DNA from: Acidimicrobiaceae bacterium
Lineage (GTDB): Bacteria > Actinomycetota > Acidimicrobiia > Acidimicrobiales > RAAP-2
Length of the DNA stretch: 64,000 bases
Reading direction: 5' to 3'
Assembly (NCBI GenBank): GCA_027355725.1
Contig: DAIEHI010000064.1
Location: 1-64,000, forward strand
Shown: positions 1 through 64,000 of the stretch, in pieces
Position numbering within the stretch: position 1 is the stretch's first letter
Layout of the letters: every line of letters starts with the position of its first letter
Notes under the pieces: generated by a model
Databases searched by the model: none
What the model was told of the DNA's origin: nothing
The model's input: the letters and a program-made list of their open reading frames with translations, nothing else
Program-made: the position numbers and the translations under genes

Positions 1-506
1 GGCCAGTATCCGAACCGGTCGCTGGGGTCTCCAGGGCCACCAATGAGTCCGGGTCGACATATGTGCAGTCGAGATTCGAGTGCGGCGCGACAGTACTCCT
101 CACAGGCGACCTTCGATTCGCCGTAATTGGCCAAGGAGGAAACCTCGCGCGGTGAGAGGGCGCTAAGGAGGGTTGCTGATTCATCGAGTTCCCCCCCACT
201 GTTATCGGCGTAGACCGAACAGCTCGAAACGTAGGTCCAGTGACCTGCGCGCTCGCCGAGGACCTCCAGGGCATCTCGCACGTACGAGGGCTCCCAACTG
301 ACGTCCATGACCGCGTCCCAGTCACCGCCGAGTCCGTCGTAGGCCACTCGCCCCTCGCCACGATCAGCCCGCACCAGCTTCGCTGGCTTCGGCGGTACTT
401 CGGACTCGCCACGCGCGAGACACGTCACTTCATGGCCGCGAAGCACCAATTCGGCGACGACCGCCGATGAAAGAAACACCGTTCCGCCGAGCACCAAAAT
501 CTTCAT
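1..506 (-). CDS. NAD-dependent epimerase/reductase, partial
   Basis: The first 168 residues of an extended short-chain dehydrogenase/reductase are present; the C-terminus runs off the left edge of the window. The protein opens MKILVLGGTVFLSSAVVAEL, the glycine-rich Rossmann loop that binds NAD(P). A YVSSCSVYAD strand and a YGESKVACE helix follow, giving the Ser and YxxxK residues expected in the active site. The family acts on nucleotide sugars or similar substrates, but the substrate cannot be read from this part. It is divergent from fliA with about 300 bases between them, so there is no sign of an operon link to the flagellar genes. Confidence 0.75.
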   Translation of the reverse strand, partial: MKILVLGGTVFLSSAVVAELVLRGHEVTCLARGESEVPPKPAKLVRADRGEGRVAYDGLGGDWDAVMDVSWEPSYVRDALEVLGERAGHWTYVSSCSVYADNSGGELDESATLLSALSPREVSSLANYGESKVACEEYCRAALESRLHICRPGLIGGPGDPSDRFGYW

Positions 507-814
507 GCACTCTTTCTAGTCCCGTCGCTTCATACCCAAGGCCCGCGACACGGCGCTCGCTGCCATGACGAACCGGTCCTCGCACGTGCCAGGTGTCATT
601 TTCAAAGCCTTCGCTATAGCACGGTGACCACTCAGTGAGTTCATACTGTGAGATAACTGACGAGTAGCAATACCCGATGCAATGAATGCCGATTTCGAAG
701 ATTGTTCACAATTTTTCTTCGGCGCGTGTTGCGTTCGTGTGTATCATTCGCAAAGGATTTCTATACAGCCAGACGGTTGTAACAGAAAAGTTCGTAAGAG
801 ACGTGAGGTGAGGC
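507..814. other. Intergenic region between epimerase and fliA
   Basis: No gene is seen in these 308 bases, which separate two divergent genes. A near-palindromic element lies at 625-640. A possible -10 box TATACA is at 762-767, and GTTCGTAA at 790-797 resembles the sigma-28 -10 boxes found elsewhere in this window but has no matching -35. A strong Shine-Dalgarno stretch, GAGGTGAGG, immediately precedes fliA. The promoter of fliA is therefore not resolved. Confidence 0.5.
625..640. promoter_or_regulatory. 16-bp operator-like element, copy 1
   Basis: TGACCACTCAGTGAGT matches 15 of 16 bases of a second element at 47849-47864, in the livJ/hydrolase divergent promoter. The core is an inverted repeat, CACTC-3 nt-GAGT. 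This is the kind of short dyad bound by TetR-type regulators. The binder is unknown; the TetR protein at 50515-51102 is the obvious candidate. Confidence 0.4.
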
Positions 815-1606
815 ATGGCTGAGCTAGCGAGAGATGGGTGGCCCGCTGCGGTCTCTGTCGCCACTACGACACCCGAAGCCGCCCAACAGTTGTGGTCCGC
901 ATACTTCGAGACCCGTTCTGTCAATGATCGCAATCGACTCGTCGTCTTTTACGCACCACTCGTCAAGCTCGTAGCGAACCGCGTGGCGCGACGCATGCGA
1001 TCGTTTCAGACCGTAGAAGAGCTCTGCTCGTGTGGTCAGTTTGGCCTGATCAACGCCATAGAACGCTTCGATCCGGCTGGTGGTTTCCAGTTCGCTACCT
1101 ACGCAACGATACGCATTCAAGGCGCGATAATTGATGAACTTCGTCGCGATGACATCTTGCCCAAGCGCATGCGCGCGCGTGTGCGCACCTATCAAGTCGC
1201 ACGCGAGTCACTCGAAGCGGAGTACCGTCGCACACCGACGTTGAAAGAAGTCGCAACGTACCTCGGCGCATCGGTCGCAGAGATCATGGAACTCGACGAT
1301 GTGGCTGCGACGTCTAACTACCTCGTACCACTCTCGATGGTCGGTGAGGGGCCTGCGGGACTCTTGACCGGATCGGGCATCGAGCCAAGTGACGCCGCCG
1401 ACCTCGCCGCCATGCGCGACGCAGTGAAGGCGGCACTGCTTCGCATCACCGAGCGTCAACGTCAGGTCCTCGTGCTGCACTACCTCGAAGGATTCCAAAA
1501 GAGCGAGGTCGCCGACACGTTGGGCATCGATCGCTCGAGGGTGACCCAGCTCATCCAGCAAGGACTCAGGAACCTGCGCGCTGAACTGCGCGCCGAGGTC
1601 GAATAG
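815..1606 (+). CDS. fliA: Flagellar RNA polymerase sigma factor FliA (sigma-28/WhiG family)
   Basis: This 263-residue sigma factor directs RNA polymerase to flagellar promoters. Region 2 is clear around residues 44-110 (NRLVVFYAPLVKLVANRV, then ELCSCGQFGLINAIERFDP and FATYATIRIQGAIIDELR). Region 4 is at the C-terminus (LRITERQRQVLVLHYLEG followed by a helix-turn-helix). The length and the conserved region order fit the FliA/WhiG class rather than a principal sigma factor. The ATG is chosen because GAGGTGAGG lies just upstream. It is the only flagellar gene here on the plus strand and is convergent with csrA. The seven sigma-28-like promoters in this window are its likely targets. Confidence 0.93.
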   Translation: MAELARDGWPAAVSVATTTPEAAQQLWSAYFETRSVNDRNRLVVFYAPLVKLVANRVARRMRSFQTVEELCSCGQFGLINAIERFDPAGGFQFATYATIRIQGAIIDELRRDDILPKRMRARVRTYQVARESLEAEYRRTPTLKEVATYLGASVAEIMELDDVAATSNYLVPLSMVGEGPAGLLTGSGIEPSDAADLAAMRDAVKAALLRITERQRQVLVLHYLEGFQKSEVADTLGIDRSRVTQLIQQGLRNLRAELRAEVE

Positions 1607-1707
1607 CACTCCTGTTCTGAGAAGTACTTGGTAGATGCACTGAGCCAGGTAGATCCAAGCTCCGTGGTCCCAAGCGCATCACGACCTCGGTATCCTCTAG
1701 CGCACCA

Positions 1708-1977
1708 CTATTCGGGCGGTTTGGCTCGGGCGTTCGCTCGACGAGCACCGTACGCCGCCCACGCAGCCGCGTCAACAGTCGTCTCGGGCGTGGCGGTGGC
1801 CGATTCCATGTTCGCCTGACGAATCCGATCGAGCACCTCTTTACGGTCAATACGGACCTGCTTGGGTGCTTCAATGCCCAGGCGAACTCGACCATTCGCC
1901 GAGACGGAGAGCACGGTCAGCACTACGTCATCACCGATGAGGATCTGTTGTCCGACTTCGCGTGTTAGAGAAAGCAT
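1708..1977 (-). CDS. csrA: CsrA, RNA-binding translational regulator
   Basis: This 89-residue protein starts MLSLTREVGQQILIGDD and continues with VLSVSANGRVRLGIEAP, the beta strands that bind GGA motifs in RNA. R44 in the VRLGIEAP segment corresponds to the conserved RNA-binding arginine. A tail of about 30 residues extends beyond the usual 60-residue core. CsrA represses flagellin translation in bacteria that also carry FliW, and fliW lies 15 bases upstream in the same operon. A matching RNA target is visible in the fliC leader (31523-31580). It is the last gene of the flgN-flgK-flgL-fliW-csrA unit. Confidence 0.93.
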   Translation of the reverse strand: MLSLTREVGQQILIGDDVVLTVLSVSANGRVRLGIEAPKQVRIDRKEVLDRIRQANMESATATPETTVDAAAWAAYGARRANARAKPPE

Positions 1978-1992
1978 GAGGTGTCAATCATC

Positions 1993-2535
1993 TCATTCAG
2001 CGGGGAAGGGCGCGCGAATGCTCCAGCCGACTTCTTGTTCAGTCGTCGCCGGCACGATCTGATCAGCGGCTCCGGTTCGCCGGTTGTAGACAATGGGCGA
2101 ATACAGGTTGACCGTCGAATTGCTGAGCGGCTCTTTAGGGTGCACGATCACGAGCAGCGCAGCGTCATCGGGCTCGGTGAGTTCAAGTTCAGCCACCACC
2201 GGGTCTTCAATGTGGACCTCGTACTCGGACCAGAACGCCCCCGGCGACATCACGAGCAGCACCAGGTTGTCGATCGGCACATTCTCTTGGACGTAGACCG
2301 TGTCCGCGCATCGAAGACTCGCGAACACCTCTGCACCCGGCTCGCCGAGCGGCTCGATCGTGAAGTTGCGCGCGCCCTTGAATCCAGGAAGGTCGTGATG
2401 GAACTTCAGGGCCATCCCCTCAATATGGATGGGAGCGGTGGCGCTCAGCATGCTGCCTTCTCTCTCAAGTTGAGCCATTGTAGACCTCGTCGTAGACGCG
2501 GCGGGCGAGGACGTGGTGGGGGGTGGCTTGATCAT
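1993..2535 (-). CDS. fliW: FliW, flagellar assembly factor and CsrA antagonist
   Basis: FliW binds either flagellin or CsrA and couples flagellin secretion to flagellin translation. The family core is seen from about residue 35 of this model (IHIEGMALKFHHDLPGF, then LVLLVMSPGAFWSEYEVHI). The start is uncertain. The ATG at 2535 overlaps the flgL stop as ATGA, giving 180 residues with a low-complexity N-terminus. Two internal ATGs at 2478 and 2451 have better ribosome binding sites; the one at 2451 follows GAGAGAAGG and would give 152 residues, the usual family length. The longer form is given because the operon is packed with ATGA overlaps. Confidence 0.88.
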   Translation of the reverse strand: MIKPPPTTSSPAASTTRSTMAQLEREGSMLSATAPIHIEGMALKFHHDLPGFKGARNFTIEPLGEPGAEVFASLRCADTVYVQENVPIDNLVLLVMSPGAFWSEYEVHIEDPVVAELELTEPDDAALLVIVHPKEPLSNSTVNLYSPIVYNRRTGAADQIVPATTEQEVGWSIRAPFPAE

Positions 2536-3431
2536 GCGATGAACTTCATCAGTGTCTCGGGGATTGCCTGAGACGCGGCCCACAGCGCGGCCTGGTAGCT
2601 CGCAGTGTCCAGTCCGAGCTGTGAGGTGGCCTGGGCGATGTTCACGCTCTTCAGATTGGCCGAGTTCGCCTGGACGTTACTGAGTTGAGTCGTGAGCGAA
2701 GCGTTGGCCATGGACGCAGCTTGGGTGGCGTTACCGAGTACGACGCTCGCCTGCTCCGCTGACGCCACGTTCGAGCTCAGGGCCGTGATCGCCGTCGAGA
2801 TCTGCGCCGAGGTCGGCGTTCCGCTCAACAGCGCGTTCGCCACGGTGCTCAGGGTTGAAAAGACGTTCGCGGCGCCCGAGCCGAACATTGAACTACCCGG
2901 CACCGAGAGCGGCACGGTCTGACCAACGCCCGAGCCGGCGCCGATCACGACACTCGGCGTGTCGGCGTTTCCGAGGTAATTGCCGTTCGCGTCATAGGCC
3001 AACGGGTTCGATGACGTACCGCCGAAGAGCGCGCGGCCGTCGTACTGGGTATTGGCCAGTTGCAGCAGGTTCGACACCATCCCCTGCAGTTGACGTCCAA
3101 TGGCCTGGTAGCTGCTTGCGTTCTGAGAGCCCTGGCTCGACGCCTGCAATAACAGCGTGTTCGCCGAACTCATCACCTGCAGCGCGCTGTTGGCCGTGTT
3201 GTTCGCCGTGCCGAGCCACGATGATGCGCTCTGGGCATTGGCCTGGTAATTCGAAAGTTGGGCCGCTTGGCTCGAGAGGGCGAGCACCTGGGTGACCGCA
3301 GCCGGATTGTCCGAGGGCTGGTTGAGCGCCTGACCCGACGCGATCTGCATCTGCAGGTTGGCGACATCGTTCACCTTGGATGACAGCTGGTTCGCAAGTG
3401 CCTGGGTGAGCGCTAGATCAGAGATCGACAC
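2532..3431 (-). CDS. flgL: FlgL, hook-filament junction protein (HAP3)
   Basis: This 299-residue flagellin-like protein joins the hook to the filament. The N-terminus has the D0/D1 coiled-coil signature (ALANQLSSKVNDVANLQMQI, then QALNQPSDNPAAV, the conserved SDNPA box). The C-terminus again forms a helix ending in a flagellin-like DTASYQAALWAASQ. Between them is YDGRALFGGT, typical of FlgL. It follows flgK with a one-base gap and overlaps fliW by four bases, the canonical flgK-flgL-fliW-csrA order. Confidence 0.93.
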   Translation of the reverse strand: MSISDLALTQALANQLSSKVNDVANLQMQIASGQALNQPSDNPAAVTQVLALSSQAAQLSNYQANAQSASSWLGTANNTANSALQVMSSANTLLLQASSQGSQNASSYQAIGRQLQGMVSNLLQLANTQYDGRALFGGTSSNPLAYDANGNYLGNADTPSVVIGAGSGVGQTVPLSVPGSSMFGSGAANVFSTLSTVANALLSGTPTSAQISTAITALSSNVASAEQASVVLGNATQAASMANASLTTQLSNVQANSANLKSVNIAQATSQLGLDTASYQAALWAASQAIPETLMKFIA

Positions 3432-3432
3432 G

Positions 3433-4884
3433 TCACACCGCCGCGATCAAGGATTGGAAACAGGCATTGATGGCGTTGATGACCTTGGAGTTGGCCTGGA
3501 ACGCATTCTGAGCAGTCAAGATGTTGACCTCCTGGGTGTTCTGGTTCACACCTGAGATGGTGGAGAGATTGTTGGTGGCGGTCGTCAAGAGACCCTGGGC
3601 GGCCTTTGATGTGGTGAGCGCACTGGCGGCCTGGCTGCCGAGTGCTCCGATCATTGACTGGTAGTTGGCGTCGGGACCCGTTGTCGATGTGGCGAGCGCC
3701 GCCATTGCTTGGGCGTTGGAGCCGTCGAGCGTGGAAGTGCCGATCGCGTTCGAGTTCGTCGCTCCTGGGGCGGCCGCGGTCGCGACGAGCGAGGGGTCGG
3801 CGACCAGAGCGGGTGCCACTTCAATGGTGGCGGCTGAATTGATCGCCGGCGGACTCGTTGTGTAGGTGCTCGAGGAGCCGTTATCCACAAAGATGTTGGG
3901 TAGCGCCGTCGCCCCACCCGCGATTGCTGAGCCCGGGACACCCGCTGCACTGAGACCGTTGGCCTGGACGGTGTTGACACCGGTGGCGAGCGCGTCGGCG
4001 ACGGCATTGAGCTTGGACTGGTACTCGGGGATCGTCGAGTTCACCGCGGTCAACGTCGCTCCGATCGATCCCCCCACGCTCACCGAGACACCGTTGGACG
4101 TCGAGATCGCTAGATTCCCAGTGGCTGCGGACCCCGTGGTGCTGAGCGTCTGGGCGATGTTGCCGCCAACGAGTTGCACACCGTTCGAATACAGCGCCAC
4201 CGTGCCGTGGGGACCGTTGGTGCTCGTGAGACCAATGAGTCCCGCGAGGGTGTTGACCGCGGCGGTGCTCTGGTCCACCAACGCGTTCGAGTTCTGACCA
4301 CTGACCGCACCCGCGACGATCTGGGCGTTCAACGACGCGACCTGCTTGAGCAGTGAATTGACCTGGGTGAGCGTCCCTCCGTCACCCGAGCCCGAGCCAA
4401 CGGAGGTCTGCAGCGAACTCGCGAGCTGGCTCAGTTGATTAGAGCTCGAGTTGAGTGACGAAGCGAGGTTCTGGGCCGCGCCGACGACTGACTGCTCCGC
4501 GCCGACTTGACTCGGGTTCGACGCCAACGTCGCGACGCTCGACCAGAAAGTGTTGAGTTGTGATGCGATGCCGTTACTACTCGGTTCGGGAAAGACGGTC
4601 TGGATCGATGACATGACCTGATTGGTCTGAGACGCAGCCCCCTGGACGCCGGCGGCCGCGACACTGACGGCCGCGTACACCGCATCGCTCAGGCGCGTCA
4701 CCGAACCAACGATGACGCCTTGACCCGTCGTGAGCGGCCCCGAGGCCGCTTCGGGCGAGAGGTTGACCTGCTCGGTCGCGTACCCCGGCGTTGAGACGTT
4801 CGCCAGGTTGTTAGAGGCAGTGTTCAGTTCAGCCGAGCTGGCAGCGAGTCCGCTCGCCGAGATCGACAGGCCCATGTCACTCAT
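3433..4884 (-). CDS. flgK: FlgK, hook-filament junction protein (HAP1)
   Basis: This 483-residue axial protein begins GLSISASGLAASSAELNTAS followed by NNLANVSTPGYATE, the rod/hook/HAP N-terminal motif. It ends with QEVNILTAQNAFQANSKVIN, the matching C-terminal D0 helix. The middle is rich in Ser, Ala and Thr, as is usual for the exposed part. The ATG at 4884 overlaps the flgN stop as ATGA, which decides the start; a second ATG three codons on is possible. FlgK is exported by the flagellar type III apparatus with the help of FlgN. Confidence 0.94.
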   Translation of the reverse strand: MSDMGLSISASGLAASSAELNTASNNLANVSTPGYATEQVNLSPEAASGPLTTGQGVIVGSVTRLSDAVYAAVSVAAAGVQGAASQTNQVMSSIQTVFPEPSSNGIASQLNTFWSSVATLASNPSQVGAEQSVVGAAQNLASSLNSSSNQLSQLASSLQTSVGSGSGDGGTLTQVNSLLKQVASLNAQIVAGAVSGQNSNALVDQSTAAVNTLAGLIGLTSTNGPHGTVALYSNGVQLVGGNIAQTLSTTGSAATGNLAISTSNGVSVSVGGSIGATLTAVNSTIPEYQSKLNAVADALATGVNTVQANGLSAAGVPGSAIAGGATALPNIFVDNGSSSTYTTSPPAINSAATIEVAPALVADPSLVATAAAPGATNSNAIGTSTLDGSNAQAMAALATSTTGPDANYQSMIGALGSQAASALTTSKAAQGLLTTATNNLSTISGVNQNTQEVNILTAQNAFQANSKVINAINACFQSLIAAV

Positions 4885-5363
4885 ATCGCCCCCTCCACGA
4901 GCACTCCCCCACGCGTGGTGGGACGCCCATAGGTTGCTGATGTATCGGTACGAAGGAATGCGAACGCCTCTTCGGCGAGCGCGACGCGACGCCCCATGGC
5001 GACCGCAACTGTCTGGGAGAGACCTTGGATCTCAGAGACGATCTCGATCAGACTCCGGCGTCGTTCGAGCAACAGGTCGCTCCACCCGGCACTGACGTAG
5101 GTCGCAATCTCGTCAACACGCGGCATCGAGTCGATCTCGAACTCATCGGCCACCCGCTCGGTCACCGTCGCGCGAACGATTTCGGCCAGACGCAGGGCCT
5201 CGTAGGCGACTTCAATCTCGCGCACGGCCAGTGGCAGAGCCGCCGTCTGGTCTGCACCCGCAAGTGCCCCCAGCACCACTATGCGATAGCGCAGGACCGC
5301 CAGGAGTTCGAGGTCGTGATCAAGGGCTTCAACGAGCTCGACGAGAAGGGTATCGGTATCCAC
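4881..5363 (-). CDS. flgN: FlgN-type export chaperone for FlgK/FlgL
   Basis: This roughly 160-residue, mostly helical, acidic protein sits directly upstream of flgK, where FlgN is normally found. Helices such as TLLVELVEALDHDLELLAVL and a long second helix fit the FlgN fold, though sequence conservation in this family is low. The frame is open to a TTG at 5393, but that codon lies upstream of the predicted transcription start of a sigma-28-like promoter at 5373-5399. The first usable start is GTG at 5363, nine bases after the -10 box and without a Shine-Dalgarno, so a leaderless mRNA is inferred. No flgM-like gene accompanies it. Confidence 0.72.
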   Translation of the reverse strand: MDTDTLLVELVEALDHDLELLAVLRYRIVVLGALAGADQTAALPLAVREIEVAYEALRLAEIVRATVTERVADEFEIDSMPRVDEIATYVSAGWSDLLLERRRSLIEIVSEIQGLSQTVAVAMGRRVALAEEAFAFLRTDTSATYGRPTTRGGVLVEGAI

Positions 5364-5372
5364 TTCAAGTGA

Positions 5373-5399
5373 TAACGACCCGTCGAGGCCCAAAATTGA
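5373..5399 (-). promoter_or_regulatory. Sigma-28-like promoter of flgN-flgK-flgL-fliW-csrA
   Basis: Read on the minus strand it is TCAATTTT-N11-GGTCGTTA, with the same spacing as the classical sigma-28 promoter (8 + 11 + 8) and close to six other copies in this window. The predicted transcription start falls close to the GTG of flgN at 5363, which suggests a leaderless transcript. The -35 box begins just past the stop of the preceding small membrane-protein gene. Confidence 0.72.
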
Positions 5400-5403
5400 G
5401 GGG

Positions 5404-5676
5404 CTAGAGCATCATTTCGTCGTCGTGTTTCCTGCTCCTCTCGACCCGTGCTTGCATGCGCGCGTAGCGCACCAGTACCCCGGTCGTGAGCCAGACCAGT
5501 GCACCGATCACGACCAGGAACTGGGCGAATCGGGTGAGGAACTGCAGTGCTGACAGGTTTTGGTGCAAAAAGGCGAGAAAGCTCGGGATCACGGCCACAA
5601 TCGACAGCGCGATCGCTATCGCCGGCCGGTATCCGCGAATATCGGCAATGAACGCCTGGTACGAGCGCGGTTTCAA
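5404..5676 (-). CDS. Small two-helix membrane protein of the flagellar operon
   Basis: I do not recognise a family for this 90-residue protein. Two hydrophobic stretches are clear: about residues 18-37 (PAIAIALSIVAVIPSFLAFL) and about 47-70 (LTRFAQFLVVIGALVWLTTG). The C-terminus is short, basic and then acidic (RKHDDEMML). It overlaps the end of the FlhF-like gene by four bases and ends just before the flgN promoter, so it is the last gene of the flhA transcript. In many flagellar loci the gene after flhF is flhG; this protein has no ATPase features and is not FlhG. A motor- or export-gate-associated membrane role is only a guess from position. Confidence 0.65.
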   Translation of the reverse strand: MKPRSYQAFIADIRGYRPAIAIALSIVAVIPSFLAFLHQNLSALQFLTRFAQFLVVIGALVWLTTGVLVRYARMQARVERSRKHDDEMML

Positions 5677-6827
5677 CCCTGCTCCATCATCGCTTCAAGT
5701 ATCAAGACCACCCACCTGAGCACTGAGGTCTGGTGCCCGTCGAAGAGCAGGATGGGCAGATCACCGAGCAACTCACCCGGTGAGGTGGTCTCAGCGACTC
5801 GATAAAGCGCCAGGACGTCGATGCAAGCGAGTTGACGTCGCCACGAGTGCACATCAGCGCGTTTCGCGGTCGCCGAGACCGTTGCGACCACGAGGTCGGG
5901 TTTCAAGCCGTCGATCCACGCGGCCACCTCGGCGAGCTCGCGCGAGCGAAGCGGCGCTTCGATCATCACCACGCTTGACCGCGATCCCCGCCGACGAGTG
6001 ACGCGCTGTCGGCTGGCACTCGTGCACTGCGCGTCGATCAGATCCGACGCGTCGAGGTCCATGAGTTCGATGAGACGAAGTCCGGCCGCTTGGACGTCGC
6101 GGCGCGTACCAACAACGACCACGAGCGAGCCCTCACCAGTAGGCAGCGCTGGGACCGGGGGCAGACGCGAGAAACTGCGCACCAAGCCGTCAAGGGTCTC
6201 TTCGGACTCTTCGGGCCAGAAATCACTTGGGACGCCGTAGTCCGCGACGAACGCCCTCAGTCCCGCGATCCTCTCTGGCCCGGGCTCGACTCGTGAAGGT
6301 GGCACCACGGCAAAGACCGCGGGGCGCACCACTGGCGGCGTCGCGTCGAGGTAGGGCTGAGCGGGCTCGCGTGGTCCCTCGCTCGTCGACGGCTCGGGGT
6401 TGAGCGCCGCTTGGGCTTGGGCGAGTACGTCGATGAACGCATTCTCGAGCACGTTCGTCGAAGCCAGTGACACCTCGTCTCTCGTTGACTCCACGAGATC
6501 CGAGAGCGAGACACTTCGCGCGGACGGCCACGTCACGTCGTCTTCAGCGTCGACGAACTTGGTGGGATCGTAGGACCACTCGGCGATGGTCGAACGCGCG
6601 TGCGCGGCACGTGCGACGTTGTCCGCGCGCGAGGGCTCGGGAGCCTCGATGCCGGCGACGAACACCTCTTTGGCAAAGAAGCCGAAGAGTCCCCCGCGAC
6701 GTGCCTTCCAGCACCGCACGGGTGCCGAGGTGCCCAGCTCCATTCGTGCCAGGCGCACCGCCTCCTCTGACGTTCGAGCTTCGAACTGCACGACGGGTCC
6801 CTTAGACTGTTGCGGCCACTTCACCAT
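5673..6827 (-). CDS. FlhF-like protein with degenerate GTPase domain
   Basis: The position after flhA and the N-terminus identify this 384-residue protein as FlhF-derived. Residues 13-58 (VVQFEARTSEEAVRLARMEL, then RRGGLFGFFAKEVFVA) match the FlhF N-terminal region. A linker rich in Ser, Ala and Pro follows, then a C-terminal domain laid out like the SRP-type GTPase of FlhF. Its nucleotide motifs are gone: the P-loop position reads GTRRDVQAA (240-248) with no GKT, the G3 position reads IEAPLRS (about 289-295), and the G4/G5 region that is normally TKLDET-SYG reads YRVAETTSPG (342-351). It overlaps flhA by 26 bases; GGGAG precedes the ATG. FlhF normally sets flagellar site and number by GTP-dependent dimerisation, which this protein should not be able to perform. 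Confidence 0.8.
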   Translation of the reverse strand: MVKWPQQSKGPVVQFEARTSEEAVRLARMELGTSAPVRCWKARRGGLFGFFAKEVFVAGIEAPEPSRADNVARAAHARSTIAEWSYDPTKFVDAEDDVTWPSARSVSLSDLVESTRDEVSLASTNVLENAFIDVLAQAQAALNPEPSTSEGPREPAQPYLDATPPVVRPAVFAVVPPSRVEPGPERIAGLRAFVADYGVPSDFWPEESEETLDGLVRSFSRLPPVPALPTGEGSLVVVVGTRRDVQAAGLRLIELMDLDASDLIDAQCTSASRQRVTRRRGSRSSVVMIEAPLRSRELAEVAAWIDGLKPDLVVATVSATAKRADVHSWRRQLACIDVLALYRVAETTSPGELLGDLPILLFDGHQTSVLRWVVLILEAMMEQG

Positions 6828-8898
6828 TCACGCTCCCTACCGTTGAAATTGACATTGTTGGTCCGATCTCTCCCACACCGATGACGCCCAAGCGCGGCAG
6901 GCTCGGCGCCAGAAGTCGCTTGAGCGCCGGTCGAAGTCGCGTCGCACACACGAGCACCGGGTTGTGGCCGCGCGCTTCGGATTCGCGAACGAAGTGTCCG
7001 ACGTTTCGAGCAATCTCCTCGGCCTCGTGGGCCGCGATGGCGAGACTTCGACGACCACGATCACTCACGCGAAGAGCACCTATGAGTCCTTGCTCGAGCA
7101 CGGGCGACAGGGTGATCGCCGAGAGGCGTCCGTCACGCTCGAACAGCGAGCCGATGGTCGTTGCGAGCGCGACGCGCGCCGCCTCAAGCAGGCTGTCGGC
7201 GTCTTTTTGTGGACCTCGAGCTTGCTCGGTGAGCGCCTCGACGATGCGCACGAGGTCACGCACCGGCACGCCTTCTTCGAGCAGCCCTCGAAGCACGACC
7301 TGCACGTCGCCGAGGGTGAGGTTCGCTGCGGCCATCTCTTCAAGTACGACGGGGTTCGAGGCCTTGATGGCGTCGAGCAGCAGTTTCGTGTCCTGGCGCG
7401 ACAAGAGCTCGCCGGCGTGTTCACGAACGATCTCTGCGAGGTGGGTCGTCACGACTGCAGAGCGGTCGACCACGGTCACCCCCGCCACCGCCGCCTCGTG
7501 ACTGAGGCCCACCGGGATCCACTTGGCGCGACCCCCAAAGGCCGGGTCGCGGGTGTCGAGACCGCTCAGTCCATCGAGGTTCTCGCCAATGGCGAGCAAC
7601 TTACCTCGCGGCGCCTGACCCCGAGCGACCTCAACGCCGTGCACACGAATGGCGTATTCGTCGTTGGGCAAGTCGAGATTGTCCCTCGTGTGCACGCGTG
7701 GCATCACGATCCCGAGCTCTTTGGCGACGTTTCGACGAAGCGCCCTCACGCGGTCAAGCAGGTCGCCGCCGCGTTCGCTCTGCACCAGGTCAATGAGGTC
7801 GACGCCCAACTCGAGACTGAGCGGCTCGACCGCCATGCCCGCGGCGAGGGTTTCGGCCGACTCATCGAGGACATCGGGCGTCGGCGCATCAAGCGCACCA
7901 CTCGCGCCACCTTGGACGTCCTTGGGCAGGCGTGAGCCGAAGTAGTAGACCAGTCCACCGACGATGACAAAGGGAACCTTCGGCAGTCCCGGCACCAGCG
8001 CCAAGGTCGCCATGACCACCCCGGTGGTTCGTACAATGCGCCGAAAGCGCGAGAGTTGCTGGACGACGTCGTGACCAAGGTCGTGCTCGGTAGCGGACCG
8101 GGTGACGATGATGCCCGTCGAGAGCGACAGCAACAACGCGGGCACCTGGGAGACGAGGCCGTCACCGACCGACAACAGACTGTAGGTGTCGATGGCGTTG
8201 GACATCGTCAAGTGGCGCTGGAGGATGCCGATCGCGAGCCCGCCGATCAGGTTCACCATGGTGATCACTATCGCCGCCACTGCGTCGCCTCGAACGAACT
8301 TCGACGCACCATCCATAGCTCCGTAGAAGTCGGCTTCGTCAGCGATTTCGCGCCGACGTCGCTGGGCTTCGAGTTCGCTGATCGCACCCGATGCCCGGTC
8401 GGCGTCGATGGCCATCTGCTTACCGGGCATGCCGTCGAGTGTGAAACGTGCGGCCACCTCAGCCACACGTCCTGAGCCCGAGGTGATGACCACGAACTGG
8501 ATGATGATCAGGATGAAGAAGATGACGAGGCCGACGACGATCGATCCGCCGACGACGAAGTGTCCAAAACTCGACACCACCACTCCGGCGTAGCCGTGCA
8601 GGAGGACCTGTCGGGTCACCGCCACGTTGAGCGCCAGGCGGAACATCGTCGCTATCAGCACCAACGTGGGAAAGACCGAGAAATCGAGGGGCCGCTTCAC
8701 CTGCATCGCCGTGAGCAGGACGAGCACCGATCCCGTGATGTTTCCCGTGATGAGCAGGTCGATCACGAACGTGGGCAGTGGGATGATCAAGACCACCACG
8801 ACCGCCACCACCGACAACGGCACGGCCATGTGGATGACGTGCTTCCATCGACCCTCTTGGGCGTTGGGTGAAATGCGGGGTCGACTGATCAGGGACAT
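6802..8898 (-). CDS. flhA: FlhA, flagellar export gate protein
   Basis: This 698-residue integral membrane protein is a core part of the flagellar type III export gate. The N-terminal half has about eight hydrophobic helices and the FHIPEP-family hallmark segment around RFTLDGMPGKQMAIDADRAS. The C-terminal half is the soluble FlhA-C domain that docks chaperone-substrate complexes. The frame is open 52 codons further upstream, but the ATG at 8898 is chosen because GGAG precedes it and because a sigma-28-like promoter at 8970-8996 lies within the upstream extension. It is first in the flhA-FlhF-like-membrane protein unit. Confidence 0.95.
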   Translation of the reverse strand: MSLISRPRISPNAQEGRWKHVIHMAVPLSVVAVVVVLIIPLPTFVIDLLITGNITGSVLVLLTAMQVKRPLDFSVFPTLVLIATMFRLALNVAVTRQVLLHGYAGVVVSSFGHFVVGGSIVVGLVIFFILIIIQFVVITSGSGRVAEVAARFTLDGMPGKQMAIDADRASGAISELEAQRRRREIADEADFYGAMDGASKFVRGDAVAAIVITMVNLIGGLAIGILQRHLTMSNAIDTYSLLSVGDGLVSQVPALLLSLSTGIIVTRSATEHDLGHDVVQQLSRFRRIVRTTGVVMATLALVPGLPKVPFVIVGGLVYYFGSRLPKDVQGGASGALDAPTPDVLDESAETLAAGMAVEPLSLELGVDLIDLVQSERGGDLLDRVRALRRNVAKELGIVMPRVHTRDNLDLPNDEYAIRVHGVEVARGQAPRGKLLAIGENLDGLSGLDTRDPAFGGRAKWIPVGLSHEAAVAGVTVVDRSAVVTTHLAEIVREHAGELLSRQDTKLLLDAIKASNPVVLEEMAAANLTLGDVQVVLRGLLEEGVPVRDLVRIVEALTEQARGPQKDADSLLEAARVALATTIGSLFERDGRLSAITLSPVLEQGLIGALRVSDRGRRSLAIAAHEAEEIARNVGHFVRESEARGHNPVLVCATRLRPALKRLLAPSLPRLGVIGVGEIGPTMSISTVGSVNGEVAATV

Positions 8899-8969
8899 TG
8901 AACTCCAGGACGTACCGTCCGCTCGTGTCCGTCCCTGGACGCTCTCTGGCCTTCCTAAGCCTGATGGTA

Positions 8970-8996
8970 TTACGACCACTGCGGGCTCAGAATTGA
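8970..8996 (-). promoter_or_regulatory. Sigma-28-like promoter of flhA
   Basis: On the minus strand it reads TCAATTCT-N11-GGTCGTAA, in the 205-base gap between flhB and flhA. The expected transcript starts near 8963, leaving a leader of about 65 bases before the flhA ATG. An export-gate gene under a sigma-28 promoter is unusual compared with the three-class hierarchy of enteric bacteria. Confidence 0.72.
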
Positions 8997-9103
8997 GGGG
9001 TGGTGACAATATTATTAGCGCCGATTTCAACAATGGCCCCGAGTCCAGCCTCAACGCGGGAACGCACGCCTTTTACCCCGTAATCGCTTGGCCGGTGACG
9101 GTC

Positions 9104-10189
9104 TCAGTCGACCATGACGTGGACCTGTCGAAACACGCGCGCCGAGGGCGAAAGCGAGTACACGAGCGCCAAGAGCCGAGCAACCGACGCGTAGAGGACC
9201 GGTGGCACGACGTCATCGACTTCACAGGACTTGTGCAGCGCCCGAGCGAGCGGCGGGTTCTCGACGATCACCACGCCACAGGTACGTGCGTGCTCTCTGA
9301 TCAGCATCGCGTTGTAGTCAGCCCCCTTGGCAACGACCCTCGGCGCCCGATCGACGCGGCGATTGTAGGCAATCGCCACGGCGTAGTGGGTTGGATTGGT
9401 CACCACGACGTCGGCGGAGCTGACTGCGGCGAGCATGTGCATTCGAGAGATGCTGCGCGCCTTGCTCCGAAGCGCCCGGCGCACCTCAGGATTTCCCTCG
9501 CTCTGTCGGTATTCGTCGCGGATCTCCTGTTTGGTCATGCGAAGGTCCTGTTGGTACTTTCTTCGTTGGAAGTAGTAGTCAACAGCAGCAATGGCGAGCG
9601 CAATGACACCGATGAGGCGAAGCAGGCTCACGACCGTCCCCGAACTCGCCGACAGCGTCGCCTGCAGCGGCAAGGTCGCTCCGCCCAGCACGTTCATCAC
9701 CAATTGGTGCATGATCAAGTAGCCAACGACCGTGAGGACGATGATCTTGAGAAAGGTCTTCGCGAGCGTCCAGGCTCCCTCGGCCGAGATCATCCGCTTT
9801 ATTCCAGCTTTTGGCGAGAGGCGAGAGACCTGCACGCGAAGCGCTTCGGGCGTGATGCGAAGTCCCACCTGCGCTACGGCGATGACAATGGCGAAGATGC
9901 CACCGGTCAACAAGATCGGCATCGCAGCGAAGGCCGCCGTTGCGAGCCCGTGTCCCAACAGTCCCACCGCATCGCCGACGCTCGGGTGACCCATGGTCTG
10001 GGTCGTCAGCACCGCGAAACCACTGATCCGATTGGCCGCGATGCCACCGAGCCACGGCAGTAGGGACGCTATGAGCAGGCTGCTCGCCCATCCGCCCAGC
10101 TCCTGGGACCGTGCGACCGACCCCTTGTCACGCATCTCCTTCTTGTGCTTCGGGGTCGCCTTTTCAGTGCGCTCGGACTTGTTCGCCAT
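9104..10189 (-). CDS. flhB: FlhB, flagellar export substrate-specificity switch
   Basis: This 361-residue export-gate protein starts with the charged family N-terminus (SERTEKATPKHKKEMRDKG). It has four membrane helices in residues 35-205 and then a cytoplasmic domain. The autocleavage motif NPTH is at residues 265-268 (DVVVTNPTHYAVAIAY). Cleavage there switches export from rod/hook to filament substrates. The start overlaps the fliR stop by one base (TGATG). It is the last gene of the flbD-to-flhB unit. Confidence 0.96.
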   Translation of the reverse strand: MANKSERTEKATPKHKKEMRDKGSVARSQELGGWASSLLIASLLPWLGGIAANRISGFAVLTTQTMGHPSVGDAVGLLGHGLATAAFAAMPILLTGGIFAIVIAVAQVGLRITPEALRVQVSRLSPKAGIKRMISAEGAWTLAKTFLKIIVLTVVGYLIMHQLVMNVLGGATLPLQATLSASSGTVVSLLRLIGVIALAIAAVDYYFQRRKYQQDLRMTKQEIRDEYRQSEGNPEVRRALRSKARSISRMHMLAAVSSADVVVTNPTHYAVAIAYNRRVDRAPRVVAKGADYNAMLIREHARTCGVVIVENPPLARALHKSCEVDDVVPPVLYASVARLLALVYSLSPSARVFRQVHVMVD

Positions 10190-10953
10190 CAGCCACCACC
10201 AAAGAGCTGTGACATGGCTCGGCTCACCATGTTCATCACGTCATTGGGTAGCGCAATGAGCGCGATGCTCACGCCGATGATCGCTACCAATATCTGCAGT
10301 GGCATCCCGAAGACGAAGACGTTGACCTGGGGGGCGGCCTTTGAGAGCAGCGCCAGCAGGATCTGGGTGCAGAAGAGCACCGCCACGAGCGGCGCCGCGA
10401 TCTCCATGGCTGCGGCGAAAAACGCCGCGACGTCGCTCGTCACACTCTGGGCGAGAGAGCCCATGGCGACCTTGGGAAAACTGGTGCCAATGGCCTCATA
10501 GGAACGAAGAAAACCCCCAACGATGACCGTCGCGGCCCCGGTCGTGAAGAGCAAGGTCGTCACGACCAGGTTGTAGAACTGTCCAAAGATCGGCGACTGC
10601 TGTTGGGACAACGGGTCGATCGCTTGGGGCAGGTTCATCCCCGAAAAGAGGTCGACGAGTCGTCCGGCGTTGGAAACAGCGTTCACGAACAGTGAGACCA
10701 CGTAGCCGAGTACGAGACCAACGACGACCTGGACCACCAGTTGGACCATGACTTGAGCGTCGCTTTGTGGAAGGACGTCGTGTTGCAGGGCCCCGGCGGC
10801 GAAGTACGCGAGTGAACCCGCGAGTCCGATCTTCATCATCCTCGGGATCGCCGCGTTGGAGAAGGGCGGACAGATGCTCACCCACGCTATGGACCTCGCG
10901 AAGGCGAGCGCCAGTGCGACGACAAAGCTCGACGAGAGGCTAAAGCCCATCAA
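10189..10953 (-). CDS. fliR: FliR, flagellar export gate protein
   Basis: This 254-residue membrane protein has about six hydrophobic helices, among them SFVVALALAFARSIAWVSIC and a C-terminal LVAIIGVSIALIALP. With FliP and FliQ it forms the helical core of the export channel. It overlaps fliQ by four bases and flhB by one, the standard fliP-fliQ-fliR-flhB order. The length is normal for the family. Confidence 0.94.
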   Translation of the reverse strand: MMGFSLSSSFVVALALAFARSIAWVSICPPFSNAAIPRMMKIGLAGSLAYFAAGALQHDVLPQSDAQVMVQLVVQVVVGLVLGYVVSLFVNAVSNAGRLVDLFSGMNLPQAIDPLSQQQSPIFGQFYNLVVTTLLFTTGAATVIVGGFLRSYEAIGTSFPKVAMGSLAQSVTSDVAAFFAAAMEIAAPLVAVLFCTQILLALLSKAAPQVNVFVFGMPLQILVAIIGVSIALIALPNDVMNMVSRAMSQLFGGG

Positions 10954-11225
10954 TGCCCCGTCGTGAGGCTCGGAATCGAGTTGTAGAGATGCTCGGTGAA
11001 CGCCACGGTGATGCCGAGCATCCAGTGTCCGAGCACTAAGAGGACGACGCCAATGGCGACGACCTTGGGTAGAAAGGTCAGCGTGAACTCCTGGATCGAG
11101 GTGACCGCCTGGAACAGAGCGACGATCATGCCCACGACCAGACTGACCACGAGTACCGGTCCAGCCAACTCCGCCACCAAAAGAAGCGTTTGGGACGCTA
11201 AGTGCAAGACCGTTGAGGAATCCAT
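10950..11225 (-). CDS. fliQ: FliQ, flagellar export gate protein
   Basis: This 91-residue protein has two hydrophobic helices (VLVVSLVVGMIVALFQAVTS, containing the family segment that continues IQEFTLTFLPK, and a second helix VVAIGVVLLVLGHWML). It assembles around the FliP-FliR core in the export gate. The start is one base past the fliP stop, and the end overlaps fliR by four bases. Confidence 0.95.
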   Translation of the reverse strand: MDSSTVLHLASQTLLLVAELAGPVLVVSLVVGMIVALFQAVTSIQEFTLTFLPKVVAIGVVLLVLGHWMLGITVAFTEHLYNSIPSLTTGH

Positions 11226-11226
11226 C

Positions 11227-11916
11227 TCAGTGGTTGAACGAGAGTAGGAGCGAGTGGACCACGAGAGTCCAACCGTCGACGAGTACGAAGAGCAGGATCT
11301 TGAAGGGCAGCGCGATCAGCGTGGGCGGCAACATGTAGATGCCCATCGACATCATGATCGCCGACACCACGAGGTCGATGATCATGAAGGGAACAAAGAT
11401 CATGAAGCCGATCAGGAACGCGGTCTGGATCTCGGAGAGCACGAAGGCGGGGATCACCGTCGTCAACGGCAACGACTCGGGGTTCGCGGCGCTCTCGTGA
11501 CGAAATGAGGTGAACATGCTCAGTTCTTGGCTCTTGGTCTGCTTGAGCATCCACGTCTTGAGGGGTACTTCACCGAGAGCGATTGCCTGGGTCGCAGTGA
11601 TCTGACCGTGCTCGTAGGGCTGGATCGCGACGTGGTTGATCGTCGACATCACCGGCGCCATGATGAACAACGAGATGATGAGCGCGAGGCCCGCGAGGAC
11701 TTGATTGGGTGGGACCGTCTGGGTTCCGAGGGCGTTTCTCGTCAACGCGAGCACGATGAAGGTGCGCGGGAACGCGGTCATCAAGACAAGCACCGACGGT
11801 GCAATGGCCAGCACCGTGAAGACCACGATGATGAGCACCGACGTTGAAGGATTCTTCAGTCCACCCACGTTGACGTTGATGCTCGAGTTCGCGGCGAGCA
11901 GGAGTGCGCCGTTCAT
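11227..11916 (-). CDS. fliP: FliP, flagellar export gate protein
   Basis: This 229-residue protein forms the base of the export channel. It has an N-terminal hydrophobic segment, then the family hallmark around MTAFPRTFIVLALTRNALGT and the segment PPNQVLAGLALIISLFIMAP. The C-terminal signature is IPAFVLSEIQTAFLIGF with FVPFMIIDLVVSAIMMSMG. The N-terminus is short and lacks the long cleavable leader seen in some proteobacterial FliP proteins. A 66-base gap separates it from fliO. Confidence 0.96.
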   Translation of the reverse strand: MNGALLLAANSSINVNVGGLKNPSTSVLIIVVFTVLAIAPSVLVLMTAFPRTFIVLALTRNALGTQTVPPNQVLAGLALIISLFIMAPVMSTINHVAIQPYEHGQITATQAIALGEVPLKTWMLKQTKSQELSMFTSFRHESAANPESLPLTTVIPAFVLSEIQTAFLIGFMIFVPFMIIDLVVSAIMMSMGIYMLPPTLIALPFKILLFVLVDGWTLVVHSLLLSFNH

Positions 11917-11982
11917 CGCTCAACCCCGTTGCGGTGATGTTCTTCGTACAGCATGGGCATCCCCTAAGGGAGTGCTGGGGCG

Positions 11983-12393
11983 TCAGCGCCGCACAGTCAA
12001 CTCCCGTAGACGGTCGACGAAGGCATCCCATGCCCCTGGTGCGTGTACTTCAGTGTCCAACGCCGTCCCTGGCGTTAGAAGATCTTCAGGGCTCTCCGAC
12101 GATTTCGTCGGGGGCCTCTCGAGAGTGCCGTCCCCGAGGTCAGCGAGCATGGTCACCTGTTGTGCACTCTGGCCCACGAGGAACGTGTGCTCAGCGACTC
12201 GAACCAGATAGAGCGAGGAATGCTTGCCCAGAGAGCGGCGGGTGACCACTTCAAGTTGACCAGTGGGTTTGGCAACGAGCTTTCCCCCGGCGACTTGGAA
12301 CCGACGTGCGACGCGCGCCAACACGAGGAGCAGCCCAATGACCAGTGCTAACACCAGCATTGTTCGTGCGAACTCGTAGATCGACGCGCCCAT
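11983..12393 (-). CDS. fliO: FliO, flagellar export gate assembly protein
   Basis: This 136-residue protein has a single N-terminal membrane helix (MLVLALVIGLLLVLARVAR) and a cytoplasmic part containing LEVVTRRSLGKHSSLYLVRV followed by HTFLVGQS. That small beta domain is typical of FliO, which helps assemble the FliP ring. It lies between fliN (three-base gap) and fliP. The C-terminal 50 residues are not conserved in any way I recognise. Confidence 0.87.
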   Translation of the reverse strand: MGASIYEFARTMLVLALVIGLLLVLARVARRFQVAGGKLVAKPTGQLEVVTRRSLGKHSSLYLVRVAEHTFLVGQSAQQVTMLADLGDGTLERPPTKSSESPEDLLTPGTALDTEVHAPGAWDAFVDRLRELTVRR

Positions 12394-12396
12394 GGT

Positions 12397-12723
12397 CTAG
12401 TTGCCCTTCTCCGAGAGGATCTCGGTAATGCGAACGCCGTACTCGTCGCCGACCTCCACCACTTCCCCGCGCGCGAGTACCACCTCGCGATTGAGCACGA
12501 TCTCGATGGGCGCACCGACCGCCTGGTCGAGTTCGATAATGTGGCCCGGGCGAAGTTCACCGAGTTCACCAAAGGAGAGACGGGTCTTGCCAATCCACGC
12601 CGACACCTCAACTGAGACGTTGCGGAACTGATTCTCACGCACCCTCATCCGGTCCTCGTCAACACCCTTTGGGGCGATCGGTGCATCGCTCGACGCGCCG
12701 TCTGAACCATTGATAATCGTCAT
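12397..12723 (-). CDS. fliN: FliN, flagellar C-ring switch protein
   Basis: The 108-residue protein consists of a short variable N-terminus and one SpoA domain (VSVEVSAWIGKTRLSFGELG, then LRPGHIIELDQAVGAPIEI and VVEVGDEYGVRITEIL). FliN forms the base of the C-ring and a docking site for export cargo. The ATG at 12723 overlaps the fliM stop as ATGA and is preferred over an in-frame ATG 17 codons upstream. No CheC-like domain of the FliY type is fused. Confidence 0.93.
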   Translation of the reverse strand: MTIINGSDGASSDAPIAPKGVDEDRMRVRENQFRNVSVEVSAWIGKTRLSFGELGELRPGHIIELDQAVGAPIEIVLNREVVLARGEVVEVGDEYGVRITEILSEKGN

Positions 12724-13610
12724 CTCGCGACCTCCTCTTTGATCTCGCACGCCTTGTGGACACCGGAACTGCACATGTCGGCGAGCCCTATCAGCAGCCC
12801 CTCTACGCGAACCTCGAGGGGTCGTCCCTTGGGGTGTCCAAGACCCAGGCTGTCACCAACACGAAGCGTCAATAACTGCGCCGGCGTCGTGACGAAGCTC
12901 GGGAACTGAAAGACCAACTCGAGCGGTACCTCGTAGAGCCTGCGGCGGGTGTCGAGGGAGAATGAGTCGTCGCGCTCCTCGCCACTCGAGACCGATCGGG
13001 CCGCGAGCAAGTCGAACAGTAGTCGCACCATGGGATAGGGCAAGCACAGCACCGCTGGGCGCATTGGTCGTCCCGCGGTCGTCAGATCGAGTCGAATAGC
13101 CACGCACGTTTCTTGAGGACCCGCAATCGACACACTCTCCGCAGTCTCATCCTGGCTCTCGAGCAGTGGCGTAATGGTCTGGATTCGCGTCATCGTTTTG
13201 GCGAACTCGACGATCAGATCCGTGATGATCGGGGCGAGGAACGCCTTGTCGATCTCGCTCGGCGTGCGACCGGTGAAGTCATCTTCGCCCGTACCCGCGA
13301 GTCGCAGGTCGACAAACGCGAGCACCTCATCTGTCGGAATCACCAAGACGCCACGGCCCACGAGCGGCGCCATTGAAAAGGTGAAGAAATGCATGTTGTC
13401 GTGGAACTCTTCTGCGAGGTCGCGCCACATCACCTGATCGAGGGAGTTGAGATCAAACGTGCACGGTCGGTGCAGTATCGCGCTCAGTCGCTGGGTTGCC
13501 GCGCGGGTGAAACTCTCAGACAGTCCGTGGAGGGTCTGGAGGTCTTGGCGTTCTAGAAGATCGGTACGACGAAAGTCATGGTTGCGTACCTCTTTAGTGG
13601 TCGGGCTCAT
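12720..13610 (-). CDS. fliM: FliM, flagellar switch protein without the CheY-binding N-terminus
   Basis: This 296-residue C-ring protein has the family start of the middle domain (HDFRRTDLLERQDLQTLHGL) at about residues 10-30, the middle domain to about 205, and a C-terminal SpoA-type domain (VPLELVFQFPSFVTTPAQLL). What is missing is the N-terminal segment with the LSQxEIDALL motif that binds phosphorylated CheY and normally precedes DFRRPD by 30 or more residues. Only 22 bases separate this gene from motB, so there is no room for it unless the genes overlap. This agrees with the absence of chemotaxis genes here. Confidence 0.93.
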   Translation of the reverse strand: MSPTTKEVRNHDFRRTDLLERQDLQTLHGLSESFTRAATQRLSAILHRPCTFDLNSLDQVMWRDLAEEFHDNMHFFTFSMAPLVGRGVLVIPTDEVLAFVDLRLAGTGEDDFTGRTPSEIDKAFLAPIITDLIVEFAKTMTRIQTITPLLESQDETAESVSIAGPQETCVAIRLDLTTAGRPMRPAVLCLPYPMVRLLFDLLAARSVSSGEERDDSFSLDTRRRLYEVPLELVFQFPSFVTTPAQLLTLRVGDSLGLGHPKGRPLEVRVEGLLIGLADMCSSGVHKACEIKEEVAR

Positions 13611-13632
13611 GTTCTGCTACCTGTGCCCTCGC

Positions 13633-14385
13633 CTACGGAGCCAGCTTCGCGGTGGGACTCACCACGATGTTGACTCGCCGATTCTGCGCCTGACCGGCGG
13701 GCGTTGAGTTCGTTGCGACCGGATGGTACTGGCCGTAGCCGAGCAGGATCAGTTGCGTTGGTTTGACGCCGTCCCCGGTTGACATTCGAACGACCACCGA
13801 CGCCGCGCGCGCTGCTGAGAGTGCCCAGTTGTCCGCATACGGTCCCGACACGATGGGTCGATTGTCCGTGTAACCCGCCACTTCGATCGCATTGTCGTAC
13901 TTCTTCAACACTTGAGCCGATGCGTCCACGATCTTGTAACCGCTCGGTGACAGCTGCGCTGAGTTGGTGACGAAGAACGTCGAGTCCGCGACCAGTCCTT
14001 CGGTCAGTCCCGTCGGAGTGATCGCGAAAGTGACGTCCTGTAACAGCCCCTTCGCCTTCAATGCGGAACTCAGCGCTTTTTCGATCTTGACGAGCTGAGT
14101 GGATGGACTTGACTTCGAGTTGGTGACCGCCGTGGTGCTCCCGTGAGGAATGTGGAAGAGCTTCGAATGCTGCACAGACTGCTTGAACTCGCGGAACTTC
14201 GCCTGGTTGAGACTCGAGATCGCGTACAGGACAATGAACAACACCAAGAGCAGGGTGATCATGTCCGCGTAGGTCAGCAACCACCGCTCGGCGTTCTCTA
14301 CTTCGTGCTCGCCGTGGGTGTCCCCGCGACGACGATTCGCTCTGCGGTAGGGAGCTGTTCTGGTGCCGGGTTCCTTCACGCTCAC
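13633..14385 (-). CDS. motB: MotB, flagellar stator protein
   Basis: This 250-residue protein has a basic cytoplasmic N-terminus, one membrane helix starting at LLTYADMITLLLVLFIVLYA, and a periplasmic OmpA-like peptidoglycan-binding domain (VAGYTDNRPIV, then LSAARAASVVVRMSTGDGV and LLGYGQYHPVATN). Asp41 in the YAD motif is the proton-binding residue of the stator. It overlaps motA by four bases. The fliL gene that often follows motB is absent; fliM comes next. Confidence 0.95.
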   Translation of the reverse strand: MSVKEPGTRTAPYRRANRRRGDTHGEHEVENAERWLLTYADMITLLLVLFIVLYAISSLNQAKFREFKQSVQHSKLFHIPHGSTTAVTNSKSSPSTQLVKIEKALSSALKAKGLLQDVTFAITPTGLTEGLVADSTFFVTNSAQLSPSGYKIVDASAQVLKKYDNAIEVAGYTDNRPIVSGPYADNWALSAARAASVVVRMSTGDGVKPTQLILLGYGQYHPVATNSTPAGQAQNRRVNIVVSPTAKLAP

Positions 14386-15170
14386 GCCGCCGCATCCGGA
14401 GCCTCTCCCCCGTTAGCCCGAGTCGCGCTATCGCCTCGTTCTGACGGTGCGAGGAACGCATCCAGTCGGTCCCTGAGTTCTGTGGTCGATGCGTTCAATT
14501 GCATCGTGAGCAAGCCTTCGATCACCATCTCGCGATAGGTCACCTCTTCTTCTGACACCCGCTTCAACTTGTTCGAGATCGGGAGCCACACGGCGTTGGC
14601 GAGCAACACGCCCCAGAGTGTCGCGGTGAATGCGGCCGCGATGGCCGGACCGAGTTTGCCCGGCGAACTGAGTTGCCCGAGCACTCCAATGAGGCCAATG
14701 ATCGTGCCGAGAATCCCAAAGGTCGGCGAGAAGCCGGCCATGTCTGCAAAGAACTTGGTAGCCGCCTGATGGCGCACGCGAAGTCCGTTGATCTCGGCGG
14801 CCATCAACTCGTGCACCCGCTCGGGGTCAGAGGTCGAGATGATGAGCTGGATGCCCTTTTTCATGAACGAATCGTCGGTCTCGAGCTCTTCGAGCACCAA
14901 CGGATTCGAACGTGCTTCTTTGGCCATTGCGAGCAGTGCGTCGATGGTCTCTCGGATATTGGGGCCTTTTCCGGGCTTTAGTACCTTGAGCAGTGCCTTA
15001 GGGATCGTCTTTAGTCGGCGCACCTCGAAGCCCGCCATTGAAGCGCCGAGACTCCCCCCGACCACGAGTAGCAAAGAGGAGACCTTGATCAAGGAGCCGG
15101 GGTTGCCGCCGTCCATGGTCATGGCGCCCATCACCGCCATGATCGAGATGAGGATGCCTAACGGAGTCAT
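14382..15170 (-). CDS. motA: MotA, flagellar stator protein
   Basis: This 262-residue protein has four hydrophobic helices: two near the N-terminus (ILISIMAVMGAMTMDGGNPG and VSSLLLVVGGSLGASMAGFE) and two after residue 145 (ADMAGFSPTFGILGTIIGLI and AIAAAFTATLWGVLLANAVW). The conserved prolines of the torque-generating loops are present. The C-terminus (MVIEGLLTMQLNAS) is typical. MotA and MotB form the proton-driven stator. It overlaps flbD and motB by four bases each. Confidence 0.95.
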   Translation of the reverse strand: MTPLGILISIMAVMGAMTMDGGNPGSLIKVSSLLLVVGGSLGASMAGFEVRRLKTIPKALLKVLKPGKGPNIRETIDALLAMAKEARSNPLVLEELETDDSFMKKGIQLIISTSDPERVHELMAAEINGLRVRHQAATKFFADMAGFSPTFGILGTIIGLIGVLGQLSSPGKLGPAIAAAFTATLWGVLLANAVWLPISNKLKRVSEEEVTYREMVIEGLLTMQLNASTTELRDRLDAFLAPSERGDSATRANGGEAPDAAA

Positions 15171-15448
15171 GCGCCGTGCACCTGGGTCAACTGGGTGATC
15201 TCGCGGGTCATTGCGAGCGGTGAGGACTCCTCGTACTCACCGTCGGGGCGGTCGAAGACCCGACGCAGCAGCGCCGTCTTCTCGGCACGAATCATCTCGA
15301 CCACGGTCGCCGGGTCGTCGGCCAAGATCATGTGCCCGCCGTAGCGTAGATACACCGCTGATTGGCCCCCCGACGCGTGCTCGACGCGTTCGATGAGATC
15401 CTCATTCAGGTGCATCATCGCGCCGTCAAGTTTCTTCACCGCGATCAA
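15167..15448 (-). CDS. flbD: FlbD family flagellar protein
   Basis: This 93-residue protein follows the FlbD pattern: IAVKKLDGAMMHLNEDLIER, then VEHASGGQSAVYLRYGGHMI, then a helix LADDPATVVEMIRAEKTALL. FlbD is a small conserved protein found just before motA in Gram-positive flagellar operons; its biochemical role is not well defined. The start is TTG at 15448, with GGAGC five bases upstream. The reading frame is open 60 codons further, but that stretch is not FlbD-like and contains a sigma-28-like promoter at 15488-15514. Confidence 0.85.
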   Translation of the reverse strand: MIAVKKLDGAMMHLNEDLIERVEHASGGQSAVYLRYGGHMILADDPATVVEMIRAEKTALLRRVFDRPDGEYEESSPLAMTREITQLTQVHGA

Positions 15449-15487
15449 GGCTGCTCCGTTCGGACGTTGGGGGTCATCTGTATCTGA

Positions 15488-15514
15488 TAACGGACCAATC
15501 CGACGAAGAATTGA
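15488..15514 (-). promoter_or_regulatory. Sigma-28-like promoter of flbD-motA-motB-fliM to flhB
   Basis: On the minus strand it reads TCAATTCT-N11-GTCCGTTA. The transcript should start near 15481, about 34 bases before the flbD TTG. It would drive the motor, switch and export-gate genes. It lies in the 235-base gap between flgE and flbD. Confidence 0.72.
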
Positions 15515-15683
15515 GAGGTGGGGCGAACTGAACACCACCGCCCGGTTCTGCGGTCTCAGCTGGATGATGTTGGAAGGTGCTGGCTTTGCGCGTATTCTCC
15601 CCGTTCGCCCGACCACCATCCACTTCATGATCAGGGCTTTTATAAGTAAGAACTTAAGAATGTGTCCCCCACCCCGCCCGTGA

Positions 15684-16958
15684 CTAACCGACCTGCATCA
15701 GCGAACCGAGCACCGTTTGAGTAGTGCCGATCACCTTGGTATTGGCCTGATAGGCGGTCTGGGCTTCGATCAGGTCCGTCAACTCAGTTGCCAGGTCGAC
15801 GTTGGAGCCGACGACTGCGCCACCTTGGAGCTTGCCGAGCCCGTTGGATCCGGGTTGACCGACTTGGGGGTTACCAGATGCGACGGTTGACATGAATGAC
15901 GTCTGGCCCATGTTGGCCAAACCGCCCGGGTTCGCGAACTGCGCGAGGGCAATGGTCCCAAGGGTCGCGCTGCCGCCATTTGAGTACGTGCCCGTGATGA
16001 CACCATCGGCCCCGATTGAGTACGACGACAAGGTGCCAGCGGCGTTGCCGTCCTGGGAGGTGACGAGCAGCGTCTGCGCACCAGCGAACTGGGTGACCGC
16101 GGTTTGAGAGCCGACTGCAGGAAAGTCGACATTGGGCACCGCTGTCCCGGACCAGGTGTAGTTGCTTGGCTTGTTGTCGATTGGAATCGACGTCTGGCCC
16201 GCCGTGACTGCAGTGCCGTTCAAGGTCTTCAACTGACCAGTCCCGTCGAACACCAGTTGCTGAGGCGTGTTCCACAGGTTCGCGGTGGCTCCGGTCACTG
16301 TTCCCTGCATTGCCCAGCCCGTCGCCGTGCCGTTGGTGTTGAGCGTCGGCGTCAGGGTCAACGACAGCGGTACCGGGTCACCGAGCGAGTCGTACATCGT
16401 GGTCGTGATCGTCACCGGCCCGCTCGGATTCGAGGGCAGGTTGCCGCCAAGGACAACGTTCTGAGTCTGCGCGGGTGCCCCTGTGGAGCCAACGATGATG
16501 CTGATCGGTGTCAAGGGAGACGTCGTTGGCTTACCCGGCGCCCATCCCTGGACCAGACCACCGGTGTTGGTGGCCAAGTGACCATTCGCGTCGATCTGCA
16601 GGTCGCCGTTCAAGGTGTACTTGGTCTGTCCACCGTCAGAGACGACGAGAAATCCGTTCCCCTCAATGGCGACATTGGATGAGACACCGGTCTGGGTGAT
16701 TGGGCCCGCCGAGAAGTCAGTCTGAATGGCCGCGATCTGGGCACCGGCGCCAACCGCAGAAGGGTTGGTGCTCGCCAGAGTCGTTCCCACCGCGCCACTC
16801 GCCGGTTGGAGTTGTTCGGTCAGTACGTCAGAGAACTGGGCTGTTTGGGTTGAGAATCCGTCAGTCTGGGAGTTAGCAATGTCATTACCGATCGTGTTGA
16901 GGTCGGTCTGCATGATTTCAATTCCCGAGGCGGCTGCTCCGAGTGATGGGATTGGCAT
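15684..16958 (-). CDS. flgE: FlgE, flagellar hook protein
   Basis: This 424-residue axial protein opens SLGAAASGIEIMQTDLNTIG followed by NDIANSQTDGFSTQ, the rod/hook N-terminal motif. It closes with VDLATELTDLIEAQTAYQAN and a helix ending TVLGSLMQVG. The length and the large middle domain point to the hook protein rather than a rod protein. It is the last gene of the long flgB unit and follows flgD, the hook cap. No flgF or flgG gene is adjacent. Confidence 0.9.
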   Translation of the reverse strand: MPIPSLGAAASGIEIMQTDLNTIGNDIANSQTDGFSTQTAQFSDVLTEQLQPASGAVGTTLASTNPSAVGAGAQIAAIQTDFSAGPITQTGVSSNVAIEGNGFLVVSDGGQTKYTLNGDLQIDANGHLATNTGGLVQGWAPGKPTTSPLTPISIIVGSTGAPAQTQNVVLGGNLPSNPSGPVTITTTMYDSLGDPVPLSLTLTPTLNTNGTATGWAMQGTVTGATANLWNTPQQLVFDGTGQLKTLNGTAVTAGQTSIPIDNKPSNYTWSGTAVPNVDFPAVGSQTAVTQFAGAQTLLVTSQDGNAAGTLSSYSIGADGVITGTYSNGGSATLGTIALAQFANPGGLANMGQTSFMSTVASGNPQVGQPGSNGLGKLQGGAVVGSNVDLATELTDLIEAQTAYQANTKVIGTTQTVLGSLMQVG

Positions 16959-17043
16959 GATGTCTTCCTTGTGGTTAGTTGGGTGATTGGTGTACTTATT
17001 TGTTGGGTAGTGCGTTATTGAGCTTGCGATGCGGGTACTGCTA

Positions 17044-17568
17044 CTAGGCGGTCGTGGTCGTCGTTGAGGTCGTTATTGGTGAGGCCGTTGAAGTCGAAGT
17101 TGTACCGGTCGTGGTGGTCGTTGGTGTGGAGGATGTCGATGAGCCCGCCGCACTCGCAGCGATGTCGATGTTCTTCACCGCCGAAAGATTGATGACGTTG
17201 GAACCCACGTTCAAGGTGGGTCCACTCGAGCCGTTCGTGACACCGGTGACGACGCCGGTGATCTCGGTGCCGTTGGTATCGACCCCCGTCACGGTCTTTC
17301 CCAAGAGTGAAGCGGCTTCGCTGATCTGAGAGCTCGACGAGACGGTCTGCAACTGCTCGACTTGTGAGAGCTGGGCGATTTGATTCATGAAGCTCGACGA
17401 ACTCGCTGGATTGAGCGGATCCTGGTACTTGAGCTCATCGACGAGAAGATTGAGGAACGTACTTCCCTGCAAGAGTCCCGCCATGCCACTGGCCGCTGGT
17501 GCGGCGGGTGCTGCTGCGTTGGAGTTGAGACCAACGGAACCAGTCGAAGGAGTGATGGGCATGGTCAT
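17044..17568 (-). CDS. flgD: FlgD, hook capping protein
   Basis: This 174-residue protein has the FlgD core: FLNLLVDELKYQDPLNPASS, FMNQIAQLSQVEQL, then a small beta domain (LLGKTVTGVDTNGTEITGVV). FlgD caps the growing hook during FlgE assembly. The C-terminal 40 residues are almost only Thr, Ser and Ala, an unusual tail for the family. The ATG at 17568 follows GGGA and overlaps the stop of a 42-codon ORF as ATGA; a second ATG two codons on is possible. Confidence 0.9.
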   Translation of the reverse strand: MTMPITPSTGSVGLNSNAAAPAAPAASGMAGLLQGSTFLNLLVDELKYQDPLNPASSSSFMNQIAQLSQVEQLQTVSSSSQISEAASLLGKTVTGVDTNGTEITGVVTGVTNGSSGPTLNVGSNVINLSAVKNIDIAASAAGSSTSSTPTTTTTGTTSTSTASPITTSTTTTTA

Positions 17569-17693
17569 GGTCGATTCCCTTTCGCGACACAAGCGACGTT
17601 GTGAGCCGTTGATCGATGCCGCCGCGTGCGAGCTGAGGCGCTCGCGGCGCGCCGTTGCGGCGTGCTCCGTGGTGTTCTAGTGGCGTAGATCAT
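17565..17693 (-). CDS. Possible 42-residue basic protein between fliK and flgD
   Basis: A complete ORF of 42 codons fills the gap between fliK and flgD. It starts with ATG at 17693 after AGAAAGGTG, a good ribosome binding site, and ends with a TGA overlapping the flgD ATG as ATGA, the same coupling used throughout this operon. The product is rich in Arg, Ser, Ala and Thr, with no hydrophobic segment or known motif. Third-position GC is only moderate, so the frame may instead be a leader that couples flgD translation to upstream ribosomes. No homologue is recognised. Confidence 0.4.
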   Translation of the reverse strand: MIYATRTPRSTPQRRAASASARTRRHRSTAHNVACVAKGNRP

Positions 17694-17709
17694 CGTGTGC
17701 ACCTTTCTC

Positions 17710-19743
17710 TTAGAGCATCAAATCGATCTGGCCCGAGTCCCGGGCGATGATTGGAGCTGGAGCGAAGTTGGTCGTCGACACCAGTGGCCCCGCGGGTTGG
17801 GGTGTGACGTGGGGCGCGGGTCGACGTTGTCCCTCATTGGAGGTCTGGGCCTGGGGCTGGCGTAGGTCGATGCTCACGTTGACCCCCCCGCGAGACAATT
17901 CGTTCTTGAGGTCGTTGACCGCCACCGCTAACGCCGCGTGTCCGTGCTCGGTGTGTGCGGTCAACGCGACCTGCAACTCACTGCCCGACAGGGTCATCAC
18001 TGCTTGCACGTGACCCAGTTCGCTCGGGTGCATGGCGAGTGTGACGCTGTAGGTGCCGTTGCCATCGCTCAGTGGACGTGAGATCGCGCTCGTGAGACCA
18101 CTCACGTCGAGCGTCGCTTGGTGCATGGTTGCGAGCCCTCCAGTTGGATCCCGCCCCGAAACGCTCGTCGATGCGTCAACTGACGTCACATTGTGCCCCG
18201 TCGGGCTCGGCGCGTCCACGTGCGCCACCGCACCGATCCCATTCGCCAATGTCTCGAACGATGAGGTGGTGGTGTGCGCCCGCGAAGCCAAGGTGCTGCT
18301 TCGGGTGTTCGAGTTCGCGGTGCTGAGCGAACCTGGTCCTGGGCGACTCGATCCACCGGCGAGAGACACGCTCGGCGACGAGCCAGACTGAGCCATGCCC
18401 GTAAAGGCTGCGGCACCTAGGTCGGACGAAGGAATGTTCGACGCCTGTGCAGCTGGCGCGGGATTCGATGCGGCGCTCGACGATGGATCCGGTATCGGTG
18501 CCGCCACGTCTCGAGTCATCGTCACAGCGGTAGGTTGCTGACTGGTCGCGCCTGAGGTGGTCATGGCGAACGTGGAGTCGACAGCGCGCGACTGCGTCGC
18601 TGCCTGTGCGGTCGCTTTGGCGGCGACCGACTCCGATGGGGCTACGGGAGGTGGCGAAACCACTCCCGCGCTCGTCCCGGAACTCTCAGCTGTTCCCGTG
18701 CTCGACGGTGCCCCGGCGAGTCCAGCGCCGTGAGCATCGAGACTCGACCGAGACCCAGAGACGTGCGGCACACTTGTGCTCGTTGACGCCATGGTCGAAC
18801 CGGCCGCAGACTCGACGACGGGTGAATTCGTGGACGTGGGCGAAGCGTGTGGTGCCGCGCCCAGTTCGCTCGAAGTGACACCTGGCGCACCGTGGACCAT
18901 CGTCACCTCCGAGCTTGAAGGTGCTCGCGATGTTGAGTCGGCTACAGAGGACGACGCACTGGTCAGCGCGCCAGTGAGCTTCGAGCCACGAGCAGTGATT
19001 GGTGCAGCGTGGACCGGCGCGGGCGTCCCAGGGACGACCTGTGCACCCGCATCGAGCATGGTGTTGGTGACGACCCTGTTCGAAGCGTCCTTCTTCGAGG
19101 TGGCGCTCGCCTCCTTGTGTTTGGACGTGGTGGCGCTCGACGCAGTGCGCGACTCGCTCGCTGGCGCTTGGGTGAGTGACGAAGACCCAGCCACGACACT
19201 CTCGCCGCTCGCGTGCGTTGTCAATAGAACCGTTGCGCCGGTGCCGCGCGCTGGCGCGGACGACGTTGCACCCTCTGGTGGATTCGAACTCACATTCGAT
19301 CGAGCGCTGGCGACAGAACCGGCGCCACGCGGTTTCTGGCTGACATGCAACGATCGCTCACCGGGCGTCGACGAAAGAGGAGCGGCGGGACCCTGTGAGG
19401 AGCGCGCGGGAGAGCCCGTCTGGTCCAACGTGACAGCGGCGCCTGTAGCGTTCGCGGAGGAATCTGCGCGAGTGAGTGGAGTTGGTTGGTCGCTCGCGGG
19501 TGTCTGACTCGTCGTCGTGCCAGGTCCTGATGGCACACTTGGGTGCGCTGGCGCCGTTGTCGCAGTCGCGCCTGTCGTCGATGGACTTGCATCCGTGTTC
19601 GTTGTCGTCGCGGCTCTCTGATCCAAGAGGATCTGGTTGAACGAGTCGTTGGCCGTCGTTGGACTACTCGAGTCCTGGGGCGCCGGACTCGGCGCGTTCG
19701 CACTCACTGCCGCGATCGGACCTGCGGTTACGACTGACGTCAC
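17710..19743 (-). CDS. fliK: FliK, flagellar hook-length control protein
   Basis: This 677-residue protein is low-complexity (Ser, Thr, Ala, Pro, Gly) for its first 550 residues, as expected for an unfolded molecular ruler. The C-terminal Flg_hook domain is visible at about residues 565-640: YSVTLAMHPSELGHVQAVMT, then LQVALTAHTEHGHAALAVAV and a helix DLKNELSRGGV. FliK is secreted during hook growth and triggers the FlhB switch. It overlaps the upstream hydrolase gene by four bases. Part of the repetitive region could expand or contract between strains. Confidence 0.88.
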   Translation of the reverse strand: MTSVVTAGPIAAVSANAPSPAPQDSSSPTTANDSFNQILLDQRAATTTNTDASPSTTGATATTAPAHPSVPSGPGTTTSQTPASDQPTPLTRADSSANATGAAVTLDQTGSPARSSQGPAAPLSSTPGERSLHVSQKPRGAGSVASARSNVSSNPPEGATSSAPARGTGATVLLTTHASGESVVAGSSSLTQAPASESRTASSATTSKHKEASATSKKDASNRVVTNTMLDAGAQVVPGTPAPVHAAPITARGSKLTGALTSASSSVADSTSRAPSSSEVTMVHGAPGVTSSELGAAPHASPTSTNSPVVESAAGSTMASTSTSVPHVSGSRSSLDAHGAGLAGAPSSTGTAESSGTSAGVVSPPPVAPSESVAAKATAQAATQSRAVDSTFAMTTSGATSQQPTAVTMTRDVAAPIPDPSSSAASNPAPAAQASNIPSSDLGAAAFTGMAQSGSSPSVSLAGGSSRPGPGSLSTANSNTRSSTLASRAHTTTSSFETLANGIGAVAHVDAPSPTGHNVTSVDASTSVSGRDPTGGLATMHQATLDVSGLTSAISRPLSDGNGTYSVTLAMHPSELGHVQAVMTLSGSELQVALTAHTEHGHAALAVAVNDLKNELSRGGVNVSIDLRQPQAQTSNEGQRRPAPHVTPQPAGPLVSTTNFAPAPIIARDSGQIDLML

Positions 19744-20969
19744 GCGATGCTCCCTTGGCTCGAGGCGCCCAATCCGGCGAGCGCAAGTACGGTTGGAACG
19801 TACGCTTGGGTTTCGGGGTAGGGCGGCACACCGCCGTAACGCGCCACAGCCGTCGGACCCGCGTTATACGCCGCCAGAGCGTTCGCGTAAGAGCCGAACC
19901 TCGACGAATAGGCACCGAGCAGTTTGGCTGCGCCGTTGATGGCCGAGGTCGTATCGAAGGGGTTGACGCCCATGCCCGACGCGGTGGAGGGCATGAACTG
20001 GGCAATGCCCTCAGCGCCGGCAGAACTCATGGCGTTCGGGTTAAAGCCACTCTCGTGCGACACGAGTGCGGCCAATAATGATGAGGGGATGCCGTTCGCA
20101 GCCGCCGCACTCTCGATGGTCGACACGTACTGTGCGGGCACGTTCACTTGTCCCATGAGCGTGTTGGTCGCTGGCACGTCAGGCAGGATCCGGCGGATCG
20201 CGACCACCGTGCCAGCGCCCGAGACGGGTTGTTGCTGGACGACGGTACCCGTATAGGGAGCCGCGATCATCTGGCCGTTGCCGACGTAGATGCCCACGTG
20301 ACCCGGCGCGCTCGCGGTGCCGTCGGAACCGGCGAAGAACAAGAGGTCACCCGGTTGCGCGGCCGCCAGACTCGGGACCGCTGTTCCGACGGTCGCCTGC
20401 TCCTGGGAGGTACGCGGCACGTTGATGCCCAGCTGGCCATAAACGTACTGGACGAGTCCCGAGCAGTCAAAGCCTCCCGGCGCACTACCTCCCCAGACGT
20501 ACGGGGTCCCTTCGAGACTGCTCGCAAGACTGACCACGCGGGCCGCTTCGGGTGAGACAGTGCCGACACTGGTGATCGGTGCGGGTTGAAGACCAGCGCT
20601 CGGTGCCAACGCGGCGACTTGTGCGCCCGACCCTACGCCAGGTACTCCGCCCTGCTGGCTCGACAGCAGCAACGAGATCAAGTTCAGCTCCGCACTCGCA
20701 CTCGCAACACTGGACAGTCCCGAGGCGGCACCCGCACCGAGACCGCTGCCGAGGCCCGTACTCAGACCGGCGCCAAGGGCTTGAGGATCCAGTGATGACG
20801 ATCCGCCGGCGAGGCTCGCCGAAAGTGCGCTCGCGGCCTGGCTGAGGGTGGCGGCGAAAGCTTGAGTCTGTTGCGCGCTCGAGGTCGAAGACGTCGTTGA
20901 CGATGGCGGAGTCTGCAACTCGGCCAACGTCTGGGTGATCTCGGGCAGCGTAACTGAGCCAATTGTCAT
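19740..20969 (-). CDS. Flagellar NlpC/P60 plus lytic transglycosylase double hydrolase
   Basis: This 409-residue protein has three parts. Residues 1-140 are Ser/Ala/Gly-rich and lack a signal peptide. Residues 145-262 form an NlpC/P60 endopeptidase domain with Cys169 (GGFDCSGLVQYVYG) and His224 (GHVGIYVGNG); the usual third His in the next strand reads Ala (MIAAPYTG). Residues 280-400 form an SLT transglycosylase with Glu306 (SHESGFNPNAMSSAGAEGI), QFMPSTA and AYNAG. A peptidoglycan-cutting enzyme encoded between fliJ and fliK, without its own signal peptide, is likely exported by the flagellar apparatus to open the wall for the rod, the job of FlgJ in proteobacteria. Confidence 0.88.
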   Translation of the reverse strand: MTIGSVTLPEITQTLAELQTPPSSTTSSTSSAQQTQAFAATLSQAASALSASLAGGSSSLDPQALGAGLSTGLGSGLGAGAASGLSSVASASAELNLISLLLSSQQGGVPGVGSGAQVAALAPSAGLQPAPITSVGTVSPEAARVVSLASSLEGTPYVWGGSAPGGFDCSGLVQYVYGQLGINVPRTSQEQATVGTAVPSLAAAQPGDLLFFAGSDGTASAPGHVGIYVGNGQMIAAPYTGTVVQQQPVSGAGTVVAIRRILPDVPATNTLMGQVNVPAQYVSTIESAAAANGIPSSLLAALVSHESGFNPNAMSSAGAEGIAQFMPSTASGMGVNPFDTTSAINGAAKLLGAYSSRFGSYANALAAYNAGPTAVARYGGVPPYPETQAYVPTVLALAGLGASSQGSIA

Positions 20970-21403
20970 TCGCCAGCTCCCGCCAATCGGTATCGAGCGG
21001 TGGCAAGGTCGTCGGACTGGGCGATGTCTTCTCTCGACGCCGCATCACGCCACGCCGCAAAACTCTGGGCGTCGAGACGCTCGAGGACGCTCGCACGCTT
21101 CGTCGCGCTGCCCCACGCCGCTCGTGCGTCAGAGCTCTTCGATTGTGCCAGGGCCACCTTCTCACTGCATATCCGTAGTGATTCAGCAAGTCGCTCACGT
21201 TGATCATCAAGCCACTGGATATCAGCGATACTCACGATGCCCGAGAGGCTCGCCATCTCTCGCAGCGCCACGTGAGCGGCTTCGTTGGCCGCCTGGGCCT
21301 TTCGAAGCTGGTTGAGGGTCTCGACCAGTTGTTCACGTGCGAGCCGCTCTTCGAGTACTCGAATGCGCTCCACGGTCGCCAGCTTGAATTGATAGACCTT
21401 CAT
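20966..21403 (-). CDS. fliJ: FliJ, flagellar export coiled-coil protein
   Basis: This 145-residue, almost wholly helical coiled-coil protein starts KVYQFKLATVERIRVLEERL, the typical FliJ opening. FliJ sits in the centre of the FliI hexamer and links it to FlhA. Its position directly after fliI with an ATGA overlap supports the assignment; the family has little sequence conservation. It also overlaps the hydrolase gene by four bases. Confidence 0.85.
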   Translation of the reverse strand: MKVYQFKLATVERIRVLEERLAREQLVETLNQLRKAQAANEAAHVALREMASLSGIVSIADIQWLDDQRERLAESLRICSEKVALAQSKSSDARAAWGSATKRASVLERLDAQSFAAWRDAASREDIAQSDDLATARYRLAGAGE

Positions 21404-22719
21404 GCGTCACCCCCTACCGACGACACCAGTGTCGCCAGACCCTCACGCGCCGAACCCAGATCCGAGCGTTCACTCATTGCCTGCTTGCAGAACGCATCAA
21501 TCGCCGGCTTCATCACGAGGGCGCGATCGACCACTGGATTCGTGCCAGCGACGTAGGCGTCGATCTCGATGAGATCCTTGCTGTCGCGCCACGCGGCCAA
21601 GAGTTCACGCACATCCCCCGCCTGAGACAACTGCTCGGGTGTCGCAACGGCCGGCGCCACCCGAGAAATTGAACTGAGCACATCGACCGCGGGGAAGTGA
21701 TTCGACTCGGCGAGCGAACGTGAGAGTTGGATGTGACCATCAAGGATGGAGCGAGCGGTGTCGGCGATGGGTTCGTTCATGTCATCACCCTCGACGAGCA
21801 CCGTGTAGAGGCCGGTTATGGAACCACGCTCCCCCAGACCTGCACGCTCGAGCAAGCGCGGCAGGAGACCAAAGACGCTCGGCGGATACCCGCGTGTCGC
21901 GGGTGGCTCGCCGGCGGCGAGTCCGACTTCGCGCTGGGCCATCGCAAAACGGGTGACCGAATCCATCATGAGCACGACGTCCTTGCCCTGGTCGCGGAAC
22001 CACTCGGCGATGCGCGTGGCGGTGAACGCGGCGCGAATACGCATGACCGACGGAGCGTCGGACGTGGCGACGACAACGATCGACCTCGCGAGTCCCTCGG
22101 GACCGAGGTCACGCTCAATGAACTCTGCGACCTCGCGTCCGCGTTCGCCAATGAGAGCGACCACCGTCACGTCGGCCGCGGTGCCACGCGCAATCATCGA
22201 CATCAACGACGACTTGCCAACACCTGATCCCGCGAAGATACCGAGCCTTTGACCCTTGCCGCAAGGGATGAGACCGTCCAACACCCTCACGCCGAGTGGC
22301 AGCTGCTCATTCACCAGACCACGTCGAAGCGGGTGTGGCGGAGTCCCCGCCACAGACACGTCAGCGCCAACGACCGCGGGCCCACCATCGATGGGTCGAC
22401 CCAGTCCGTCGAGGACCCGTCCGAGCAGGTGTGGGCCCACCCTCACCGAAAGCGGTCCGCCAAGTGAGGTGACCTTCGTGCCGACGCGAATGCCGTTGGT
22501 CTCACCGAGTGCCAGGCACACCACCCGGTCATCGCGCAGCGCCACCACCTCGGCGAAGACGCGACGCTGCGACGGCAGGAGGACGAGACATTCACCGATC
22601 GCCGCGGGGATGCCGACGACTTCAATGGACATCCCGACCATCTGGGTCACTTGACCGAAACGTAGCGGCCGTGCCGCAGCTCTCGCCGAAGCGCTGAGGG
22701 CGTCAAGCAACTCGGTCAT
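21400..22719 (-). CDS. fliI: FliI, flagellar export ATPase
   Basis: This 439-residue ATPase is related to the F1 beta subunit. The Walker A motif GSGVGKSS is at residues 164-171 and the Walker B region is VVLMMDSVTRFAMAQREVGL. The signature PPATRGYPPSVF follows, then the C-terminal domain. It powers or regulates delivery of substrates to the export gate. The frame is open further upstream, but the ATG at 22719 follows GGGGTGG and gives the usual length; it overlaps fliH by 17 bases. Confidence 0.96.
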   Translation of the reverse strand: MTELLDALSASARAAARPLRFGQVTQMVGMSIEVVGIPAAIGECLVLLPSQRRVFAEVVALRDDRVVCLALGETNGIRVGTKVTSLGGPLSVRVGPHLLGRVLDGLGRPIDGGPAVVGADVSVAGTPPHPLRRGLVNEQLPLGVRVLDGLIPCGKGQRLGIFAGSGVGKSSLMSMIARGTAADVTVVALIGERGREVAEFIERDLGPEGLARSIVVVATSDAPSVMRIRAAFTATRIAEWFRDQGKDVVLMMDSVTRFAMAQREVGLAAGEPPATRGYPPSVFGLLPRLLERAGLGERGSITGLYTVLVEGDDMNEPIADTARSILDGHIQLSRSLAESNHFPAVDVLSSISRVAPAVATPEQLSQAGDVRELLAAWRDSKDLIEIDAYVAGTNPVVDRALVMKPAIDAFCKQAMSERSDLGSAREGLATLVSSVGGDA

Positions 22720-23371
22720 CGACCACCCCGTATGCATCAGTACCCATGAGGACTTCACGAACCCGGTCCATTGCGTGACTGAGTTGCCCGTCGAGCATCG
22801 ATCGACCCACTTCAACCATCGCTCCCCCGCGCTCGATCGAAGGGTCGGCCACCACGTTCATCTCTCGACCCGATCCGATGTCGGTGAGTTCGCCAAGTGA
22901 TGCGATGTCGACTGGATGCATCCAGACGGTGACGGGGTCATTACTCGAATCGAGATCAAGCACGCGGGTGATGGCGTCATACCCGGGGTTGACCGTGAGT
23001 GAGACCTCGCGCGCGAGCAATGCCTCGAGGAGTTCGAACGCCAACTTCGGAGCGGCTTCTTGCACTTCGCTACGCGCCTTCTGCACTGACTCTTGAGCCG
23101 CGCTCACCGCGCGCGAGAGTGCCGACAGGGCCAATGCCGCTCGCTGCGACTCCTCGGCGCTCTTTCGCGTTATCTCGGCGAGTGCGCGCTGCATGCCTTC
23201 GGCGTAACCCTCCTCGTAGCCTTCGCGCGCGGCGGCGGCGCGCTGAGCCTCGAGCGAATCGAGCTGGGGCCCCTTGTTCTCGTACGTGGTGGCAACGACC
23301 GAAGAGTCAACGAAACGACGCAGCTCGCGCACGCCCGGCGCCGGGAGGTCGAATTGATCGAAGTAACTCAC
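22703..23371 (-). CDS. fliH: FliH, flagellar export ATPase regulator
   Basis: This 222-residue protein sits between fliG and fliI. The middle is a long Ala/Glu/Arg-rich helix (AAAREGYEEGYAEGMQRALA), with spaced glycines and alanines as in FliH. The C-terminal domain (LAFELLEALLAREVSLTVNP, then VTVWMHPVDIASLGE and RGGAMVEVGRSMLDGQL) matches the FliH/V-ATPase E-type fold. It recruits FliI to the C-ring through FliN. It overlaps fliG by four bases. Confidence 0.88.
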   Translation of the reverse strand: MSYFDQFDLPAPGVRELRRFVDSSVVATTYENKGPQLDSLEAQRAAAAREGYEEGYAEGMQRALAEITRKSAEESQRAALALSALSRAVSAAQESVQKARSEVQEAAPKLAFELLEALLAREVSLTVNPGYDAITRVLDLDSSNDPVTVWMHPVDIASLGELTDIGSGREMNVVADPSIERGGAMVEVGRSMLDGQLSHAMDRVREVLMGTDAYGVVDDRVA

Positions 23372-24462
23372 GACACCACCTCGTCTTCGCGAGCGATCAT
23401 GATGACCCCTTCCTCGTCGAGTTGACGAGCGATGCGCACGATCGTGCCCTGGGCCACGTTGATCTGGGAGCTGCGTACCGCGCCCATCACCTCTATCTCT
23501 TCATCGATCATCGAAATCACGCGCTCCGATAGGTTCGATCGAATCTTGGTCAACTGGTCCGCAGCCAAGTGCGGATCCTTCATCGCGAGCGCCAAAGTCG
23601 GTGCATCAGACTTTCGAAAGATCTGCTGAAGCGCCTTGTCGTCGAGGTTCAAGACGTCATCGAAGGTGAAGAGCTTGGCGCGGATCTGCTGGACGAGTGC
23701 CTCGTCATCGATCTCCAGTCCGCCCAGGACCTGCTGTTCGATCGAACGCTCTGAATGGTTGAGTATCTCGGCCATGGTCGTCGTTCCGCCCGCCATGGTG
23801 GTCGCACTACCCCCCTCGGTGTCCTTAAGTCGTTCGACGAGCATGCTGGTGGCTTGGCGAATTGCGACCGGGTCGACGCGCGTGAGTTGGGCGATGCGCT
23901 TGGCGACCTTCACGCGAAAATCTGGCTCGAGTACGGCCAGCAGATTGGCGGCATCCTCGGGCGGTAAGTAAGCCAAGAGCACCGCCACCACCTGAGGCTG
24001 CTGGCCGCCGAGCACTGCGAGCGCCTGTTGGGGGTCGACGTGCGAGAGCCCAATGAGCGGACTCGCGGCGCGCTGGCCCTCGATCTGATCGAGGACTTCT
24101 TGCGCGCGAGATTGTCCGAGGCGCTCTTGGAGGAACGCACGAGCGAGTTCGAGTCCCCCCGCGCCGCCCACGTCTGGTCGCCCGACACGCTCCATGAACT
24201 CTGCCAGTACCTGCAAAAGGGTGACGCTGTCGAGTGCGGGGAGGTCGATCATCTCTTTACTGAAGCCAATGGCCTCGTCATCGGAGAGCTCTTTTAGGAT
24301 CGGTGCCGCCTTCTTCGCACCGAGGTGCGCCAACAGTGCCGCCACCTTCTGACGGTTGGAGAGCGCCATGGGCGTCTTCACCTCAAAGTCGTCGACCACT
24401 GAACTCGAGACGCGCTCGACCACGAGTTCTTCGGATTCTTCGGTTGCTTCTACGTCGCTCAA
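23368..24462 (-). CDS. fliG: FliG, flagellar rotor/switch protein
   Basis: This 364-residue C-ring protein has the N-terminal FliF-binding domain (LSNRQKVAALLAHLGAKKA), the middle domain and the C-terminal torque domain. The torque region reads LTKIRSNLSERVISMIDEEI, then EVMGAVRSSQINVAQGTIVR, keeping charged residues that face MotA. The helix linker and the MFTFDDV-type motif (KLFTFDDVLNLDDKALQ) are present. It overlaps fliF and fliH by four bases each. Confidence 0.95.
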   Translation of the reverse strand: MSDVEATEESEELVVERVSSSVVDDFEVKTPMALSNRQKVAALLAHLGAKKAAPILKELSDDEAIGFSKEMIDLPALDSVTLLQVLAEFMERVGRPDVGGAGGLELARAFLQERLGQSRAQEVLDQIEGQRAASPLIGLSHVDPQQALAVLGGQQPQVVAVLLAYLPPEDAANLLAVLEPDFRVKVAKRIAQLTRVDPVAIRQATSMLVERLKDTEGGSATTMAGGTTTMAEILNHSERSIEQQVLGGLEIDDEALVQQIRAKLFTFDDVLNLDDKALQQIFRKSDAPTLALAMKDPHLAADQLTKIRSNLSERVISMIDEEIEVMGAVRSSQINVAQGTIVRIARQLDEEGVIMIAREDEVVS

Positions 24463-26030
24463 AGTGCTTCCTTGCTCTTCTCTTCAGCCCAGCCCCTTAG
24501 AAGTCGTGCGACTTCCGACGGGCGCTGTTCAATGTACGAATTGACCTGGGTGATCACGGCGTCGGGTGACATGCTCGCGAACGACAACGGTGAAGCCTGC
24601 AGTTCGGGACTCGCGAAGGCACCTTCGATCGGCGGTGGCACCGGAGAATATTCTTGGACCTCGACCTCGTCGTACTTGGTCTTCTTCGCCGCCTTCAGCG
24701 CGAAGAACAACAATCCCAGGATGAACAAGACCAACGCGAGCGCCGTGCCAACGTGCATGTAGAGCTGCATGGCACTTCCCGACGCGGCGGGCAATGCGAC
24801 CGGGGTTGCGAACTTCATGGCGGTCACGACCAACTGGTCACCGTTGGCGGTGTTGAGTCCAGCCGCCGCCGCGATGAGTGACTTCAGTTTTGACGTACTG
24901 ACCTTGGGTGTCGCCGCAGAATTGATCAACACCGCCACCGACGTCTTCACGACTTGGCCAGGTGCTTGGTTGATGGTCTGGGTCACTTGGCCAACGGCGT
25001 TGGTCACCTGACTGTTCGTCGAGGTGTACTTGCCGTTACCACCCGTGGTCGTTGGCGTGCCAGAGCCCAGCACGCCCGTTGGCGGGGTACCCGAGCCGGT
25101 GTAGCTCGAACTCGTTGAGGTCTGACCGGTGGGTGCGATGATCGGCTGACCCTTGGCGTCGAGTTGGAAACCCTTGATGGTCTCGTTCTGCTTGTTGAAA
25201 TTGAGCAGGGCGTGCACTTGGACCTGGGCGTTACCGACCCCGACGAGTCGGTACAGCATGGTTTCGAGTGAGTTCGACAGGTTGCGGTCGTAGGCGGCGG
25301 TCTGTTGGGAGTTGGAGCTCCCATTGCCACCCGAGGTCTGACCGGCCGCTGAGAGGACGTCGCCGTGATTGTCCACGACCGTAACGTTGTTCGTCGTCAG
25401 TCCCGGTGTCGCCGACGCCGCGAGGTGGACAATGGCCTGGATCTGTCCTGAGCTGAGCGTGACCCCCGGGGCGAGGTCCACGAGGATCGACGCGGTCGTC
25501 GGTGGCTGGTTTCCGATCGCGAAGGTGCTCTGGGTTGGCACGACCAGATTCACCTGGGCTGACTGGACGCCCTGGATTGACTCGATCGTCTGTTGGAGTT
25601 GTCCTTCAAGGGCCTGTTGGTACTCGACTTGTTGGACGAACTGCGAGGTCGTGATGCCACTCTTCTCGAGTGTGGAGAAGCCCACTGTTCCAGACGCTGG
25701 TAGCCCCTGTTGGGCGAGCGCCACTCGTTCCTGGTCCACCATGTTCGAGGGCACCAGGATCGTTGAGCCGCCGTTGGTCAACTGGTACGGGATCTGTGAT
25801 GTGGTGAGTTGGGCGACGACCGCGCCCGAGTCTGAAGCCTGAAGGTTCGTAAACAAGGGCTGAAAGCTGGGCTTGGACTCCATGTTCACGAACGCGACCC
25901 CACCAATGGCGAGACCAATGACCGCGAGTACCGAGATGACTCGCTGACCGGCCGTGAAGCCAGAAAGGGCCGAGCGAGCTCGACCACTGACCACACTGAA
26001 GGTTTCGGCGTTAAAAGGGAGGAGTGCCAT
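24459..26030 (-). CDS. fliF: FliF, flagellar MS-ring protein
   Basis: This 523-residue protein builds the MS-ring in the cytoplasmic membrane. The first membrane helix is VISVLAVIGLAIGGVAFVNM and the second, near the C-terminus, is LYMHVGTALALVLFILGLLF. The ring-building motifs between them include SQIPYQLTNGGSTILVP, RVALAQQGLP and a YQQALEGQLQQTIESI helix. The C-terminal tail EVARLLRGWAEE is the FliG-binding segment. It overlaps fliG by four bases and follows fliE after four bases. Confidence 0.95.
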   Translation of the reverse strand: MALLPFNAETFSVVSGRARSALSGFTAGQRVISVLAVIGLAIGGVAFVNMESKPSFQPLFTNLQASDSGAVVAQLTTSQIPYQLTNGGSTILVPSNMVDQERVALAQQGLPASGTVGFSTLEKSGITTSQFVQQVEYQQALEGQLQQTIESIQGVQSAQVNLVVPTQSTFAIGNQPPTTASILVDLAPGVTLSSGQIQAIVHLAASATPGLTTNNVTVVDNHGDVLSAAGQTSGGNGSSNSQQTAAYDRNLSNSLETMLYRLVGVGNAQVQVHALLNFNKQNETIKGFQLDAKGQPIIAPTGQTSTSSSYTGSGTPPTGVLGSGTPTTTGGNGKYTSTNSQVTNAVGQVTQTINQAPGQVVKTSVAVLINSAATPKVSTSKLKSLIAAAAGLNTANGDQLVVTAMKFATPVALPAASGSAMQLYMHVGTALALVLFILGLLFFALKAAKKTKYDEVEVQEYSPVPPPIEGAFASPELQASPLSFASMSPDAVITQVNSYIEQRPSEVARLLRGWAEEKSKEAL

Positions 26031-26034
26031 AGGG

Positions 26035-26382
26035 TTACATCGGCATGTTCATGATCGAATTGAGCGCGGTCACTGCCTTGCTCGTCACCCCACTCGCGAG
26101 TTGGGTGGCGAGGTCCGCTTCGGTCGTTGCGATCGTGGCGTCGGCGACGCTCGCCGTGCCGGCGGCCGCCTGCAAGGACAGATTGGTCGCGTTGTTGGTC
26201 GTGCCGTTCAGTGCGTCGATGGCTTGACCGAGGATGTTCTGGAACGACCCTGAACCCGATGCTCCAACCGCGCCGACCCCACTCGCCGCCCCAGCGGTGC
26301 CCAACGTGGGGGCCTGAGCGCTACCGAGCGCGACTGAAGAGCTGATCGATGGAATTGGTGGGATGGCTGGAATCATCATCAC
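26035..26382 (-). CDS. fliE: FliE, MS-ring/rod junction protein
   Basis: This 115-residue protein has a Ser/Ala/Gly-rich N-terminus and the FliE helix pair: FQNILGQAIDALNGTTNNAT, then a region similar to DATIATTEADLATQLA and a final helix AVTALNSIMNMPM. FliE links the MS-ring to the proximal rod and is the first exported rod substrate. It overlaps flgC by four bases. The length is normal. Confidence 0.88.
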   Translation of the reverse strand: MMMIPAIPPIPSISSSVALGSAQAPTLGTAGAASGVGAVGASGSGSFQNILGQAIDALNGTTNNATNLSLQAAAGTASVADATIATTEADLATQLASGVTSKAVTALNSIMNMPM

Positions 26383-26801
26383 GCCTTGATATTGAGGATC
26401 GCTTGGTAGGCACTCTTCGCGTCGACCATGACCTTGGCGTTCGCCTGATAGGAGGTCTGGGCCTGGACGAGGCTCGAGAGTTGGGCGGCGAGGTCCACCA
26501 CGGGGTAGGTGACCTCTCCTTGAGCGTTCGCGAGAGGGTTCGTTGGCTCGTACGAATTCTGTCCCTGGGCTGGTCCGAGGTCGATTGCCTGGACTTGGAC
26601 GCCGGTACCCATGGCCGCTTCGCCGACCGTACCGAGCGGCGCCTGTTCGCCCACGACCACCGACTGCGCCTGATAGACCGGCTTACCCGGCGTCACACCA
26701 TCATTCATGTTGGCGACGTTGCTCGAGACGGCGTTGATCCAGGTCTGGTCGACGGTCACTCCGGACCCGGCGACATCAATCGAACTCCAGATTGAACTCA
26801 T
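26379..26801 (-). CDS. flgC: FlgC, proximal rod protein
   Basis: This 140-residue rod protein shows the axial-family N-terminus in slightly divergent form (VTVDQTWINAVSSNVANMND). The C-terminal helix is clear: VDLAAQLSSLVQAQTSYQAN, ending AKSAYQAILNIKA. The central PLGTVGEAAMGTGVQVQAI fits the FlgC pattern. It is eight bases downstream of flgB and overlaps fliE by four bases. Confidence 0.92.
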   Translation of the reverse strand: MSSIWSSIDVAGSGVTVDQTWINAVSSNVANMNDGVTPGKPVYQAQSVVVGEQAPLGTVGEAAMGTGVQVQAIDLGPAQGQNSYEPTNPLANAQGEVTYPVVDLAAQLSSLVQAQTSYQANAKVMVDAKSAYQAILNIKA

Positions 26802-26809
26802 GGCACCCC

Positions 26810-27148
26810 CTACGCGCTCAGCGCATCGGTCAGGATCGTGAACTGGCCGCTCAAGGCGTTGTCCACGGTCTGGTTCGCGAGGTTGTTCTCGACCATGAAG
26901 GTCATTTCGGTCGAAAGTGACACGTTGTTGCCGCTCACCCCAGAGGGCAGGCCCTCAGGTGAGGCTTGGACGGTGGCGGTTCCGCCCGACTGGAGGGCCT
27001 GGGCGAGAGAGGACTCGAAGGTCACTTGATTTGCCTGGTAACCAGGGGTGTCCTGGTTGGCGATGTTGTTCGCAATGACTTGTTGTTGTTGGACAACGGC
27101 GTCGAGCGCGAACTGCAAGATACCAATAGCTTGGGTAGCACCAGCCAT
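26810..27148 (-). CDS. flgB: FlgB, proximal rod protein
   Basis: This 112-residue rod protein contains the conserved NNIANQDTPGYQANQVTFES segment and a C-terminal helix VENNLANQTVDNALSGQF. It is the first gene of the long flgB-flgC-fliE-fliF to flgE transcription unit. A sigma-28-like promoter lies 71-97 bases upstream of its ATG. Confidence 0.93.
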   Translation of the reverse strand: MAGATQAIGILQFALDAVVQQQQVIANNIANQDTPGYQANQVTFESSLAQALQSGGTATVQASPEGLPSGVSGNNVSLSTEMTFMVENNLANQTVDNALSGQFTILTDALSA

Positions 27149-27218
27149 GCCGCTCCTCTGCGCGATGGGAATGTAAGCCTTCCTGGCGCGATGCAGAGCG
27201 GTCCGTGCTCAGTTGTAG

Positions 27219-27245
27219 TTACGTCCCCCCCGCGAAGAGAGTTGA
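27219..27245 (-). promoter_or_regulatory. Sigma-28-like promoter of the flgB-to-flgE operon
   Basis: On the minus strand it reads TCAACTCT-N11-GGACGTAA, with a predicted transcript start near 27212 and a leader of about 64 bases. A G-run occupies part of the spacer. This promoter would drive the basal-body, export-ATPase and hook genes. Confidence 0.7.
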
Positions 27246-27309
27246 GGGGGTGGTGGAAATTATTTTCGAGGTTCCGAACTCACGCTCGGAACTCGGCGCA
27301 ACGAGCGCT

Positions 27310-27600
27310 TCAGATTGGCGTATTGATGAAACGCGCGGGCAAGAGTTCCTGATGGGGATTCTTTGACTGGGAAATGGGGCGACGCTGATCGATTGCTTGC
27401 ATTCTCGTGAGCACCTCGAGGGCCAACTGGTCGTAACCCATTGCGAGCGAGCGGACTTGATCGAGTCGGTCTTCGGGTGGCGGTCCTTCGGGTCGTGCGG
27501 GCGGGTTGGGTGGTGACGCGCCGAGCTCGCTGCTCGCGCGCACCGCCGCCAGGTGGGCCGACGCCTCGGCTAGGTACTCATCCCAGGTTGGAGGCGACAT
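27310..27600 (-). CDS. Small protein after fliS, possible FliT-type chaperone
   Basis: This 96-residue protein is not recognised by sequence. The N-terminal and C-terminal thirds look helical (WDEYLAEASAHLAAVRASSE and LDQVRSLAMGYDQLALEVLT), separated by a Pro-rich stretch (about residues 33-45). In many flagellar loci the gene after fliS encodes the FliD chaperone FliT, a small helical protein, so position suggests that role. The start is uncertain: ATG at 27600 is used to limit overlap with fliS, while ATG at 27618 is also open. It is the end of the fliD-fliS unit. Confidence 0.6.
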   Translation of the reverse strand: MSPPTWDEYLAEASAHLAAVRASSELGASPPNPPARPEGPPPEDRLDQVRSLAMGYDQLALEVLTRMQAIDQRRPISQSKNPHQELLPARFINTPI

Positions 27601-27979
27601 TCGCTCGCTCACTCGCATTAACCGCCCGACGCCACGCCTCGTGGATGGGCCGCACCAGATCGGCGCACTCTTTCACCAACGCAACATCCTTTTCGATATT
27701 GGCCTTGATGAGGTGATTCTCCAAGAAGACGTAGATCGCAAGAAGTTCTTGCCCGCCGCTGAAACCCTCAGGGTCGAGTGAACTGCTGAGCACGCGCACG
27801 ATCTTTTGGGCGTGCTGGAGTGTCTCGTTCGCGGCCTCGAAGTTCGAGGCTTCAATGGCCAACTCGGCGCGCGCAATGTCGACCGCCAGTCGGTCGAAGA
27901 GCATGACGAGGAGCTGGGGCTGGTTCGCGGTCTGCACCGCTTGGCTCTGGTAGGCCGAGGCTGAGTTGGAGAGCGACAT
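27578..27979 (-). CDS. fliS: FliS, flagellin export chaperone
   Basis: This 133-residue helical protein has the FliS pattern: a Y-containing N-terminus (SASAYQSQAVQTANQPQLLV, then MLFDRLAVDIARAELAI) followed by further helices (FEAANETLQHAQKIVRVLSS and LLAIYVFLENHLIKANIEKD). FliS binds the C-terminal helix of flagellin and prevents premature polymerisation. In some bacteria it also forms part of the FliW-CsrA-flagellin circuit. It follows fliD after nine bases. Confidence 0.92.
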   Translation of the reverse strand: MSLSNSASAYQSQAVQTANQPQLLVMLFDRLAVDIARAELAIEASNFEAANETLQHAQKIVRVLSSSLDPEGFSGGQELLAIYVFLENHLIKANIEKDVALVKECADLVRPIHEAWRRAVNASERANVASNLG

Positions 27980-27988
27980 GAGTGGTCC

Positions 27989-30535
27989 TTACCCGCCTAA
28001 CTGGGTGGTGGTCGTAGAACTTGAGGAACCCCCGAAGACGCCCGAAGAGCTCGAACCCGAGGAGCTCCCGGAATTCGACCAACTCGAGAGGAACTTGCTC
28101 TCGGCCGACAACTGCGCGAGCGTCTGTTCCATGGTCGTGAACTCTTGGGTGAGGGTGGCTTGCATGGTGGCGACGAGTGACTGCTGTTGTTTGACCTGAA
28201 CGCCAACGTTCGCGAGGGTGTTCTGCAGTCCCGTCAACGTGTCGGGAAGTTGGCCATACGGCGCCATGGTGACTTGCTCGGCGAGGTTCGCGAGTCCTTG
28301 GGCCATGCCGGGTGCGTAGTTCGCCGTGCCGAGGGTCGTCAGAGTGGTGATACCGGGTGTGGTCACCTGCAGCACCAGACCACCCGCCGGGTCAGTTGAG
28401 CTGTTGAGAGACAGGATTTGACCACTGCCGGTGGCGGCTTGGCCGTTGATGGTACCCGCGACGTCCACACCGGTGTAGGTCGTACCGGCGCTCGTCAGAC
28501 CGAGTTGGTCGGTGCCCGAAGCACTCACTCCAAACGTGGCACTCGAGCCATACGTCGCCGAGTTCAACTTGAAGGAGTACGACGAGCCGTTTGATGCGAG
28601 TGACGCCGACACATCAATACCCGAGGCCGCGAGCGCGCCGTTCATGCCGCTCACCACATTCGCAATCGTCTCTCCGGCACTAGCGGCGTAGGTCGCAGTC
28701 TTGGTCCCCGAGGTCACCGAGTAGGTCTCGGCTGAAGCGAGCGTCGCACTCGATGATGCGAAGCTCGCCGATCCTGTGTCACTCGCCTGAGATGCGGACT
28801 GGCTGATGGCGACGCTGTAGGGCCCCGGCGTCGTGGCATTGGAGGCCCCCGCAATTGTCACGCCTCCGTTGTAACTCGAGTTCGCTGCACTGAACGTGCC
28901 ACCTTCAGTGAACAGGGCCTGCACGGCCGTCGGATTCGCGTTGTAGGCGGTTATGAATGCTGCCTTATTGAAGGTGAGGGTGCCACTAGCCGACAGCGCG
29001 AGACCCGCGGTCTCTCCAGCGGTTCCGTCGGCGCCGGCGCTCGATGATCCAATGACGTTACCGACCAATGAGAGTACTTTCTGGGCGAGCGCCGTCAGGG
29101 GCGTGTTGCCGTTGAGGGGACCGGCGACCTTGGTCGAGGCGTTGTAGGCGGTGTCATTCGCGATCGTCGACAAGATTTGATTCGCCGCGTCGACGAACGT
29201 CGAGACTTGGGTGGCGACTTGGGAGCCGTCGGCGGCGACGCTCAGTGTGACGGGACTCGAGGTGACCTGACTGAGGTTGACCGAGATGCCGGGCAGAAGC
29301 CCACTCAAGGTGTTGGTCGCAGAGGTGACTTGGTAGCCGTTGGTCCCACCCACCGAGACGATTGCGTTCTGGGCCTGGGTTGTTGTCTGTAGCGATCCGA
29401 GCGAAGAACCCGAGAAGGCTTGGGCGTCAATGGTGGCGCCGCCTGAGACGCCGGTATTGGTCGAGCTGACCTCGAGTGCGTATTGATTGGTACCGACCTG
29501 CAGCGCCGTTGCCGACACGCCCGCATTGGCACCGTTGATCGCCGCCACCACCGAGGAGAGCGATCCATCTCCCGTCGACACGTTCTGAGTGGTCATGGAT
29601 CCAACACTGACGCCGCCACTCAGGTTCGCGACCAACGACCCGCCGGTGCCCGAGGCCAGGGTGACTTGCGTGGTTCCCGAACCTGCGATATTGGAAATCG
29701 TCGAGACCGTGCCGTCGACGTTGATCTTGCCGTCAACCCCGTAGACGGCGCTGCCCGCCGCGAGTCCAAGACCCGCGAGGGCCGTGCCGCCGGTGACTTG
29801 TAGTGAGGAGCTCGAACCTTGCTGGGTCGTTGCGAGCGAGAGGACGCCACTCGCGTTCAGCGTCGCGTTTAAGGTCCCACCCGATGCCTGGGTGATCGCC
29901 TGAGCCAGCTGGGTTGGCGTGTAGGTACCCGCCCCGATCGTGAGGGCGGTCGCGGTACCGTTCACCGTCAGGTTCACGGTGTTGTTCGAACTCGTGATGG
30001 TCGTACTCGCCGCCAGGGCTGTGCCCGCTTGGAGGGTGGCACCGGCGGACGCCTGTTGGACGCTGATCGAATGGGCGCCGAGCGTGAGACCCGAGCCGGC
30101 GCCGAAAGAGGCGACGCCAAGCGCCGCGCCGCCCGATCCGACAAGGATGTTTCCAGAGGCCACGACGTCATTGGTGGCGGACACCGTGCCAGCGGATATC
30201 TGCGTCGAACCCGACGCCAACTGGTTCACCGCCAAGGTGAGTGATCCGGAGGTCGTACCGCCAGTGACGGTGCCCGAGACGGCGAGGGGACTCGACGAAC
30301 TCACCGAGTAGGCCTGGGCGAACGCGGTGGGTGTCGCGAGGGCGTCGGCGGATTGTTGGAGCGAAAGGAACTGCGAGCTGAGCGCCTGAAAATCTGAGAT
30401 CTGTGTGTTGAGGGTCGTCTGTTGATTCTGAAGGGTGGTGAGTGGCTGCTGGTACACCGCCATCTCGGCGTTGATCACTGCCGCAGTGTTCAGTCCGGAG
30501 AAGAGTCCTCCGAAGCTTACGGGTCCTAATGTCAT
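27989..30535 (-). CDS. fliD: FliD, flagellar filament cap protein (HAP2)
   Basis: This 848-residue protein is long for FliD. The N-terminus shows the family start: FGGLFSGLNTAAVINAEMAV followed by YQQPLTTLQNQQTTLN. The C-terminal region has the expected helices (GLANLAEQVTMAPYGQLPDT and further coiled-coil, KQQQSLVATMQATLTQEFTT, ending FLSSWSN). The middle is a set of Ser/Thr/Gly-rich exposed domains. The ATG at 30535 follows GGGGAA; the frame stays open 74 codons upstream but runs through the fliC-fliD hairpin and is not FliD-like. FliD caps the filament and promotes flagellin folding. Confidence 0.9.
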   Translation of the reverse strand: MTLGPVSFGGLFSGLNTAAVINAEMAVYQQPLTTLQNQQTTLNTQISDFQALSSQFLSLQQSADALATPTAFAQAYSVSSSSPLAVSGTVTGGTTSGSLTLAVNQLASGSTQISAGTVSATNDVVASGNILVGSGGAALGVASFGAGSGLTLGAHSISVQQASAGATLQAGTALAASTTITSSNNTVNLTVNGTATALTIGAGTYTPTQLAQAITQASGGTLNATLNASGVLSLATTQQGSSSSLQVTGGTALAGLGLAAGSAVYGVDGKINVDGTVSTISNIAGSGTTQVTLASGTGGSLVANLSGGVSVGSMTTQNVSTGDGSLSSVVAAINGANAGVSATALQVGTNQYALEVSSTNTGVSGGATIDAQAFSGSSLGSLQTTTQAQNAIVSVGGTNGYQVTSATNTLSGLLPGISVNLSQVTSSPVTLSVAADGSQVATQVSTFVDAANQILSTIANDTAYNASTKVAGPLNGNTPLTALAQKVLSLVGNVIGSSSAGADGTAGETAGLALSASGTLTFNKAAFITAYNANPTAVQALFTEGGTFSAANSSYNGGVTIAGASNATTPGPYSVAISQSASQASDTGSASFASSSATLASAETYSVTSGTKTATYAASAGETIANVVSGMNGALAASGIDVSASLASNGSSYSFKLNSATYGSSATFGVSASGTDQLGLTSAGTTYTGVDVAGTINGQAATGSGQILSLNSSTDPAGGLVLQVTTPGITTLTTLGTANYAPGMAQGLANLAEQVTMAPYGQLPDTLTGLQNTLANVGVQVKQQQSLVATMQATLTQEFTTMEQTLAQLSAESKFLSSWSNSGSSSGSSSSGVFGGSSSSTTTTQLGG

Positions 30536-30586
30536 CTGCCATTCCCCACTTTTGATTCCGTGACTGTGGTGATACTGGTCGTTGTG

Positions 30587-30642
30587 CACATCGTGAGTGC
30601 ATCCCCATCTTTGCTTGGGGGCGAGGATGCACTCACGATGTG
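30587..30642 (-). terminator. Perfect 18-bp inverted repeat between fliC and fliD
   Basis: The arms at 30587-30604 and 30625-30642 are exact reverse complements (CACATCGTGAGTGCATCC) around a 20-base loop. It begins 42 bases after the fliC stop. No U-run follows on the fliD side, so it is not a classical intrinsic terminator. A partial terminator, an mRNA processing site or a stabilising 3' structure for the abundant flagellin message all fit. Confidence 0.6.
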
Positions 30643-30683
30643 ACGCCTTTCGAAGCCTGGACCCTAGGGCCCTGGCCTTCGGC

Positions 30684-31514
30684 TTACGGCAACAGCTTCT
30701 GAGCGAGGCTGGGAAGCTGACTCGCCTGGGCCAGAATCGACACACCCGCTTGCTCAAGGATCTGCTGTGACGTGAACTGTGACGTCATCTGCGCCACGTT
30801 GACGTCCACCAGGTTCGCGTGAGCTGACTGGATGTTCTGCTGAGCCGTGGTGAGGTTCGCCGACACCGCGGTGATCTCGTTCTGAGAAGCACCGACGCTC
30901 GCAGCGATGGTCGCCACTGTGCCGATTGCCGTCTGAACTGCAGCCATGGCCGCCTGAGCACCGGTGGTGGTCGTCAGGCTCAGTGCCGTCGAACCCAGCA
31001 AAGCGGTCGAACCAGCGCCGCTGATCGCGACCGAGATCTGGTCAACCGTCTGGTTGTACGGACCCACTTGGAAGGTGCCAGCGTACGAGCCGTTCAACAG
31101 TGAGGTGCCACCGTAGTTCGTACTCGAAGCAATCTGGTCCAACTGTGACGTCAACGAGGCAAACTCAGCCTGCGCTGCGGCCTGGGATGACGCCGTCTGG
31201 GAACCACCGTTGGCTGCCTGAGTCGCCAGGGTGTTCATAGTCTGAAGGATGGTTGCCTCCTGGCCGAGTGCTCCCTGCGCCGTTTGGAGCACGGAGACCG
31301 CGTCCTGGGCGTTGCTGATTGCCTGGGTGTAGCCATTGGCTTCCATCTGCAGGGACTGACCAACGACGTATCCCGCAGGATTGTCAGCCGCTGATTGGAT
31401 CTGCATACCTGACGAGAGTTGGCCAACTGTCTTGGTCAAGCTCGCGCTGGTCTGGTCCAGGTTGTTGTACGCAGCAACTGCAGCTGCGTTGTAATTGATT
31501 AGAAGTCCCGACAT
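30684..31514 (-). CDS. fliC: Flagellin
   Basis: This compact 276-residue flagellin has the N-terminal D0/D1 region (LINYNAAAVAAYNNLDQTSA, LSSGMQIQSAADNPAGYV, where SAADNPAG is the hallmark) and the C-terminal counterpart (VNVAQMTSQFTSQQILEQAG, ending LAQASQLPSLAQKLL). There is almost no D2/D3 insertion. It has its own sigma-28-like promoter and a structured leader that carries candidate CsrA sites. The ATG is preceded by AGGAGGA at eight bases. A large glycosyltransferase gene lies just upstream, which suggests that the Ser/Thr-rich D1 surface is glycosylated. Confidence 0.96.
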   Translation of the reverse strand: MSGLLINYNAAAVAAYNNLDQTSASLTKTVGQLSSGMQIQSAADNPAGYVVGQSLQMEANGYTQAISNAQDAVSVLQTAQGALGQEATILQTMNTLATQAANGGSQTASSQAAAQAEFASLTSQLDQIASSTNYGGTSLLNGSYAGTFQVGPYNQTVDQISVAISGAGSTALLGSTALSLTTTTGAQAAMAAVQTAIGTVATIAASVGASQNEITAVSANLTTAQQNIQSAHANLVDVNVAQMTSQFTSQQILEQAGVSILAQASQLPSLAQKLLP

Positions 31515-31522
31515 GGGCTTTG

Positions 31523-31580
31523 TCCTCCTGATGACATAAATACTTCCCTAAGGAAGTTGGAGCTTCCGTGCTCCAACTTC
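31523..31580 (-). promoter_or_regulatory. fliC leader with candidate CsrA-binding hairpin and Shine-Dalgarno site
   Basis: On the mRNA strand an 11-bp perfect stem (GAAGTTGGAGC / GCTCCAACTTC, arms 31570-31580 and 31553-31563) presents the hexaloop ACGGAA, a GGA loop of the kind CsrA prefers. The second GGA site is the Shine-Dalgarno itself, AGGAGGA at 31523-31529. An overlapping alternative hairpin, CTTCC/GGAAG (31543-31556), could compete with the first. In Bacillus the hag leader is built the same way, with one hairpin GGA and one overlapping the ribosome site. The csrA and fliW genes are in this locus. Confidence 0.65.
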
Positions 31581-31582
31581 AA

Positions 31583-31609
31583 CTACGGACCACCTAGGAC
31601 GAGAGTTGA
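31583..31609 (-). promoter_or_regulatory. Sigma-28-like promoter of fliC
   Basis: On the minus strand it reads TCAACTCT-N11-GTCCGTAG. The transcript should begin around 31576-31578, essentially at the base of the leader hairpin, so the flagellin mRNA would carry a 5'-terminal stem-loop. Confidence 0.7.
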
Positions 31610-31629
31610 GAGGGTCGTCGATGAAATAT

Positions 31630-34515
31630 CTACTTTGTTGCCGCCATCGTCACCTCGTCCTGCTCGACACTGGCTTCTTTGTTGTAGTGGAGTCGTTCGA
31701 TGCGACTCACGCGCTCTCGCATCGTTCGTACCGAGGACGTCGAAAACAGCCGCATCGCGCGTTCCTTGGACCGACGTCCCTTGAAGCGACGAAGTGTGAC
31801 ATCCTCAGCCGCGAAGCGCATTGCGCGCGCCGCCTGATCCACGTCAGGCTGCGCCCAGTACTCGCTGGCGCTGTAGTAGCTCTCGCTCTCGGGGACCCTC
31901 TCAATGGTGACGGGCACCTGGTAACTGTCACGCTCGCCAAGGAGTTCAGCACCACACGAATGTGCACTCACGATTGGCGCAATGCCCCAACTCATGGCCC
32001 GCGAGAGACCAAGACCCGTACCATCGCTTCGATGCAATGACACGAAACACGAGACTTCGGGCTTCCAGTCGTACACGAGCCTCCCCGTCGCTCCTTCTGC
32101 GTTGTCGACCACTTCGATGTCCGCGCGACCCCCAACGGCCTCCACGAGCGCCGCGTGCTCCAACGGATAGCGCGACGCGTGCGCGGTCTCGATGACCAAG
32201 CGCACGTTCTCACCTTCTGTGAAGGCCCGACGGTACGCCGTAATCACGTCGAGGGGGTTCTGGCGAAGGAAGCCGGCAGCGTAATCAACACTCGTTAGGA
32301 ACACCGTCCCCTCGAACTCACGAGGCGCGACGAGTGAACTGTGCAGTGTCCCGAGCGGCAATGACATCTTGAAGACGTCACGATCGCTCGCGCTCTGCAG
32401 TGCCTGGGCGGCGAAGCGTCCAGGCGTCCAGATCTCTCGAACCATCTGCGCGGTCACACCCATCAAGGTCGTTGGCGTATCGAATTCCGAGCGCCACACA
32501 CCAATCGTGTAGCGACTCTCGAATCCGGCGGTGCCGCAATCCATTGCGTAATTGCCCATGTCCTCGGGCGCGATGACGAACAGACTTGTGCCATAGGGCT
32601 GGTCACCGGCGTCCACGTGCGACCACGCAACCGGGCCCGTTCTGCCATCAGAGTTGTAGTCGGTGGTTGAAACGCCGTAGCCGCTCGCCACGAGCGCTCT
32701 CGCGATGGTTCGCGCGATCTCGGCATCTATCGAGGTGCCGGTGAAGGAACCCACGATATTCACGCCGCCACGAAGGGCCGGCACACGAAGCGACGTCAGT
32801 GACACGCGTTCACGTGCGGCACGTACCACCTTGGTGGGAATCGGGGCCGTGGGCGTGGCATCGGTTGCGGGCGCCTCACGCTCGACGTGTTGCGCCTCGA
32901 GCAGACCCGGGGCGAAACGGGCGATTTGCTCGCTGGACTCGCTCAGGCTCTTCTCGTCGAGCAGCCCTCGTGCCTCGTGCACTGCTCGAACGACCGCGTG
33001 ATCAGCGAACGCCCCAAACGCAACTGCTGCAGCGAGCACTCGAACTCGAGGGTCCGAGTCTGCGTCGTTGGCGATGGCCACCAACGGGCACGCGCTCGCC
33101 AGACCCCGTTCTCGAAGGCGCGAAGACCAGACGAGCGCACGCTCGATTCCCAAGCGCGGACCAATGCGACTCGCAACCGCGAGGGTCTCCAAGCGGTCTG
33201 GGAAACGCTCATAGACGCCTTCGAGCACTCCGTCGGCCTCATTCACGTTCAGATGGATCATCTGTCCAAGCGCCGGAATGACGTCATCGACGCTGAGCGC
33301 ACCGGCGATCTCTGATGGGTTACGCCCCTCTTTCACCAGCCAGCCCACCAATTCTGCGAGGTCGGCCTTTATCACGCCTTCGGTTCGTACCGATTCGAGC
33401 ACGAGATCGGCCGCCTCACCGAAGCGGCCAAGAGAAGCGAGACCGTGGGCGCGCACGCCGGTGAGCAGATGCAGATCGTGCTCGAAGGCGTCATCATCGC
33501 GACCACGCAAGGGAAGTCTCGCAAGGATCGCCAGGCCCACTTCAACGTCGCCTTTGGCTATACGTGCGCGACCTTCGGCGATGTCTGCGGTGATCTGGTT
33601 GGTCGAGATCTTTCTCAGCTCGAGCACTTCGTCGAGGGCTTCGTCGTAGCGCCCGAGGTCGGTCAGAAGCGTTATCAAAACGGTGAGGACCGTTCGTGAG
33701 AAGTAGCCTTGCGACGAATACGTCGAAGCCTCTCGAAGGACGTCGACCGCCTCTTCTAATTGGCCCGCCATCACGAGTGATCGGCCGTAATTCAATGTGG
33801 CGTATGGCCTATTCGCCTCATCCTCATCGAGCGCGGCCTTGGCTATCTTCAGATTTCGCTGAGCCTTGTTCTTCGACTTCATCACCTGGGCGAGATAGCC
33901 GCGGTGGATGATGCGAGCCTCACTCCAGTACACGCGACGCAGATCGCGTGCGGAACCGTCGGCGGGCAACAACTGCTCATGCAGGCTGTAGTGCCAGAGG
34001 GCGGCGGTGCGCCGCGTGACGCGAACCGACATGTGCGCCATTCCCAGGCTGCCGACCCCTTCAAGGTTCTCGACGGCGACCATATAGGCCTCGACGTCCG
34101 CACTCGCGCCACGCAGCAAGGTACTCATCGCCTCAGGGTCGCATTGAAAGATCTCGTCGGCGTCAAGGGTGAGCACCCATTCGGCGCTCGCGTGCGCTAG
34201 CGCTGCGTTGCGAGCTCGGGCGAAGTCGTTGTCCCAGTAGCCCTCGATCACCTTGGCGCCCGCTTCGCGTGCTATCTCCATGGTGCGGTCCGTTGAGCCC
34301 GTGTCATAGACAATGATCTCGTTGGCGACATTCGCTACCGACTCGAGACACGCTTGGAGCATCTCTTCTTCATCTTTTACGATGAGACACACCGACAAGA
34401 GCGGCGTGCCTGTGTCTTCTCCTCGATGCTCCTCGATCTCACTTACGACGTGGTCACGCGGAGTCGAATTCATCTTGAACTCGTTCACCAACAGCTCCTC
34501 GATGGTGTGACCCAT
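31630..34515 (-). CDS. Large TPR glycosyltransferase, probable flagellin glycosyltransferase
   Basis: This 961-residue protein has three parts. Residues about 38-270 form a GT2 family domain of the WaaE type (LSVCLIVKDEEEMLQACLES, VYDTGSTDRTMEIAREAG, then LTLDADEIF with the DxD metal site). Residues about 240-560 are TPR-like helical repeats. From about 590 a second, GT-B type domain follows (GVNIVGSFTGTSIDAEIART) with a GT4-like donor site (SLHRSDGTGLGLSRAMSWGI). It lies just upstream of fliC on the same strand and has its own sigma-28-like promoter, which links it to flagellin modification. The start is uncertain: ATG at 34473 is an alternative. The acceptor and sugar are inferred, not seen. 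Confidence 0.85.
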   Translation of the reverse strand: MGHTIEELLVNEFKMNSTPRDHVVSEIEEHRGEDTGTPLLSVCLIVKDEEEMLQACLESVANVANEIIVYDTGSTDRTMEIAREAGAKVIEGYWDNDFARARNAALAHASAEWVLTLDADEIFQCDPEAMSTLLRGASADVEAYMVAVENLEGVGSLGMAHMSVRVTRRTAALWHYSLHEQLLPADGSARDLRRVYWSEARIIHRGYLAQVMKSKNKAQRNLKIAKAALDEDEANRPYATLNYGRSLVMAGQLEEAVDVLREASTYSSQGYFSRTVLTVLITLLTDLGRYDEALDEVLELRKISTNQITADIAEGRARIAKGDVEVGLAILARLPLRGRDDDAFEHDLHLLTGVRAHGLASLGRFGEAADLVLESVRTEGVIKADLAELVGWLVKEGRNPSEIAGALSVDDVIPALGQMIHLNVNEADGVLEGVYERFPDRLETLAVASRIGPRLGIERALVWSSRLRERGLASACPLVAIANDADSDPRVRVLAAAVAFGAFADHAVVRAVHEARGLLDEKSLSESSEQIARFAPGLLEAQHVEREAPATDATPTAPIPTKVVRAARERVSLTSLRVPALRGGVNIVGSFTGTSIDAEIARTIARALVASGYGVSTTDYNSDGRTGPVAWSHVDAGDQPYGTSLFVIAPEDMGNYAMDCGTAGFESRYTIGVWRSEFDTPTTLMGVTAQMVREIWTPGRFAAQALQSASDRDVFKMSLPLGTLHSSLVAPREFEGTVFLTSVDYAAGFLRQNPLDVITAYRRAFTEGENVRLVIETAHASRYPLEHAALVEAVGGRADIEVVDNAEGATGRLVYDWKPEVSCFVSLHRSDGTGLGLSRAMSWGIAPIVSAHSCGAELLGERDSYQVPVTIERVPESESYYSASEYWAQPDVDQAARAMRFAAEDVTLRRFKGRRSKERAMRLFSTSSVRTMRERVSRIERLHYNKEASVEQDEVTMAATK

Positions 34516-35000
34516 GACGAGGTGTTGAGCCCCCGTGTCTGAAGAAACCGTGTCCTCAACCCCTCCATAGTCCTGAGCGTCCAGTCGCGATCAAGGAGAG
34601 GCCGGGCCACTCTTGGTGTCACGTCACACGAAGGCCGAGCGGTCGCGGTGTGTCGCATTTTGGACTGACCAACCGTGAGGTTGACCGCGATACACCGGTA
34701 CCCGACATTCGATACAACTTTTCGCTCAACGTGGTCGTTGGCCGTTAACTCTGTAATACCATCTTGACGAGGGGAATTCCTTAAAAGAACTACGTGAGCG
34801 CGGGATCTGAACGTCGAGACGCGACTGTTGACGTGCACAGCGTGTCGACGACGCACACGCGTCGCAAAGACCACCGCCGTGGCGCCCCCCTCAAAAACTT
34901 CAGTAGTCACTTAGGCCATTACGGACCATTCGTGAAGATAATTGAGAGCATTATCACAAGTTTGTGGAATTTTTACGTCACGGCCGTATCATTGCGGTTA
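34516..35000. other. Intergenic region with divergent promoters
   Basis: This 485-base gap separates the glycosyltransferase from the RsiG-like gene. It holds a sigma-28-like promoter at 34919-34945 pointing left and a -10-like TATCAT at 34987-34992 pointing right. If the left promoter is used, the glycosyltransferase mRNA has a leader of about 395 bases. A GTG-started frame of 141 codons runs through this leader, from 34910 to 34485, but its composition looks non-coding. I see no riboswitch or RNA gene that I can name. Confidence 0.45.
34919..34945 (-). promoter_or_regulatory. Sigma-28-like promoter upstream of the glycosyltransferase
   Basis: On the minus strand it reads TCAATTAT-N11-GTCCGTAA, one of the closest matches to the consensus derived in this window. 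It points toward the glycosyltransferase, about 400 bases away, with no other convincing gene between. Confidence 0.65.
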
Positions 35001-35534
35001 ATGGATGATGACCTCGGTGCCATTGATGAACTTCTTCGCTACGCGGAGAAAGTCGATGCAACAATGCCAACGAAGGCGCTGCGCGAAGTGCGCGGCGAAC
35101 TCGTTCGTACATCGGTCTTCGTCTCCTACGCCATTGGCGTGCTCTCGCTCGACCTCAAGATCTTAAATCGATGTTGGGCTTCAGAGGCCGACGAAGTGTT
35201 ACAGACCCTCGTCGATGACATGCCCGAGATGTTGACCACTGGGTGGGTAGGCGGTGGATGGTCCCTGTCACCCGACGCCTCGGCCTCAGTAGCGGCTGCG
35301 GCCGAGCTCTCCAACGAGGACTCGATCAAGTTGCTTGAGCTGCACGCCGAACTTGCCACGAGCGATCTCGGTGACCTTGATACGGTGTCTAGTCTGTTGA
35401 CGCGGGTGAAAGAGCAACGTGGAGAACTCTGCGAGCGAAGGGACCGCCTGGAACACGGTATTCGAACCATCCAGAAGTTGGTCCAGCAGCATTACGCGTC
35501 CGGCGCAGCATCGGTCGAAGACTGGCTCGTTTAG
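35001..35534 (+). CDS. RsiG-like protein, candidate anti-sigma factor for FliA
   Basis: This 177-residue helical protein resembles the actinobacterial RsiG (AmfC-like) anti-sigma factors that bind WhiG, a FliA relative. The C-terminal helix (LLTRVKEQRGELCERRDRLE, then HGIRTIQKLVQQHYASG and ASVEDWL) has the family spacing, including Tyr165, Gly168 and the final VxDxL-type end. An N-terminal helix (LREVRGELV, then VSYAIGVLSLDLKIL) aligns with the first RsiG helix. RsiG binds c-di-GMP with E-x3-S-x2-R-x3-Q-x3-D motifs. Here helix 1 keeps only Ser42 (the rest are Thr38, Ile45, Ser49, Lys53) and helix 2 only Arg147. The ATG at 35001 lies eight bases after TATCAT, so a leaderless mRNA is likely. 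The family match is from memory of its pattern. Confidence 0.6.
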   Translation: MDDDLGAIDELLRYAEKVDATMPTKALREVRGELVRTSVFVSYAIGVLSLDLKILNRCWASEADEVLQTLVDDMPEMLTTGWVGGGWSLSPDASASVAAAAELSNEDSIKLLELHAELATSDLGDLDTVSSLLTRVKEQRGELCERRDRLEHGIRTIQKLVQQHYASGAASVEDWLV

Positions 35535-35603
35535 CCGCGACGATTCCCTGTGCTGAGGGAGTGATGCAGCAGCAATGCTTCCCCGTCAATGGCGGATCAC
35601 TGC

Positions 35604-36701
35604 TCAAGAACCCTGAGGTTCCCAACTGCTCACGACGTCGGCCACGTGGCTTCGCTCGTCATCGCTCAGTGACTCTCGAACGGGGATGGACAACACCACG
35701 TTCGAGAGCGCTTCTGCGTTCTCGCATCGAGCGCTCATACCCAAATCCTCCACTACCGGATGGCTCGACAGCGCGTAGGGGTAATACGCGCGAGCTTCGA
35801 CCTCGTGCGCCAGAGCCCACGCCTGCAGGTCGTCGCGGTCAGCTTGGCTCGCGAGTCGCAGTGTGAACTGATGGAAGCAACTCGCGCTCGTCTCGTCATT
35901 GCGAACTGGCAGCGTGATCGCGTCATTGTGAATCGTGTCGTGGTAGAACGCCGCATTGGAACGCCGACCCGCCGTGACGTCGTCGAGGGAATCGAGTTGG
36001 ACTCGAAGAATGGCGGCCTGGAGGTCGGTCATGCGAGCGTTGTAGCCGACCATTTTGTGTCGATACGTCTCGATCGACCCGTGGCTTCTGAGGAGCCGTA
36101 CCCGCTCAGCGATTGAAGGATCATCAGTCGCGACGAGCCCACCTTCACCACAGGCGATGTTCTTGCTGCCATAGAACGAGAACACTGCGGTGCCCGAACT
36201 GCCGACCTCACCCGTGTTGGCGTCACTGGCGCCGATGGCCTGACACGCGTCTTCGAGCACCGCAATGTTGTACCTGCTCGCAACGTCACGAATGGCGGCC
36301 AAGTCCACTGGACGTCCGTAGAGGTGAACGGGCAGGATCGCCTTGGTGCGACTGGTGATGAGCGATTCAATGCCCGCGATATCCATGTTCGCGCTGGCCA
36401 GGTCAACGTCGGCGAAGATCGGCGTCGCACCGAGTTGGATGATCGGCTCGATCGTGCCAATGAAGGAAAACGAGGTCGTGATCACCTCGTCTCCCGGGCC
36501 CACCCCCATCGCCGCGAGCGCCAGGGTGATCGCCACGGTCCCGTTAGATACGGCAATACATTCAACCCCGCCAAGTCGCTTGGCGAATGCCAATTCCACG
36601 TCGTGGGTCTCAGCGCCCATGGCCAACTGACCCGATCGAACGACGCGAAGGATCGCCTCTTCCTCACCCGCTCCGATCATCAATTTTGAAATTCCAATCA
36701 C
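35604..36701 (-). CDS. DegT/DnrJ/EryC1 family sugar aminotransferase
   Basis: This 365-residue PLP enzyme transfers an amino group to a keto-sugar nucleotide. The PLP lysine motif is SFYGSKNIACGEGGLVATDD; other family marks are AVSNGTVAITLALAAMGVGP, VITTSFSFIGT and ILPVHLYGRPVDLAAI. The start is GTG at 36701, preceded by GGAGGA seven bases away and overlapping the stop of the acetyltransferase as GTGA. It is the last gene of a three-gene sugar cassette under a sigma-28-like promoter. By analogy to WlbC/WbpE it may aminate C3 of an oxidised UDP-GlcNAc; the substrate is inferred. Confidence 0.88.
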   Translation of the reverse strand: MIGISKLMIGAGEEEAILRVVRSGQLAMGAETHDVELAFAKRLGGVECIAVSNGTVAITLALAAMGVGPGDEVITTSFSFIGTIEPIIQLGATPIFADVDLASANMDIAGIESLITSRTKAILPVHLYGRPVDLAAIRDVASRYNIAVLEDACQAIGASDANTGEVGSSGTAVFSFYGSKNIACGEGGLVATDDPSIAERVRLLRSHGSIETYRHKMVGYNARMTDLQAAILRVQLDSLDDVTAGRRSNAAFYHDTIHNDAITLPVRNDETSASCFHQFTLRLASQADRDDLQAWALAHEVEARAYYPYALSSHPVVEDLGMSARCENAEALSNVVLSIPVRESLSDDERSHVADVVSSWEPQGS

Positions 36702-37282
36702 GGCGTCCTCCAGCCACACGTTTGACATTCACCTTCAAGGCGCTCACCGCAGTAGCACACCCAGCCAATCTGGCGCGCCGGATTACCCACCACGAGTGCG
36801 TGAGACGCGACGGGACGCGTCACGACGCTTCCCGCCCCGACCAGTGCCCAGGCGCCGACGTTCGTGCACACCACGACCGAGCCCGCGCCGATCGCCGCGC
36901 CGTCTTCAATATGGCAACCCGTTGCGTGCCAGTCACTCGCTGCGAGCGGCGTGCCATCTGGCCCCACGGCCCGTGGGTGCAGGTCGTTGGTGAGCACCAC
37001 GTGCGGGCCGACGAAGACACCTTTGCCTATGGTCGCGGGCGCGTAGATCTCCGATCCGTTTTGTATCTTCGAGCCCGCGCCGATCGGCACGGACTCGTCA
37101 ATGAAGCAGCCCTTGCCAATGATGGTGTCGTCGCCGACGTTCGCGCCCGTTCGAACCTGGCTGAAATGCCAGACTTTCACACCTCGTCCGAGTAGTGCCC
37201 CGTCTTCGATGATCGCGGTCGCGGCCACGAAGGCGGGACCCTTCGTCCCAACAACTCGCGCCTCATCATGATTCTCAGCCAT
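36698..37282 (-). CDS. Hexapeptide-repeat sugar N-acetyltransferase (WlbB/WbpD-like)
   Basis: This 194-residue left-handed beta-helix acyltransferase shows many hexapeptide turns (FVAATAIIEDGALLGRGVKV, then VGDDTIIGKGCFIDESVPIG). The catalytic-type histidine is in VLTNDLHPRAVGP. The C-terminus GNPARQIGWVCYCGERLEGE with CxC-x7-CxxC is typical of WlbB-type enzymes and looks like a small zinc-binding tail. The ATG at 37282 is chosen since the upstream 99 residues are Arg-rich and not conserved. It overlaps the dehydrogenase by eight bases. It likely acetylates the amino sugar made by the downstream aminotransferase. Confidence 0.88.
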   Translation of the reverse strand: MAENHDEARVVGTKGPAFVAATAIIEDGALLGRGVKVWHFSQVRTGANVGDDTIIGKGCFIDESVPIGAGSKIQNGSEIYAPATIGKGVFVGPHVVLTNDLHPRAVGPDGTPLAASDWHATGCHIEDGAAIGAGSVVVCTNVGAWALVGAGSVVTRPVASHALVVGNPARQIGWVCYCGERLEGECQTCGWRTP

Positions 37283-38285
37283 TCGAAGTCGCGACCAGCC
37301 TCGATTGAGACTCTCGAACCAGGTGCGTTGCGTGTTGGCACGCCGCGAGCGCCGCGAGCGCCTCATCGGGTGAAATAGCGAGCTCACCCTGACCTCGCAC
37401 GCACGTCGCAAAGTGCAGTAGTTCACGCATGAGCGGCTCACCTTGAAGAACCCACAGCGGCCTTGCCTGTGCGGTCTGCCACACGGCGCTGAAATGTGAC
37501 GTCGGACCCTCGACCGGATCGATTCGCCCCTCATAGACGGTGACCTCTTGTCGCACGTAATCGACGTCGACGAAGCCACCGGTGCCGGTCACACTCAATC
37601 GACGACTCTTCAGCGGTGTGATCCAATTTGTCTCAACTGCGGCCGCCACGTCAGCGTAGGAAAGAAGGACGAATGCGAAATCCTCTTGATGATTGCCAGG
37701 CAGCGAACCCCCGGTCGCGCCCAGCACCACCGGTTCACTACCGGTGAGCAGTTGGATGATGTCAATGTCGTGGATGCCCAAGTCAGCAATGACGTTGGTT
37801 GCGGGAAGGGCAGGTCTGGCGACTCCGACGCGCCGCGCAGAGACCGAGAGCACCCTGCCGAGGTCGCCGCCCGTGATCAACGCGCGCAGTGCGTCGATGG
37901 CTGGATTGAACCGTTCGACGTGGCCAATGAGCAAGTGCGCACTGCTCTTTCGCGCCACGTCGACCAACTCTTGAGCGCTGGCGACATCCGGAGCAATGGG
38001 CTTTTCGAGCAGTACATGGATACCCTCGTGAAGAAACAACTTGGCTTGGGGCACGTGGGCGGAGGTGGGGCTCGCAATCACCACCGCATCAAGGTCATGG
38101 TTGAGCAGGTCCTCTGGTTCACTGTGCGCCCAGATTCCCGCCGCTCGTTCAACCGTCGTATCGAGCTCAGCGATCCTCGGATCCGCAATGGCCACCACAT
38201 CAAATTCCACGAGACCTCGAAGGACTCGAAGGTGCTGTCGTCCCATGACGCCCAAGCCAACCACGCCTACCCTGATTGGCTTCAT
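37275..38285 (-). CDS. Gfo/Idh/MocA family sugar dehydrogenase (WlbA/WbpB-like)
   Basis: This 336-residue NAD-dependent oxidoreductase starts IRVGVVGLGVMGRQHLRVLR. The family EKP motif is in HVLLEKPIAPDVASAQEL, and GHVERFNPAIDALRALI follows. With the acetyltransferase and aminotransferase it matches three steps of the UDP-2,3-diacetamido-glucuronate route (3-oxidation, amination, acetylation); the UDP-GlcNAc 6-dehydrogenase of that route is not in this window. The ATG at 38285 follows AGAGGA. A sigma-28-like promoter 51 bases upstream connects the cassette to the flagellar regulon. Confidence 0.88.
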   Translation of the reverse strand: MKPIRVGVVGLGVMGRQHLRVLRGLVEFDVVAIADPRIAELDTTVERAAGIWAHSEPEDLLNHDLDAVVIASPTSAHVPQAKLFLHEGIHVLLEKPIAPDVASAQELVDVARKSSAHLLIGHVERFNPAIDALRALITGGDLGRVLSVSARRVGVARPALPATNVIADLGIHDIDIIQLLTGSEPVVLGATGGSLPGNHQEDFAFVLLSYADVAAAVETNWITPLKSRRLSVTGTGGFVDVDYVRQEVTVYEGRIDPVEGPTSHFSAVWQTAQARPLWVLQGEPLMRELLHFATCVRGQGELAISPDEALAALAACQHATHLVRESQSRLVATSNG

Positions 38286-38335
38286 AGTCCTCTGGCTCCT
38301 CGCTATCAACGTTTACGGATACCGTCTGGTTGCTA

Positions 38336-38362
38336 TTACGGACCAAAACCGTCATCAATTGA
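38336..38362 (-). promoter_or_regulatory. Sigma-28-like promoter of the sugar cassette
   Basis: On the minus strand it reads TCAATTGA-N11-GTCCGTAA, with a predicted transcript start near 38329 and a leader of about 44 bases. It implies that sugar synthesis is switched on with flagellin. Confidence 0.68.
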
Positions 38363-38489
38363 GTGAACCGAACGCATCTTTTGGATTGTCAGCCCTAGCG
38401 ACAGCAGGGCGATCACCAATGCCAGCACTGGACTGGGCCGAGCCGGCACCGATTTTCAGCCTTGACGAGATGGTGCTATACCCGTTTAT

Positions 38490-38831
38490 ATGAAGACATT
38501 CGCGTGTTTTGGTCCTCGGCGCTATCGCAAGTTCCGTCTTGCGATGTTGTGCACGGTGGCGTTGTCGCTCTTTGGCATGACGCTCATCGCACGAAAGCGC
38601 GGCTATGAGGGAATGGGTGGCAATACGGTGGTGCGCTGTCGTAGTGGACACCTCTTCACGACGATCTGGGTACCCGGGATCTCGATCAAGTCGCTTCGTC
38701 TTGGATGGTGGCGACTGCAGTACTGCCCCGTTGGTCAGCACTGGACAGTCGTAGTACCAGTGAAGGTCACCGATCTCAGTGACGAGGAACGAGACGCCGC
38801 AGCGCAGGTGCATGACGTCCGGCTCCCCTAA
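38490..38831 (+). CDS. Small conserved actinobacterial protein
   Basis: This 113-residue protein has a hydrophobic N-terminal stretch (about residues 16-34) and a conserved-looking core: ARKRGYEGMGGNTVVRCRSG, then HLFTTIWVPG and QYCPVGQHWTVVVPV. The spaced Cys and His residues (RCRSGH, CPVGQHW) suggest a small metal-binding fold. I recall similar short actinobacterial proteins of unknown function. The ATG at 38490 follows TGCTATAC by nine bases, so the message may be leaderless; a second ATG at 38577 starts just before the conserved core. Confidence 0.7.
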   Translation: MKTFACFGPRRYRKFRLAMLCTVALSLFGMTLIARKRGYEGMGGNTVVRCRSGHLFTTIWVPGISIKSLRLGWWRLQYCPVGQHWTVVVPVKVTDLSDEERDAAAQVHDVRLP

Positions 38832-38835
38832 CGCA

Positions 38836-38872
38836 CAGCGCCCACCCGCTCACGAGGAGCCGGTGGGCGCTG
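38836..38872. terminator. Strong hairpin between convergent genes
   Basis: The arms CAGCGCCCACC (38836-38846) and GGTGGGCGCTG (38862-38872) are exact complements around a 15-base loop that can pair further (GCTC/GAGC). It lies between the stops of the 113-residue gene and the E1 beta gene, so it probably serves both strands. A second short hairpin (GACGAC/GTCGTC) follows at 38873-38891. Confidence 0.65.
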
Positions 38873-38910
38873 CGACGACTGGTCACGTCGTCACTTGATG
38901 GTGTCAAACC

Positions 38911-39888
38911 TCAAGAATTCATTGACTTGTTCACTGTGCTCACGATTCGCTCCACCGAGGGAATAGCCATGTCCTCGAGCGCGTCAGCCGCCGGCAAGGG
39001 GATGTGAGGGGTGGTGATGCGCACAATCGGCCCGTCGAGGTCATAGAAGATCTCCTCGCTGACGATTGACGACAATTCGCCTCCCCAACCGCACAGCCGC
39101 GGGTTCTCTTCAATGGTGAAGAGTCGTCCCGTCGCGGAGATCTCGCGCAGCAAGGTCTGGGTGTCGAGTGGCACGAGGGAGCGAACGTCGACGACCGTGC
39201 AGTCAATGCCCTGACCCGCCAATTCCTCGGCGGCTTTCATGGCCTTGGGCACCATTGCACCCAGTGCCACGAGTGTCGCGTTCGAACCACTCCTCAACAC
39301 CTTCGCGGTGCCGAGGCTGTCGACGATCTCACCGTCGGGCACTTCAGTCTTTGTCGAGTAGAGGGCCTTGGCCTCAAGGAAGATCACCGGGTCGGGGTCA
39401 CGGATCGATGCGGCCATGAGACCAATGACGTCCTCGGGCGTCGAGGGCACGACGACCTTGAGACCTGGCACCATCATCGCCCAGTTCTCGACACTCTGTG
39501 AGTGCTGAGCGCCAAAGCGAAGTCCGCCACCGTTACCTGATCGGATGACCAATGGGAACGTCATCTGGCCATTGGTCATATAGCGACTCTTCGCGATCTC
39601 GTTCACGACAATGTCCCAACAGACAGCGAAGAAGTCCGCGAACATAATTTCGGCAATGGGCTTGAGGCCCGTCATCGCGGCGCCCATGGCGGCGCCAAGG
39701 ATCGCCTGCTCACTGATGGGAGTGTCACGAACGCGCACGCCCCCGAACTCCTCGAGCAGCCCTACGGTGCCTTTGAAGACACCGCCCGCTGCCCCAATGT
39801 CCTCACCGAGAAAGACCACCGACTCATCGCGGCGCATCTCTTGGGCAATGCCACGAGCGATTGCTTCACGAAACGTTAGTTGCGCCAT
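38911..39888 (-). CDS. 2-oxo acid dehydrogenase E1 beta subunit
   Basis: This 325-residue protein is the transketolase-like beta subunit of a thiamine-diphosphate E1 of the pyruvate/acetoin type. The family start is LTFREAIARGIAQEMRRDES, with FLGEDIGAAGGVF and RVRDTPISEQAILGAAMGAA following. The central GGGLRFGAQHSQSVENWAMM includes the active-site His. The ATG at 39888 follows GGAGGTT; it overlaps the alpha-subunit gene by 13 bases. The cognate E2 is encoded divergently at 49129-50484. The length is normal; specificity cannot be told. Confidence 0.9.
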   Translation of the reverse strand: MAQLTFREAIARGIAQEMRRDESVVFLGEDIGAAGGVFKGTVGLLEEFGGVRVRDTPISEQAILGAAMGAAMTGLKPIAEIMFADFFAVCWDIVVNEIAKSRYMTNGQMTFPLVIRSGNGGGLRFGAQHSQSVENWAMMVPGLKVVVPSTPEDVIGLMAASIRDPDPVIFLEAKALYSTKTEVPDGEIVDSLGTAKVLRSGSNATLVALGAMVPKAMKAAEELAGQGIDCTVVDVRSLVPLDTQTLLREISATGRLFTIEENPRLCGWGGELSSIVSEEIFYDLDGPIVRITTPHIPLPAADALEDMAIPSVERIVSTVNKSMNS

Positions 39889-40883
39889 GACGAACCTCCA
39901 TCTGCCCACACATCCTTCATTAGTAGATCCTCTCCAGGCACGCCACCGGCCTTGGCTTGTTCGGTGGCGAGATCGACCTCGCGCACGACGTCACGTTCAA
40001 TCTCGACCAACTGGTCCTCACTGGCACCGAGCTCGAGTAGCCGGGTGTGATAGCGCGGGATGGGATCCTTCGCCAACCACTCCGCGACCTCACTGTCGGG
40101 ACGGTACTTGCCCGGATCGGCGCGCGAGTGACCACCGTGTCGGTAAGTCTTCGCCTCGATCATGCTCGGGCCTTCGCCGGCGCGCGCACGCGCGATTGCC
40201 GCTGCAGCGACTTCGTAGACCGCGTCGGCATCGTTGCCGTCGACCATGATGCTCTCGAGCCCGTACGCGCTGGCGCGGTCCGCGGCGGGATTCTCAACTG
40301 CGGTCACCTCGGTCGTTCTCGTGTACTCCATCCAGAGGTTGTTCTCACAGACAAACACGACGGGCAACTTCCAAATCGCGGCGAAATTGAGTGCTTCGTG
40401 GAAGGCGCCGATGTTCGTCGAACCGTCACCGAAGAAGCAGACCGCCACCTGGTCGGTGCCTCGGAACTGTGCACTCCAGGCTGCTCCACACGCAATGGGC
40501 AGGTGTGCGCCGATGATGGCGTACGAACCCATCACGCCGTGCTCGACGCTGGTGAGGTGCATCGAGCCACCCTTGCCGGCCATGAGTCCGTTGCTTCTAC
40601 CGAGCAGCTCGGCGAGCACGGGGGTCATGGGAACCCCTCGCGCCAAGGTGTGCGCGTGACCGCGGTAGGTGGCGAACGTCCAGTCAGTGGGCTTCATCGC
40701 CGCGGCCACACCGGCGGCGATCGCCTCTTGGCCGAGCGAGAGGTGGCTGGTGCCCTTCACCAGGTTCTCGAGGAACATGTCGTAGGCACGCTGCTCGAAC
40801 AATCGAAGCGCAAGTTGCATCCGATAGAGAGCCAGCTTGTCGTCCAAGTCCAGTGGACTGACGGCTGGGGTTGTCGTTGTCAT
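39876..40883 (-). CDS. 2-oxo acid dehydrogenase E1 alpha subunit
   Basis: This 335-residue alpha subunit has the thiamine-diphosphate motif GDGSTNIGAFHEALNFAAIW, continuing to PVVFVCENN (the GDG...NN motif). LFEQRAYDMFLENLVKGTSH and MAGKGGSMHL are family marks. The motif EAKTYRHGGHSRADPGKYR is the phosphorylation-loop region. With the beta subunit it decarboxylates a 2-oxo acid and passes the acyl group to lipoyl-E2. It is ten bases downstream of the M24-family gene, in the same operon as the Liv transporter. Confidence 0.9.
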   Translation of the reverse strand: MTTTTPAVSPLDLDDKLALYRMQLALRLFEQRAYDMFLENLVKGTSHLSLGQEAIAAGVAAAMKPTDWTFATYRGHAHTLARGVPMTPVLAELLGRSNGLMAGKGGSMHLTSVEHGVMGSYAIIGAHLPIACGAAWSAQFRGTDQVAVCFFGDGSTNIGAFHEALNFAAIWKLPVVFVCENNLWMEYTRTTEVTAVENPAADRASAYGLESIMVDGNDADAVYEVAAAAIARARAGEGPSMIEAKTYRHGGHSRADPGKYRPDSEVAEWLAKDPIPRYHTRLLELGASEDQLVEIERDVVREVDLATEQAKAGGVPGEDLLMKDVWADGGSSWRN

Positions 40884-40893
40884 AGTTCAGCTC

Positions 40894-42141
40894 CTAATAC
40901 TTGTTAGCGATCATCAGTTCTTGTGCGGGGAACTTCGTCAGAATTGCCGGTCCGTCATCGGTGACGACCACCTCTTCTTCAATGCGTGCCGCCGACATGC
41001 CATCACTCGCGGGACAGTACGTCTCGAGAGCAAAGACCATGCCGGTCTTCAACTCGATCGGGTCGCTCAGCGAATTGAGTCGACTGATGATCGGACGCTC
41101 GTGCAGGCCGAGTCCGAGACCGTGACCGAATTGGAGTCCGAATGCGGCCATCTCGTTGGGGAAGCCGAATTCGGTCGCCGCCGGCCACGCCAGTGCAATC
41201 TGGTCAGTACCAACGCCGGGTCGAACGAGGTCGATAGCCTTGTCCATCCACTCGCGTGCCTTGGTGTAGGCGTCGCGCTGTGGGCTCGTAGAACTCCCGA
41301 CCGACAGCGTGCGGTAGTAGCAGGTCCGGTAGCCGTTGAATGAATGGATGATGTCAAAGAACGCCTGGTCCCCGGGGCGGATGATGCGGTCGGTGAAATT
41401 GTGCGGGTGAGGATTGCAGCGCTCCCCCGAGACGGCGTTGATCGCCTCGACCTGGTCAGAACCCATCTCGTAGAGACGCTTGTTCGCGAGTGCCACGATC
41501 TCATTCTCACGAACACCTGGCTTTAGGGCTTCAAAGATGTCCTGGTAGACCCCGTCAACCATCGCGGCGGCCTGTGAGAGGAGCATCAACTCGTCCTGGG
41601 ACTTGATCACGCGCGCGTCGAGCATGGTCTGTTGAGCGTCACGGACTTCAACACCCGCCTTTTGCATCTCGGCGAGGAACGGGAGCTCGATGATGTCAAT
41701 ACCTATGGGCTGACCGAGCACACCGTGATCGGCGAGCAGTCCCACGATCTCTTTGACCGCGGACTCGAACAGGCCCGCACGCGGCGCAATCGCGCCTCGA
41801 AGACCCAACATGCCCGCACGGCAATTGTCGGGCTCGAGCCAGGGCGCGAACAACTTGTGGTGACGAGCGGCTGATCCGAAGTCCCAGACAATTGGCTCGC
41901 CCCCTCGCGTCAAGAGGCAGTACCGGGTCATCTTGTCACCCAGTGCTCCGCCAACCCAGGTGCCAGAGACGTAGCGAATGTTGTAGAAGTCGAACAGCAA
42001 CAGCGCGCCGAACTCGCTCGCCTCGAGCGCCTCTTTGGCTCGCGCCAGGCGGTAATTGCGCAAGCGATCGAAATCGACGCGGGTTTCGAAATCAACACCC
42101 ATGTGTCCGGGCGTATTCATCGTTGGTCCAAAACCCTCCAT
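40894..42141 (-). CDS. M24/creatinase-fold protein with altered metal site
   Basis: This 415-residue pita-bread protein has a creatinase-type N-terminal domain (LLLFDFYNIRYVSGT) and an M24 C-terminal domain. The M24 metal ligands are D-x10-D, H, E, E. Here Asp263, His340 (LQFGHGLGLGLHERP), Glu373 (FALETYC) and Glu388/389 (RIEEE) are present, but the second Asp position is Cys274 (NGYRTCYYRT). A normal dinuclear peptidase site is therefore doubtful. Related folds include aminopeptidase P, creatinase and the DMSP lyase DddP, so hydrolysis or lyase action on a small imported compound is possible. It touches the dehydrogenase gene by one base. Confidence 0.82.
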   Translation of the reverse strand: MEGFGPTMNTPGHMGVDFETRVDFDRLRNYRLARAKEALEASEFGALLLFDFYNIRYVSGTWVGGALGDKMTRYCLLTRGGEPIVWDFGSAARHHKLFAPWLEPDNCRAGMLGLRGAIAPRAGLFESAVKEIVGLLADHGVLGQPIGIDIIELPFLAEMQKAGVEVRDAQQTMLDARVIKSQDELMLLSQAAAMVDGVYQDIFEALKPGVRENEIVALANKRLYEMGSDQVEAINAVSGERCNPHPHNFTDRIIRPGDQAFFDIIHSFNGYRTCYYRTLSVGSSTSPQRDAYTKAREWMDKAIDLVRPGVGTDQIALAWPAATEFGFPNEMAAFGLQFGHGLGLGLHERPIISRLNSLSDPIELKTGMVFALETYCPASDGMSAARIEEEVVVTDDGPAILTKFPAQELMIANKY

Positions 42142-43079
42142 TACTTCACTCCGCTCAGGCCGTCATCGATGTCCACATTCTCGGGCTCCATGGTGAGCCC
42201 GGCACCGCGCGCAGCTTCGAGCAGCAGCACCGCGAAGTCCTCATTGAGGTAGCCCGCACCAATACTGCTCTTCACGATCTCGGTGCACAAAGCCGACACC
42301 GGCATCGGGACGTTGAGTTGATACGCGGCCGCCATGCCGAGGTCGAAGTCCTTTCGAAGCAGCGTCGGGGTGAAGGTGGGCTTGAAATCCAGGTTCACGA
42401 ATGCGGGCGTCTTGTAGCGAGTGAAGGTCGAGCCCATGACCGAGTTGTTCAAGAACTCGAGCCACGCACTCCTCTTAATGCCACCGCGCTCGGCGAGCAC
42501 CGTTATCTCAGCCATTGCCTGGGTGACGATGCCGAGCATCATGTTGTGACAGATCTTCACCAGACGTGCGACTTCTCCGTCGCCAACGTAGGTGACGCCG
42601 TGTCCGAGTTGGTCGAAATATGGACGCACCTCATCGAACGCCTCATTCGTGCCCGACACGGCCAGCGTCAACTTGCCCGAACTCACGACCTTGGGGTTAC
42701 CTGAGACGGGCGCCGCGAGGAACGAAGCCCCTCGCGCACTGCACGCCTCACGCACGAGCACCGAGGTCTCCGAGGACACCGTTGAGCAGTCAACGACGAT
42801 TCGAGGCGCGTGCTCGGGGTTCGAGAGCACGCCGTTGGGACCTGAGGTCACTTCAATCAAGTCCGCGTTGGCGGAGACCATGATGAAGACGATGTCGCAA
42901 TCGGCCAGTTCACTCGGGTGGTCAACGACCTTCGCGCCCAATTCTCCGAGCGCTTCGGCCTTGGCCCTCGTTCGATTGGTCACGGTGACGTCATTGCCAG
43001 CCACCACGAGGCGAGTCGCCATCGCGGTGCCCATCCGACCACAGCCGATCCAGCCAATACGGCTTCTATTCTCACTCAT
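42141..43079 (-). CDS. 3-hydroxyisobutyrate-type beta-hydroxyacid dehydrogenase
   Basis: This 312-residue enzyme has the NAD(P) loop IGWIGCGRMGTAMATRLVVA and the substrate motif SFLAAPVSGNPKVVSSGKLT, with VSGN replacing the usual VSGG. The catalytic lysine segment is VARLVKICHNMMLG (K-x3-N). The family oxidises beta-hydroxyacids to semialdehydes or reduces semialdehydes. It lies between livF and the M24 gene in the transporter operon, so it should act on a breakdown product of the imported substrate. Confidence 0.88.
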   Translation of the reverse strand: MSENRSRIGWIGCGRMGTAMATRLVVAGNDVTVTNRTRAKAEALGELGAKVVDHPSELADCDIVFIMVSANADLIEVTSGPNGVLSNPEHAPRIVVDCSTVSSETSVLVREACSARGASFLAAPVSGNPKVVSSGKLTLAVSGTNEAFDEVRPYFDQLGHGVTYVGDGEVARLVKICHNMMLGIVTQAMAEITVLAERGGIKRSAWLEFLNNSVMGSTFTRYKTPAFVNLDFKPTFTPTLLRKDFDLGMAAAYQLNVPMPVSALCTEIVKSSIGAGYLNEDFAVLLLEAARGAGLTMEPENVDIDDGLSGVK

Positions 43080-43113
43080 TAGTACGTCCTCTCAGAAATT
43101 CGAACATCACGAT

Positions 43114-43860
43114 CTACTTGTTCGCGCTGGTCTCAATCGTGCCGCCCAGGTAGAGCGCGCCAATCTCGGGGTTGTTCAAGACTTCCGTGCCCGTTCCCGA
43201 AAGGCGAACGATTCCGTTCTCTAGCACCACACCGTAATGGCTCATCTTGAGCGCTTGACGAGCATTCTGCTCAACGAGCAGAACCGTGCGACCCGCACTG
43301 TTCATCATCTTGATGGTGTCGAACATCGAACGCAGCGTCTTGGGGTCGAGGCCCATCGAAGGTTCGTCGAGGACAACCAGATCGGGCTCGAGCATCAGAC
43401 AACGCGCGAACTCGACGAGTCGTTGCTGACCGCCCGAGAGACTTCCGGCCTTGTCCTTGGCGCGTTCGGCAACGATGGGAAACATCTCTCGGATGGTCGC
43501 CATGCGATCATCGATGACCTTCTTGTCCTTGACGAGAAACGCGCCCAATTCGACGTTCTCGTGTACGGTCATCTCTCGAAACAGGCTGTGATTCTGGGGA
43601 ACCTGTACGACGCCCAACTGCAGGATGTCGCGCGGCTTCATACCAACGAGTTGGTGACCCTTGAACCAGATCTCACCAAGGCGGGGGCGAACAAGGCCGC
43701 TCACCGTCTTTAGCAGTGTTGACTTGCCCGATCCATTGGGTCCGACGATGCACGTGACACCACCATGGGGGACATCAAAACTGACGCCCTTGAGCACGTC
43801 GCCGCCGCCGTAGCCAGCGACAACGCCCTCGAAGCGTACGAAGGCTTCAGTCTCAGCCAT
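43114..43860 (-). CDS. livF: Branched-chain amino acid type ABC transporter ATP-binding protein LivF
   Basis: This 248-residue ATPase has Walker A GPNGSGKSTLLK, the Q-loop region, the signature LSGGQQRLVEFARCLM and Walker B DLVVLDEPSMGL. The LivF-type C-terminus (RLSGTGTEVLNNPEIGALYL) is present. The ATG at 43860 overlaps the livG stop; an upstream in-frame ATG would lie deep in livG. It pairs with LivG to energise LivH-LivM. Confidence 0.93.
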   Translation of the reverse strand: MAETEAFVRFEGVVAGYGGGDVLKGVSFDVPHGGVTCIVGPNGSGKSTLLKTVSGLVRPRLGEIWFKGHQLVGMKPRDILQLGVVQVPQNHSLFREMTVHENVELGAFLVKDKKVIDDRMATIREMFPIVAERAKDKAGSLSGGQQRLVEFARCLMLEPDLVVLDEPSMGLDPKTLRSMFDTIKMMNSAGRTVLLVEQNARQALKMSHYGVVLENGIVRLSGTGTEVLNNPEIGALYLGGTIETSANK

Positions 43861-44632
43861 GGGCGATCTCCTCGATGATCTCATCGTCGTCACTGCCGCC
43901 CAAGTAGGCGTCGAGCACGAGTGGGTTACTTCGAACTTCCGCGGGCGCACCGGTCACGAGGTCACTGCCTTGATGCATGACGGTGACCGTGTGACACAGA
44001 CTCATCACGAACTCCATGTTGTGCTCGACGATAAGGAACGTCTTGCCGAGCTCGTTGAGCGCACGAATCTTCTGGCCGATCTCATTGATCAGCGTCAGGT
44101 TCACACCACCCGCCGGCTCGTCGAGCAAGATGACGTCCGGATCGGCGACGAGGACATAGGCCAACTCCAAGAGCTTTCGCTGACCGTAAGAGAGCGAACC
44201 GGCTGGCAATTTCGCCAAGCGCGCAATACCCACGAAATCGAGCCACTCCATGGCCGAGTCGAGCTCGGACTTTGAGGACATGCTGCGAGTCAGTCCGCGC
44301 AGCCAACTCTCTTCACGCTGCGTTGCGACCAGCATGTTCTCGAGGACACTGATGCGCGCAAAGATGCGCGTCAACTGGAACGTGCGACCGACGCCCAAGG
44401 CGAAGACCTTGTCGGGTCGGGCGTTGGTGATGTCTTTGCCCTCGAATACGACGCTGCCGGTGTCGGGCTTCACGTAGCCAGTCATCACGTTGAACAGCGT
44501 GGTCTTTCCTGAGCCGTTCGGTCCGATGAGACCCGTGATGCTGCCCTTTTCAACGCTGAGTGAGCAATTGTTGAGCGCGTGGACACCGCCAAACGCCTTC
44601 GAGATCCCTTGGGCTTTCAATAGTTCGGTCAT
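43853..44632 (-). CDS. livG: Branched-chain amino acid type ABC transporter ATP-binding protein LivG
   Basis: This 259-residue ATPase has Walker A GPNGSGKTTLFNVMTGY, the signature LSYGQRKLLELAYVLV (a LivG-type variant of LSGGQ) and Walker B VILLDEPAGGVN. The C-terminal HNMEFVMSLCHTVTVMHQGS follows. The end is a His-containing acidic tail. It overlaps livM by four bases and livF by eight. Confidence 0.93.
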   Translation of the reverse strand: MTELLKAQGISKAFGGVHALNNCSLSVEKGSITGLIGPNGSGKTTLFNVMTGYVKPDTGSVVFEGKDITNARPDKVFALGVGRTFQLTRIFARISVLENMLVATQREESWLRGLTRSMSSKSELDSAMEWLDFVGIARLAKLPAGSLSYGQRKLLELAYVLVADPDVILLDEPAGGVNLTLINEIGQKIRALNELGKTFLIVEHNMEFVMSLCHTVTVMHQGSDLVTGAPAEVRSNPLVLDAYLGGSDDDEIIEEIAHG

Positions 44633-45645
44633 GAGTGGGCCCCTTGGGCGACGGGAGTTTCGGAGCTGGCGGTCTTCGCGGCGCTCTCCAGTCGATCTTG
44701 ACGCTGAGCCATGCGATCACGCACGAACACGACAATGCCCTGGGGCATGAACAAGATGACGAGCAGGAACAACACGCCAAACAGGATCAAGTACAACGAG
44801 CCGTTCGAATAGGTGACCGTCAGGTACTGCTGGGCCGACTCGAGCACGAGACCACCAATGATCGGACCGAGCAGTGTGCCAAATCCGCCAAAGAACGCCA
44901 TCAACGCAATGGTGATGTCGAACATGGGGTCGAACACGAACTGGGGGTAGATCTGTCCTTGCATCATGGCGTAGAGTGCGCCGCCCATGCCGACAGTGAA
45001 CGCTGACATCGCAAAGCCCGTCAACTTCACCGGAAAGACCTTGACGCCGAGCCCTAACGCCCGGTCCTCATCGTCTCTGATGGCGAGCAGTTGAAGTCCG
45101 AAACGTGAACGTCGAACGCCCACTGACAAGAGAATCGAGAACACGAGGATCGCGAGTGCCACGTAGTAGAAGGGCAGGTGGTAGTTCTCGATCTGCCACG
45201 GGACGTACGGAAGGGTGAGCCCACCGGTGCCGCCCGTGAAGTTCGCGTTGATCGCCGAGAGCTGGAACACGAAGAATATGGCGATTGTGATCACCACGAA
45301 CGTGTGACGGCGTACTCTGAGCGCGACCAGGCCAACTGGAATCGCCACTATCACCGCGGCCAGGCCACCCAAGGGGACAAGCCAGAACATGTCACCGTTA
45401 CCAGCGAAGTGCATGTGGTTGGCGACCAGGGCCATCGTGTAGGCACCGGTCCCGTAGAACGCAGCCGATCCAAGCGCCACGTAGCCCGAATACCCAGAGA
45501 ACATGTTCCACGACGTCGCGCACGCCGTGAAGATCAGGGTGATGACCGCGATCTGACGATACGCCGGGTTCGTGATCATCTGAGGCACAAAAAAGGCAAT
45601 GACCAAGGCCACCACCCATAGGAGGTTCTTCTTCTGTAACAACAC
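44629..45645 (-). CDS. livM: Branched-chain amino acid type ABC transporter permease LivM
   Basis: This 338-residue permease has about nine hydrophobic helices, beginning NLLWVVALVIAFFVPQMIT and including a GYSGYVALGSAAFYGTGAYT segment. The loop LQLLAIRDDEDRALGLGVKV is the ATPase-contact motif (EAA loop) of this family. FFGGFGTLLGPIIGGLVLES follows. It lies directly after livH, with adjoining ends. Confidence 0.93.
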   Translation of the reverse strand: MLLQKKNLLWVVALVIAFFVPQMITNPAYRQIAVITLIFTACATSWNMFSGYSGYVALGSAAFYGTGAYTMALVANHMHFAGNGDMFWLVPLGGLAAVIVAIPVGLVALRVRRHTFVVITIAIFFVFQLSAINANFTGGTGGLTLPYVPWQIENYHLPFYYVALAILVFSILLSVGVRRSRFGLQLLAIRDDEDRALGLGVKVFPVKLTGFAMSAFTVGMGGALYAMMQGQIYPQFVFDPMFDITIALMAFFGGFGTLLGPIIGGLVLESAQQYLTVTYSNGSLYLILFGVLFLLVILFMPQGIVVFVRDRMAQRQDRLESAAKTASSETPVAQGAHS

Positions 45646-46530
45646 TTACGCCACCCTCGCTGACTGCTTGCCAAAGAGGCCCTGGGGTCGAACCGAGAGC
45701 ACGATCACCAAGACGAGGAAGAAGGACAGGGTCGACCACACCGGCGACCAGATGACTCCCACGATGTCTTCGAGGGTGACCATCAAGATGCCCGCCAGCA
45801 ACGCGCCGCCGAGACTGCCCATGCCCCCAAGCACGATGATCGTCAAGAGCCTCGAGATGAGGTCGTAACTGGTACTCGCATTGAAAGTATTCGTGGCACC
45901 AAAAATCATGCCTCCCGGTGCGGTGAGGGCGATTCCGATACCGAAACAAATTGTTGAAACGCGCCGCACATCGATGCCGACCAGAGCCGCAGCGGTCTGG
46001 TCGGCAAGCGATGCACGGATACTTGCGCCGAAACGCGTTCGGTACAACAAAAAGTACAGTCCGCTCAACATGATCGCCGCCATAATGAAGCCAAACACGT
46101 AGATGTATGGGAACCACACACCAAAGAGCTTGAACGACTTGTTGACGTACCACGCCTGAATCTGGACATAGTTCACCGTGAACACCATGTTCAAGGTGCC
46201 TTCGATCACCAATGAGATTGCGTAGGTCACGAGGATCGACATTGCGGTCTTCTCGGGTCCCTTCAATCTTCCAAAGAAAGCCTTCTCCACCGCGATCCCC
46301 ACAAAGAACAGTGTGGGGATCGTGATGGCGAGGCCGACAAAGGGGTCGATGCCCCAGTGCACGGAGAGGGCGTAGCTCAAGTAGGCACCGAGGATCACGA
46401 AGATCCCCTGTGCAACATTGATGATGTCCATGACTCCAAATATCAGTGTCAAACCTGTCGCCATGAGGGCGTAGACCGAGCCGGTCAGTACGCCATCGAT
46501 GACGGCATGGATGAGAGCGGAACTATTCAA
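45646..46530 (-). CDS. livH: Branched-chain amino acid type ABC transporter permease LivH
   Basis: This 294-residue permease opens AVIDGVLTGSVYALMATGLT, then LIFGVMDIINVAQGIFVILG, the LivH hallmark. The contact loop is IRASLADQTAAALVGIDVRR. GGMGSLGGALLAGILMV closes the family core. It follows the binding-protein gene after three bases. Confidence 0.94.
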   Translation of the reverse strand: MNSSALIHAVIDGVLTGSVYALMATGLTLIFGVMDIINVAQGIFVILGAYLSYALSVHWGIDPFVGLAITIPTLFFVGIAVEKAFFGRLKGPEKTAMSILVTYAISLVIEGTLNMVFTVNYVQIQAWYVNKSFKLFGVWFPYIYVFGFIMAAIMLSGLYFLLYRTRFGASIRASLADQTAAALVGIDVRRVSTICFGIGIALTAPGGMIFGATNTFNASTSYDLISRLLTIIVLGGMGSLGGALLAGILMVTLEDIVGVIWSPVWSTLSFFLVLVIVLSVRPQGLFGKQSARVA

Positions 46531-46533
46531 GGG

Positions 46534-47787
46534 TTAATTCCCCCAAGCTGGCTTCGGGAAGAGGATCTTCACGGCGCCGGGGTCGCCAACCGGATTCACC
46601 TCAACGAACTTCGAACCCTGCCACTGGAAGGTGTACGCGGTCTGAGCCGTGTTCATGCCCAACGAGTTGAACTTGACCGAACCCTGGACGCTCTTCAAGG
46701 TCACACCGGAGTGCAGATACTTGATGATCTTCGCGTTGTCAAAGCCCTTGGTCGCGGTGACTGCCTGAGCCATGACCTGACCGACTGCGTAGGCCTCAGC
46801 AATGTCGGCGTTCACACCAGCAGCGGTGCCGCCATACTTCTTGACGTACTCAGCCACCATCTTCATACTCTGAGGGTTCTTCGACTGTCCGTACCACGAG
46901 TTAGGCACCATCATGCCATCGGCGTTCTTCGCACCCACGGCCTTGATGAACGCGGCACCCTGGTCAGGACCAGCTGTGGCGATGAACGCTTTGGGTGTGT
47001 AGTGCGCCTGTTCGAAGGCCTGCATGAATGCCGACACCGTTGGCACGTCGACTGAACCGAGCACAACGACCTGCGCCTTGGCGGCCGCGACCGCGTCAGC
47101 GATGGACGTGAAGTCCGTTGCTTCTGCGGGGAAGACGTTGTTGTAGACGGTCTTGAGTGACTTGCCGATCAGCTTCTGGGCTTCTTGGACGACGGGCTGA
47201 GTGAACGGGTCGTTCGAGGTGACGTACGAGATCGTCTTTGGACGGGTGCTCGCGGGTAGCGAGGTCAACCACTTGGCGAACGGCTGCAAGTCATAGGCAA
47301 CGGGCAGCGTCACGTCGAAGACGTTCTTCAGTCCGGCCTGGAAGACCGACGGTCCACCACCAGCGCCCTCGATCATTGCGTAGCCGTAACGGTTCACGGT
47401 CTGCGCCGCTGGCAGTGTCAGCAACGTCGAGAACGGACCGAACGTCAGGTTGACCTTGTCAGTCGAGATCAACTTCTGATAGTTGGTGACCACCTGGGTT
47501 GGGCTCGATGCGTCAGAAACGATGTCCAGCTTCACCGGGTGACCCAGGAGTCCACCCGCACGGTTGACGTCAGCGGCCCACAACTTGTAGCCCTGCTGGT
47601 ACGCAAGTCCGTCCGCGGAGAAGTCACCCGAGAGTGAAAGCGAGATACCGATCGTTACCGGTGCGCCTTTCGCGAGTGCGCCATTTGATGCGGCCCCACC
47701 ATTGGTGGTCGCCGCCATCGTGATGGCCGTTACGGCAGCGACCGAAGTCGCCCCAAACGCGCGAAAAAGTTTACCTTTTGTTTTCAT
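46534..47787 (-). CDS. Extracellular substrate-binding protein of the Liv-type transporter
   Basis: This 417-residue periplasmic-binding protein has an N-terminal signal region (residues 1 to about 35, with FGATSVAAVTAITMAATT) but no lipobox cysteine. The mature start APVTIGISLSLSGDFSADGL is the typical opening of LivJ-like receptors. It is the first gene of the livJ-H-M-G-F-dehydrogenase-M24-E1 operon, and GGGGGG precedes the ATG. Amides, amino acids, urea and aromatic acids are all known ligands of this class, so the ligand is open. Confidence 0.9.
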   Translation of the reverse strand: MKTKGKLFRAFGATSVAAVTAITMAATTNGGAASNGALAKGAPVTIGISLSLSGDFSADGLAYQQGYKLWAADVNRAGGLLGHPVKLDIVSDASSPTQVVTNYQKLISTDKVNLTFGPFSTLLTLPAAQTVNRYGYAMIEGAGGGPSVFQAGLKNVFDVTLPVAYDLQPFAKWLTSLPASTRPKTISYVTSNDPFTQPVVQEAQKLIGKSLKTVYNNVFPAEATDFTSIADAVAAAKAQVVVLGSVDVPTVSAFMQAFEQAHYTPKAFIATAGPDQGAAFIKAVGAKNADGMMVPNSWYGQSKNPQSMKMVAEYVKKYGGTAAGVNADIAEAYAVGQVMAQAVTATKGFDNAKIIKYLHSGVTLKSVQGSVKFNSLGMNTAQTAYTFQWQGSKFVEVNPVGDPGAVKILFPKPAWGN

Positions 47788-47848
47788 ACTTTCCCCCCTG
47801 CAATTGTGCGTCTCTAGAAAAAACCCCCCAAAGGCCTTGGTCTAGAAA

Positions 47849-47864
47849 TGACCACTCGGTGAGT
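47849..47864. promoter_or_regulatory. 16-bp operator-like element, copy 2
   Basis: TGACCACTCGGTGAGT lies between the divergent binding-protein and hydrolase genes, 62 bases upstream of the former. It has the dyad CACTC-GGT-GAGTG, extended by one base (CACTCGGTGAGTG is perfect), and matches copy 1 at 625-640 in 15 of 16 bases. A TetR-type repressor encoded in this island could bind it and control both arms. Confidence 0.5.
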
Positions 47865-48020
47865 GATTGGGCAACCCTAACGACGCAGTTACGGTGTCGT
47901 CAATTCAATAGGTGGTGAAATCTTTACAACACGACTGAGAAGAATTTAGGGCTTCGCCCCTATTAATCAGGGCAAAGCCTCCAATAGCATCAGGTCAAGC
48001 GCAGACGTCCGAGGGGGGCC

Positions 48021-49094
48021 ATGGTCGACGTTCTTTTGGATATCGCCATCACTAATTGGGAACCTCGATTCACCGCGAACGGCGTTGACGCCAGCGACTA
48101 CAAGAGGATCACAAGGGGCATCGAAACCTGGGACGACTGGTGCGCTGCGTGGTGCGCGGGCGCCCACGAGCACTACGAACTCGCCGAGGCTGCGTTGAGC
48201 GAGGGCCGTACGCTCTCTGCCGGAGAGCACTTCGCCCAAAGTGCTACGTACTACCACTTCGCAAAGTTCCTTTTCGTCCACGACCTCGACCAGGCACGCT
48301 CCGCGCACGAAAAGGCCCTCGACGCCTTCGAGCGAGGGGCGGGGTTGTTGAGTCCACGAGCCACGCGAGAGCGTGTCAGCTTCGAAGGTGACACGCTGAG
48401 TGCCGTCTTTCGCTCGCCGCGCGGTGAAGGTCCGCACCCGACGGTGATCCTTATCCCCGGTCTCGATTCAGCCAAGGAAGAATTCCGAGAAGTCGAGCGT
48501 GCCTTCCTCGACCGAGGTATGGCGACCTTCGCTGTCGACGGCCCCGGCCAAGGTGAGGCCGAGTGGTCACTCGCAGTTCGTCCTGATTGGGACGTCGTGG
48601 GCGCCGCGGTGATCGAACATCTGCATCGCATGCCCGAAGTCGACAATGAACGAATCGGTGTGTGGGGGGTCAGTCTCGGAGGTTTCTACGCCACGCGTCT
48701 CGCTGCCTCTGACGTGCCGGTGCGCGCCACCGTCGCTCTCGCAGGCCCCTATGACTTCGCCGCATCGTGGGAGAACCTCAACGAACTCACCCGCCGAGCG
48801 TTCCAGGTTCGTTCATTCAGTGAGACGCCCGAGGACGCTCAGTTGCGCGCTCGCGATTTCACCCTCGAGGGCCACACCTCGAAGATCAAGACGCCCCTGC
48901 TCGTCATCATGGGAAAGAAGGACCGCCTCTTTCCGTGGCACGATGGCGAGCGACTGGCACGTGAGAGCGGCGCGCACTCGACGCTTGTCCTGCTCGATGA
49001 GGGCAACCACGGATGTGCCAACATTGTCTATCGGCATCGTCCGCTCAGTGCGGACTGGATGGCTCAACAACTCGATTGCGCACCGCCGCAATGA
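48021..49094 (+). CDS. Alpha/beta hydrolase, FrsA/dihydropseudooxynicotine hydrolase type
   Basis: This 357-residue protein has a helical N-terminal domain of about 130 residues (WCAGAHEHYELAEAALSEGR, HFAQSATYYHFAKFLF) and an alpha/beta hydrolase domain. The nucleophile elbow is VWGVSLGGFYATR, the acid is in IMGKKDRLFPW and the His in DEGNHGCANI. This two-part layout matches the C-C hydrolase of nicotine breakdown and FrsA-like enzymes. It starts the plus-strand arm of the island and precedes the E2 gene, so cleavage of the imported compound, releasing a 2-oxo acid or acyl group, is a reasonable guess. Confidence 0.82.
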   Translation: MVDVLLDIAITNWEPRFTANGVDASDYKRITRGIETWDDWCAAWCAGAHEHYELAEAALSEGRTLSAGEHFAQSATYYHFAKFLFVHDLDQARSAHEKALDAFERGAGLLSPRATRERVSFEGDTLSAVFRSPRGEGPHPTVILIPGLDSAKEEFREVERAFLDRGMATFAVDGPGQGEAEWSLAVRPDWDVVGAAVIEHLHRMPEVDNERIGVWGVSLGGFYATRLAASDVPVRATVALAGPYDFAASWENLNELTRRAFQVRSFSETPEDAQLRARDFTLEGHTSKIKTPLLVIMGKKDRLFPWHDGERLARESGAHSTLVLLDEGNHGCANIVYRHRPLSADWMAQQLDCAPPQ

Positions 49095-49128
49095 ATAACT
49101 CGTCCACCGACGAAGAAGGTAGGAAATA

Positions 49129-50484
49129 ATGGCTGACGTTACGATGCCACAACTGGGTGAAACCGTCGCTGACGGCACTGTCACGAAATGGTTCAAGGCC
49201 GTGGGCGAGATGGTCGTTCGTGGTGAACCCCTCTTCGAAGTATCGACCGACAAGGTCGACACCGAGATCCCCGCGCAAGCGGATGGCATCCTGAGCGCGA
49301 TTCTCGTGGGCGAAGGCACGACCGTCGATGTCGGTACGGTGCTCGCGGTGATCGGCGGCGAGATCGACGCTGCTACCCCTGCGCCAAAGGCCCCCGCCAC
49401 CGAGGCGCCCACCTCCGCTAACGATCGTGTCACGCAGTCCTCCGCTCAACCGCTCACCACCAAGGCTCGTGACGCCAGCGATACGAAGCTCTCGCCCGTC
49501 GTGCGTCGACTCCTCGAAGAGCACAACCTGAGCGCCGATGACGTCAGTGGCACGGGTGCGAACGGTCGCATCACGCGTGAGGACGTCCTCGCTGCGGCGA
49601 AGAACCAGTCGACGTCACCACTTCGATCATCGCTGTCGCCCGTCGTTCGCCGGCTGTTGAGCGAGAACGGTCTCGACGAGCGCTCGGTCACCGCCACAGG
49701 TCCCGACGGACGGATCACCCGGCGAGACGTTGAGTTGGCGATTGCCTCGACGAGCGCATCCACCAAAACTCAGTCCGATGAGGTCATTCCGTTCACCAAG
49801 ATCCGACGACTCACCGCTGAGCACATGGTGCGCTCCAAGGCGACCTCCGCACACACCTTGATGGTTCGAGAGATCGACTACGAACACGTCGAGAAAGTGC
49901 GTCGACGCATCGGGACCTCGTTCAAGGAGAGCAACGGCTTCAGTTTGACCTACCTGCCCTTCATCGCGGTCGCCGCGATTGAAGCCCTCGCGGCGTTCCC
50001 ACACCTGAACTCATCGGTCGGCGACAACGAGTTGATCGTCCATCGCAACGTGAACCTCGGTATCGCTGTCGACCTCGACACCGACGGCTTGGTCGTCCCG
50101 GTCGTTCAGCGAGCGAGCGATTACAGCGTCACCGCACTGGCTCACAAGATCCGTGATCTTGCGACGCGCGCGCGCACAAAGAAGCTCGGTGTAGACGATA
50201 TGGCGGGCGGCACCTTCACAATCACCAATCCCGGTCCGTTCGGCACCCTGCTCACCGGCGCTGTCATCAACCAGCCCCAAGTGGCGATTCTGTCGACCGA
50301 TGGGGTCACTCGTAAGCCCGTGGTTGTCACAGCCGCAGACGGAGCTGAGTCGATAGCCATCCACTCCATGGGCCTGCTCGCGCTCACCTTCGACCATCGA
50401 GCGATTGATGGCGCATACGCCGCGCGCTACCTGCAGCGGGTGGCCGAGATCTTGAATACCCGGGACTGGGGCGGCGAATTCTAG
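49129..50484 (+). CDS. Dihydrolipoamide acyltransferase (E2) with two subunit-binding domains
   Basis: This 451-residue E2 has one lipoyl domain (MADVTMPQLGETVADGTVTK, lipoylated Lys42 in STDKVDTE), a linker, and then two consecutive peripheral-subunit-binding domains at about 121-158 (SPVVRRLLEEHNLSADDVSG) and 169-206 (SPVVRRLLSENGLDERSVTA). The two are more than half identical. The catalytic domain ends with LTFDHRAIDGAYAARYLQRV, carrying the HxxxDG site. Most E2 proteins have one such domain. It should work with E1 alpha and beta across the divergent promoter; no E3 gene is in this window. Confidence 0.92.
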   Translation: MADVTMPQLGETVADGTVTKWFKAVGEMVVRGEPLFEVSTDKVDTEIPAQADGILSAILVGEGTTVDVGTVLAVIGGEIDAATPAPKAPATEAPTSANDRVTQSSAQPLTTKARDASDTKLSPVVRRLLEEHNLSADDVSGTGANGRITREDVLAAAKNQSTSPLRSSLSPVVRRLLSENGLDERSVTATGPDGRITRRDVELAIASTSASTKTQSDEVIPFTKIRRLTAEHMVRSKATSAHTLMVREIDYEHVEKVRRRIGTSFKESNGFSLTYLPFIAVAAIEALAAFPHLNSSVGDNELIVHRNVNLGIAVDLDTDGLVVPVVQRASDYSVTALAHKIRDLATRARTKKLGVDDMAGGTFTITNPGPFGTLLTGAVINQPQVAILSTDGVTRKPVVVTAADGAESIAIHSMGLLALTFDHRAIDGAYAARYLQRVAEILNTRDWGGEF

Positions 50485-50514
50485 GGATTGTCCAGTAGGG
50501 GTATTGTCGAATTC

Positions 50515-51102
50515 ATGACGCGTGACAAGATTCTCGAATCCGCCGCACTCGAGATCGAGCGCAACGGACTCACCCAGTTCCGAGTCAAGCGCGTTGCCTC
50601 GGTCGCTGGCATATCAGTAGCCCTGCTCTATAGCTATTTCAGCGACCGCGAGGACCTCATCGCGGCTACCATCGTCCACCGATTCCGCCAGGTCCTACTC
50701 GGTCAGGCCGAGACCTTCACCAAGCCCCTTCGAAACGTCGAGACGACCGACCAGTTCCGAGAGGCCATCTCGATCATGATCGCCGACGCCCAGACTCCCG
50801 AGCGCGACGAGGGTCGTATCCTTCGTATCGAGAGCATCTCCTTCGCGCACCACAACCTCACCGCCTCCGCCGGCATAGCCGCAGCGAAAGAAGAGACGAG
50901 TTCGATGATCATGGAGATCGTCCAGCCGCTCGTCGACAAGAAGCTGTTGGCTGACGGCATCAGTGGCGTGGCGTTCGCGCGTATCTGGTACGCCCTCTTC
51001 TTTGGACAGATCTCACTAGAGGGCGAACACGCACTGTCCATTGAGAACGATGGCTGGCTCGAGGCGCTCAACGTCCTCGCGAACGCCATGGTGCGCTCCT
51101 GA
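50515..51102 (+). CDS. TetR family transcriptional regulator
   Basis: This 195-residue protein has an N-terminal helix-turn-helix (KILESAALEIERNGLTQFRV, then RVASVAGISVALLYSYFSDR) typical of TetR. The C-terminal ligand domain is helical and not recognisable. It follows the E2 gene after 30 bases, so it probably belongs to the same transcript and controls the catabolic island. A TTG nine codons upstream is an alternative start. Candidate operators are the two 16-bp dyads at 47849 and 625. Confidence 0.88.
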   Translation: MTRDKILESAALEIERNGLTQFRVKRVASVAGISVALLYSYFSDREDLIAATIVHRFRQVLLGQAETFTKPLRNVETTDQFREAISIMIADAQTPERDEGRILRIESISFAHHNLTASAGIAAAKEETSSMIMEIVQPLVDKKLLADGISGVAFARIWYALFFGQISLEGEHALSIENDGWLEALNVLANAMVRS

Positions 51103-51128
51103 CCACACGGTCCGGCGCGCAGTAGCGC

Positions 51129-51431
51129 CTAGATCGGTAACTGTGGGGCAATGGCGAGCGACTGGCCGACGAGTCGAGCACCCCTTCTCGCCCCGGCCGG
51201 ATAGATCAATTCGGGACGAAAGGAACGACCTTTCGCCTCGCCCACGCGACCGCCTCTGACTTCCACCCACTCATCACCCGTCTCCTCGTTGAGGACGTGG
51301 GCGAGGAACACCCAATGTTGACGGCGTTCCTTCACGCCGTCAACGACCACCGCATCACCGTGGTTCAAGCCCGCCCACTTGGTTGAACGGGTCAGGGGCC
51401 CCTGGTGGGTCACAACGGGTCGCTTTTTCAC
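51129..51431 (-). CDS. Conserved hypothetical protein
   Basis: This 100-residue protein is not assigned to a function. The central part (GDAVVVDGVKERRQHWVFLA, then HVLNEETGDEWVEVRGGRVG) looks like a small beta-rich domain similar to short actinobacterial proteins with the KERRQHW pattern. There are no membrane segments or signal peptide. It is divergent from the RecB-like nuclease gene, whose start lies 80 bases away, and convergent with the TetR gene. Confidence 0.65.
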   Translation of the reverse strand: MKKRPVVTHQGPLTRSTKWAGLNHGDAVVVDGVKERRQHWVFLAHVLNEETGDEWVEVRGGRVGEAKGRSFRPELIYPAGARRGARLVGQSLAIAPQLPI

Positions 51432-51511
51432 GCTTCATTTCTACTCGCTCGCTACGACACATCGAGTGCTCGACCAAGCGCGCGTCACACTCGTACCCTA
51501 CGGTTGTCACC

Positions 51512-52303
51512 ATGGCATTCACCCAACCACTCCCCAAGTCACTCTCGCCTTCGCGCCTGGCGGACTTCCAGGCGTGCCCGCGTCGCTATCAGCACGCCTC
51601 GGTCGAGCGCATCGCCCAACCGGCCACCTACGCAACCGCCAAAGGTCGATTCGTGCACTTCGTCTTCGAAAATCTGTTCCTGCTCGAAGCACACGAGCGC
51701 ACCGTAGAAAGAACGCGCGAGTTCATCACCCCCGCCATCAGCGCTGTGCTCGATGAACAGGTACGCAGCGACCTACAACTCGATGACGCGATGCTTGAGA
51801 AGATGACCAGTGAGACACTCCAGATCATCGACGCCTACTTCGCGATGGAGGATCCGCGCGAGGTCACGAGCGAAGGAGTCGAACTGCGCCTCGGTGTGAC
51901 GGTCGACGACACGCCGCTCTTTGGAATCCTTGATCGACTCGACCGTGACGTTCAGGGCAATCTCATCATTGTTGATTACAAGACTGGCGCGCTGCCGAAC
52001 AGGAACTTCGACTCGCAAACCTTCGCCAACGCCGAACTCTACGCGGTCCTTTGCCAAGCCAAACTCGGAGAAACACCGAGCAAGATACGACTGCTCTACG
52101 TGTCTCACGGGGAATCGGTCGAGCGCAACGTCACCGACGTCGTGATCCGCGCCCGTTCGAACGCCGCGACGAGTGCCTGGAAGAAGATCCAGCGCTACTA
52201 CGAAGACGGCGACTTCCCCGCCACCCCCTCGACGAATGCGTGTCGATTCTGTGCGTACAAAGAGATCTGTCGATCCAACGGTGTGCCCGTTCCCTACCGC
52301 TAG
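51512..52303 (+). CDS. RecB-family PD-(D/E)XK nuclease with iron-sulfur cysteines
   Basis: This 263-residue protein has a CPRRYQH motif near the N-terminus and a C-terminal NACRFCAYKEIC, which together give the four cysteines of AddB/Cas4-type iron-sulfur nucleases. The nuclease core includes LFGILDRLDRD and LIIVDYKTGALP (the D-x-K step), then a QTFANAELYAVLC helix. The single-domain size is like the stand-alone RecB-type exonucleases common in actinobacteria. The ATG at 51512 is chosen as the first before the conserved LSPSRLADFQACP. No CRISPR array is near. Confidence 0.85.
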   Translation: MAFTQPLPKSLSPSRLADFQACPRRYQHASVERIAQPATYATAKGRFVHFVFENLFLLEAHERTVERTREFITPAISAVLDEQVRSDLQLDDAMLEKMTSETLQIIDAYFAMEDPREVTSEGVELRLGVTVDDTPLFGILDRLDRDVQGNLIIVDYKTGALPNRNFDSQTFANAELYAVLCQAKLGETPSKIRLLYVSHGESVERNVTDVVIRARSNAATSAWKKIQRYYEDGDFPATPSTNACRFCAYKEICRSNGVPVPYR

Positions 52304-52319
52304 TCAATAGGCTGGCGCC

Positions 52320-52916
52320 ATGAAAACCTTCGACGTCTCCTACGATTATCGCTGCCCGTTCGCTAAGAACATCCATCTGCACCTGGTGAGCGCTCTGGAG
52401 GCGGGCGCGGACTTCGAGGTGAACTTCGTTGCGTGGACCATGAGCCAGGGCTACAAAGCTGAAGGGGCGCCTGACGTCTGGGACGACCCCGAGCGTGACG
52501 CGGAACTTCTCTCCTTGGCGGTCAGTGTCTCGATCCGCGACCTGCAACCCGAACTATTCCTCCAAGCCCACGCTGCACTGTTCAAAGCCCGCCACGAGCA
52601 AGGTATTCGCCTGGTCACGATGCAACAGATTGAACAGGCGCTCGCCGGGCTCGACATCGACCTCGATCGAGTGCGGACAGACCTCGAATCACGCCGACCC
52701 CATCAGGTGATCGGTGACAATTTCAAGAGGTACGCGGGTCTTGAGGCCTTCGGTGTCCCCACCTTCGTGGTTGGCAACGACGCGACGTTCGTGCGCTACA
52801 TGACCCCACCAACCAGTGATCCCCAGGCCTCAGTCGCCCTGATCGATTCAATCGTGACCCTGATCGAGCACCAGCCCGAACTCAACGAGTTCAAGCACAC
52901 TCGCCTGCCAATGTAG
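52320..52916 (+). CDS. DsbA-family thioredoxin-fold protein
   Basis: This 198-residue protein has a thioredoxin fold with helical insertion. The active-site region is YDYRCPFAKN, with a single Cys (CPFA) rather than CxxC, and the cis-proline loop is FGVPTFVVGN. This is the pattern of the DsbA-like or 2-hydroxychromene-carboxylate isomerase/FrnE group, cytoplasmic here because no signal peptide is seen. It starts 16 bases after the nuclease gene. The substrate is unknown. Confidence 0.8.
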   Translation: MKTFDVSYDYRCPFAKNIHLHLVSALEAGADFEVNFVAWTMSQGYKAEGAPDVWDDPERDAELLSLAVSVSIRDLQPELFLQAHAALFKARHEQGIRLVTMQQIEQALAGLDIDLDRVRTDLESRRPHQVIGDNFKRYAGLEAFGVPTFVVGNDATFVRYMTPPTSDPQASVALIDSIVTLIEHQPELNEFKHTRLPM

Positions 52917-52919
52917 GTC

Positions 52920-53285
52920 CTAGACCAGGCGAAAGATCAGTTCGAGCAGCGCCAACAGCCCGAGCCCCGCGGCCGGGGCGAAGACCTTGAGCGCATCGTG
53001 CTCTCGTAGATGGAAGTACACGGCGAGAATCATCGTGATCGTGAGCCCTGCCGCCGCGACCTCATTGAGAATGGCCAGGAACGAGGTACCCTTCGCCGCG
53101 AGACCGATCATCACCGCGATGCCCCCGGCAATTTCGAGTGCGCCGATCCTCTGGAACGCCGACTTAGAGAAACCAAGGTGGCCGGCCGACTGAGAGGCCA
53201 TGGGGTTAAAGAGTACCTTTTGAATCCCCGAGGTGAGAAAGGCGAGAAAAAGGATGATCGAGAGAATGCTGGCTACTGCTGACAT
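52920..53285 (-). CDS. DoxX family membrane protein
   Basis: This 121-residue protein has four hydrophobic helices, starting ILSIILFLAFLTSGIQKVLF. The DoxX-type segment RIGALEIAGGIAVMIGLAAK follows, and LGLLALLELIFRLV closes the protein. Members are linked to redox stress or act as quinone-associated subunits, but most are uncharacterised. It is convergent with the DsbA-like gene, with only three bases between stops. Confidence 0.82.
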   Translation of the reverse strand: MSAVASILSIILFLAFLTSGIQKVLFNPMASQSAGHLGFSKSAFQRIGALEIAGGIAVMIGLAAKGTSFLAILNEVAAAGLTITMILAVYFHLREHDALKVFAPAAGLGLLALLELIFRLV

Positions 53286-53345
53286 GTGCGCTCCTTGTGC
53301 GCAACAACTTTAGTCTTTCGCGCACACCGGTCTTGACGCATCGAT

Positions 53346-54263
53346 CTAATGGGTCGACGCGTACTCCAACAACACCTCAAGCGCCGCGTCACGTTCACCC
53401 GCATCCCCACTGGGAACACCAGAGAATTCGCTGACTCCCGCGAGCGCCAGTTCATCAAGTGCCTCAAGGACTTGGGACCGACTTCCCACTAACGCAACAT
53501 CAGCCGGAGCGCTCGCACCTTCACGTTCCAACATCGCCGCGTAACTGGGCAGCGTTGCGTACAACGCGTACTCCTTGTTCACGCGCTCGCGCGCCGCATT
53601 CACGTCGTCGCTCACCACAATGGGCAACGAGCACACGACGCGAGGCTCGGGCCTACCCGCCTTCATGGCCGCCTCGCGTACCAGAGGACTGATGTGAGAC
53701 GCAATGGTCTTGCGTCCAGTCATCCACAGCACTGTACCGTCGGTCATTGAACCAGCTATCTCGAGCATCTTGGGTCCGAGGGCCGCGATCAAGAGGCCCG
53801 GTGTGCGGGTCTCCTTGGGGCCAACCGCACTGGCGGCGACCGCACTCACGCGTTCACCGTGTACTGCGACACTCTCGCCTCGCAACATCGGAGCGAGCAC
53901 ACTCACGTACTCGTGCATGTAGCTCGCCGGGCGATCGAAGGATATCCCCCAAAGGCCCTCGACGACGACTTGGTGCGAGAGCCCGATACCCAACGACAAC
54001 GAGCCACCAATAGCCTCTTGCACGGTGCGGGCTTGGGCGGCCAGCATCGAGGGGTGGCGCGGCTGCACTGGTACGACCGCCGTCCCGAAGTCCACGTCAC
54101 GAAGCTCGCGCCCGAGCATGGCGAGCACCGTGAGCGTGTCGGGACCGAAGATCTGTGACGACCACATCGCACGAAAGCCCTGCTCTCTCAGTCGCGTCGC
54201 CCGAGCGAGTGTACGTTCAAAGGCTCCATCGGTGTCTAGGCCAATCGCGATTCGCATAGTCAT
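53346..54263 (-). CDS. Luciferase-like (LLM class) F420-type oxidoreductase
   Basis: This 305-residue TIM-barrel protein shows the family strand order: IAIGLDTDGAFERTLARATR, then FRAMWSSQIFGPDTLTVLAM and DVDFGTAVVPVQPRHPSMLA. SLGIGLSHQVVVEGLWG is the glycine-rich cofactor region. Actinobacterial members of this class commonly use F420, which is assumed, not shown. It is divergent from purK with 33 bases between them. Confidence 0.85.
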   Translation of the reverse strand: MTMRIAIGLDTDGAFERTLARATRLREQGFRAMWSSQIFGPDTLTVLAMLGRELRDVDFGTAVVPVQPRHPSMLAAQARTVQEAIGGSLSLGIGLSHQVVVEGLWGISFDRPASYMHEYVSVLAPMLRGESVAVHGERVSAVAASAVGPKETRTPGLLIAALGPKMLEIAGSMTDGTVLWMTGRKTIASHISPLVREAAMKAGRPEPRVVCSLPIVVSDDVNAARERVNKEYALYATLPSYAAMLEREGASAPADVALVGSRSQVLEALDELALAGVSEFSGVPSGDAGERDAALEVLLEYASTH

Positions 54264-54296
54264 GCCCCCCCTCGCACGACCTGTAGCGTTCTAGTC

Positions 54297-55451
54297 GTGT
54301 CGAACGGTCCCCAACCTAGCCCCAGCCGCGTCGGCATCGTTGGAGCGGGCCAACTCGCACGGATGATGGGTGAGGCGGCCGGCGACATGGGCCTCGAGAT
54401 CACGGTGCTCGCGACGACTTTGGACGATGCGGCGGTTGCGACCTGTGACGCAGCGATACTGGGAGACCCCAAGGACCTTTTCGCCCTCGAGCAGCTCGCC
54501 GAGCTCGTTGACGTCATCACCTTTGATCACGAACTCGTGAACCTTGAGCACCTGAGACGCCTTGAAGCACGCGGTGTGCTCGTTCGACCGAGTGCAGACG
54601 CCCTAGAGTTCGCGGTCGACAAGGCCCACCAGCGACGGTCCTTTCGAGACGCGCAGATCCCGGTCCCGGACTTCCTCGTCGTCAGCTCGGCCCAAGACGA
54701 ACACCTCGAAGCATTCCTCGAAGGGCTTGACCAGCCCCCCGTGGTGAAGGCGGCGCGCGGCGGTTACGACGGCCGAGGCGTGCTGTTTCCTAACGACAAG
54801 CTGGAAGCATTGTCGATGATCGAAGAGTTGTGTGTCTCGGGTGAAGTCGTTGTCGAGGAGCGACTGAAGCTTCAGGGCGAGGTCGCCCAACTGATCGCCC
54901 GCGGCGTCGATGGCCAGGTAGCCGTCTACCCACTCGTCACCACGGTCCAGGCCAACGGCATGTGCATTGAAGTCGACTACCCCGCGCTCGCGACCAACGA
55001 ACTCAACGAGACCGCTCACGAATTGGGCGAGCAGATCGCCTCGCTGATCGACGCCGTTGGGGTGCTCGCCATCGAGTTCTTCATCACCACCTCCGGTCTT
55101 CTCGTCAATGAAATCGCACTTCGTCCCCACAATTCGGGCCATTGGACCATCGAGGGCGCACGGACCAGCCAGTTCGCGAATCATCTCTTGTGCGTCTGTG
55201 GCGAGGTCCCGGGCGAGGTCTCGCCACTCGCACCCAGTGCGGTGATGGTCAACGTTGTTGGTTCCGACCAACCCGGATCATTCGAGAAAGCTCAGGCAGT
55301 CGAGGGTGCGCTCGTTCACGACTACGGCAAGTCCTGGCGACCCGATCGAAAGCTGGGTCACGTGACGGTACTCGGTGACAGTCGAGAGTGGGCGCACGTG
55401 AGAGCATGGGAGAGTGCCATTGCCTATGGCACGAGGACTCGGGAGGTCTGA
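54297..55451 (+). CDS. purK: PurK, N5-carboxyaminoimidazole ribonucleotide synthase
   Basis: This 384-residue ATP-grasp enzyme of purine synthesis opens [23 protein letters not shown]-grasp motifs include [19 protein letters not shown] and [20 protein letters not shown], ending [17 protein letters not shown]. The start is GTG at 54297 without a Shine-Dalgarno, so a leaderless message is possible. It overlaps purE by one base (TGATG). PurK makes N5-CAIR from AIR, bicarbonate and ATP. Confidence 0.95.
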
Positions 55452-55939
55452 TGCAGCCAGTTGTTGGCATCGTCATGGGCAGTTCCTCGGACCACGAGGT
55501 CATGGTTGAAGCGGCCAAGATCCTCGAGCGATTCGACGTCAGCTTCGAGATCCACGTCGTCTCAGCGCATCGCACCCCCGAAGCGATGCTCGACTACGCG
55601 AGAAACGCGCGAACACGCGGCCTGAAAGTGCTCATCGCCGGAGCGGGCGGGGCAGCTCACTTACCCGGCATGCTCGCCGCGATGACGACGTTGCCGGTGA
55701 TTGGAGTGCCAGTCGCCCTGGCGAGACTGGACGGCATGGATTCACTGTTGTCCATCGTTCAGATGCCCCGGGGCGTGCCGGTTGCCACCGTGGCGATAAA
55801 CGGTGCCGCCAATGCGGGGCTCCTGGCCCTGCGCATACTGGCACTGGGCAACGAGGCTCTGGGCGCCGCCATCGAGGCGTATCGCCTGGAACTGGCTGAA
55901 AATGCGAACGAGCAGGACCGAACGCTTCCTCGAGGGTAA
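55451..55939 (+). CDS. purE: PurE, N5-CAIR mutase
   Basis: This 162-residue enzyme starts [20 protein letters not shown], followed by [19 protein letters not shown], the PurE signature, and [19 protein letters not shown]. It rearranges N5-CAIR to CAIR. The ATG at 55451 has GGAGG upstream and overlaps the purK stop; a longer in-frame start lies inside purK and is not supported. Confidence 0.95.
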
Positions 55940-56025
55940 GAGACTTTTAGAATCGGACGGTAGATTTCTTATCCAGTACGTTCTCGCAGTGCCCCTAGTC
56001 TGGCTAGGAAGCGAAGGAGGCCCTT

Positions 56026-56760
56026 GTGGGTTTAGCGAAGAGAATCAGCACCATGTTCCAGGCCAAGGCCAATGCGGAACTCAACAAGCGTGAGGATCCC
56101 CGTCAGACCCTCGACCTCTCTTATGAGCAACAACTGGAGAACCTGACCAAGGTGAAGCGCGCTGTTGCCGACGTCGCAACCGCGAGAAAGCGCGTCGAGA
56201 TCCAAGCAGAGCAGTTAAAGGCTCAGGGCGACAAGTTGGCCGAGCAGGCCAAGGCCGCGCTCGGCCAAGGCAACGAACCCCTGGCTCGTGAAGCCCTCAC
56301 GCGACGAGAAGCGATTGCCGCGCAACTGAAGGATCTGGACACCCAGCACGCGTCGATCGTCGAACAAGAGGACAAGCTCACCCAGACCTCCCAGCGCCTC
56401 CAGAGTGAGGTCGAGGCATTTCGCACGCGTAAAGAGACAATCAAGGCCACCTACACCGCCGCTGAGGCGTCCGCGCACATCTCAGAGGCGGTCAGTGGCA
56501 TCTCTACTTCAATGAGTGACGCGGGAGCGGCGATGCAACGCGCCCAGGACAAGGTCGCCGAGATGCAGGCACGAAGTGGCGCACTCGACGAGCTTCTAGC
56601 CTCAGGAACCCTGACCGACCTCACGGCGAGCCCCACCGACGACATTCAGGCCCAACTCGACAAAGCGGGCACTTCATCGAACGTGGACGCCCAGTTGGCC
56701 GCACTGAAAGAACAGATGGGCAGTGGCTCGGGCGAGCTCGCCTCGGGTGAGGGGGCCTAA
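56026..56760 (+). CDS. pspA: PspA/IM30 family membrane-stress protein
   Basis: This 244-residue coiled-coil protein begins GLAKRISTMFQAKANAELNK with the amphipathic N-terminal helix, followed by DPRQTLDLSYEQQLENLTKV, the PspA family core. It forms membrane-binding scaffolds that limit damage to the cytoplasmic membrane. The start is GTG with GGAGG before it. It is followed by htpX and pspAB, two other membrane-stress genes, after two bases. The C-terminus is short and acidic. Confidence 0.86.
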   Translation: MGLAKRISTMFQAKANAELNKREDPRQTLDLSYEQQLENLTKVKRAVADVATARKRVEIQAEQLKAQGDKLAEQAKAALGQGNEPLAREALTRREAIAAQLKDLDTQHASIVEQEDKLTQTSQRLQSEVEAFRTRKETIKATYTAAEASAHISEAVSGISTSMSDAGAAMQRAQDKVAEMQARSGALDELLASGTLTDLTASPTDDIQAQLDKAGTSSNVDAQLAALKEQMGSGSGELASGEGA

Positions 56761-56762
56761 CG

Positions 56763-57668
56763 ATGTCGGCGTCCAAGATTGAAAGCGACCGCGGACTCAA
56801 CTTACGCATGTTCGTCACGGGCATGCTCCTCGTGTTGCTCTACGCAATCATCATCACCGTGCTCATCCGAGTCGGTGTCTCATTCGGCATTGTCATTGTC
56901 ATAGCCGGAGCACTGCTCTTCTCGCAGTTCTACTTCTCTGACAAGATCGCGATGTTCTCAATGAACGCCCACGAGGTCACTGCGGCCCAGGAGCCGAAGT
57001 TGCACGAGATCGTAGACCGGCTCTGCTTGCTCGCGAACATGGAAAAGCCCCGAGTCGGGGTCGCTGAAGTCGACATCCCCAACGCCTTCGCCACGGGTCG
57101 AAGCCCCAAGCACGCTGTTATCTGCGCGACCAGGGGCCTCATGCACCGTCTGAGCGACGAAGAGTTGGAAGCGGTGCTCGCACACGAACTCAGCCACGTT
57201 GCCCACCGCGACGTGGCGGTGATGACGATTGCATCTGGTGTCGGCATGCTCGCGGGCCTCGTGAGTCGCATGGCTATGTGGAGTGCGATGCTCTCTGGCG
57301 GAGGTCGCAGCCGAGACGGTCAGAACGTCGTGCTCATCGAGATGATCACGTGGGTCGCGTCGCTCGTCATCTACGTCATTGCCTACCTCTTGACGATGGC
57401 GCTCTCTCGATATCGTGAACTGGCTGCTGATAGATCCGGCGCGATCCTCATTGGCAAGCCCAGCGTGCTCGCGAGCGCGCTCGTGCACATCACCGGCGAC
57501 ATCGGACGAATCCCGCGCACTGACCTTCGAAAGGCGGAAGGCATGAATGCCTTCTTCTTCGCCCCCGCGCTCTCTGGCGGGAGTGCTGCTTCGATCTTCT
57601 CGACGCACCCCTCGCTCGAGAAGCGCCTCGATCAGCTCAACAAGCTCGAACGCCAGCTGAACGGCTAG
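56763..57668 (+). CDS. htpX: HtpX-like M48 membrane zinc protease
   Basis: This 301-residue protease has two N-terminal membrane helices (TGMLLVLLYAIIITVLI and FGIVIVIAGALLFSQFYF). The zinc motif is VLAHELSHVAHRDVAV (HExxH) and the distal Glu is in YRELAADRSGAILIG. A third and fourth hydrophobic segment follow the active site. M48 proteases of this class degrade misfolded membrane proteins. It overlaps pspAB by one base. Confidence 0.93.
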   Translation: MSASKIESDRGLNLRMFVTGMLLVLLYAIIITVLIRVGVSFGIVIVIAGALLFSQFYFSDKIAMFSMNAHEVTAAQEPKLHEIVDRLCLLANMEKPRVGVAEVDIPNAFATGRSPKHAVICATRGLMHRLSDEELEAVLAHELSHVAHRDVAVMTIASGVGMLAGLVSRMAMWSAMLSGGGRSRDGQNVVLIEMITWVASLVIYVIAYLLTMALSRYRELAADRSGAILIGKPSVLASALVHITGDIGRIPRTDLRKAEGMNAFFFAPALSGGSAASIFSTHPSLEKRLDQLNKLERQLNG

Positions 57669-58243
57669 TGGGCTTTCGAGACGCGCTTTTTGGGCGAACG
57701 AAACAAGTTGCGCCGAAGCTCGACAACCTCTTCGCGTTGCCGTCGGCCGCTCTCACCCTCGACACCCAGCTCGATCTCGTCTGCTCTGGTCACGCGGGTC
57801 TCTGTTTCAAAGCCGGGAGCGGTGAATCGACGATCACTTCCGACGCCGACATACTGGCTCTGCTCAACTTTGACGAGGCCGACGGCAAGGTGGAACTCAC
57901 CACGGACGAATTCGGATTCAAGTGGCTCGTCATCGACGACGTCGACATTGAGAGCCTCGTGACACGGATCCACGGAGCCAATACATCGCTCGTCGAGAAC
58001 GGACTCGGACCCCGGTTGCTCTGCGCGGTGTTCGGCTTCGTGGCAAAGAACCCACCGGGTGAAGGCTCGGTTCGAATGGTCTATCTGTTGAAGCAGGGTA
58101 CGTTCTACCCATTCGCACCCACGAGCGCGAACCAGCGAGACAACGAACTTGAACTGAGGGTGAAGTCATTTCTAGATAACGACTTGCCAATGGAGAAGGA
58201 CCTCGGCCGCTGGATGGCGCTGTGGAACCTGCCCGTCAACTGA
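57668..58243 (+). CDS. pspAB: PspA-associated protein PspAB
   Basis: This 191-residue protein matches the actinobacterial PspAB pattern: GFRDALFGRTKQVAPKLDNL, then FALPSAALTL, VMLLKQGTFYPFAP-type segment (YLLKQGTFYPFAPTS) and the end DLGRWMALWNLPVN. It always occurs with PspA and HtpX in actinobacteria; the biochemical role is not settled. The start is GTG overlapping the htpX stop. There is no membrane segment. Confidence 0.86.
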   Translation: MGFRDALFGRTKQVAPKLDNLFALPSAALTLDTQLDLVCSGHAGLCFKAGSGESTITSDADILALLNFDEADGKVELTTDEFGFKWLVIDDVDIESLVTRIHGANTSLVENGLGPRLLCAVFGFVAKNPPGEGSVRMVYLLKQGTFYPFAPTSANQRDNELELRVKSFLDNDLPMEKDLGRWMALWNLPVN

Positions 58244-58373
58244 GGGTCGCTCGAGCTCTAGACACTGAGGTCACCCGCGACTGCCCGGTAGCGCTGGGTA
58301 CCCGCTCGCTGGGCGCTGCGGCAGTGCTGATTCCATACGCTCGCGTGACGTCTCGTTTTCTAGATTGCGTCGC

Positions 58374-58682
58374 TCAACCTGGTTCCAAGGACCTCTCGAC
58401 CAACGTGTCAAATCCCTCGGCGTACTCAAAGTCAAGTTGCGTGATCCCCCCGCGGTCGTGGGTCCACACTTCAACACGCACTTCGCGGTAGCCCAACGTG
58501 ATCAGGGCATGATGATCCAAGCCCTCGGCGAGCGCGACTTGGTCATGAACGAGCGCTGCGCCACTTTGATAGTCGGGCGTGTTCACTTCACGCACCAAAT
58601 GCCCCTCGACCAGCGTCCAGTCACTGTGATGAGCGAGCCATTCATCGAGCTGCGCACCTGGCACGAGGTCGCGACGCGTCAC
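58374..58682 (-). CDS. Pterin-4a-carbinolamine dehydratase
   Basis: This 102-residue protein shows the family signature [20 protein letters not shown], then [20 protein letters not shown], with the DHH and THDxGGxT residues that bind the pterin. It dehydrates 4a-hydroxytetrahydropterin or has a related role in molybdopterin metabolism. The start is GTG overlapping the fumC stop as GTGA. Confidence 0.85.
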
Positions 58683-60067
58683 GGATGAGTCATATCCTCA
58701 GGTACGACGGCGCGATCGAACTCCTCGGCACTCAAGAAGCCCAGACTCAGCGCGGCCTCGCGAAGGGTCGTGCGCTCCTTGTGCGCCTTCTTCGCCACTT
58801 TGGCGGCCTTGTCGTAGCCAATGATCGGATTGAGAGCGGTCACGAGCATGAGCGAATTGTTCAGGTGATGGCTGATCTGCTCATAGTCAGGCTCCAGCCC
58901 CTCGACACAGAATTCGCGGAACCGGTCACAGGCGTCGGTGAGCAGGTCAATCGAGTTGCAGAAGTTGTGGATGATCACGGGCTTGCAGACATTGAGTTCG
59001 AGGTTGCCCCTCGAGCCAGCCATGGCCACCGCGGTGTCGTTAGCGAACACTTGGATCGACACCATGATCATTGCCTCGGACTGGGTGGGATTGACCTTGC
59101 CCGGCATGATCGAACTCCCGGGTTCGTTCTCGGGTAACTGCAACTCTCCAAGTCCCGATCGCGGGCCTGATCCGAGCCAACGAAGGTCATCGGCGATCTT
59201 CATGAGACTCGTGGCGGTTGTCTTGATCGCGCCGTGAGCGAACACGAGTGCGTCGTGAGCGGCGAGGGCCGCGAACTTGTTCGGGGCGGTGACGAAGGGC
59301 TTACCCGTCAACGCCGCAATCGCGGCCGCGACGCGCTCACCGAACTCGGGGTGCGTGTTGAGCCCGGTGCCGACAGCGGTACCACCGGCGGCCAATTCGT
59401 AGAGCCCACCGAGCACCAGACGTAATCGATCGAGGTCGGCGTCGAGTTGTGCGACGTAGCCCGAGAACTCCTGACCGAGGGTGAGCGGCACCGCGTCCAT
59501 GAGGTGCGTGCGACCGATCTTGGTGACCCCTTCGTACGCGCGCGCCTTGGCGTCGAGCGCGTCGCGCAGACGCTGCAGTGAAGGAATGAGTCGATCGGTG
59601 ATCTCGACGACCGCGGCGATGTGCATGGCCGTTGGGAAGGTGTCATTGGAGGACTGGGACATGTTGACGTGGTCGTTGGGGTGTACGGGGACCTTACTGC
59701 CACGCTCACCACCGGCGAGTTCGATCGCCCGGTTCGAGATGACCTCGTTCACGTTCATGTTCGTCTGCGTGCCCGAGCCGGTCTGCCAGATGCGCAGGGG
59801 GAACTCGTCATTGAGCACCCCCGAGATGACTTCGTTGGCCGCGCGCTCGATGAGCGAAGCGCGCTGTTCGTCGAGCTTTCCTAGCGCGTGGTTCACCTGG
59901 GCCGAGGCGAGCTTGAGGACCCCAAACGCGCGAAGCAGCGCCACCGGCATGGTCTGGTCCCCGATTGCGAAGTGGTGCAGACTCCGCTCGGTCTGGGCTC
60001 CCCAGTACCGGTCCGCGGGGACCTCGATGTCGCCCATGGTGTCGGATTCGATACGAACGTTGGTCAT
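58679..60067 (-). CDS. fumC: FumC, class II fumarate hydratase
   Basis: This 462-residue enzyme interconverts fumarate and malate. It starts [20 protein letters not shown] and carries the superfamily signature [17 protein letters not shown] (the flexible loop with the catalytic Ser). [11 protein letters not shown] and [10 protein letters not shown] are further class II marks. The length is normal for a homotetrameric class II fumarase. It is followed by the dehydratase gene in a four-base overlap. Confidence 0.95.
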
Positions 60068-60321
60068 ACTTTCCTCTCTACTTCCTCTTTGAATTCGCTA
60101 CTTCGCTCACGAGTTCGCTCACCCCAGGGTTGTGCCCGATGTCGACGGCTATTGACGCCACTTGTTCAGCGGCGACGCCAGCGTGATGCTACGTGGCCGC
60201 GACGCGTGGTCCAAAGATTCACCTCAGCGGTGTGAAGTCCTTGGAATCGCGCGCACTGGAGTTCGCTGATCCTCATTACAGTAAAACTAGTTCTGTTTCA
60301 ACCACTACCAATGAGGGCACA

Positions 60322-60723
60322 ATGACCACAACATTCTCCGATAAGGCTCGCGCTATTTTCGCAAAGCGGGTGCTCGCTCACGTCGCCTCACTCGGGAGTG
60401 ACGGATCGCCGAACGTGACGCCGGTGTGGTGCGAGCTCGACGGTGATGAAATTGTCATCAACACGGCCCTCGGTCGCGCCAAAGCCCGAAATCTCGCCTC
60501 AGACCCCCGGGTGGCAGTCTCACTGACCGATCCCGACAACCCCTATGACTGCATTTCGGTGCTCGGTACGGTCGTCACCTTCACGACCGACGGCGCCGAT
60601 GAAGTGATCGACCGGTTCGCGAAGAAGTACATGGACCTCGACTCGTATCCGCTTCGCCGTGAGGGCGAAGTACGTGTCACCGTTCGTATTCGCCCCGACC
60701 GCATCACCATGCAACCCGAATAG
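60322..60723 (+). CDS. PPOX-class split-barrel oxidoreductase
   Basis: This 133-residue protein has the pyridoxamine-oxidase-like split barrel: FAKRVLAHVASLGSDGSPNV, then TPVWCELDGDEIVINTALGR and KARNLASDPRVAVSLTDPDN. This subgroup in actinobacteria usually binds F420 and reduces or protects small molecules; here the cofactor is inferred. The ATG at 60322 is preceded by GAGGGC. An in-frame start 43 codons upstream gives a non-conserved N-terminus and is rejected. Confidence 0.85.
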   Translation: MTTTFSDKARAIFAKRVLAHVASLGSDGSPNVTPVWCELDGDEIVINTALGRAKARNLASDPRVAVSLTDPDNPYDCISVLGTVVTFTTDGADEVIDRFAKKYMDLDSYPLRREGEVRVTVRIRPDRITMQPE

Positions 60724-60725
60724 AG

Positions 60726-61214
60726 CTACGCGTACGCGGTCAACTGGCCCAGTTCACCGGCCATGACCGATAGTTCGCTGAGTAGGAGGCCGTCATTCTC
60801 GAGGACCCCGCCCGTGCTACTCCATACGCGAAGCGCCCGCGGAGGTGCGGGCCGATTGTAGGCACCGCTCAACGTGGCGACTTCGTTCGCGAGGTTGACC
60901 TCGTCATTGGTGAGCAGCGCCCGCACGACGAGCGCGTGGGCATGAGCGTTCTCAGCGGCGCTGACGACGACGTTCTCAAGGTCGACGAGCCAGCTGAGGG
61001 TTTTCACGTCGCGCGCGCACATCTGGGCCGGGTACGCAGGCGACACCTCGAGCCAGACGCCAATCGGCGAGGTCCATTGATCCCTCAGGGCCGCAGCGCA
61101 GATGATCGTATTAGCGTCCACACAGTCGAACACCACCGCAAGGTCATGATCAGCGACGAAGTGAGGAACCCGTTCAAGCGCGCTACGCGTTGTCGAGAGT
61201 CGGACTATCGCCAC
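60726..61214 (-). CDS. Short protein resembling a degenerate luciferase-like domain
   Basis: This 162-residue protein is not confidently assigned. Segments such as ANTIICAAALRDQWTSPIGV and PAYPAQMCARDVKTLSWLVD recall strands of luciferase-like oxidoreductases, but the protein is about half the normal length and lacks the glycine-rich cofactor region. The start is taken as GTG at 61214, two bases after the DUF2469 stop; the frame extends further upstream inside that gene. It could be a relic or a small regulatory relative. Confidence 0.55.
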   Translation of the reverse strand: MAIVRLSTTRSALERVPHFVADHDLAVVFDCVDANTIICAAALRDQWTSPIGVWLEVSPAYPAQMCARDVKTLSWLVDLENVVVSAAENAHAHALVVRALLTNDEVNLANEVATLSGAYNRPAPPRALRVWSSTGGVLENDGLLLSELSVMAGELGQLTAYA

Positions 61215-61216
61215 GG

Positions 61217-61516
61217 CTAGGGCTGAAGATCTTCCTTGGGCAATCGCTCGATGTTGACGTCTCGAAAGGTCAAGACGCGCACCGATGGCACGAAGCGGGC
61301 CGCGCGATACATATCCCACACCCACGCGTCGTGGAGATTCACCTCGAGCAGGGTCGGTGTGCCACTCGAACGGACCTCGACTGAGACCGAGTTGGCCAGG
61401 TAAAAGCGACGGTCGGTCTCCACCGCGAAGTCGAACATGCCGACCACGGCTTTGTACTCTTGGACCAATGCGAGTTCGAGAGTGGACTCGTAGTCGTCGA
61501 GCTCTTCTTCGCCCAA
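61217..61516 (-). CDS. DUF2469 family protein
   Basis: This 99-residue protein belongs to the actinobacterial DUF2469 family: ELDDYESTLELALVQEYKAV, then FAVETDRRFYLANSV and DAWVWDMYRAARFVPSVRVL. The function is unknown; members sit near rplS and rnhB in actinobacteria. Here it follows rplS after six bases, and the usual lepB and rnhB are missing between them. The start is TTG at 61516; no ATG precedes the conserved region and no clear ribosome site is seen. Confidence 0.88.
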   Translation of the reverse strand: MGEEELDDYESTLELALVQEYKAVVGMFDFAVETDRRFYLANSVSVEVRSSGTPTLLEVNLHDAWVWDMYRAARFVPSVRVLTFRDVNIERLPKEDLQP

Positions 61517-61522
61517 AATTGG

Positions 61523-61879
61523 CTACGGACGCTCGGTGACGCGGAGCTCCTTGATCTTGGCGGCCTTTCCACGCAGATCACGGAGGTAGTACAACTTGGC
61601 TCGTCGTACATCGCCGTACGACTCGACTTCGATCTTGGCGATCGTTGGCGTGTGCACGGGGAACGTACGCTCCACGCCCACGCCAAAGCTCACCTTTCGC
61701 ACGGTGAAGGTCTCCTGCAGACCCGACCCCTGGCGCCGGATGACGACGCCGTGGAAGATCTGCACGCGCTCGCGTGTACCCTCGACAACGCGCACGTGCA
61801 CCTTTAAGGTGTCGCCGGTGCGAAAAGAGGGAATGTCGTCGCGAAGTGAGTCGCGGTCAATTAGGTCGGTCGGATTCAT
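61523..61879 (-). CDS. rplS: Ribosomal protein L19
   Basis: This 118-residue large-subunit protein has the L19 marks [20 protein letters not shown], then [20 protein letters not shown] and [20 protein letters not shown]. The basic C-terminus [17 protein letters not shown] completes the family. It lies 38 bases downstream of trmD in the standard rpsP-rimM-trmD-rplS operon. Confidence 0.97.
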
Positions 61880-61917
61880 GAGAGCGGTCCCTTTCGGATC
61901 ACTGAGGCTTTAGAAGT

Positions 61918-62670
61918 TTAGCCGTTCTCGCGGGGTTCTTCCAGAAGGCCGAATTCCCCGAGAATCTCACGATCCCGCTCGCTCAGCCCCCCTCGACGCT
62001 CGATGAGGTCGGGTCGACGCTCGATGGTCGCTCGAAGGGCCTGGGCCTCGCGCCAGCGCGCGATACGAGCGTGGTCCCCCGAGCGCAGGATTTCGGGCAC
62101 TTCACGGCCCCGAACGACTGCGGGCTTCGTGAAATGTGGATATTCGAGCAGTCCATCACTGAACGACTCTTCAACGCTCGATTCGTCATTGCCCAACGCC
62201 CCCGGGCGCAGGCGCACGACCGCCTCAATGACGCACAGGGCGGCGAGTTCTCCCCCCGCGAGCACGAAATCGCCGAGCGAGATCTCCATATCGACCGCGA
62301 GGTCCAGCACCCGCTGATCGAAACCCTCGTATCTGCCACAGAGCAACGTGAAACCATCGAGCGCCGCCAGTTCGCGCGCGAGCGCCTGGTCGAATCGCCG
62401 GCCTGACGGTGTCAGGGCAATGACGGGACGCGCGAGATCCGGGACCGATTCAATGGTGCGAAGAATGGGCTCGGCGCGCAGCACCATCCCCGCGCCACCG
62501 CCGAAGGGCGTGTCGTCCACGCTTCGATGCGGGTCATCGGTGGCGTCTCGAAAATCGTGGAGGTGCAGTTGCCACACGCCACGCTCGCTGGCGCGACCGA
62601 GGATCGACGTGGTGGCGTAGTGGGCCAGTGCCTCGGGAAACAGGGTGAGGACGTCAACGCGCAGACTCAC
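61918..62670 (-). CDS. trmD: TrmD, tRNA (guanine-N1)-methyltransferase
   Basis: This 250-residue SPOUT methyltransferase modifies G37 of tRNA. It starts RVDVLTLFPEALAHYATTSI, with the motif DDTPFGGGAGMVLRAEPI and the trefoil-knot segments LLCGRYEGFDQRVLD and ISLGDFVLAGGELAALCVIE. The C-terminal helices follow. It overlaps rimM by four bases. Confidence 0.97.
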   Translation of the reverse strand: MSLRVDVLTLFPEALAHYATTSILGRASERGVWQLHLHDFRDATDDPHRSVDDTPFGGGAGMVLRAEPILRTIESVPDLARPVIALTPSGRRFDQALARELAALDGFTLLCGRYEGFDQRVLDLAVDMEISLGDFVLAGGELAALCVIEAVVRLRPGALGNDESSVEESFSDGLLEYPHFTKPAVVRGREVPEILRSGDHARIARWREAQALRATIERRPDLIERRGGLSERDREILGEFGLLEEPRENG

Positions 62671-63146
62671 TCGAAGAGCCCCTCGGGGACCTCAACGTCA
62701 ACGCGCACGTTCGCGACGACATTGGTGACAAAGGTGAGCGGCACCAGTGCTCCACTATCGAGCACCAAGATGTCGCTCGCCGGATTGGACTCCACGTCGA
62801 CCACAACGCCTCGACGTACGCCTGAGGAGTCATAGACCTCGGCATCGAACAACTGGTCGATCCAAATTACGTCATCGTCGTCAAGGCGCGGAGCGCTCAG
62901 CACTACACCACGCCAACTCTCAGCGTCCTCGCGAGTCTGGATCAGATCGAAACTGACGATGTAGCGGTCCTGGTGGGCGGCAGCGCTAAGGACGACGAGC
63001 GGACCCTTGGCACTGAGGAGTTGGGTGCCCGGGCTCAGTCGTTCTAATCGATCGGTCCACAGATCAACAATGACCTGCCCGCGAAGAGCGTGGGCCTTGA
63101 CAATTCGTCCGACTTCGAGCGTGGCGCGCTCGTCGGCGCTCGGCAC
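62667..63146 (-). CDS. rimM: RimM, 16S rRNA processing protein
   Basis: This 159-residue protein starts with LEVGRIVKAHALRGQVIVDL, the RimM N-terminal beta barrel, and ends with a PRC-barrel domain (LFDAEVYDSSGVRRGVVVDV, then LVPLTFVTNVVANVRVDVE). It helps mature the 30S head around S19. It touches the KH-protein gene by one base. Confidence 0.94.
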   Translation of the reverse strand: MPSADERATLEVGRIVKAHALRGQVIVDLWTDRLERLSPGTQLLSAKGPLVVLSAAAHQDRYIVSFDLIQTREDAESWRGVVLSAPRLDDDDVIWIDQLFDAEVYDSSGVRRGVVVDVESNPASDILVLDSGALVPLTFVTNVVANVRVDVEVPEGLFE

Positions 63147-63484
63147 TAGTCGACGATGTCGACAGACGTGGTCACGCCATCGCGAGAGCCCGCCGCGCCA
63201 ACCAGCGCGCGAATGGCCTGTGCGGTGCGTCCACGACGTCCGATGATCCGGCCCATGTCGCTCGCTCCAACGCTCAAGGACAACACGACCTTGCCTTGGC
63301 GCTCGCTCACCTCGACCGACACGGCACTCGGGTCCTCGGCGAGGGACTTCGCGATGAACTCGAGCGCTGCGGTTGCGGTGACCGCTTCCTTGGTGCTCTC
63401 GTAGGTCTCTTCGATCTCGTCGAAGTCGTCCTCGTCAATGGTGTTGATGTCGCCGGCGACGTAGTCGTCGTGCACGTCGCTCAC
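63146..63484 (-). CDS. khpA: KhpA-type KH-domain RNA-binding protein
   Basis: This 112-residue protein has a C-terminal KH domain (LEFIAKSLAEDPSAVSVEVS, then GRIIGRRGRTAQAIRALVGA with the GxxG-type loop). An extra acidic N-terminus of about 35 residues (VAGDINTIDEDDFDEIEETY) is longer than the usual 75-80-residue protein. It overlaps rpsP by four bases, the standard actinobacterial location. Confidence 0.92.
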   Translation of the reverse strand: MSDVHDDYVAGDINTIDEDDFDEIEETYESTKEAVTATAALEFIAKSLAEDPSAVSVEVSERQGKVVLSLSVGASDMGRIIGRRGRTAQAIRALVGAAGSRDGVTTSVDIVD

Positions 63485-63777
63485 TTGGCGACCTTTGCGG
63501 CCTTGGCGGCTTCGTACGCGTCGAGCGCGCCGCTCTTTTGCAGCAACTTGGCCACGCGATCAGTCGGCTGGGCACCGTGCTGGAGCCAGTGCACGGCCTT
63601 CTCGTTGTCGATCGAGAACACGGTCTCGGGCTCGGCACTCGAGAGGCCACGAGGCTGGTACGTGCCCAAGATCTCTAAGAACGCACCCGAGCGGGCGCGA
63701 CGACTCTCAGCCGCCACCACGCGATAGGTCGGTTGCTTCTTCTTTCCCATACGCACCAAACGAAGTTTCACAGCCAC
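63481..63777 (-). CDS. rpsP: Ribosomal protein S16
   Basis: This 98-residue small-subunit protein has the S16 start AVKLRLVRMGKKKQPTYRVV, then AAESRRARSGAFLEILGTYQ. The start is taken as GTG at 63777 with GAAGGGA upstream; a second GTG follows two codons on. The final part (DAYEAAKAAKVAK) is lysine- and alanine-rich. The ffh stop lies 68 bases upstream. Confidence 0.95.
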   Translation of the reverse strand: MAVKLRLVRMGKKKQPTYRVVAAESRRARSGAFLEILGTYQPRGLSSAEPETVFSIDNEKAVHWLQHGAQPTDRVAKLLQKSGALDAYEAAKAAKVAK

Positions 63778-63845
63778 GACGAAATTCCCTTCAAATCTTT
63801 TGTTCTGGTCCACCAGAACTGGGCGATATACCCGAGCGTCAAAGT

Positions 63846-64000
63846 TTAGCGTTGTTTGGGGGGTGTTACCCTCCCACCCTTCTTCTTCTTGTTTTTCCCG
63901 CCGCTATTTCGCGCCACCGGCGCGCCGGCACTCATTCCGGCCCCGAGCGCTTCAAAGCCCGGTGGCAACTCACCACCACGCTTCGCACTGGCCTTGGCGG
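63846..64000 (-). CDS. ffh: Ffh (signal recognition particle protein), C-terminal tail, partial
   Basis: The last 51 codons of a gene enter from the right edge and end in TAA at 63846. The translated tail (ELPPGFEALGAGMSAGAP, then a lysine-rich NKKKKGGRV and TPPKQR) fits the flexible C-terminus of Ffh, and ffh commonly precedes rpsP in actinobacteria. No diagnostic domain lies within the window, so the assignment rests on the LPPGF motif and position. Confidence 0.6.
   Translation of the reverse strand, partial: AKASAKRGGELPPGFEALGAGMSAGAPVARNSGGKNKKKKGGRVTPPKQR

Follow-up and report, generated by a model that had tools for sequence, protein, structure and literature searches.

A diverged FliA-like sigma factor and its probable promoters in a flagellar regulon of an Acidimicrobiaceae bacterium

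The window, as we call the whole stretch of 64,000 nucleotides analysed here, carries seven minus-strand sites of common layout in front of flagellar and glycosylation units. Judged from the sequence, these sites are very probably the promoters of a single-tier flagellar regulon, which would be read by a FliA-like sigma factor of diverged sequence whose gene lies at the cluster's edge, sigma factor and promoters having apparently shifted together. To our knowledge, the promoter specificity of FliA/sigma-28 is generally regarded as fixed across bacteria. Both the sigma factor and the box seem to be changed here, and the old pair is kept in relatives, which makes their mutual adjustment testable. 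Published target searches depend on the canonical -10 element GCCGATAA, and the present case is a warning that consensus searches miss flagellar regulons.

A preliminary description of this DNA had reported the seven sites and their 8-11-8 layout, both of which are found as described, and had placed each site before the first gene of a unit, an assignment that needed refinement only for flhA and for the glycosyltransferase. All the genes of these units named below lie, like the boxes, on the minus strand. The box at 5373–5399 (TCAATTTT-N11-GGTCGTTA, with orthologous boxes in 9 genomes) precedes flgN (4881–5363; Pfam FlgN 2.1e-4, which is below the cut-off), which starts with a GTG 9 nt past the box and heads flgN-flgK-flgL-fliW-csrA. 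The next one (8970–8996; TCAATTCT-N11-GGTCGTAA) belongs to flhA (6802–8898; Pfam FHIPEP 1.5e-235), whose start is most likely the ATG at 8898, as judged from the leader sequence; an earlier start, which goes with a long ORF and with DNA conserved in close relatives, was dropped. The motor and export unit flbD-motA-(motB?)-fliM-fliN-fliO-fliP-fliQ-fliR-flhB, of conserved gene order, has its box at 15488–15514 (TCAATTCT-N11-GTCCGTTA) and begins with the TTG of flbD (15167–15448; Pfam FlbD 6.6e-6). Two further boxes share their -35 element: that at 27219–27245 (TCAACTCT-N11-GGACGTAA) stands before flgB (26810–27148; Pfam Flg_bb_rod), which heads the rod, basal-body and hook unit down to flgE, and that at 31583–31609 (TCAACTCT-N11-GTCCGTAG) before the flagellin gene fliC (30684–31514; Pfam Flagellin_N 4e-33, Flagellin_C 5.7e-12) of the unit fliC-fliD-fliS-orf. 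The box formerly assigned to a glycosyltransferase (34919–34945; TCAATTAT-N11-GTCCGTAA) actually ends 8 nt before the GTG of a small ORF (34485–34910), seemingly a degenerate N-terminal remnant of a glycosyltransferase whose reading frame stays open in relatives, and the GT2-TPR glycosyltransferase gene itself follows downstream (31630–34515; Pfam Glycos_transf_2 1.3e-19), with a probable role in flagellin glycosylation. The last box (38336–38362; TCAATTGA-N11-GTCCGTAA), which is conserved in the relatives G020 and G035, heads a sugar cassette that begins with a Gfo/Idh/MocA oxidoreductase gene (37275–38285; Pfam match, start placed from the leader) and also holds a hexapeptide transferase and a DegT aminotransferase. 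The consensus first proposed, a TCAAYTNT-like -35 element and a -10 element GKYCGTWR, is generally right, the exceptions being GGACGTAA before flgB with A for Y and TCAATTGA before the sugar cassette with A at -35 position 8.

The matrix scan suggested earlier was carried out on the window and on related genomes. Leave-one-out scores of the seven sites are 18.6–25.0 bits and take ranks 1–7 among approximately 128,000 window positions; the top non-site reaches 14.3 with the full matrix, and the window holds no other high-scoring occurrence. In 200 simulated 64-kb sequences of the same dinucleotide make-up the mean maximum was 14.0, with a single chance match above 23 across the whole set. In the window genome and eight relatives, 54 boxes were found before orthologous genes, and T1, A3, A4, T6, C23, G24 and T25 are invariant among them. 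Among distant members, identity is 0.80–0.94 in the -35 element and 0.71–0.84 in the -10 element, as against 0.27–0.41 in the spacer and 0.21–0.47 in the flanks, so the spacers diverge freely while the boxes stay conserved. The genome G564, which was left out of matrix building, has boxes scoring 20.6–28.9 before flgN, flhA, flbD, flgB and fliC, and a box also precedes its inserted glycosyltransferase gene. When 395 genomes of the class and 396 of the phylum were searched with a strict pattern, more than one match occurred solely in genomes with the diverged FliA; one such genome (G614/G337) was missed by this pattern and carries variant boxes.

This footprint at orthologous genes and a fixed geometry relative to the start codon both point to promoters. 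The GTG lies at exactly +9 after the flgN box and at +8 after the box of the glycosyltransferase ORF, in 9/9 genomes each. A ribosome site does not fit into so short a distance, and the box is therefore best understood as a promoter that would give leaderless transcripts. Two conserved half-elements at fixed spacing could also be a protein footprint, namely a transcription-factor operator placed on sigma-70-type promoters. We give this explanation almost no credence, as all 18 leaderless cases have their start codon exactly 8 or 9 nt past the box, which thereby occupies the obligatory -10 place, and as the elements are, on inspection, neither palindromic nor direct repeats.

The promoter class read by sigma-28 (FliA/SigD/WhiG) is TAAA-N15-GCCGATAA (PMC2859248, PMC8325347). 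With this class the boxes share the association with flagellar genes, the two elements, the identical spacing, a TCAA close to TAAA and a T-A-A-like 3' end, and all 54 of them fit the arrangement TxAA-N15-8mer, that is, T-C/A-A-A followed by N15. They differ from it in the -10 element, GGKHCGTWR, where a fixed CGT replaces the canonical core, and in a longer fixed -35 element (TCAAYT). Mismatches to TAAA-N15-GCCGATAA amount to 3–7 in 12, whereas a published search of sigma-28-type targets tolerated two (PMC8325347). The equation with the known sigma-28 promoter made in the preliminary description thus stands for the spacing, the TCAA/TAAA core of the -35 element and the T-W-R end, and fails for the -10 element, in which the fixed CGT is off its canonical position.

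The presumed reader of the box is a FliA-like sigma factor of 263 residues, encoded on the plus strand at 815–1606. It has the sigma-70 domains 2, 3 and 4 without region 1.1, with Pfam Sigma70_r2 and Sigma70_r4 over their cut-offs and region 3 at 23.6 against a cut-off of 25.3. Among proteins of solved structure, WhiG and FliA are closest to it, and the best library model is NCBIfam FliA_WhiG (TIGR02479), yet the score of 163 bits is below the subfamily cut-off of 189.6. In the alignment, 16 of 85 family-invariant positions are switched and fixed, including W88I, V89L, R91K, S92R and E218R in E. coli numbering; W88, R91, S92 and E218 are invariant in the 35 canonical rows compared. All diverged members carry DILPKR and RSRV in place of the promoter-reading motifs DW(V/I)PRS and ESRV. 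The role of R91 in E. coli sigma-28 was reportedly addressed by Koo et al. in 2009. These replacements bear on the notion that the boxes are ordinary sigma-28 promoters with a slightly degenerate -10 element, as first proposed, for which the TxAA-N15-8mer geometry, the closing T, W and R of the -10 element, the flagellar genes and the FliA in the cluster speak. The mismatch count, the invariant C23 and G24 in place of the G and A of the canonical box, and the exchange of R91 and S92 for K and R make this notion highly improbable. In the tree, the diverged sigma factor is found outside canonical FliA/WhiG on a long branch of its own (3.75), either sister to FliA/WhiG or attracted there. Another group-3 sigma factor may therefore have taken over.

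We infer that the diverged FliA reads the box, and the link between the two is an association that may reflect one evolutionary event. ECF promoters have an AAC...CGT spacing, which the AAY-N17-CGT of the box resembles. The invariant A3, A4, C23, G24 and T25 look ECF-like, and GCCGATAA is absent from the boxes, so a different sigma factor such as an ECF sigma might read them, with FliA a bystander or active elsewhere. We hold this to be improbable. The diverged fliA is the only sigma gene inside the flagellar cluster, and it adjoins csrA-fliW-flgL-flgK in all seven genomes in which both are on one contig (G000, G020, G334, G336, G337, G296 and G564), linkage being scored in these seven; contig breaks divide the gene or the cluster in G035 and G335. 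A genome search for FliA-type sigma factors gave no closer second one, the next best having 27%, the spacing of the box equals that of sigma-28 promoters, and the residues with which FliA reads its promoter are changed. Relatives with an ordinary FliA/WhiG-type sigma factor, moreover, have GCCGAT-type boxes before the corresponding genes flhA, flgB and fliC. These canonical-type boxes are few (about 7), lie 1–4 bases off TAAA-N15-GCCGATAA and are paired with the sigma factor by presence in the same genome rather than by gene linkage; this upstream comparison used short entries, and a gene cut by a contig edge was left out.

The boxes head early units (flgB, flhA, flbD-motA) as well as late and glycosylation genes, in agreement with the nearly one-step hierarchy suggested before. 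As all flagellar units are boxed except fliA itself, single-tier transcription is the natural reading. The region before fliA, examined in seven genomes, is unrelated and has no box in any of them. We take fliA to be the input point; once FliA is active, the units for basal body, export gate, motor, hook, filament and glycosylation would be transcribed together. In this clade of soil bacteria, an ancestral TCAN-N15-GCCGATNR appears to have changed, jointly with the sigma factor, into C-TCAAYTNT-N10-GGKHCGTWR, with the sigma-28 spacing kept. The full version of such a regulon-wide rewrite, in which the sigma factor and at least six unit promoters changed, the new pair became insulated from ordinary FliA/WhiG, transcription has a single tier and assembly order arises through CsrA-FliW at the mRNAs for basal body, export gate and flagellin, has about even chances in our view.

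Both csrA (1708–1977, minus strand, 89 residues; Pfam CsrA 7.9e-20) and fliW (1993–2583, minus strand; Pfam FliW 9.9e-20) are present within the boxed regulon. The fliC leader opens with an ANGGAN hexaloop hairpin (31553–31580, minus strand, 8/8 genomes), in which 84% of the cells are paired as compared with 25–46% in slid versions, and a GGAGGA Shine-Dalgarno sequence follows downstream; the layout of the CsrA-FliW checkpoint, a loop ANGGA plus a GGA at the Shine-Dalgarno sequence, is found in 8/8. Two GGA-loop hairpins lie in the flhA leader (8927–8961, minus strand; 8948–8961 and 8927–8940) in 9/9 genomes, and the flgB leader (27177–27210, minus strand) has a first one (27196–27210) in 8/8 and a second (27177–27187) in 6/8. 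Timing of the flagellar genes is thus probably post-transcriptional, as the transcripts of these three genes would open with CsrA-type GGA hairpins: CsrA would hold them at their 5' ends until relieved by FliW, and the regulon may be a case of flagellar assembly ordered after transcription. Alternatively, the hairpins are another leader element or fortuitous, and control is purely transcriptional. Covariation was looked for in the flgB stems and none was seen, and the CsrA sites are predicted from the sequence. The fixed place of the ANGGAN-type or similar loops in fliC and flhA, the rarity of two such hairpins in random 66-mers (1.2%), their near absence from the flbD and gfo leaders and the location of csrA and fliW inside the regulon nevertheless render this alternative rather unlikely. 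A CsrA-FliW checkpoint operates on Bacillus subtilis hag and Campylobacter flaA, and Campylobacter CsrA binds other flagellar mRNAs besides flaA (PMC7652899, PMC4894983). The window shares with these systems CsrA, FliW, the ANGGA hairpin in the flagellin leader and the further GGA at the Shine-Dalgarno sequence, and differs from them in that two GGA hairpins also head the flhA export-gate unit and one or two the flgB rod and basal-body unit. The preliminary description did not mention a divergence of the sigma factor, leaderless starts or hairpins of the CsrA type.

Single-tier control by a FliA-type sigma factor has a precedent in Actinoplanes, whose flagellar genes are described as transcribed by WhiG-like sigma factors (PMC8325347). 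Actinoplanes missouriensis resembles the window in having flagellar genes under a FliA-family sigma factor, a likeness of description and not of sequence, and is different in being a sporulating zoospore former. The Rubrobacter WhiG-RsiG regulon (PMC8325347) is likewise a surface-appendage cluster directed by an actinobacterial FliA/WhiG-family sigma factor, but it has a canonical box, type IV pili and a c-di-GMP-responsive anti-sigma factor, whereas no partner was identified in the window. For FlgM, the anti-sigma factor of the enteric-type checkpoint, PF04316 gave no match over the cut-off in 8 genomes with the diverged FliA, this being a weak model that exceeded the cut-off in 3 of 14 controls; FlgM is absent from actinobacterial classes lacking FlgFG (PMC10746217). 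Chemoreceptors were looked for and not found.

Genome-wide, the originally proposed pattern has 8 perfect matches, namely five of the window sites, two on contig C213 and one on C30; the reversed pattern has none. The C30 match lies inside an ORF, and the one-mismatch matches on C101, C118 and C136 likewise overlap ORFs or lie directly beside them; all are without flagellar context and were judged to be chance. C213 was considered as a second flagellin-glycosylation cluster, and this was rejected: it is 94% identical to the locus of G020 and only 75–76% to the window, and we read it as a misbinned contig carrying a copy of the same locus from a relative.

The minus strand of the window carries, between 1.7 and 38.3 kb, a single flagellar cluster followed by glycosylation genes, and each unit of this region begins with one two-element box of 27 nucleotides. 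The boxes lie at 5373 (flgN-flgK-flgL-fliW-csrA), 8970 (flhA and two unknown genes), 15488 (flbD-motA-(motB?)-fliM-fliN-fliO-fliP-fliQ-fliR-flhB), 27219 (flgB-flgC-fliE-fliF-fliG-fliH-fliI-fliJ-transglycosylase-fliK-flgD-flgE), 31583 (fliC-fliD-fliS-orf), 34919 (a small ORF and a GT2-TPR glycosyltransferase) and 38336 (a sugar cassette). The sigma factor gene fliA lies on the plus strand (815-1606), and no box precedes it in the window or in seven genomes compared. Four conserved cluster genes have no convincing Pfam match: 5404-5676 and 5673-6827 between flhA and flgN, 27310-27618 after fliS, and 13607-14461 at the place of motB, the last being fast-diverging (28-60% identity in relatives).

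The seven sites are located in the sequence where the preliminary description had placed them. A matrix built from the two boxes, with the spacer left out, separated them cleanly from all other positions on both strands of the window, their leave-one-out scores (18.6-25.0 bits) occupying ranks 1-7 and the best non-site position reaching 14.3 bits. In 200 simulated 64-kb sequences the top score averaged 14.0, and one match exceeded 23. Across the whole genome, the originally proposed pattern matched perfectly eight times, namely at five of the seven sites, twice on contig C213 and once within an ORF on contig C30, and its reversed form, used as control, gave no match. C213 (L041, 5263 bases) shares 94% identity with the locus of the glycosyltransferase in the relative G020, as opposed to 75-76% with the window, and is thus read as a misbinned contig in this assembly.

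The boxes also recur ahead of orthologous genes in eight relatives (G020, G035, G334, G335, G336, G337, G296, G564), which share the cluster order and possess a FliA 70-98% identical to that of the window. With the window genome this makes nine genomes and 54 boxes. Wherever the position is covered by a fetched contig, flgN, flhA, flbD, flgB, fliC and the gene for the glycosyltransferase are each preceded by a box, as is the sugar cassette in three genomes. The consensus of the boxes is C-TCAAYTNT-N10-GGKHCGTWR, with T1, A3, A4, T6, C23, G24 and T25 invariant, and between distant members the boxes are 71-94% identical, as compared with 27-41% for the spacer and 21-47% for the flanks. G564, scanned after the matrix had been fixed, has boxes of 20.6-28.9 bits ahead of flgN, flhA, flbD, flgB and fliC, a weak match (10.1) at precisely the corresponding position ahead of the glycosyltransferase gene, and an additional one (20.2) ahead of a glycosyltransferase of about 1,000 residues inserted in the cluster. 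This inserted gene, with glycosyltransferase-like and methyltransferase-like parts, sits between fliS-orf and flgB in both G564 (L231:10001-13228) and G337 (L205:7537-10662), where its own box scores 13.5 bits. G296, which is assigned to a different family (f32), has the diverged FliA and boxes on its contig C13, and no second FliA-type sigma was found in it; a transfer of the whole cluster together with its own sigma factor is possible.

That the boxes are promoters is well supported by their position. In all nine genomes the GTG of flgN follows the box by exactly 9 nucleotides and that of the glycosyltransferase ORF by exactly 8, which leaves no space for a ribosome-binding site, so that these transcripts should be leaderless or nearly so and transcription should start directly after the box. 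The remaining units have leaders of 40-70 nucleotides with a Shine-Dalgarno-like sequence. The leaderless ORF behind the sixth box (34485-34910) resembles a degraded remnant of the N-terminal part of a second glycosyltransferase domain, which is open in G335, G336, G337, G296 and G564.

The proposal that the boxes correspond to the known sigma-28 promoter sequence is not borne out. Compared with TAAA-N15-GCCGATAA, they show 3-7 mismatches in 12 positions, most commonly five. When the -10 elements are aligned in register, the canonical GCCGATAA agrees with the boxes at position 1 (G) and at the last three (T, W, R), but has G-A where the boxes have a fixed C-G. The window FliA is likely the reader of the box, or at least its best candidate, as the cluster has no other sigma gene, no closer FliA-type sigma was found in a search of the genome, and every scanned genome with two or more strict boxes carries the diverged FliA. 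Among 35 FliA/WhiG homologues, mostly from the same order and including E. coli FliA and two proteins of solved structure (a Streptomyces WhiG and another FliA), 85 positions are invariant; 16 of these are switched and fixed in the diverged FliA, including W88I, V89L, R91K, S92R and E218R (E. coli numbering). R91 of E. coli FliA reportedly reads the extended -10, and position 218 would lie in the -35 helix, aligned with R584 of sigma-70. As the protein scores under the curated FliA_WhiG cut-off and its placement on a long branch of the tree is unsure, it is termed FliA-like here and not counted as a member of the family.

Four flagellated relatives, G338-G341, have canonical-type FliA/WhiG sigmas, 38-39% identical to the window FliA, and canonical-type boxes ahead of some of the genes that are boxed in the window. 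These are TCAG-N15-GCCGATGA (flgB) and TCAG-N15-GCCGATAG (flhA) in G338, TCAG-N15-GCCGATAG (flhA) in G339, TCAT-N15-GCCGATAG (flhA), TCAC-N15-GCCGATTG (flgB) and TCAA-N15-GCCGATCG (fliC) in G340, and TAAA-N15-GCCGACAA (flgB) in G341. FliA-type control of the early genes therefore probably predates the switch of sigma and box, which probably altered the sequence and not the architecture. The link between sigma type and box type is an association that may stem from a single evolutionary event.

The near one-step hierarchy suggested earlier is likely, as boxes head early and late flagellar units alike and one diverged FliA appears to activate all of them; it would switch on the whole flagellum simultaneously. 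FlgM was not found in a profile search, for which the model is weak, and it is reported to be absent from actinobacterial classes without FlgFG (PMC10746217), so that the hook checkpoint known from enteric bacteria is probably missing here. CsrA-FliW would set the order of flagellar assembly. The chemoreceptor domain PF00015 was not found in the whole genomes of G000 (the window genome), G020, G035, G334, G337 and G296 despite their flagellar gene set; these apparently have flagella without chemotaxis, as do other actinobacteria listed in PMC10746217.

Both csrA and fliW are members of the flgN unit, and CsrA control of the leaders is a good prediction. A GGA-loop hairpin opens the leaders of fliC (8/8 genomes), flgB (8/8) and flhA (9/9), with fliC loops of ACGGAA, AAGGAA, ACGGAT or AAGGAT, all of which fit ANGGAN, the loop bound by CsrA-family proteins (PMC7652899). 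A second hairpin occurs in all nine flhA leaders (loop AGGGAC) and in the flgB leaders of six of the eight genomes. By comparison, 1.2% of random 66-mers contain two such hairpins, and the leaders of flbD and of gfo, the oxidoreductase gene opening the sugar cassette, hold two weak hairpins in total (n = 11 leaders). In the fliC stem 84% of cells are paired, against 25-46% in slid versions, and two pairs show compensatory changes; the flgB stem hardly varies and is thus uninformative about covariation. Some canonical-type relatives also have GGA hairpins, which are therefore not part of the sigma and box switch. In G341, two strong ones, GTGACCGC-ATGGA-GCGGTCAC and TGGCCC-AGGGA-GGGCCA, directly follow the flgB box (L213, ~1585-1631).
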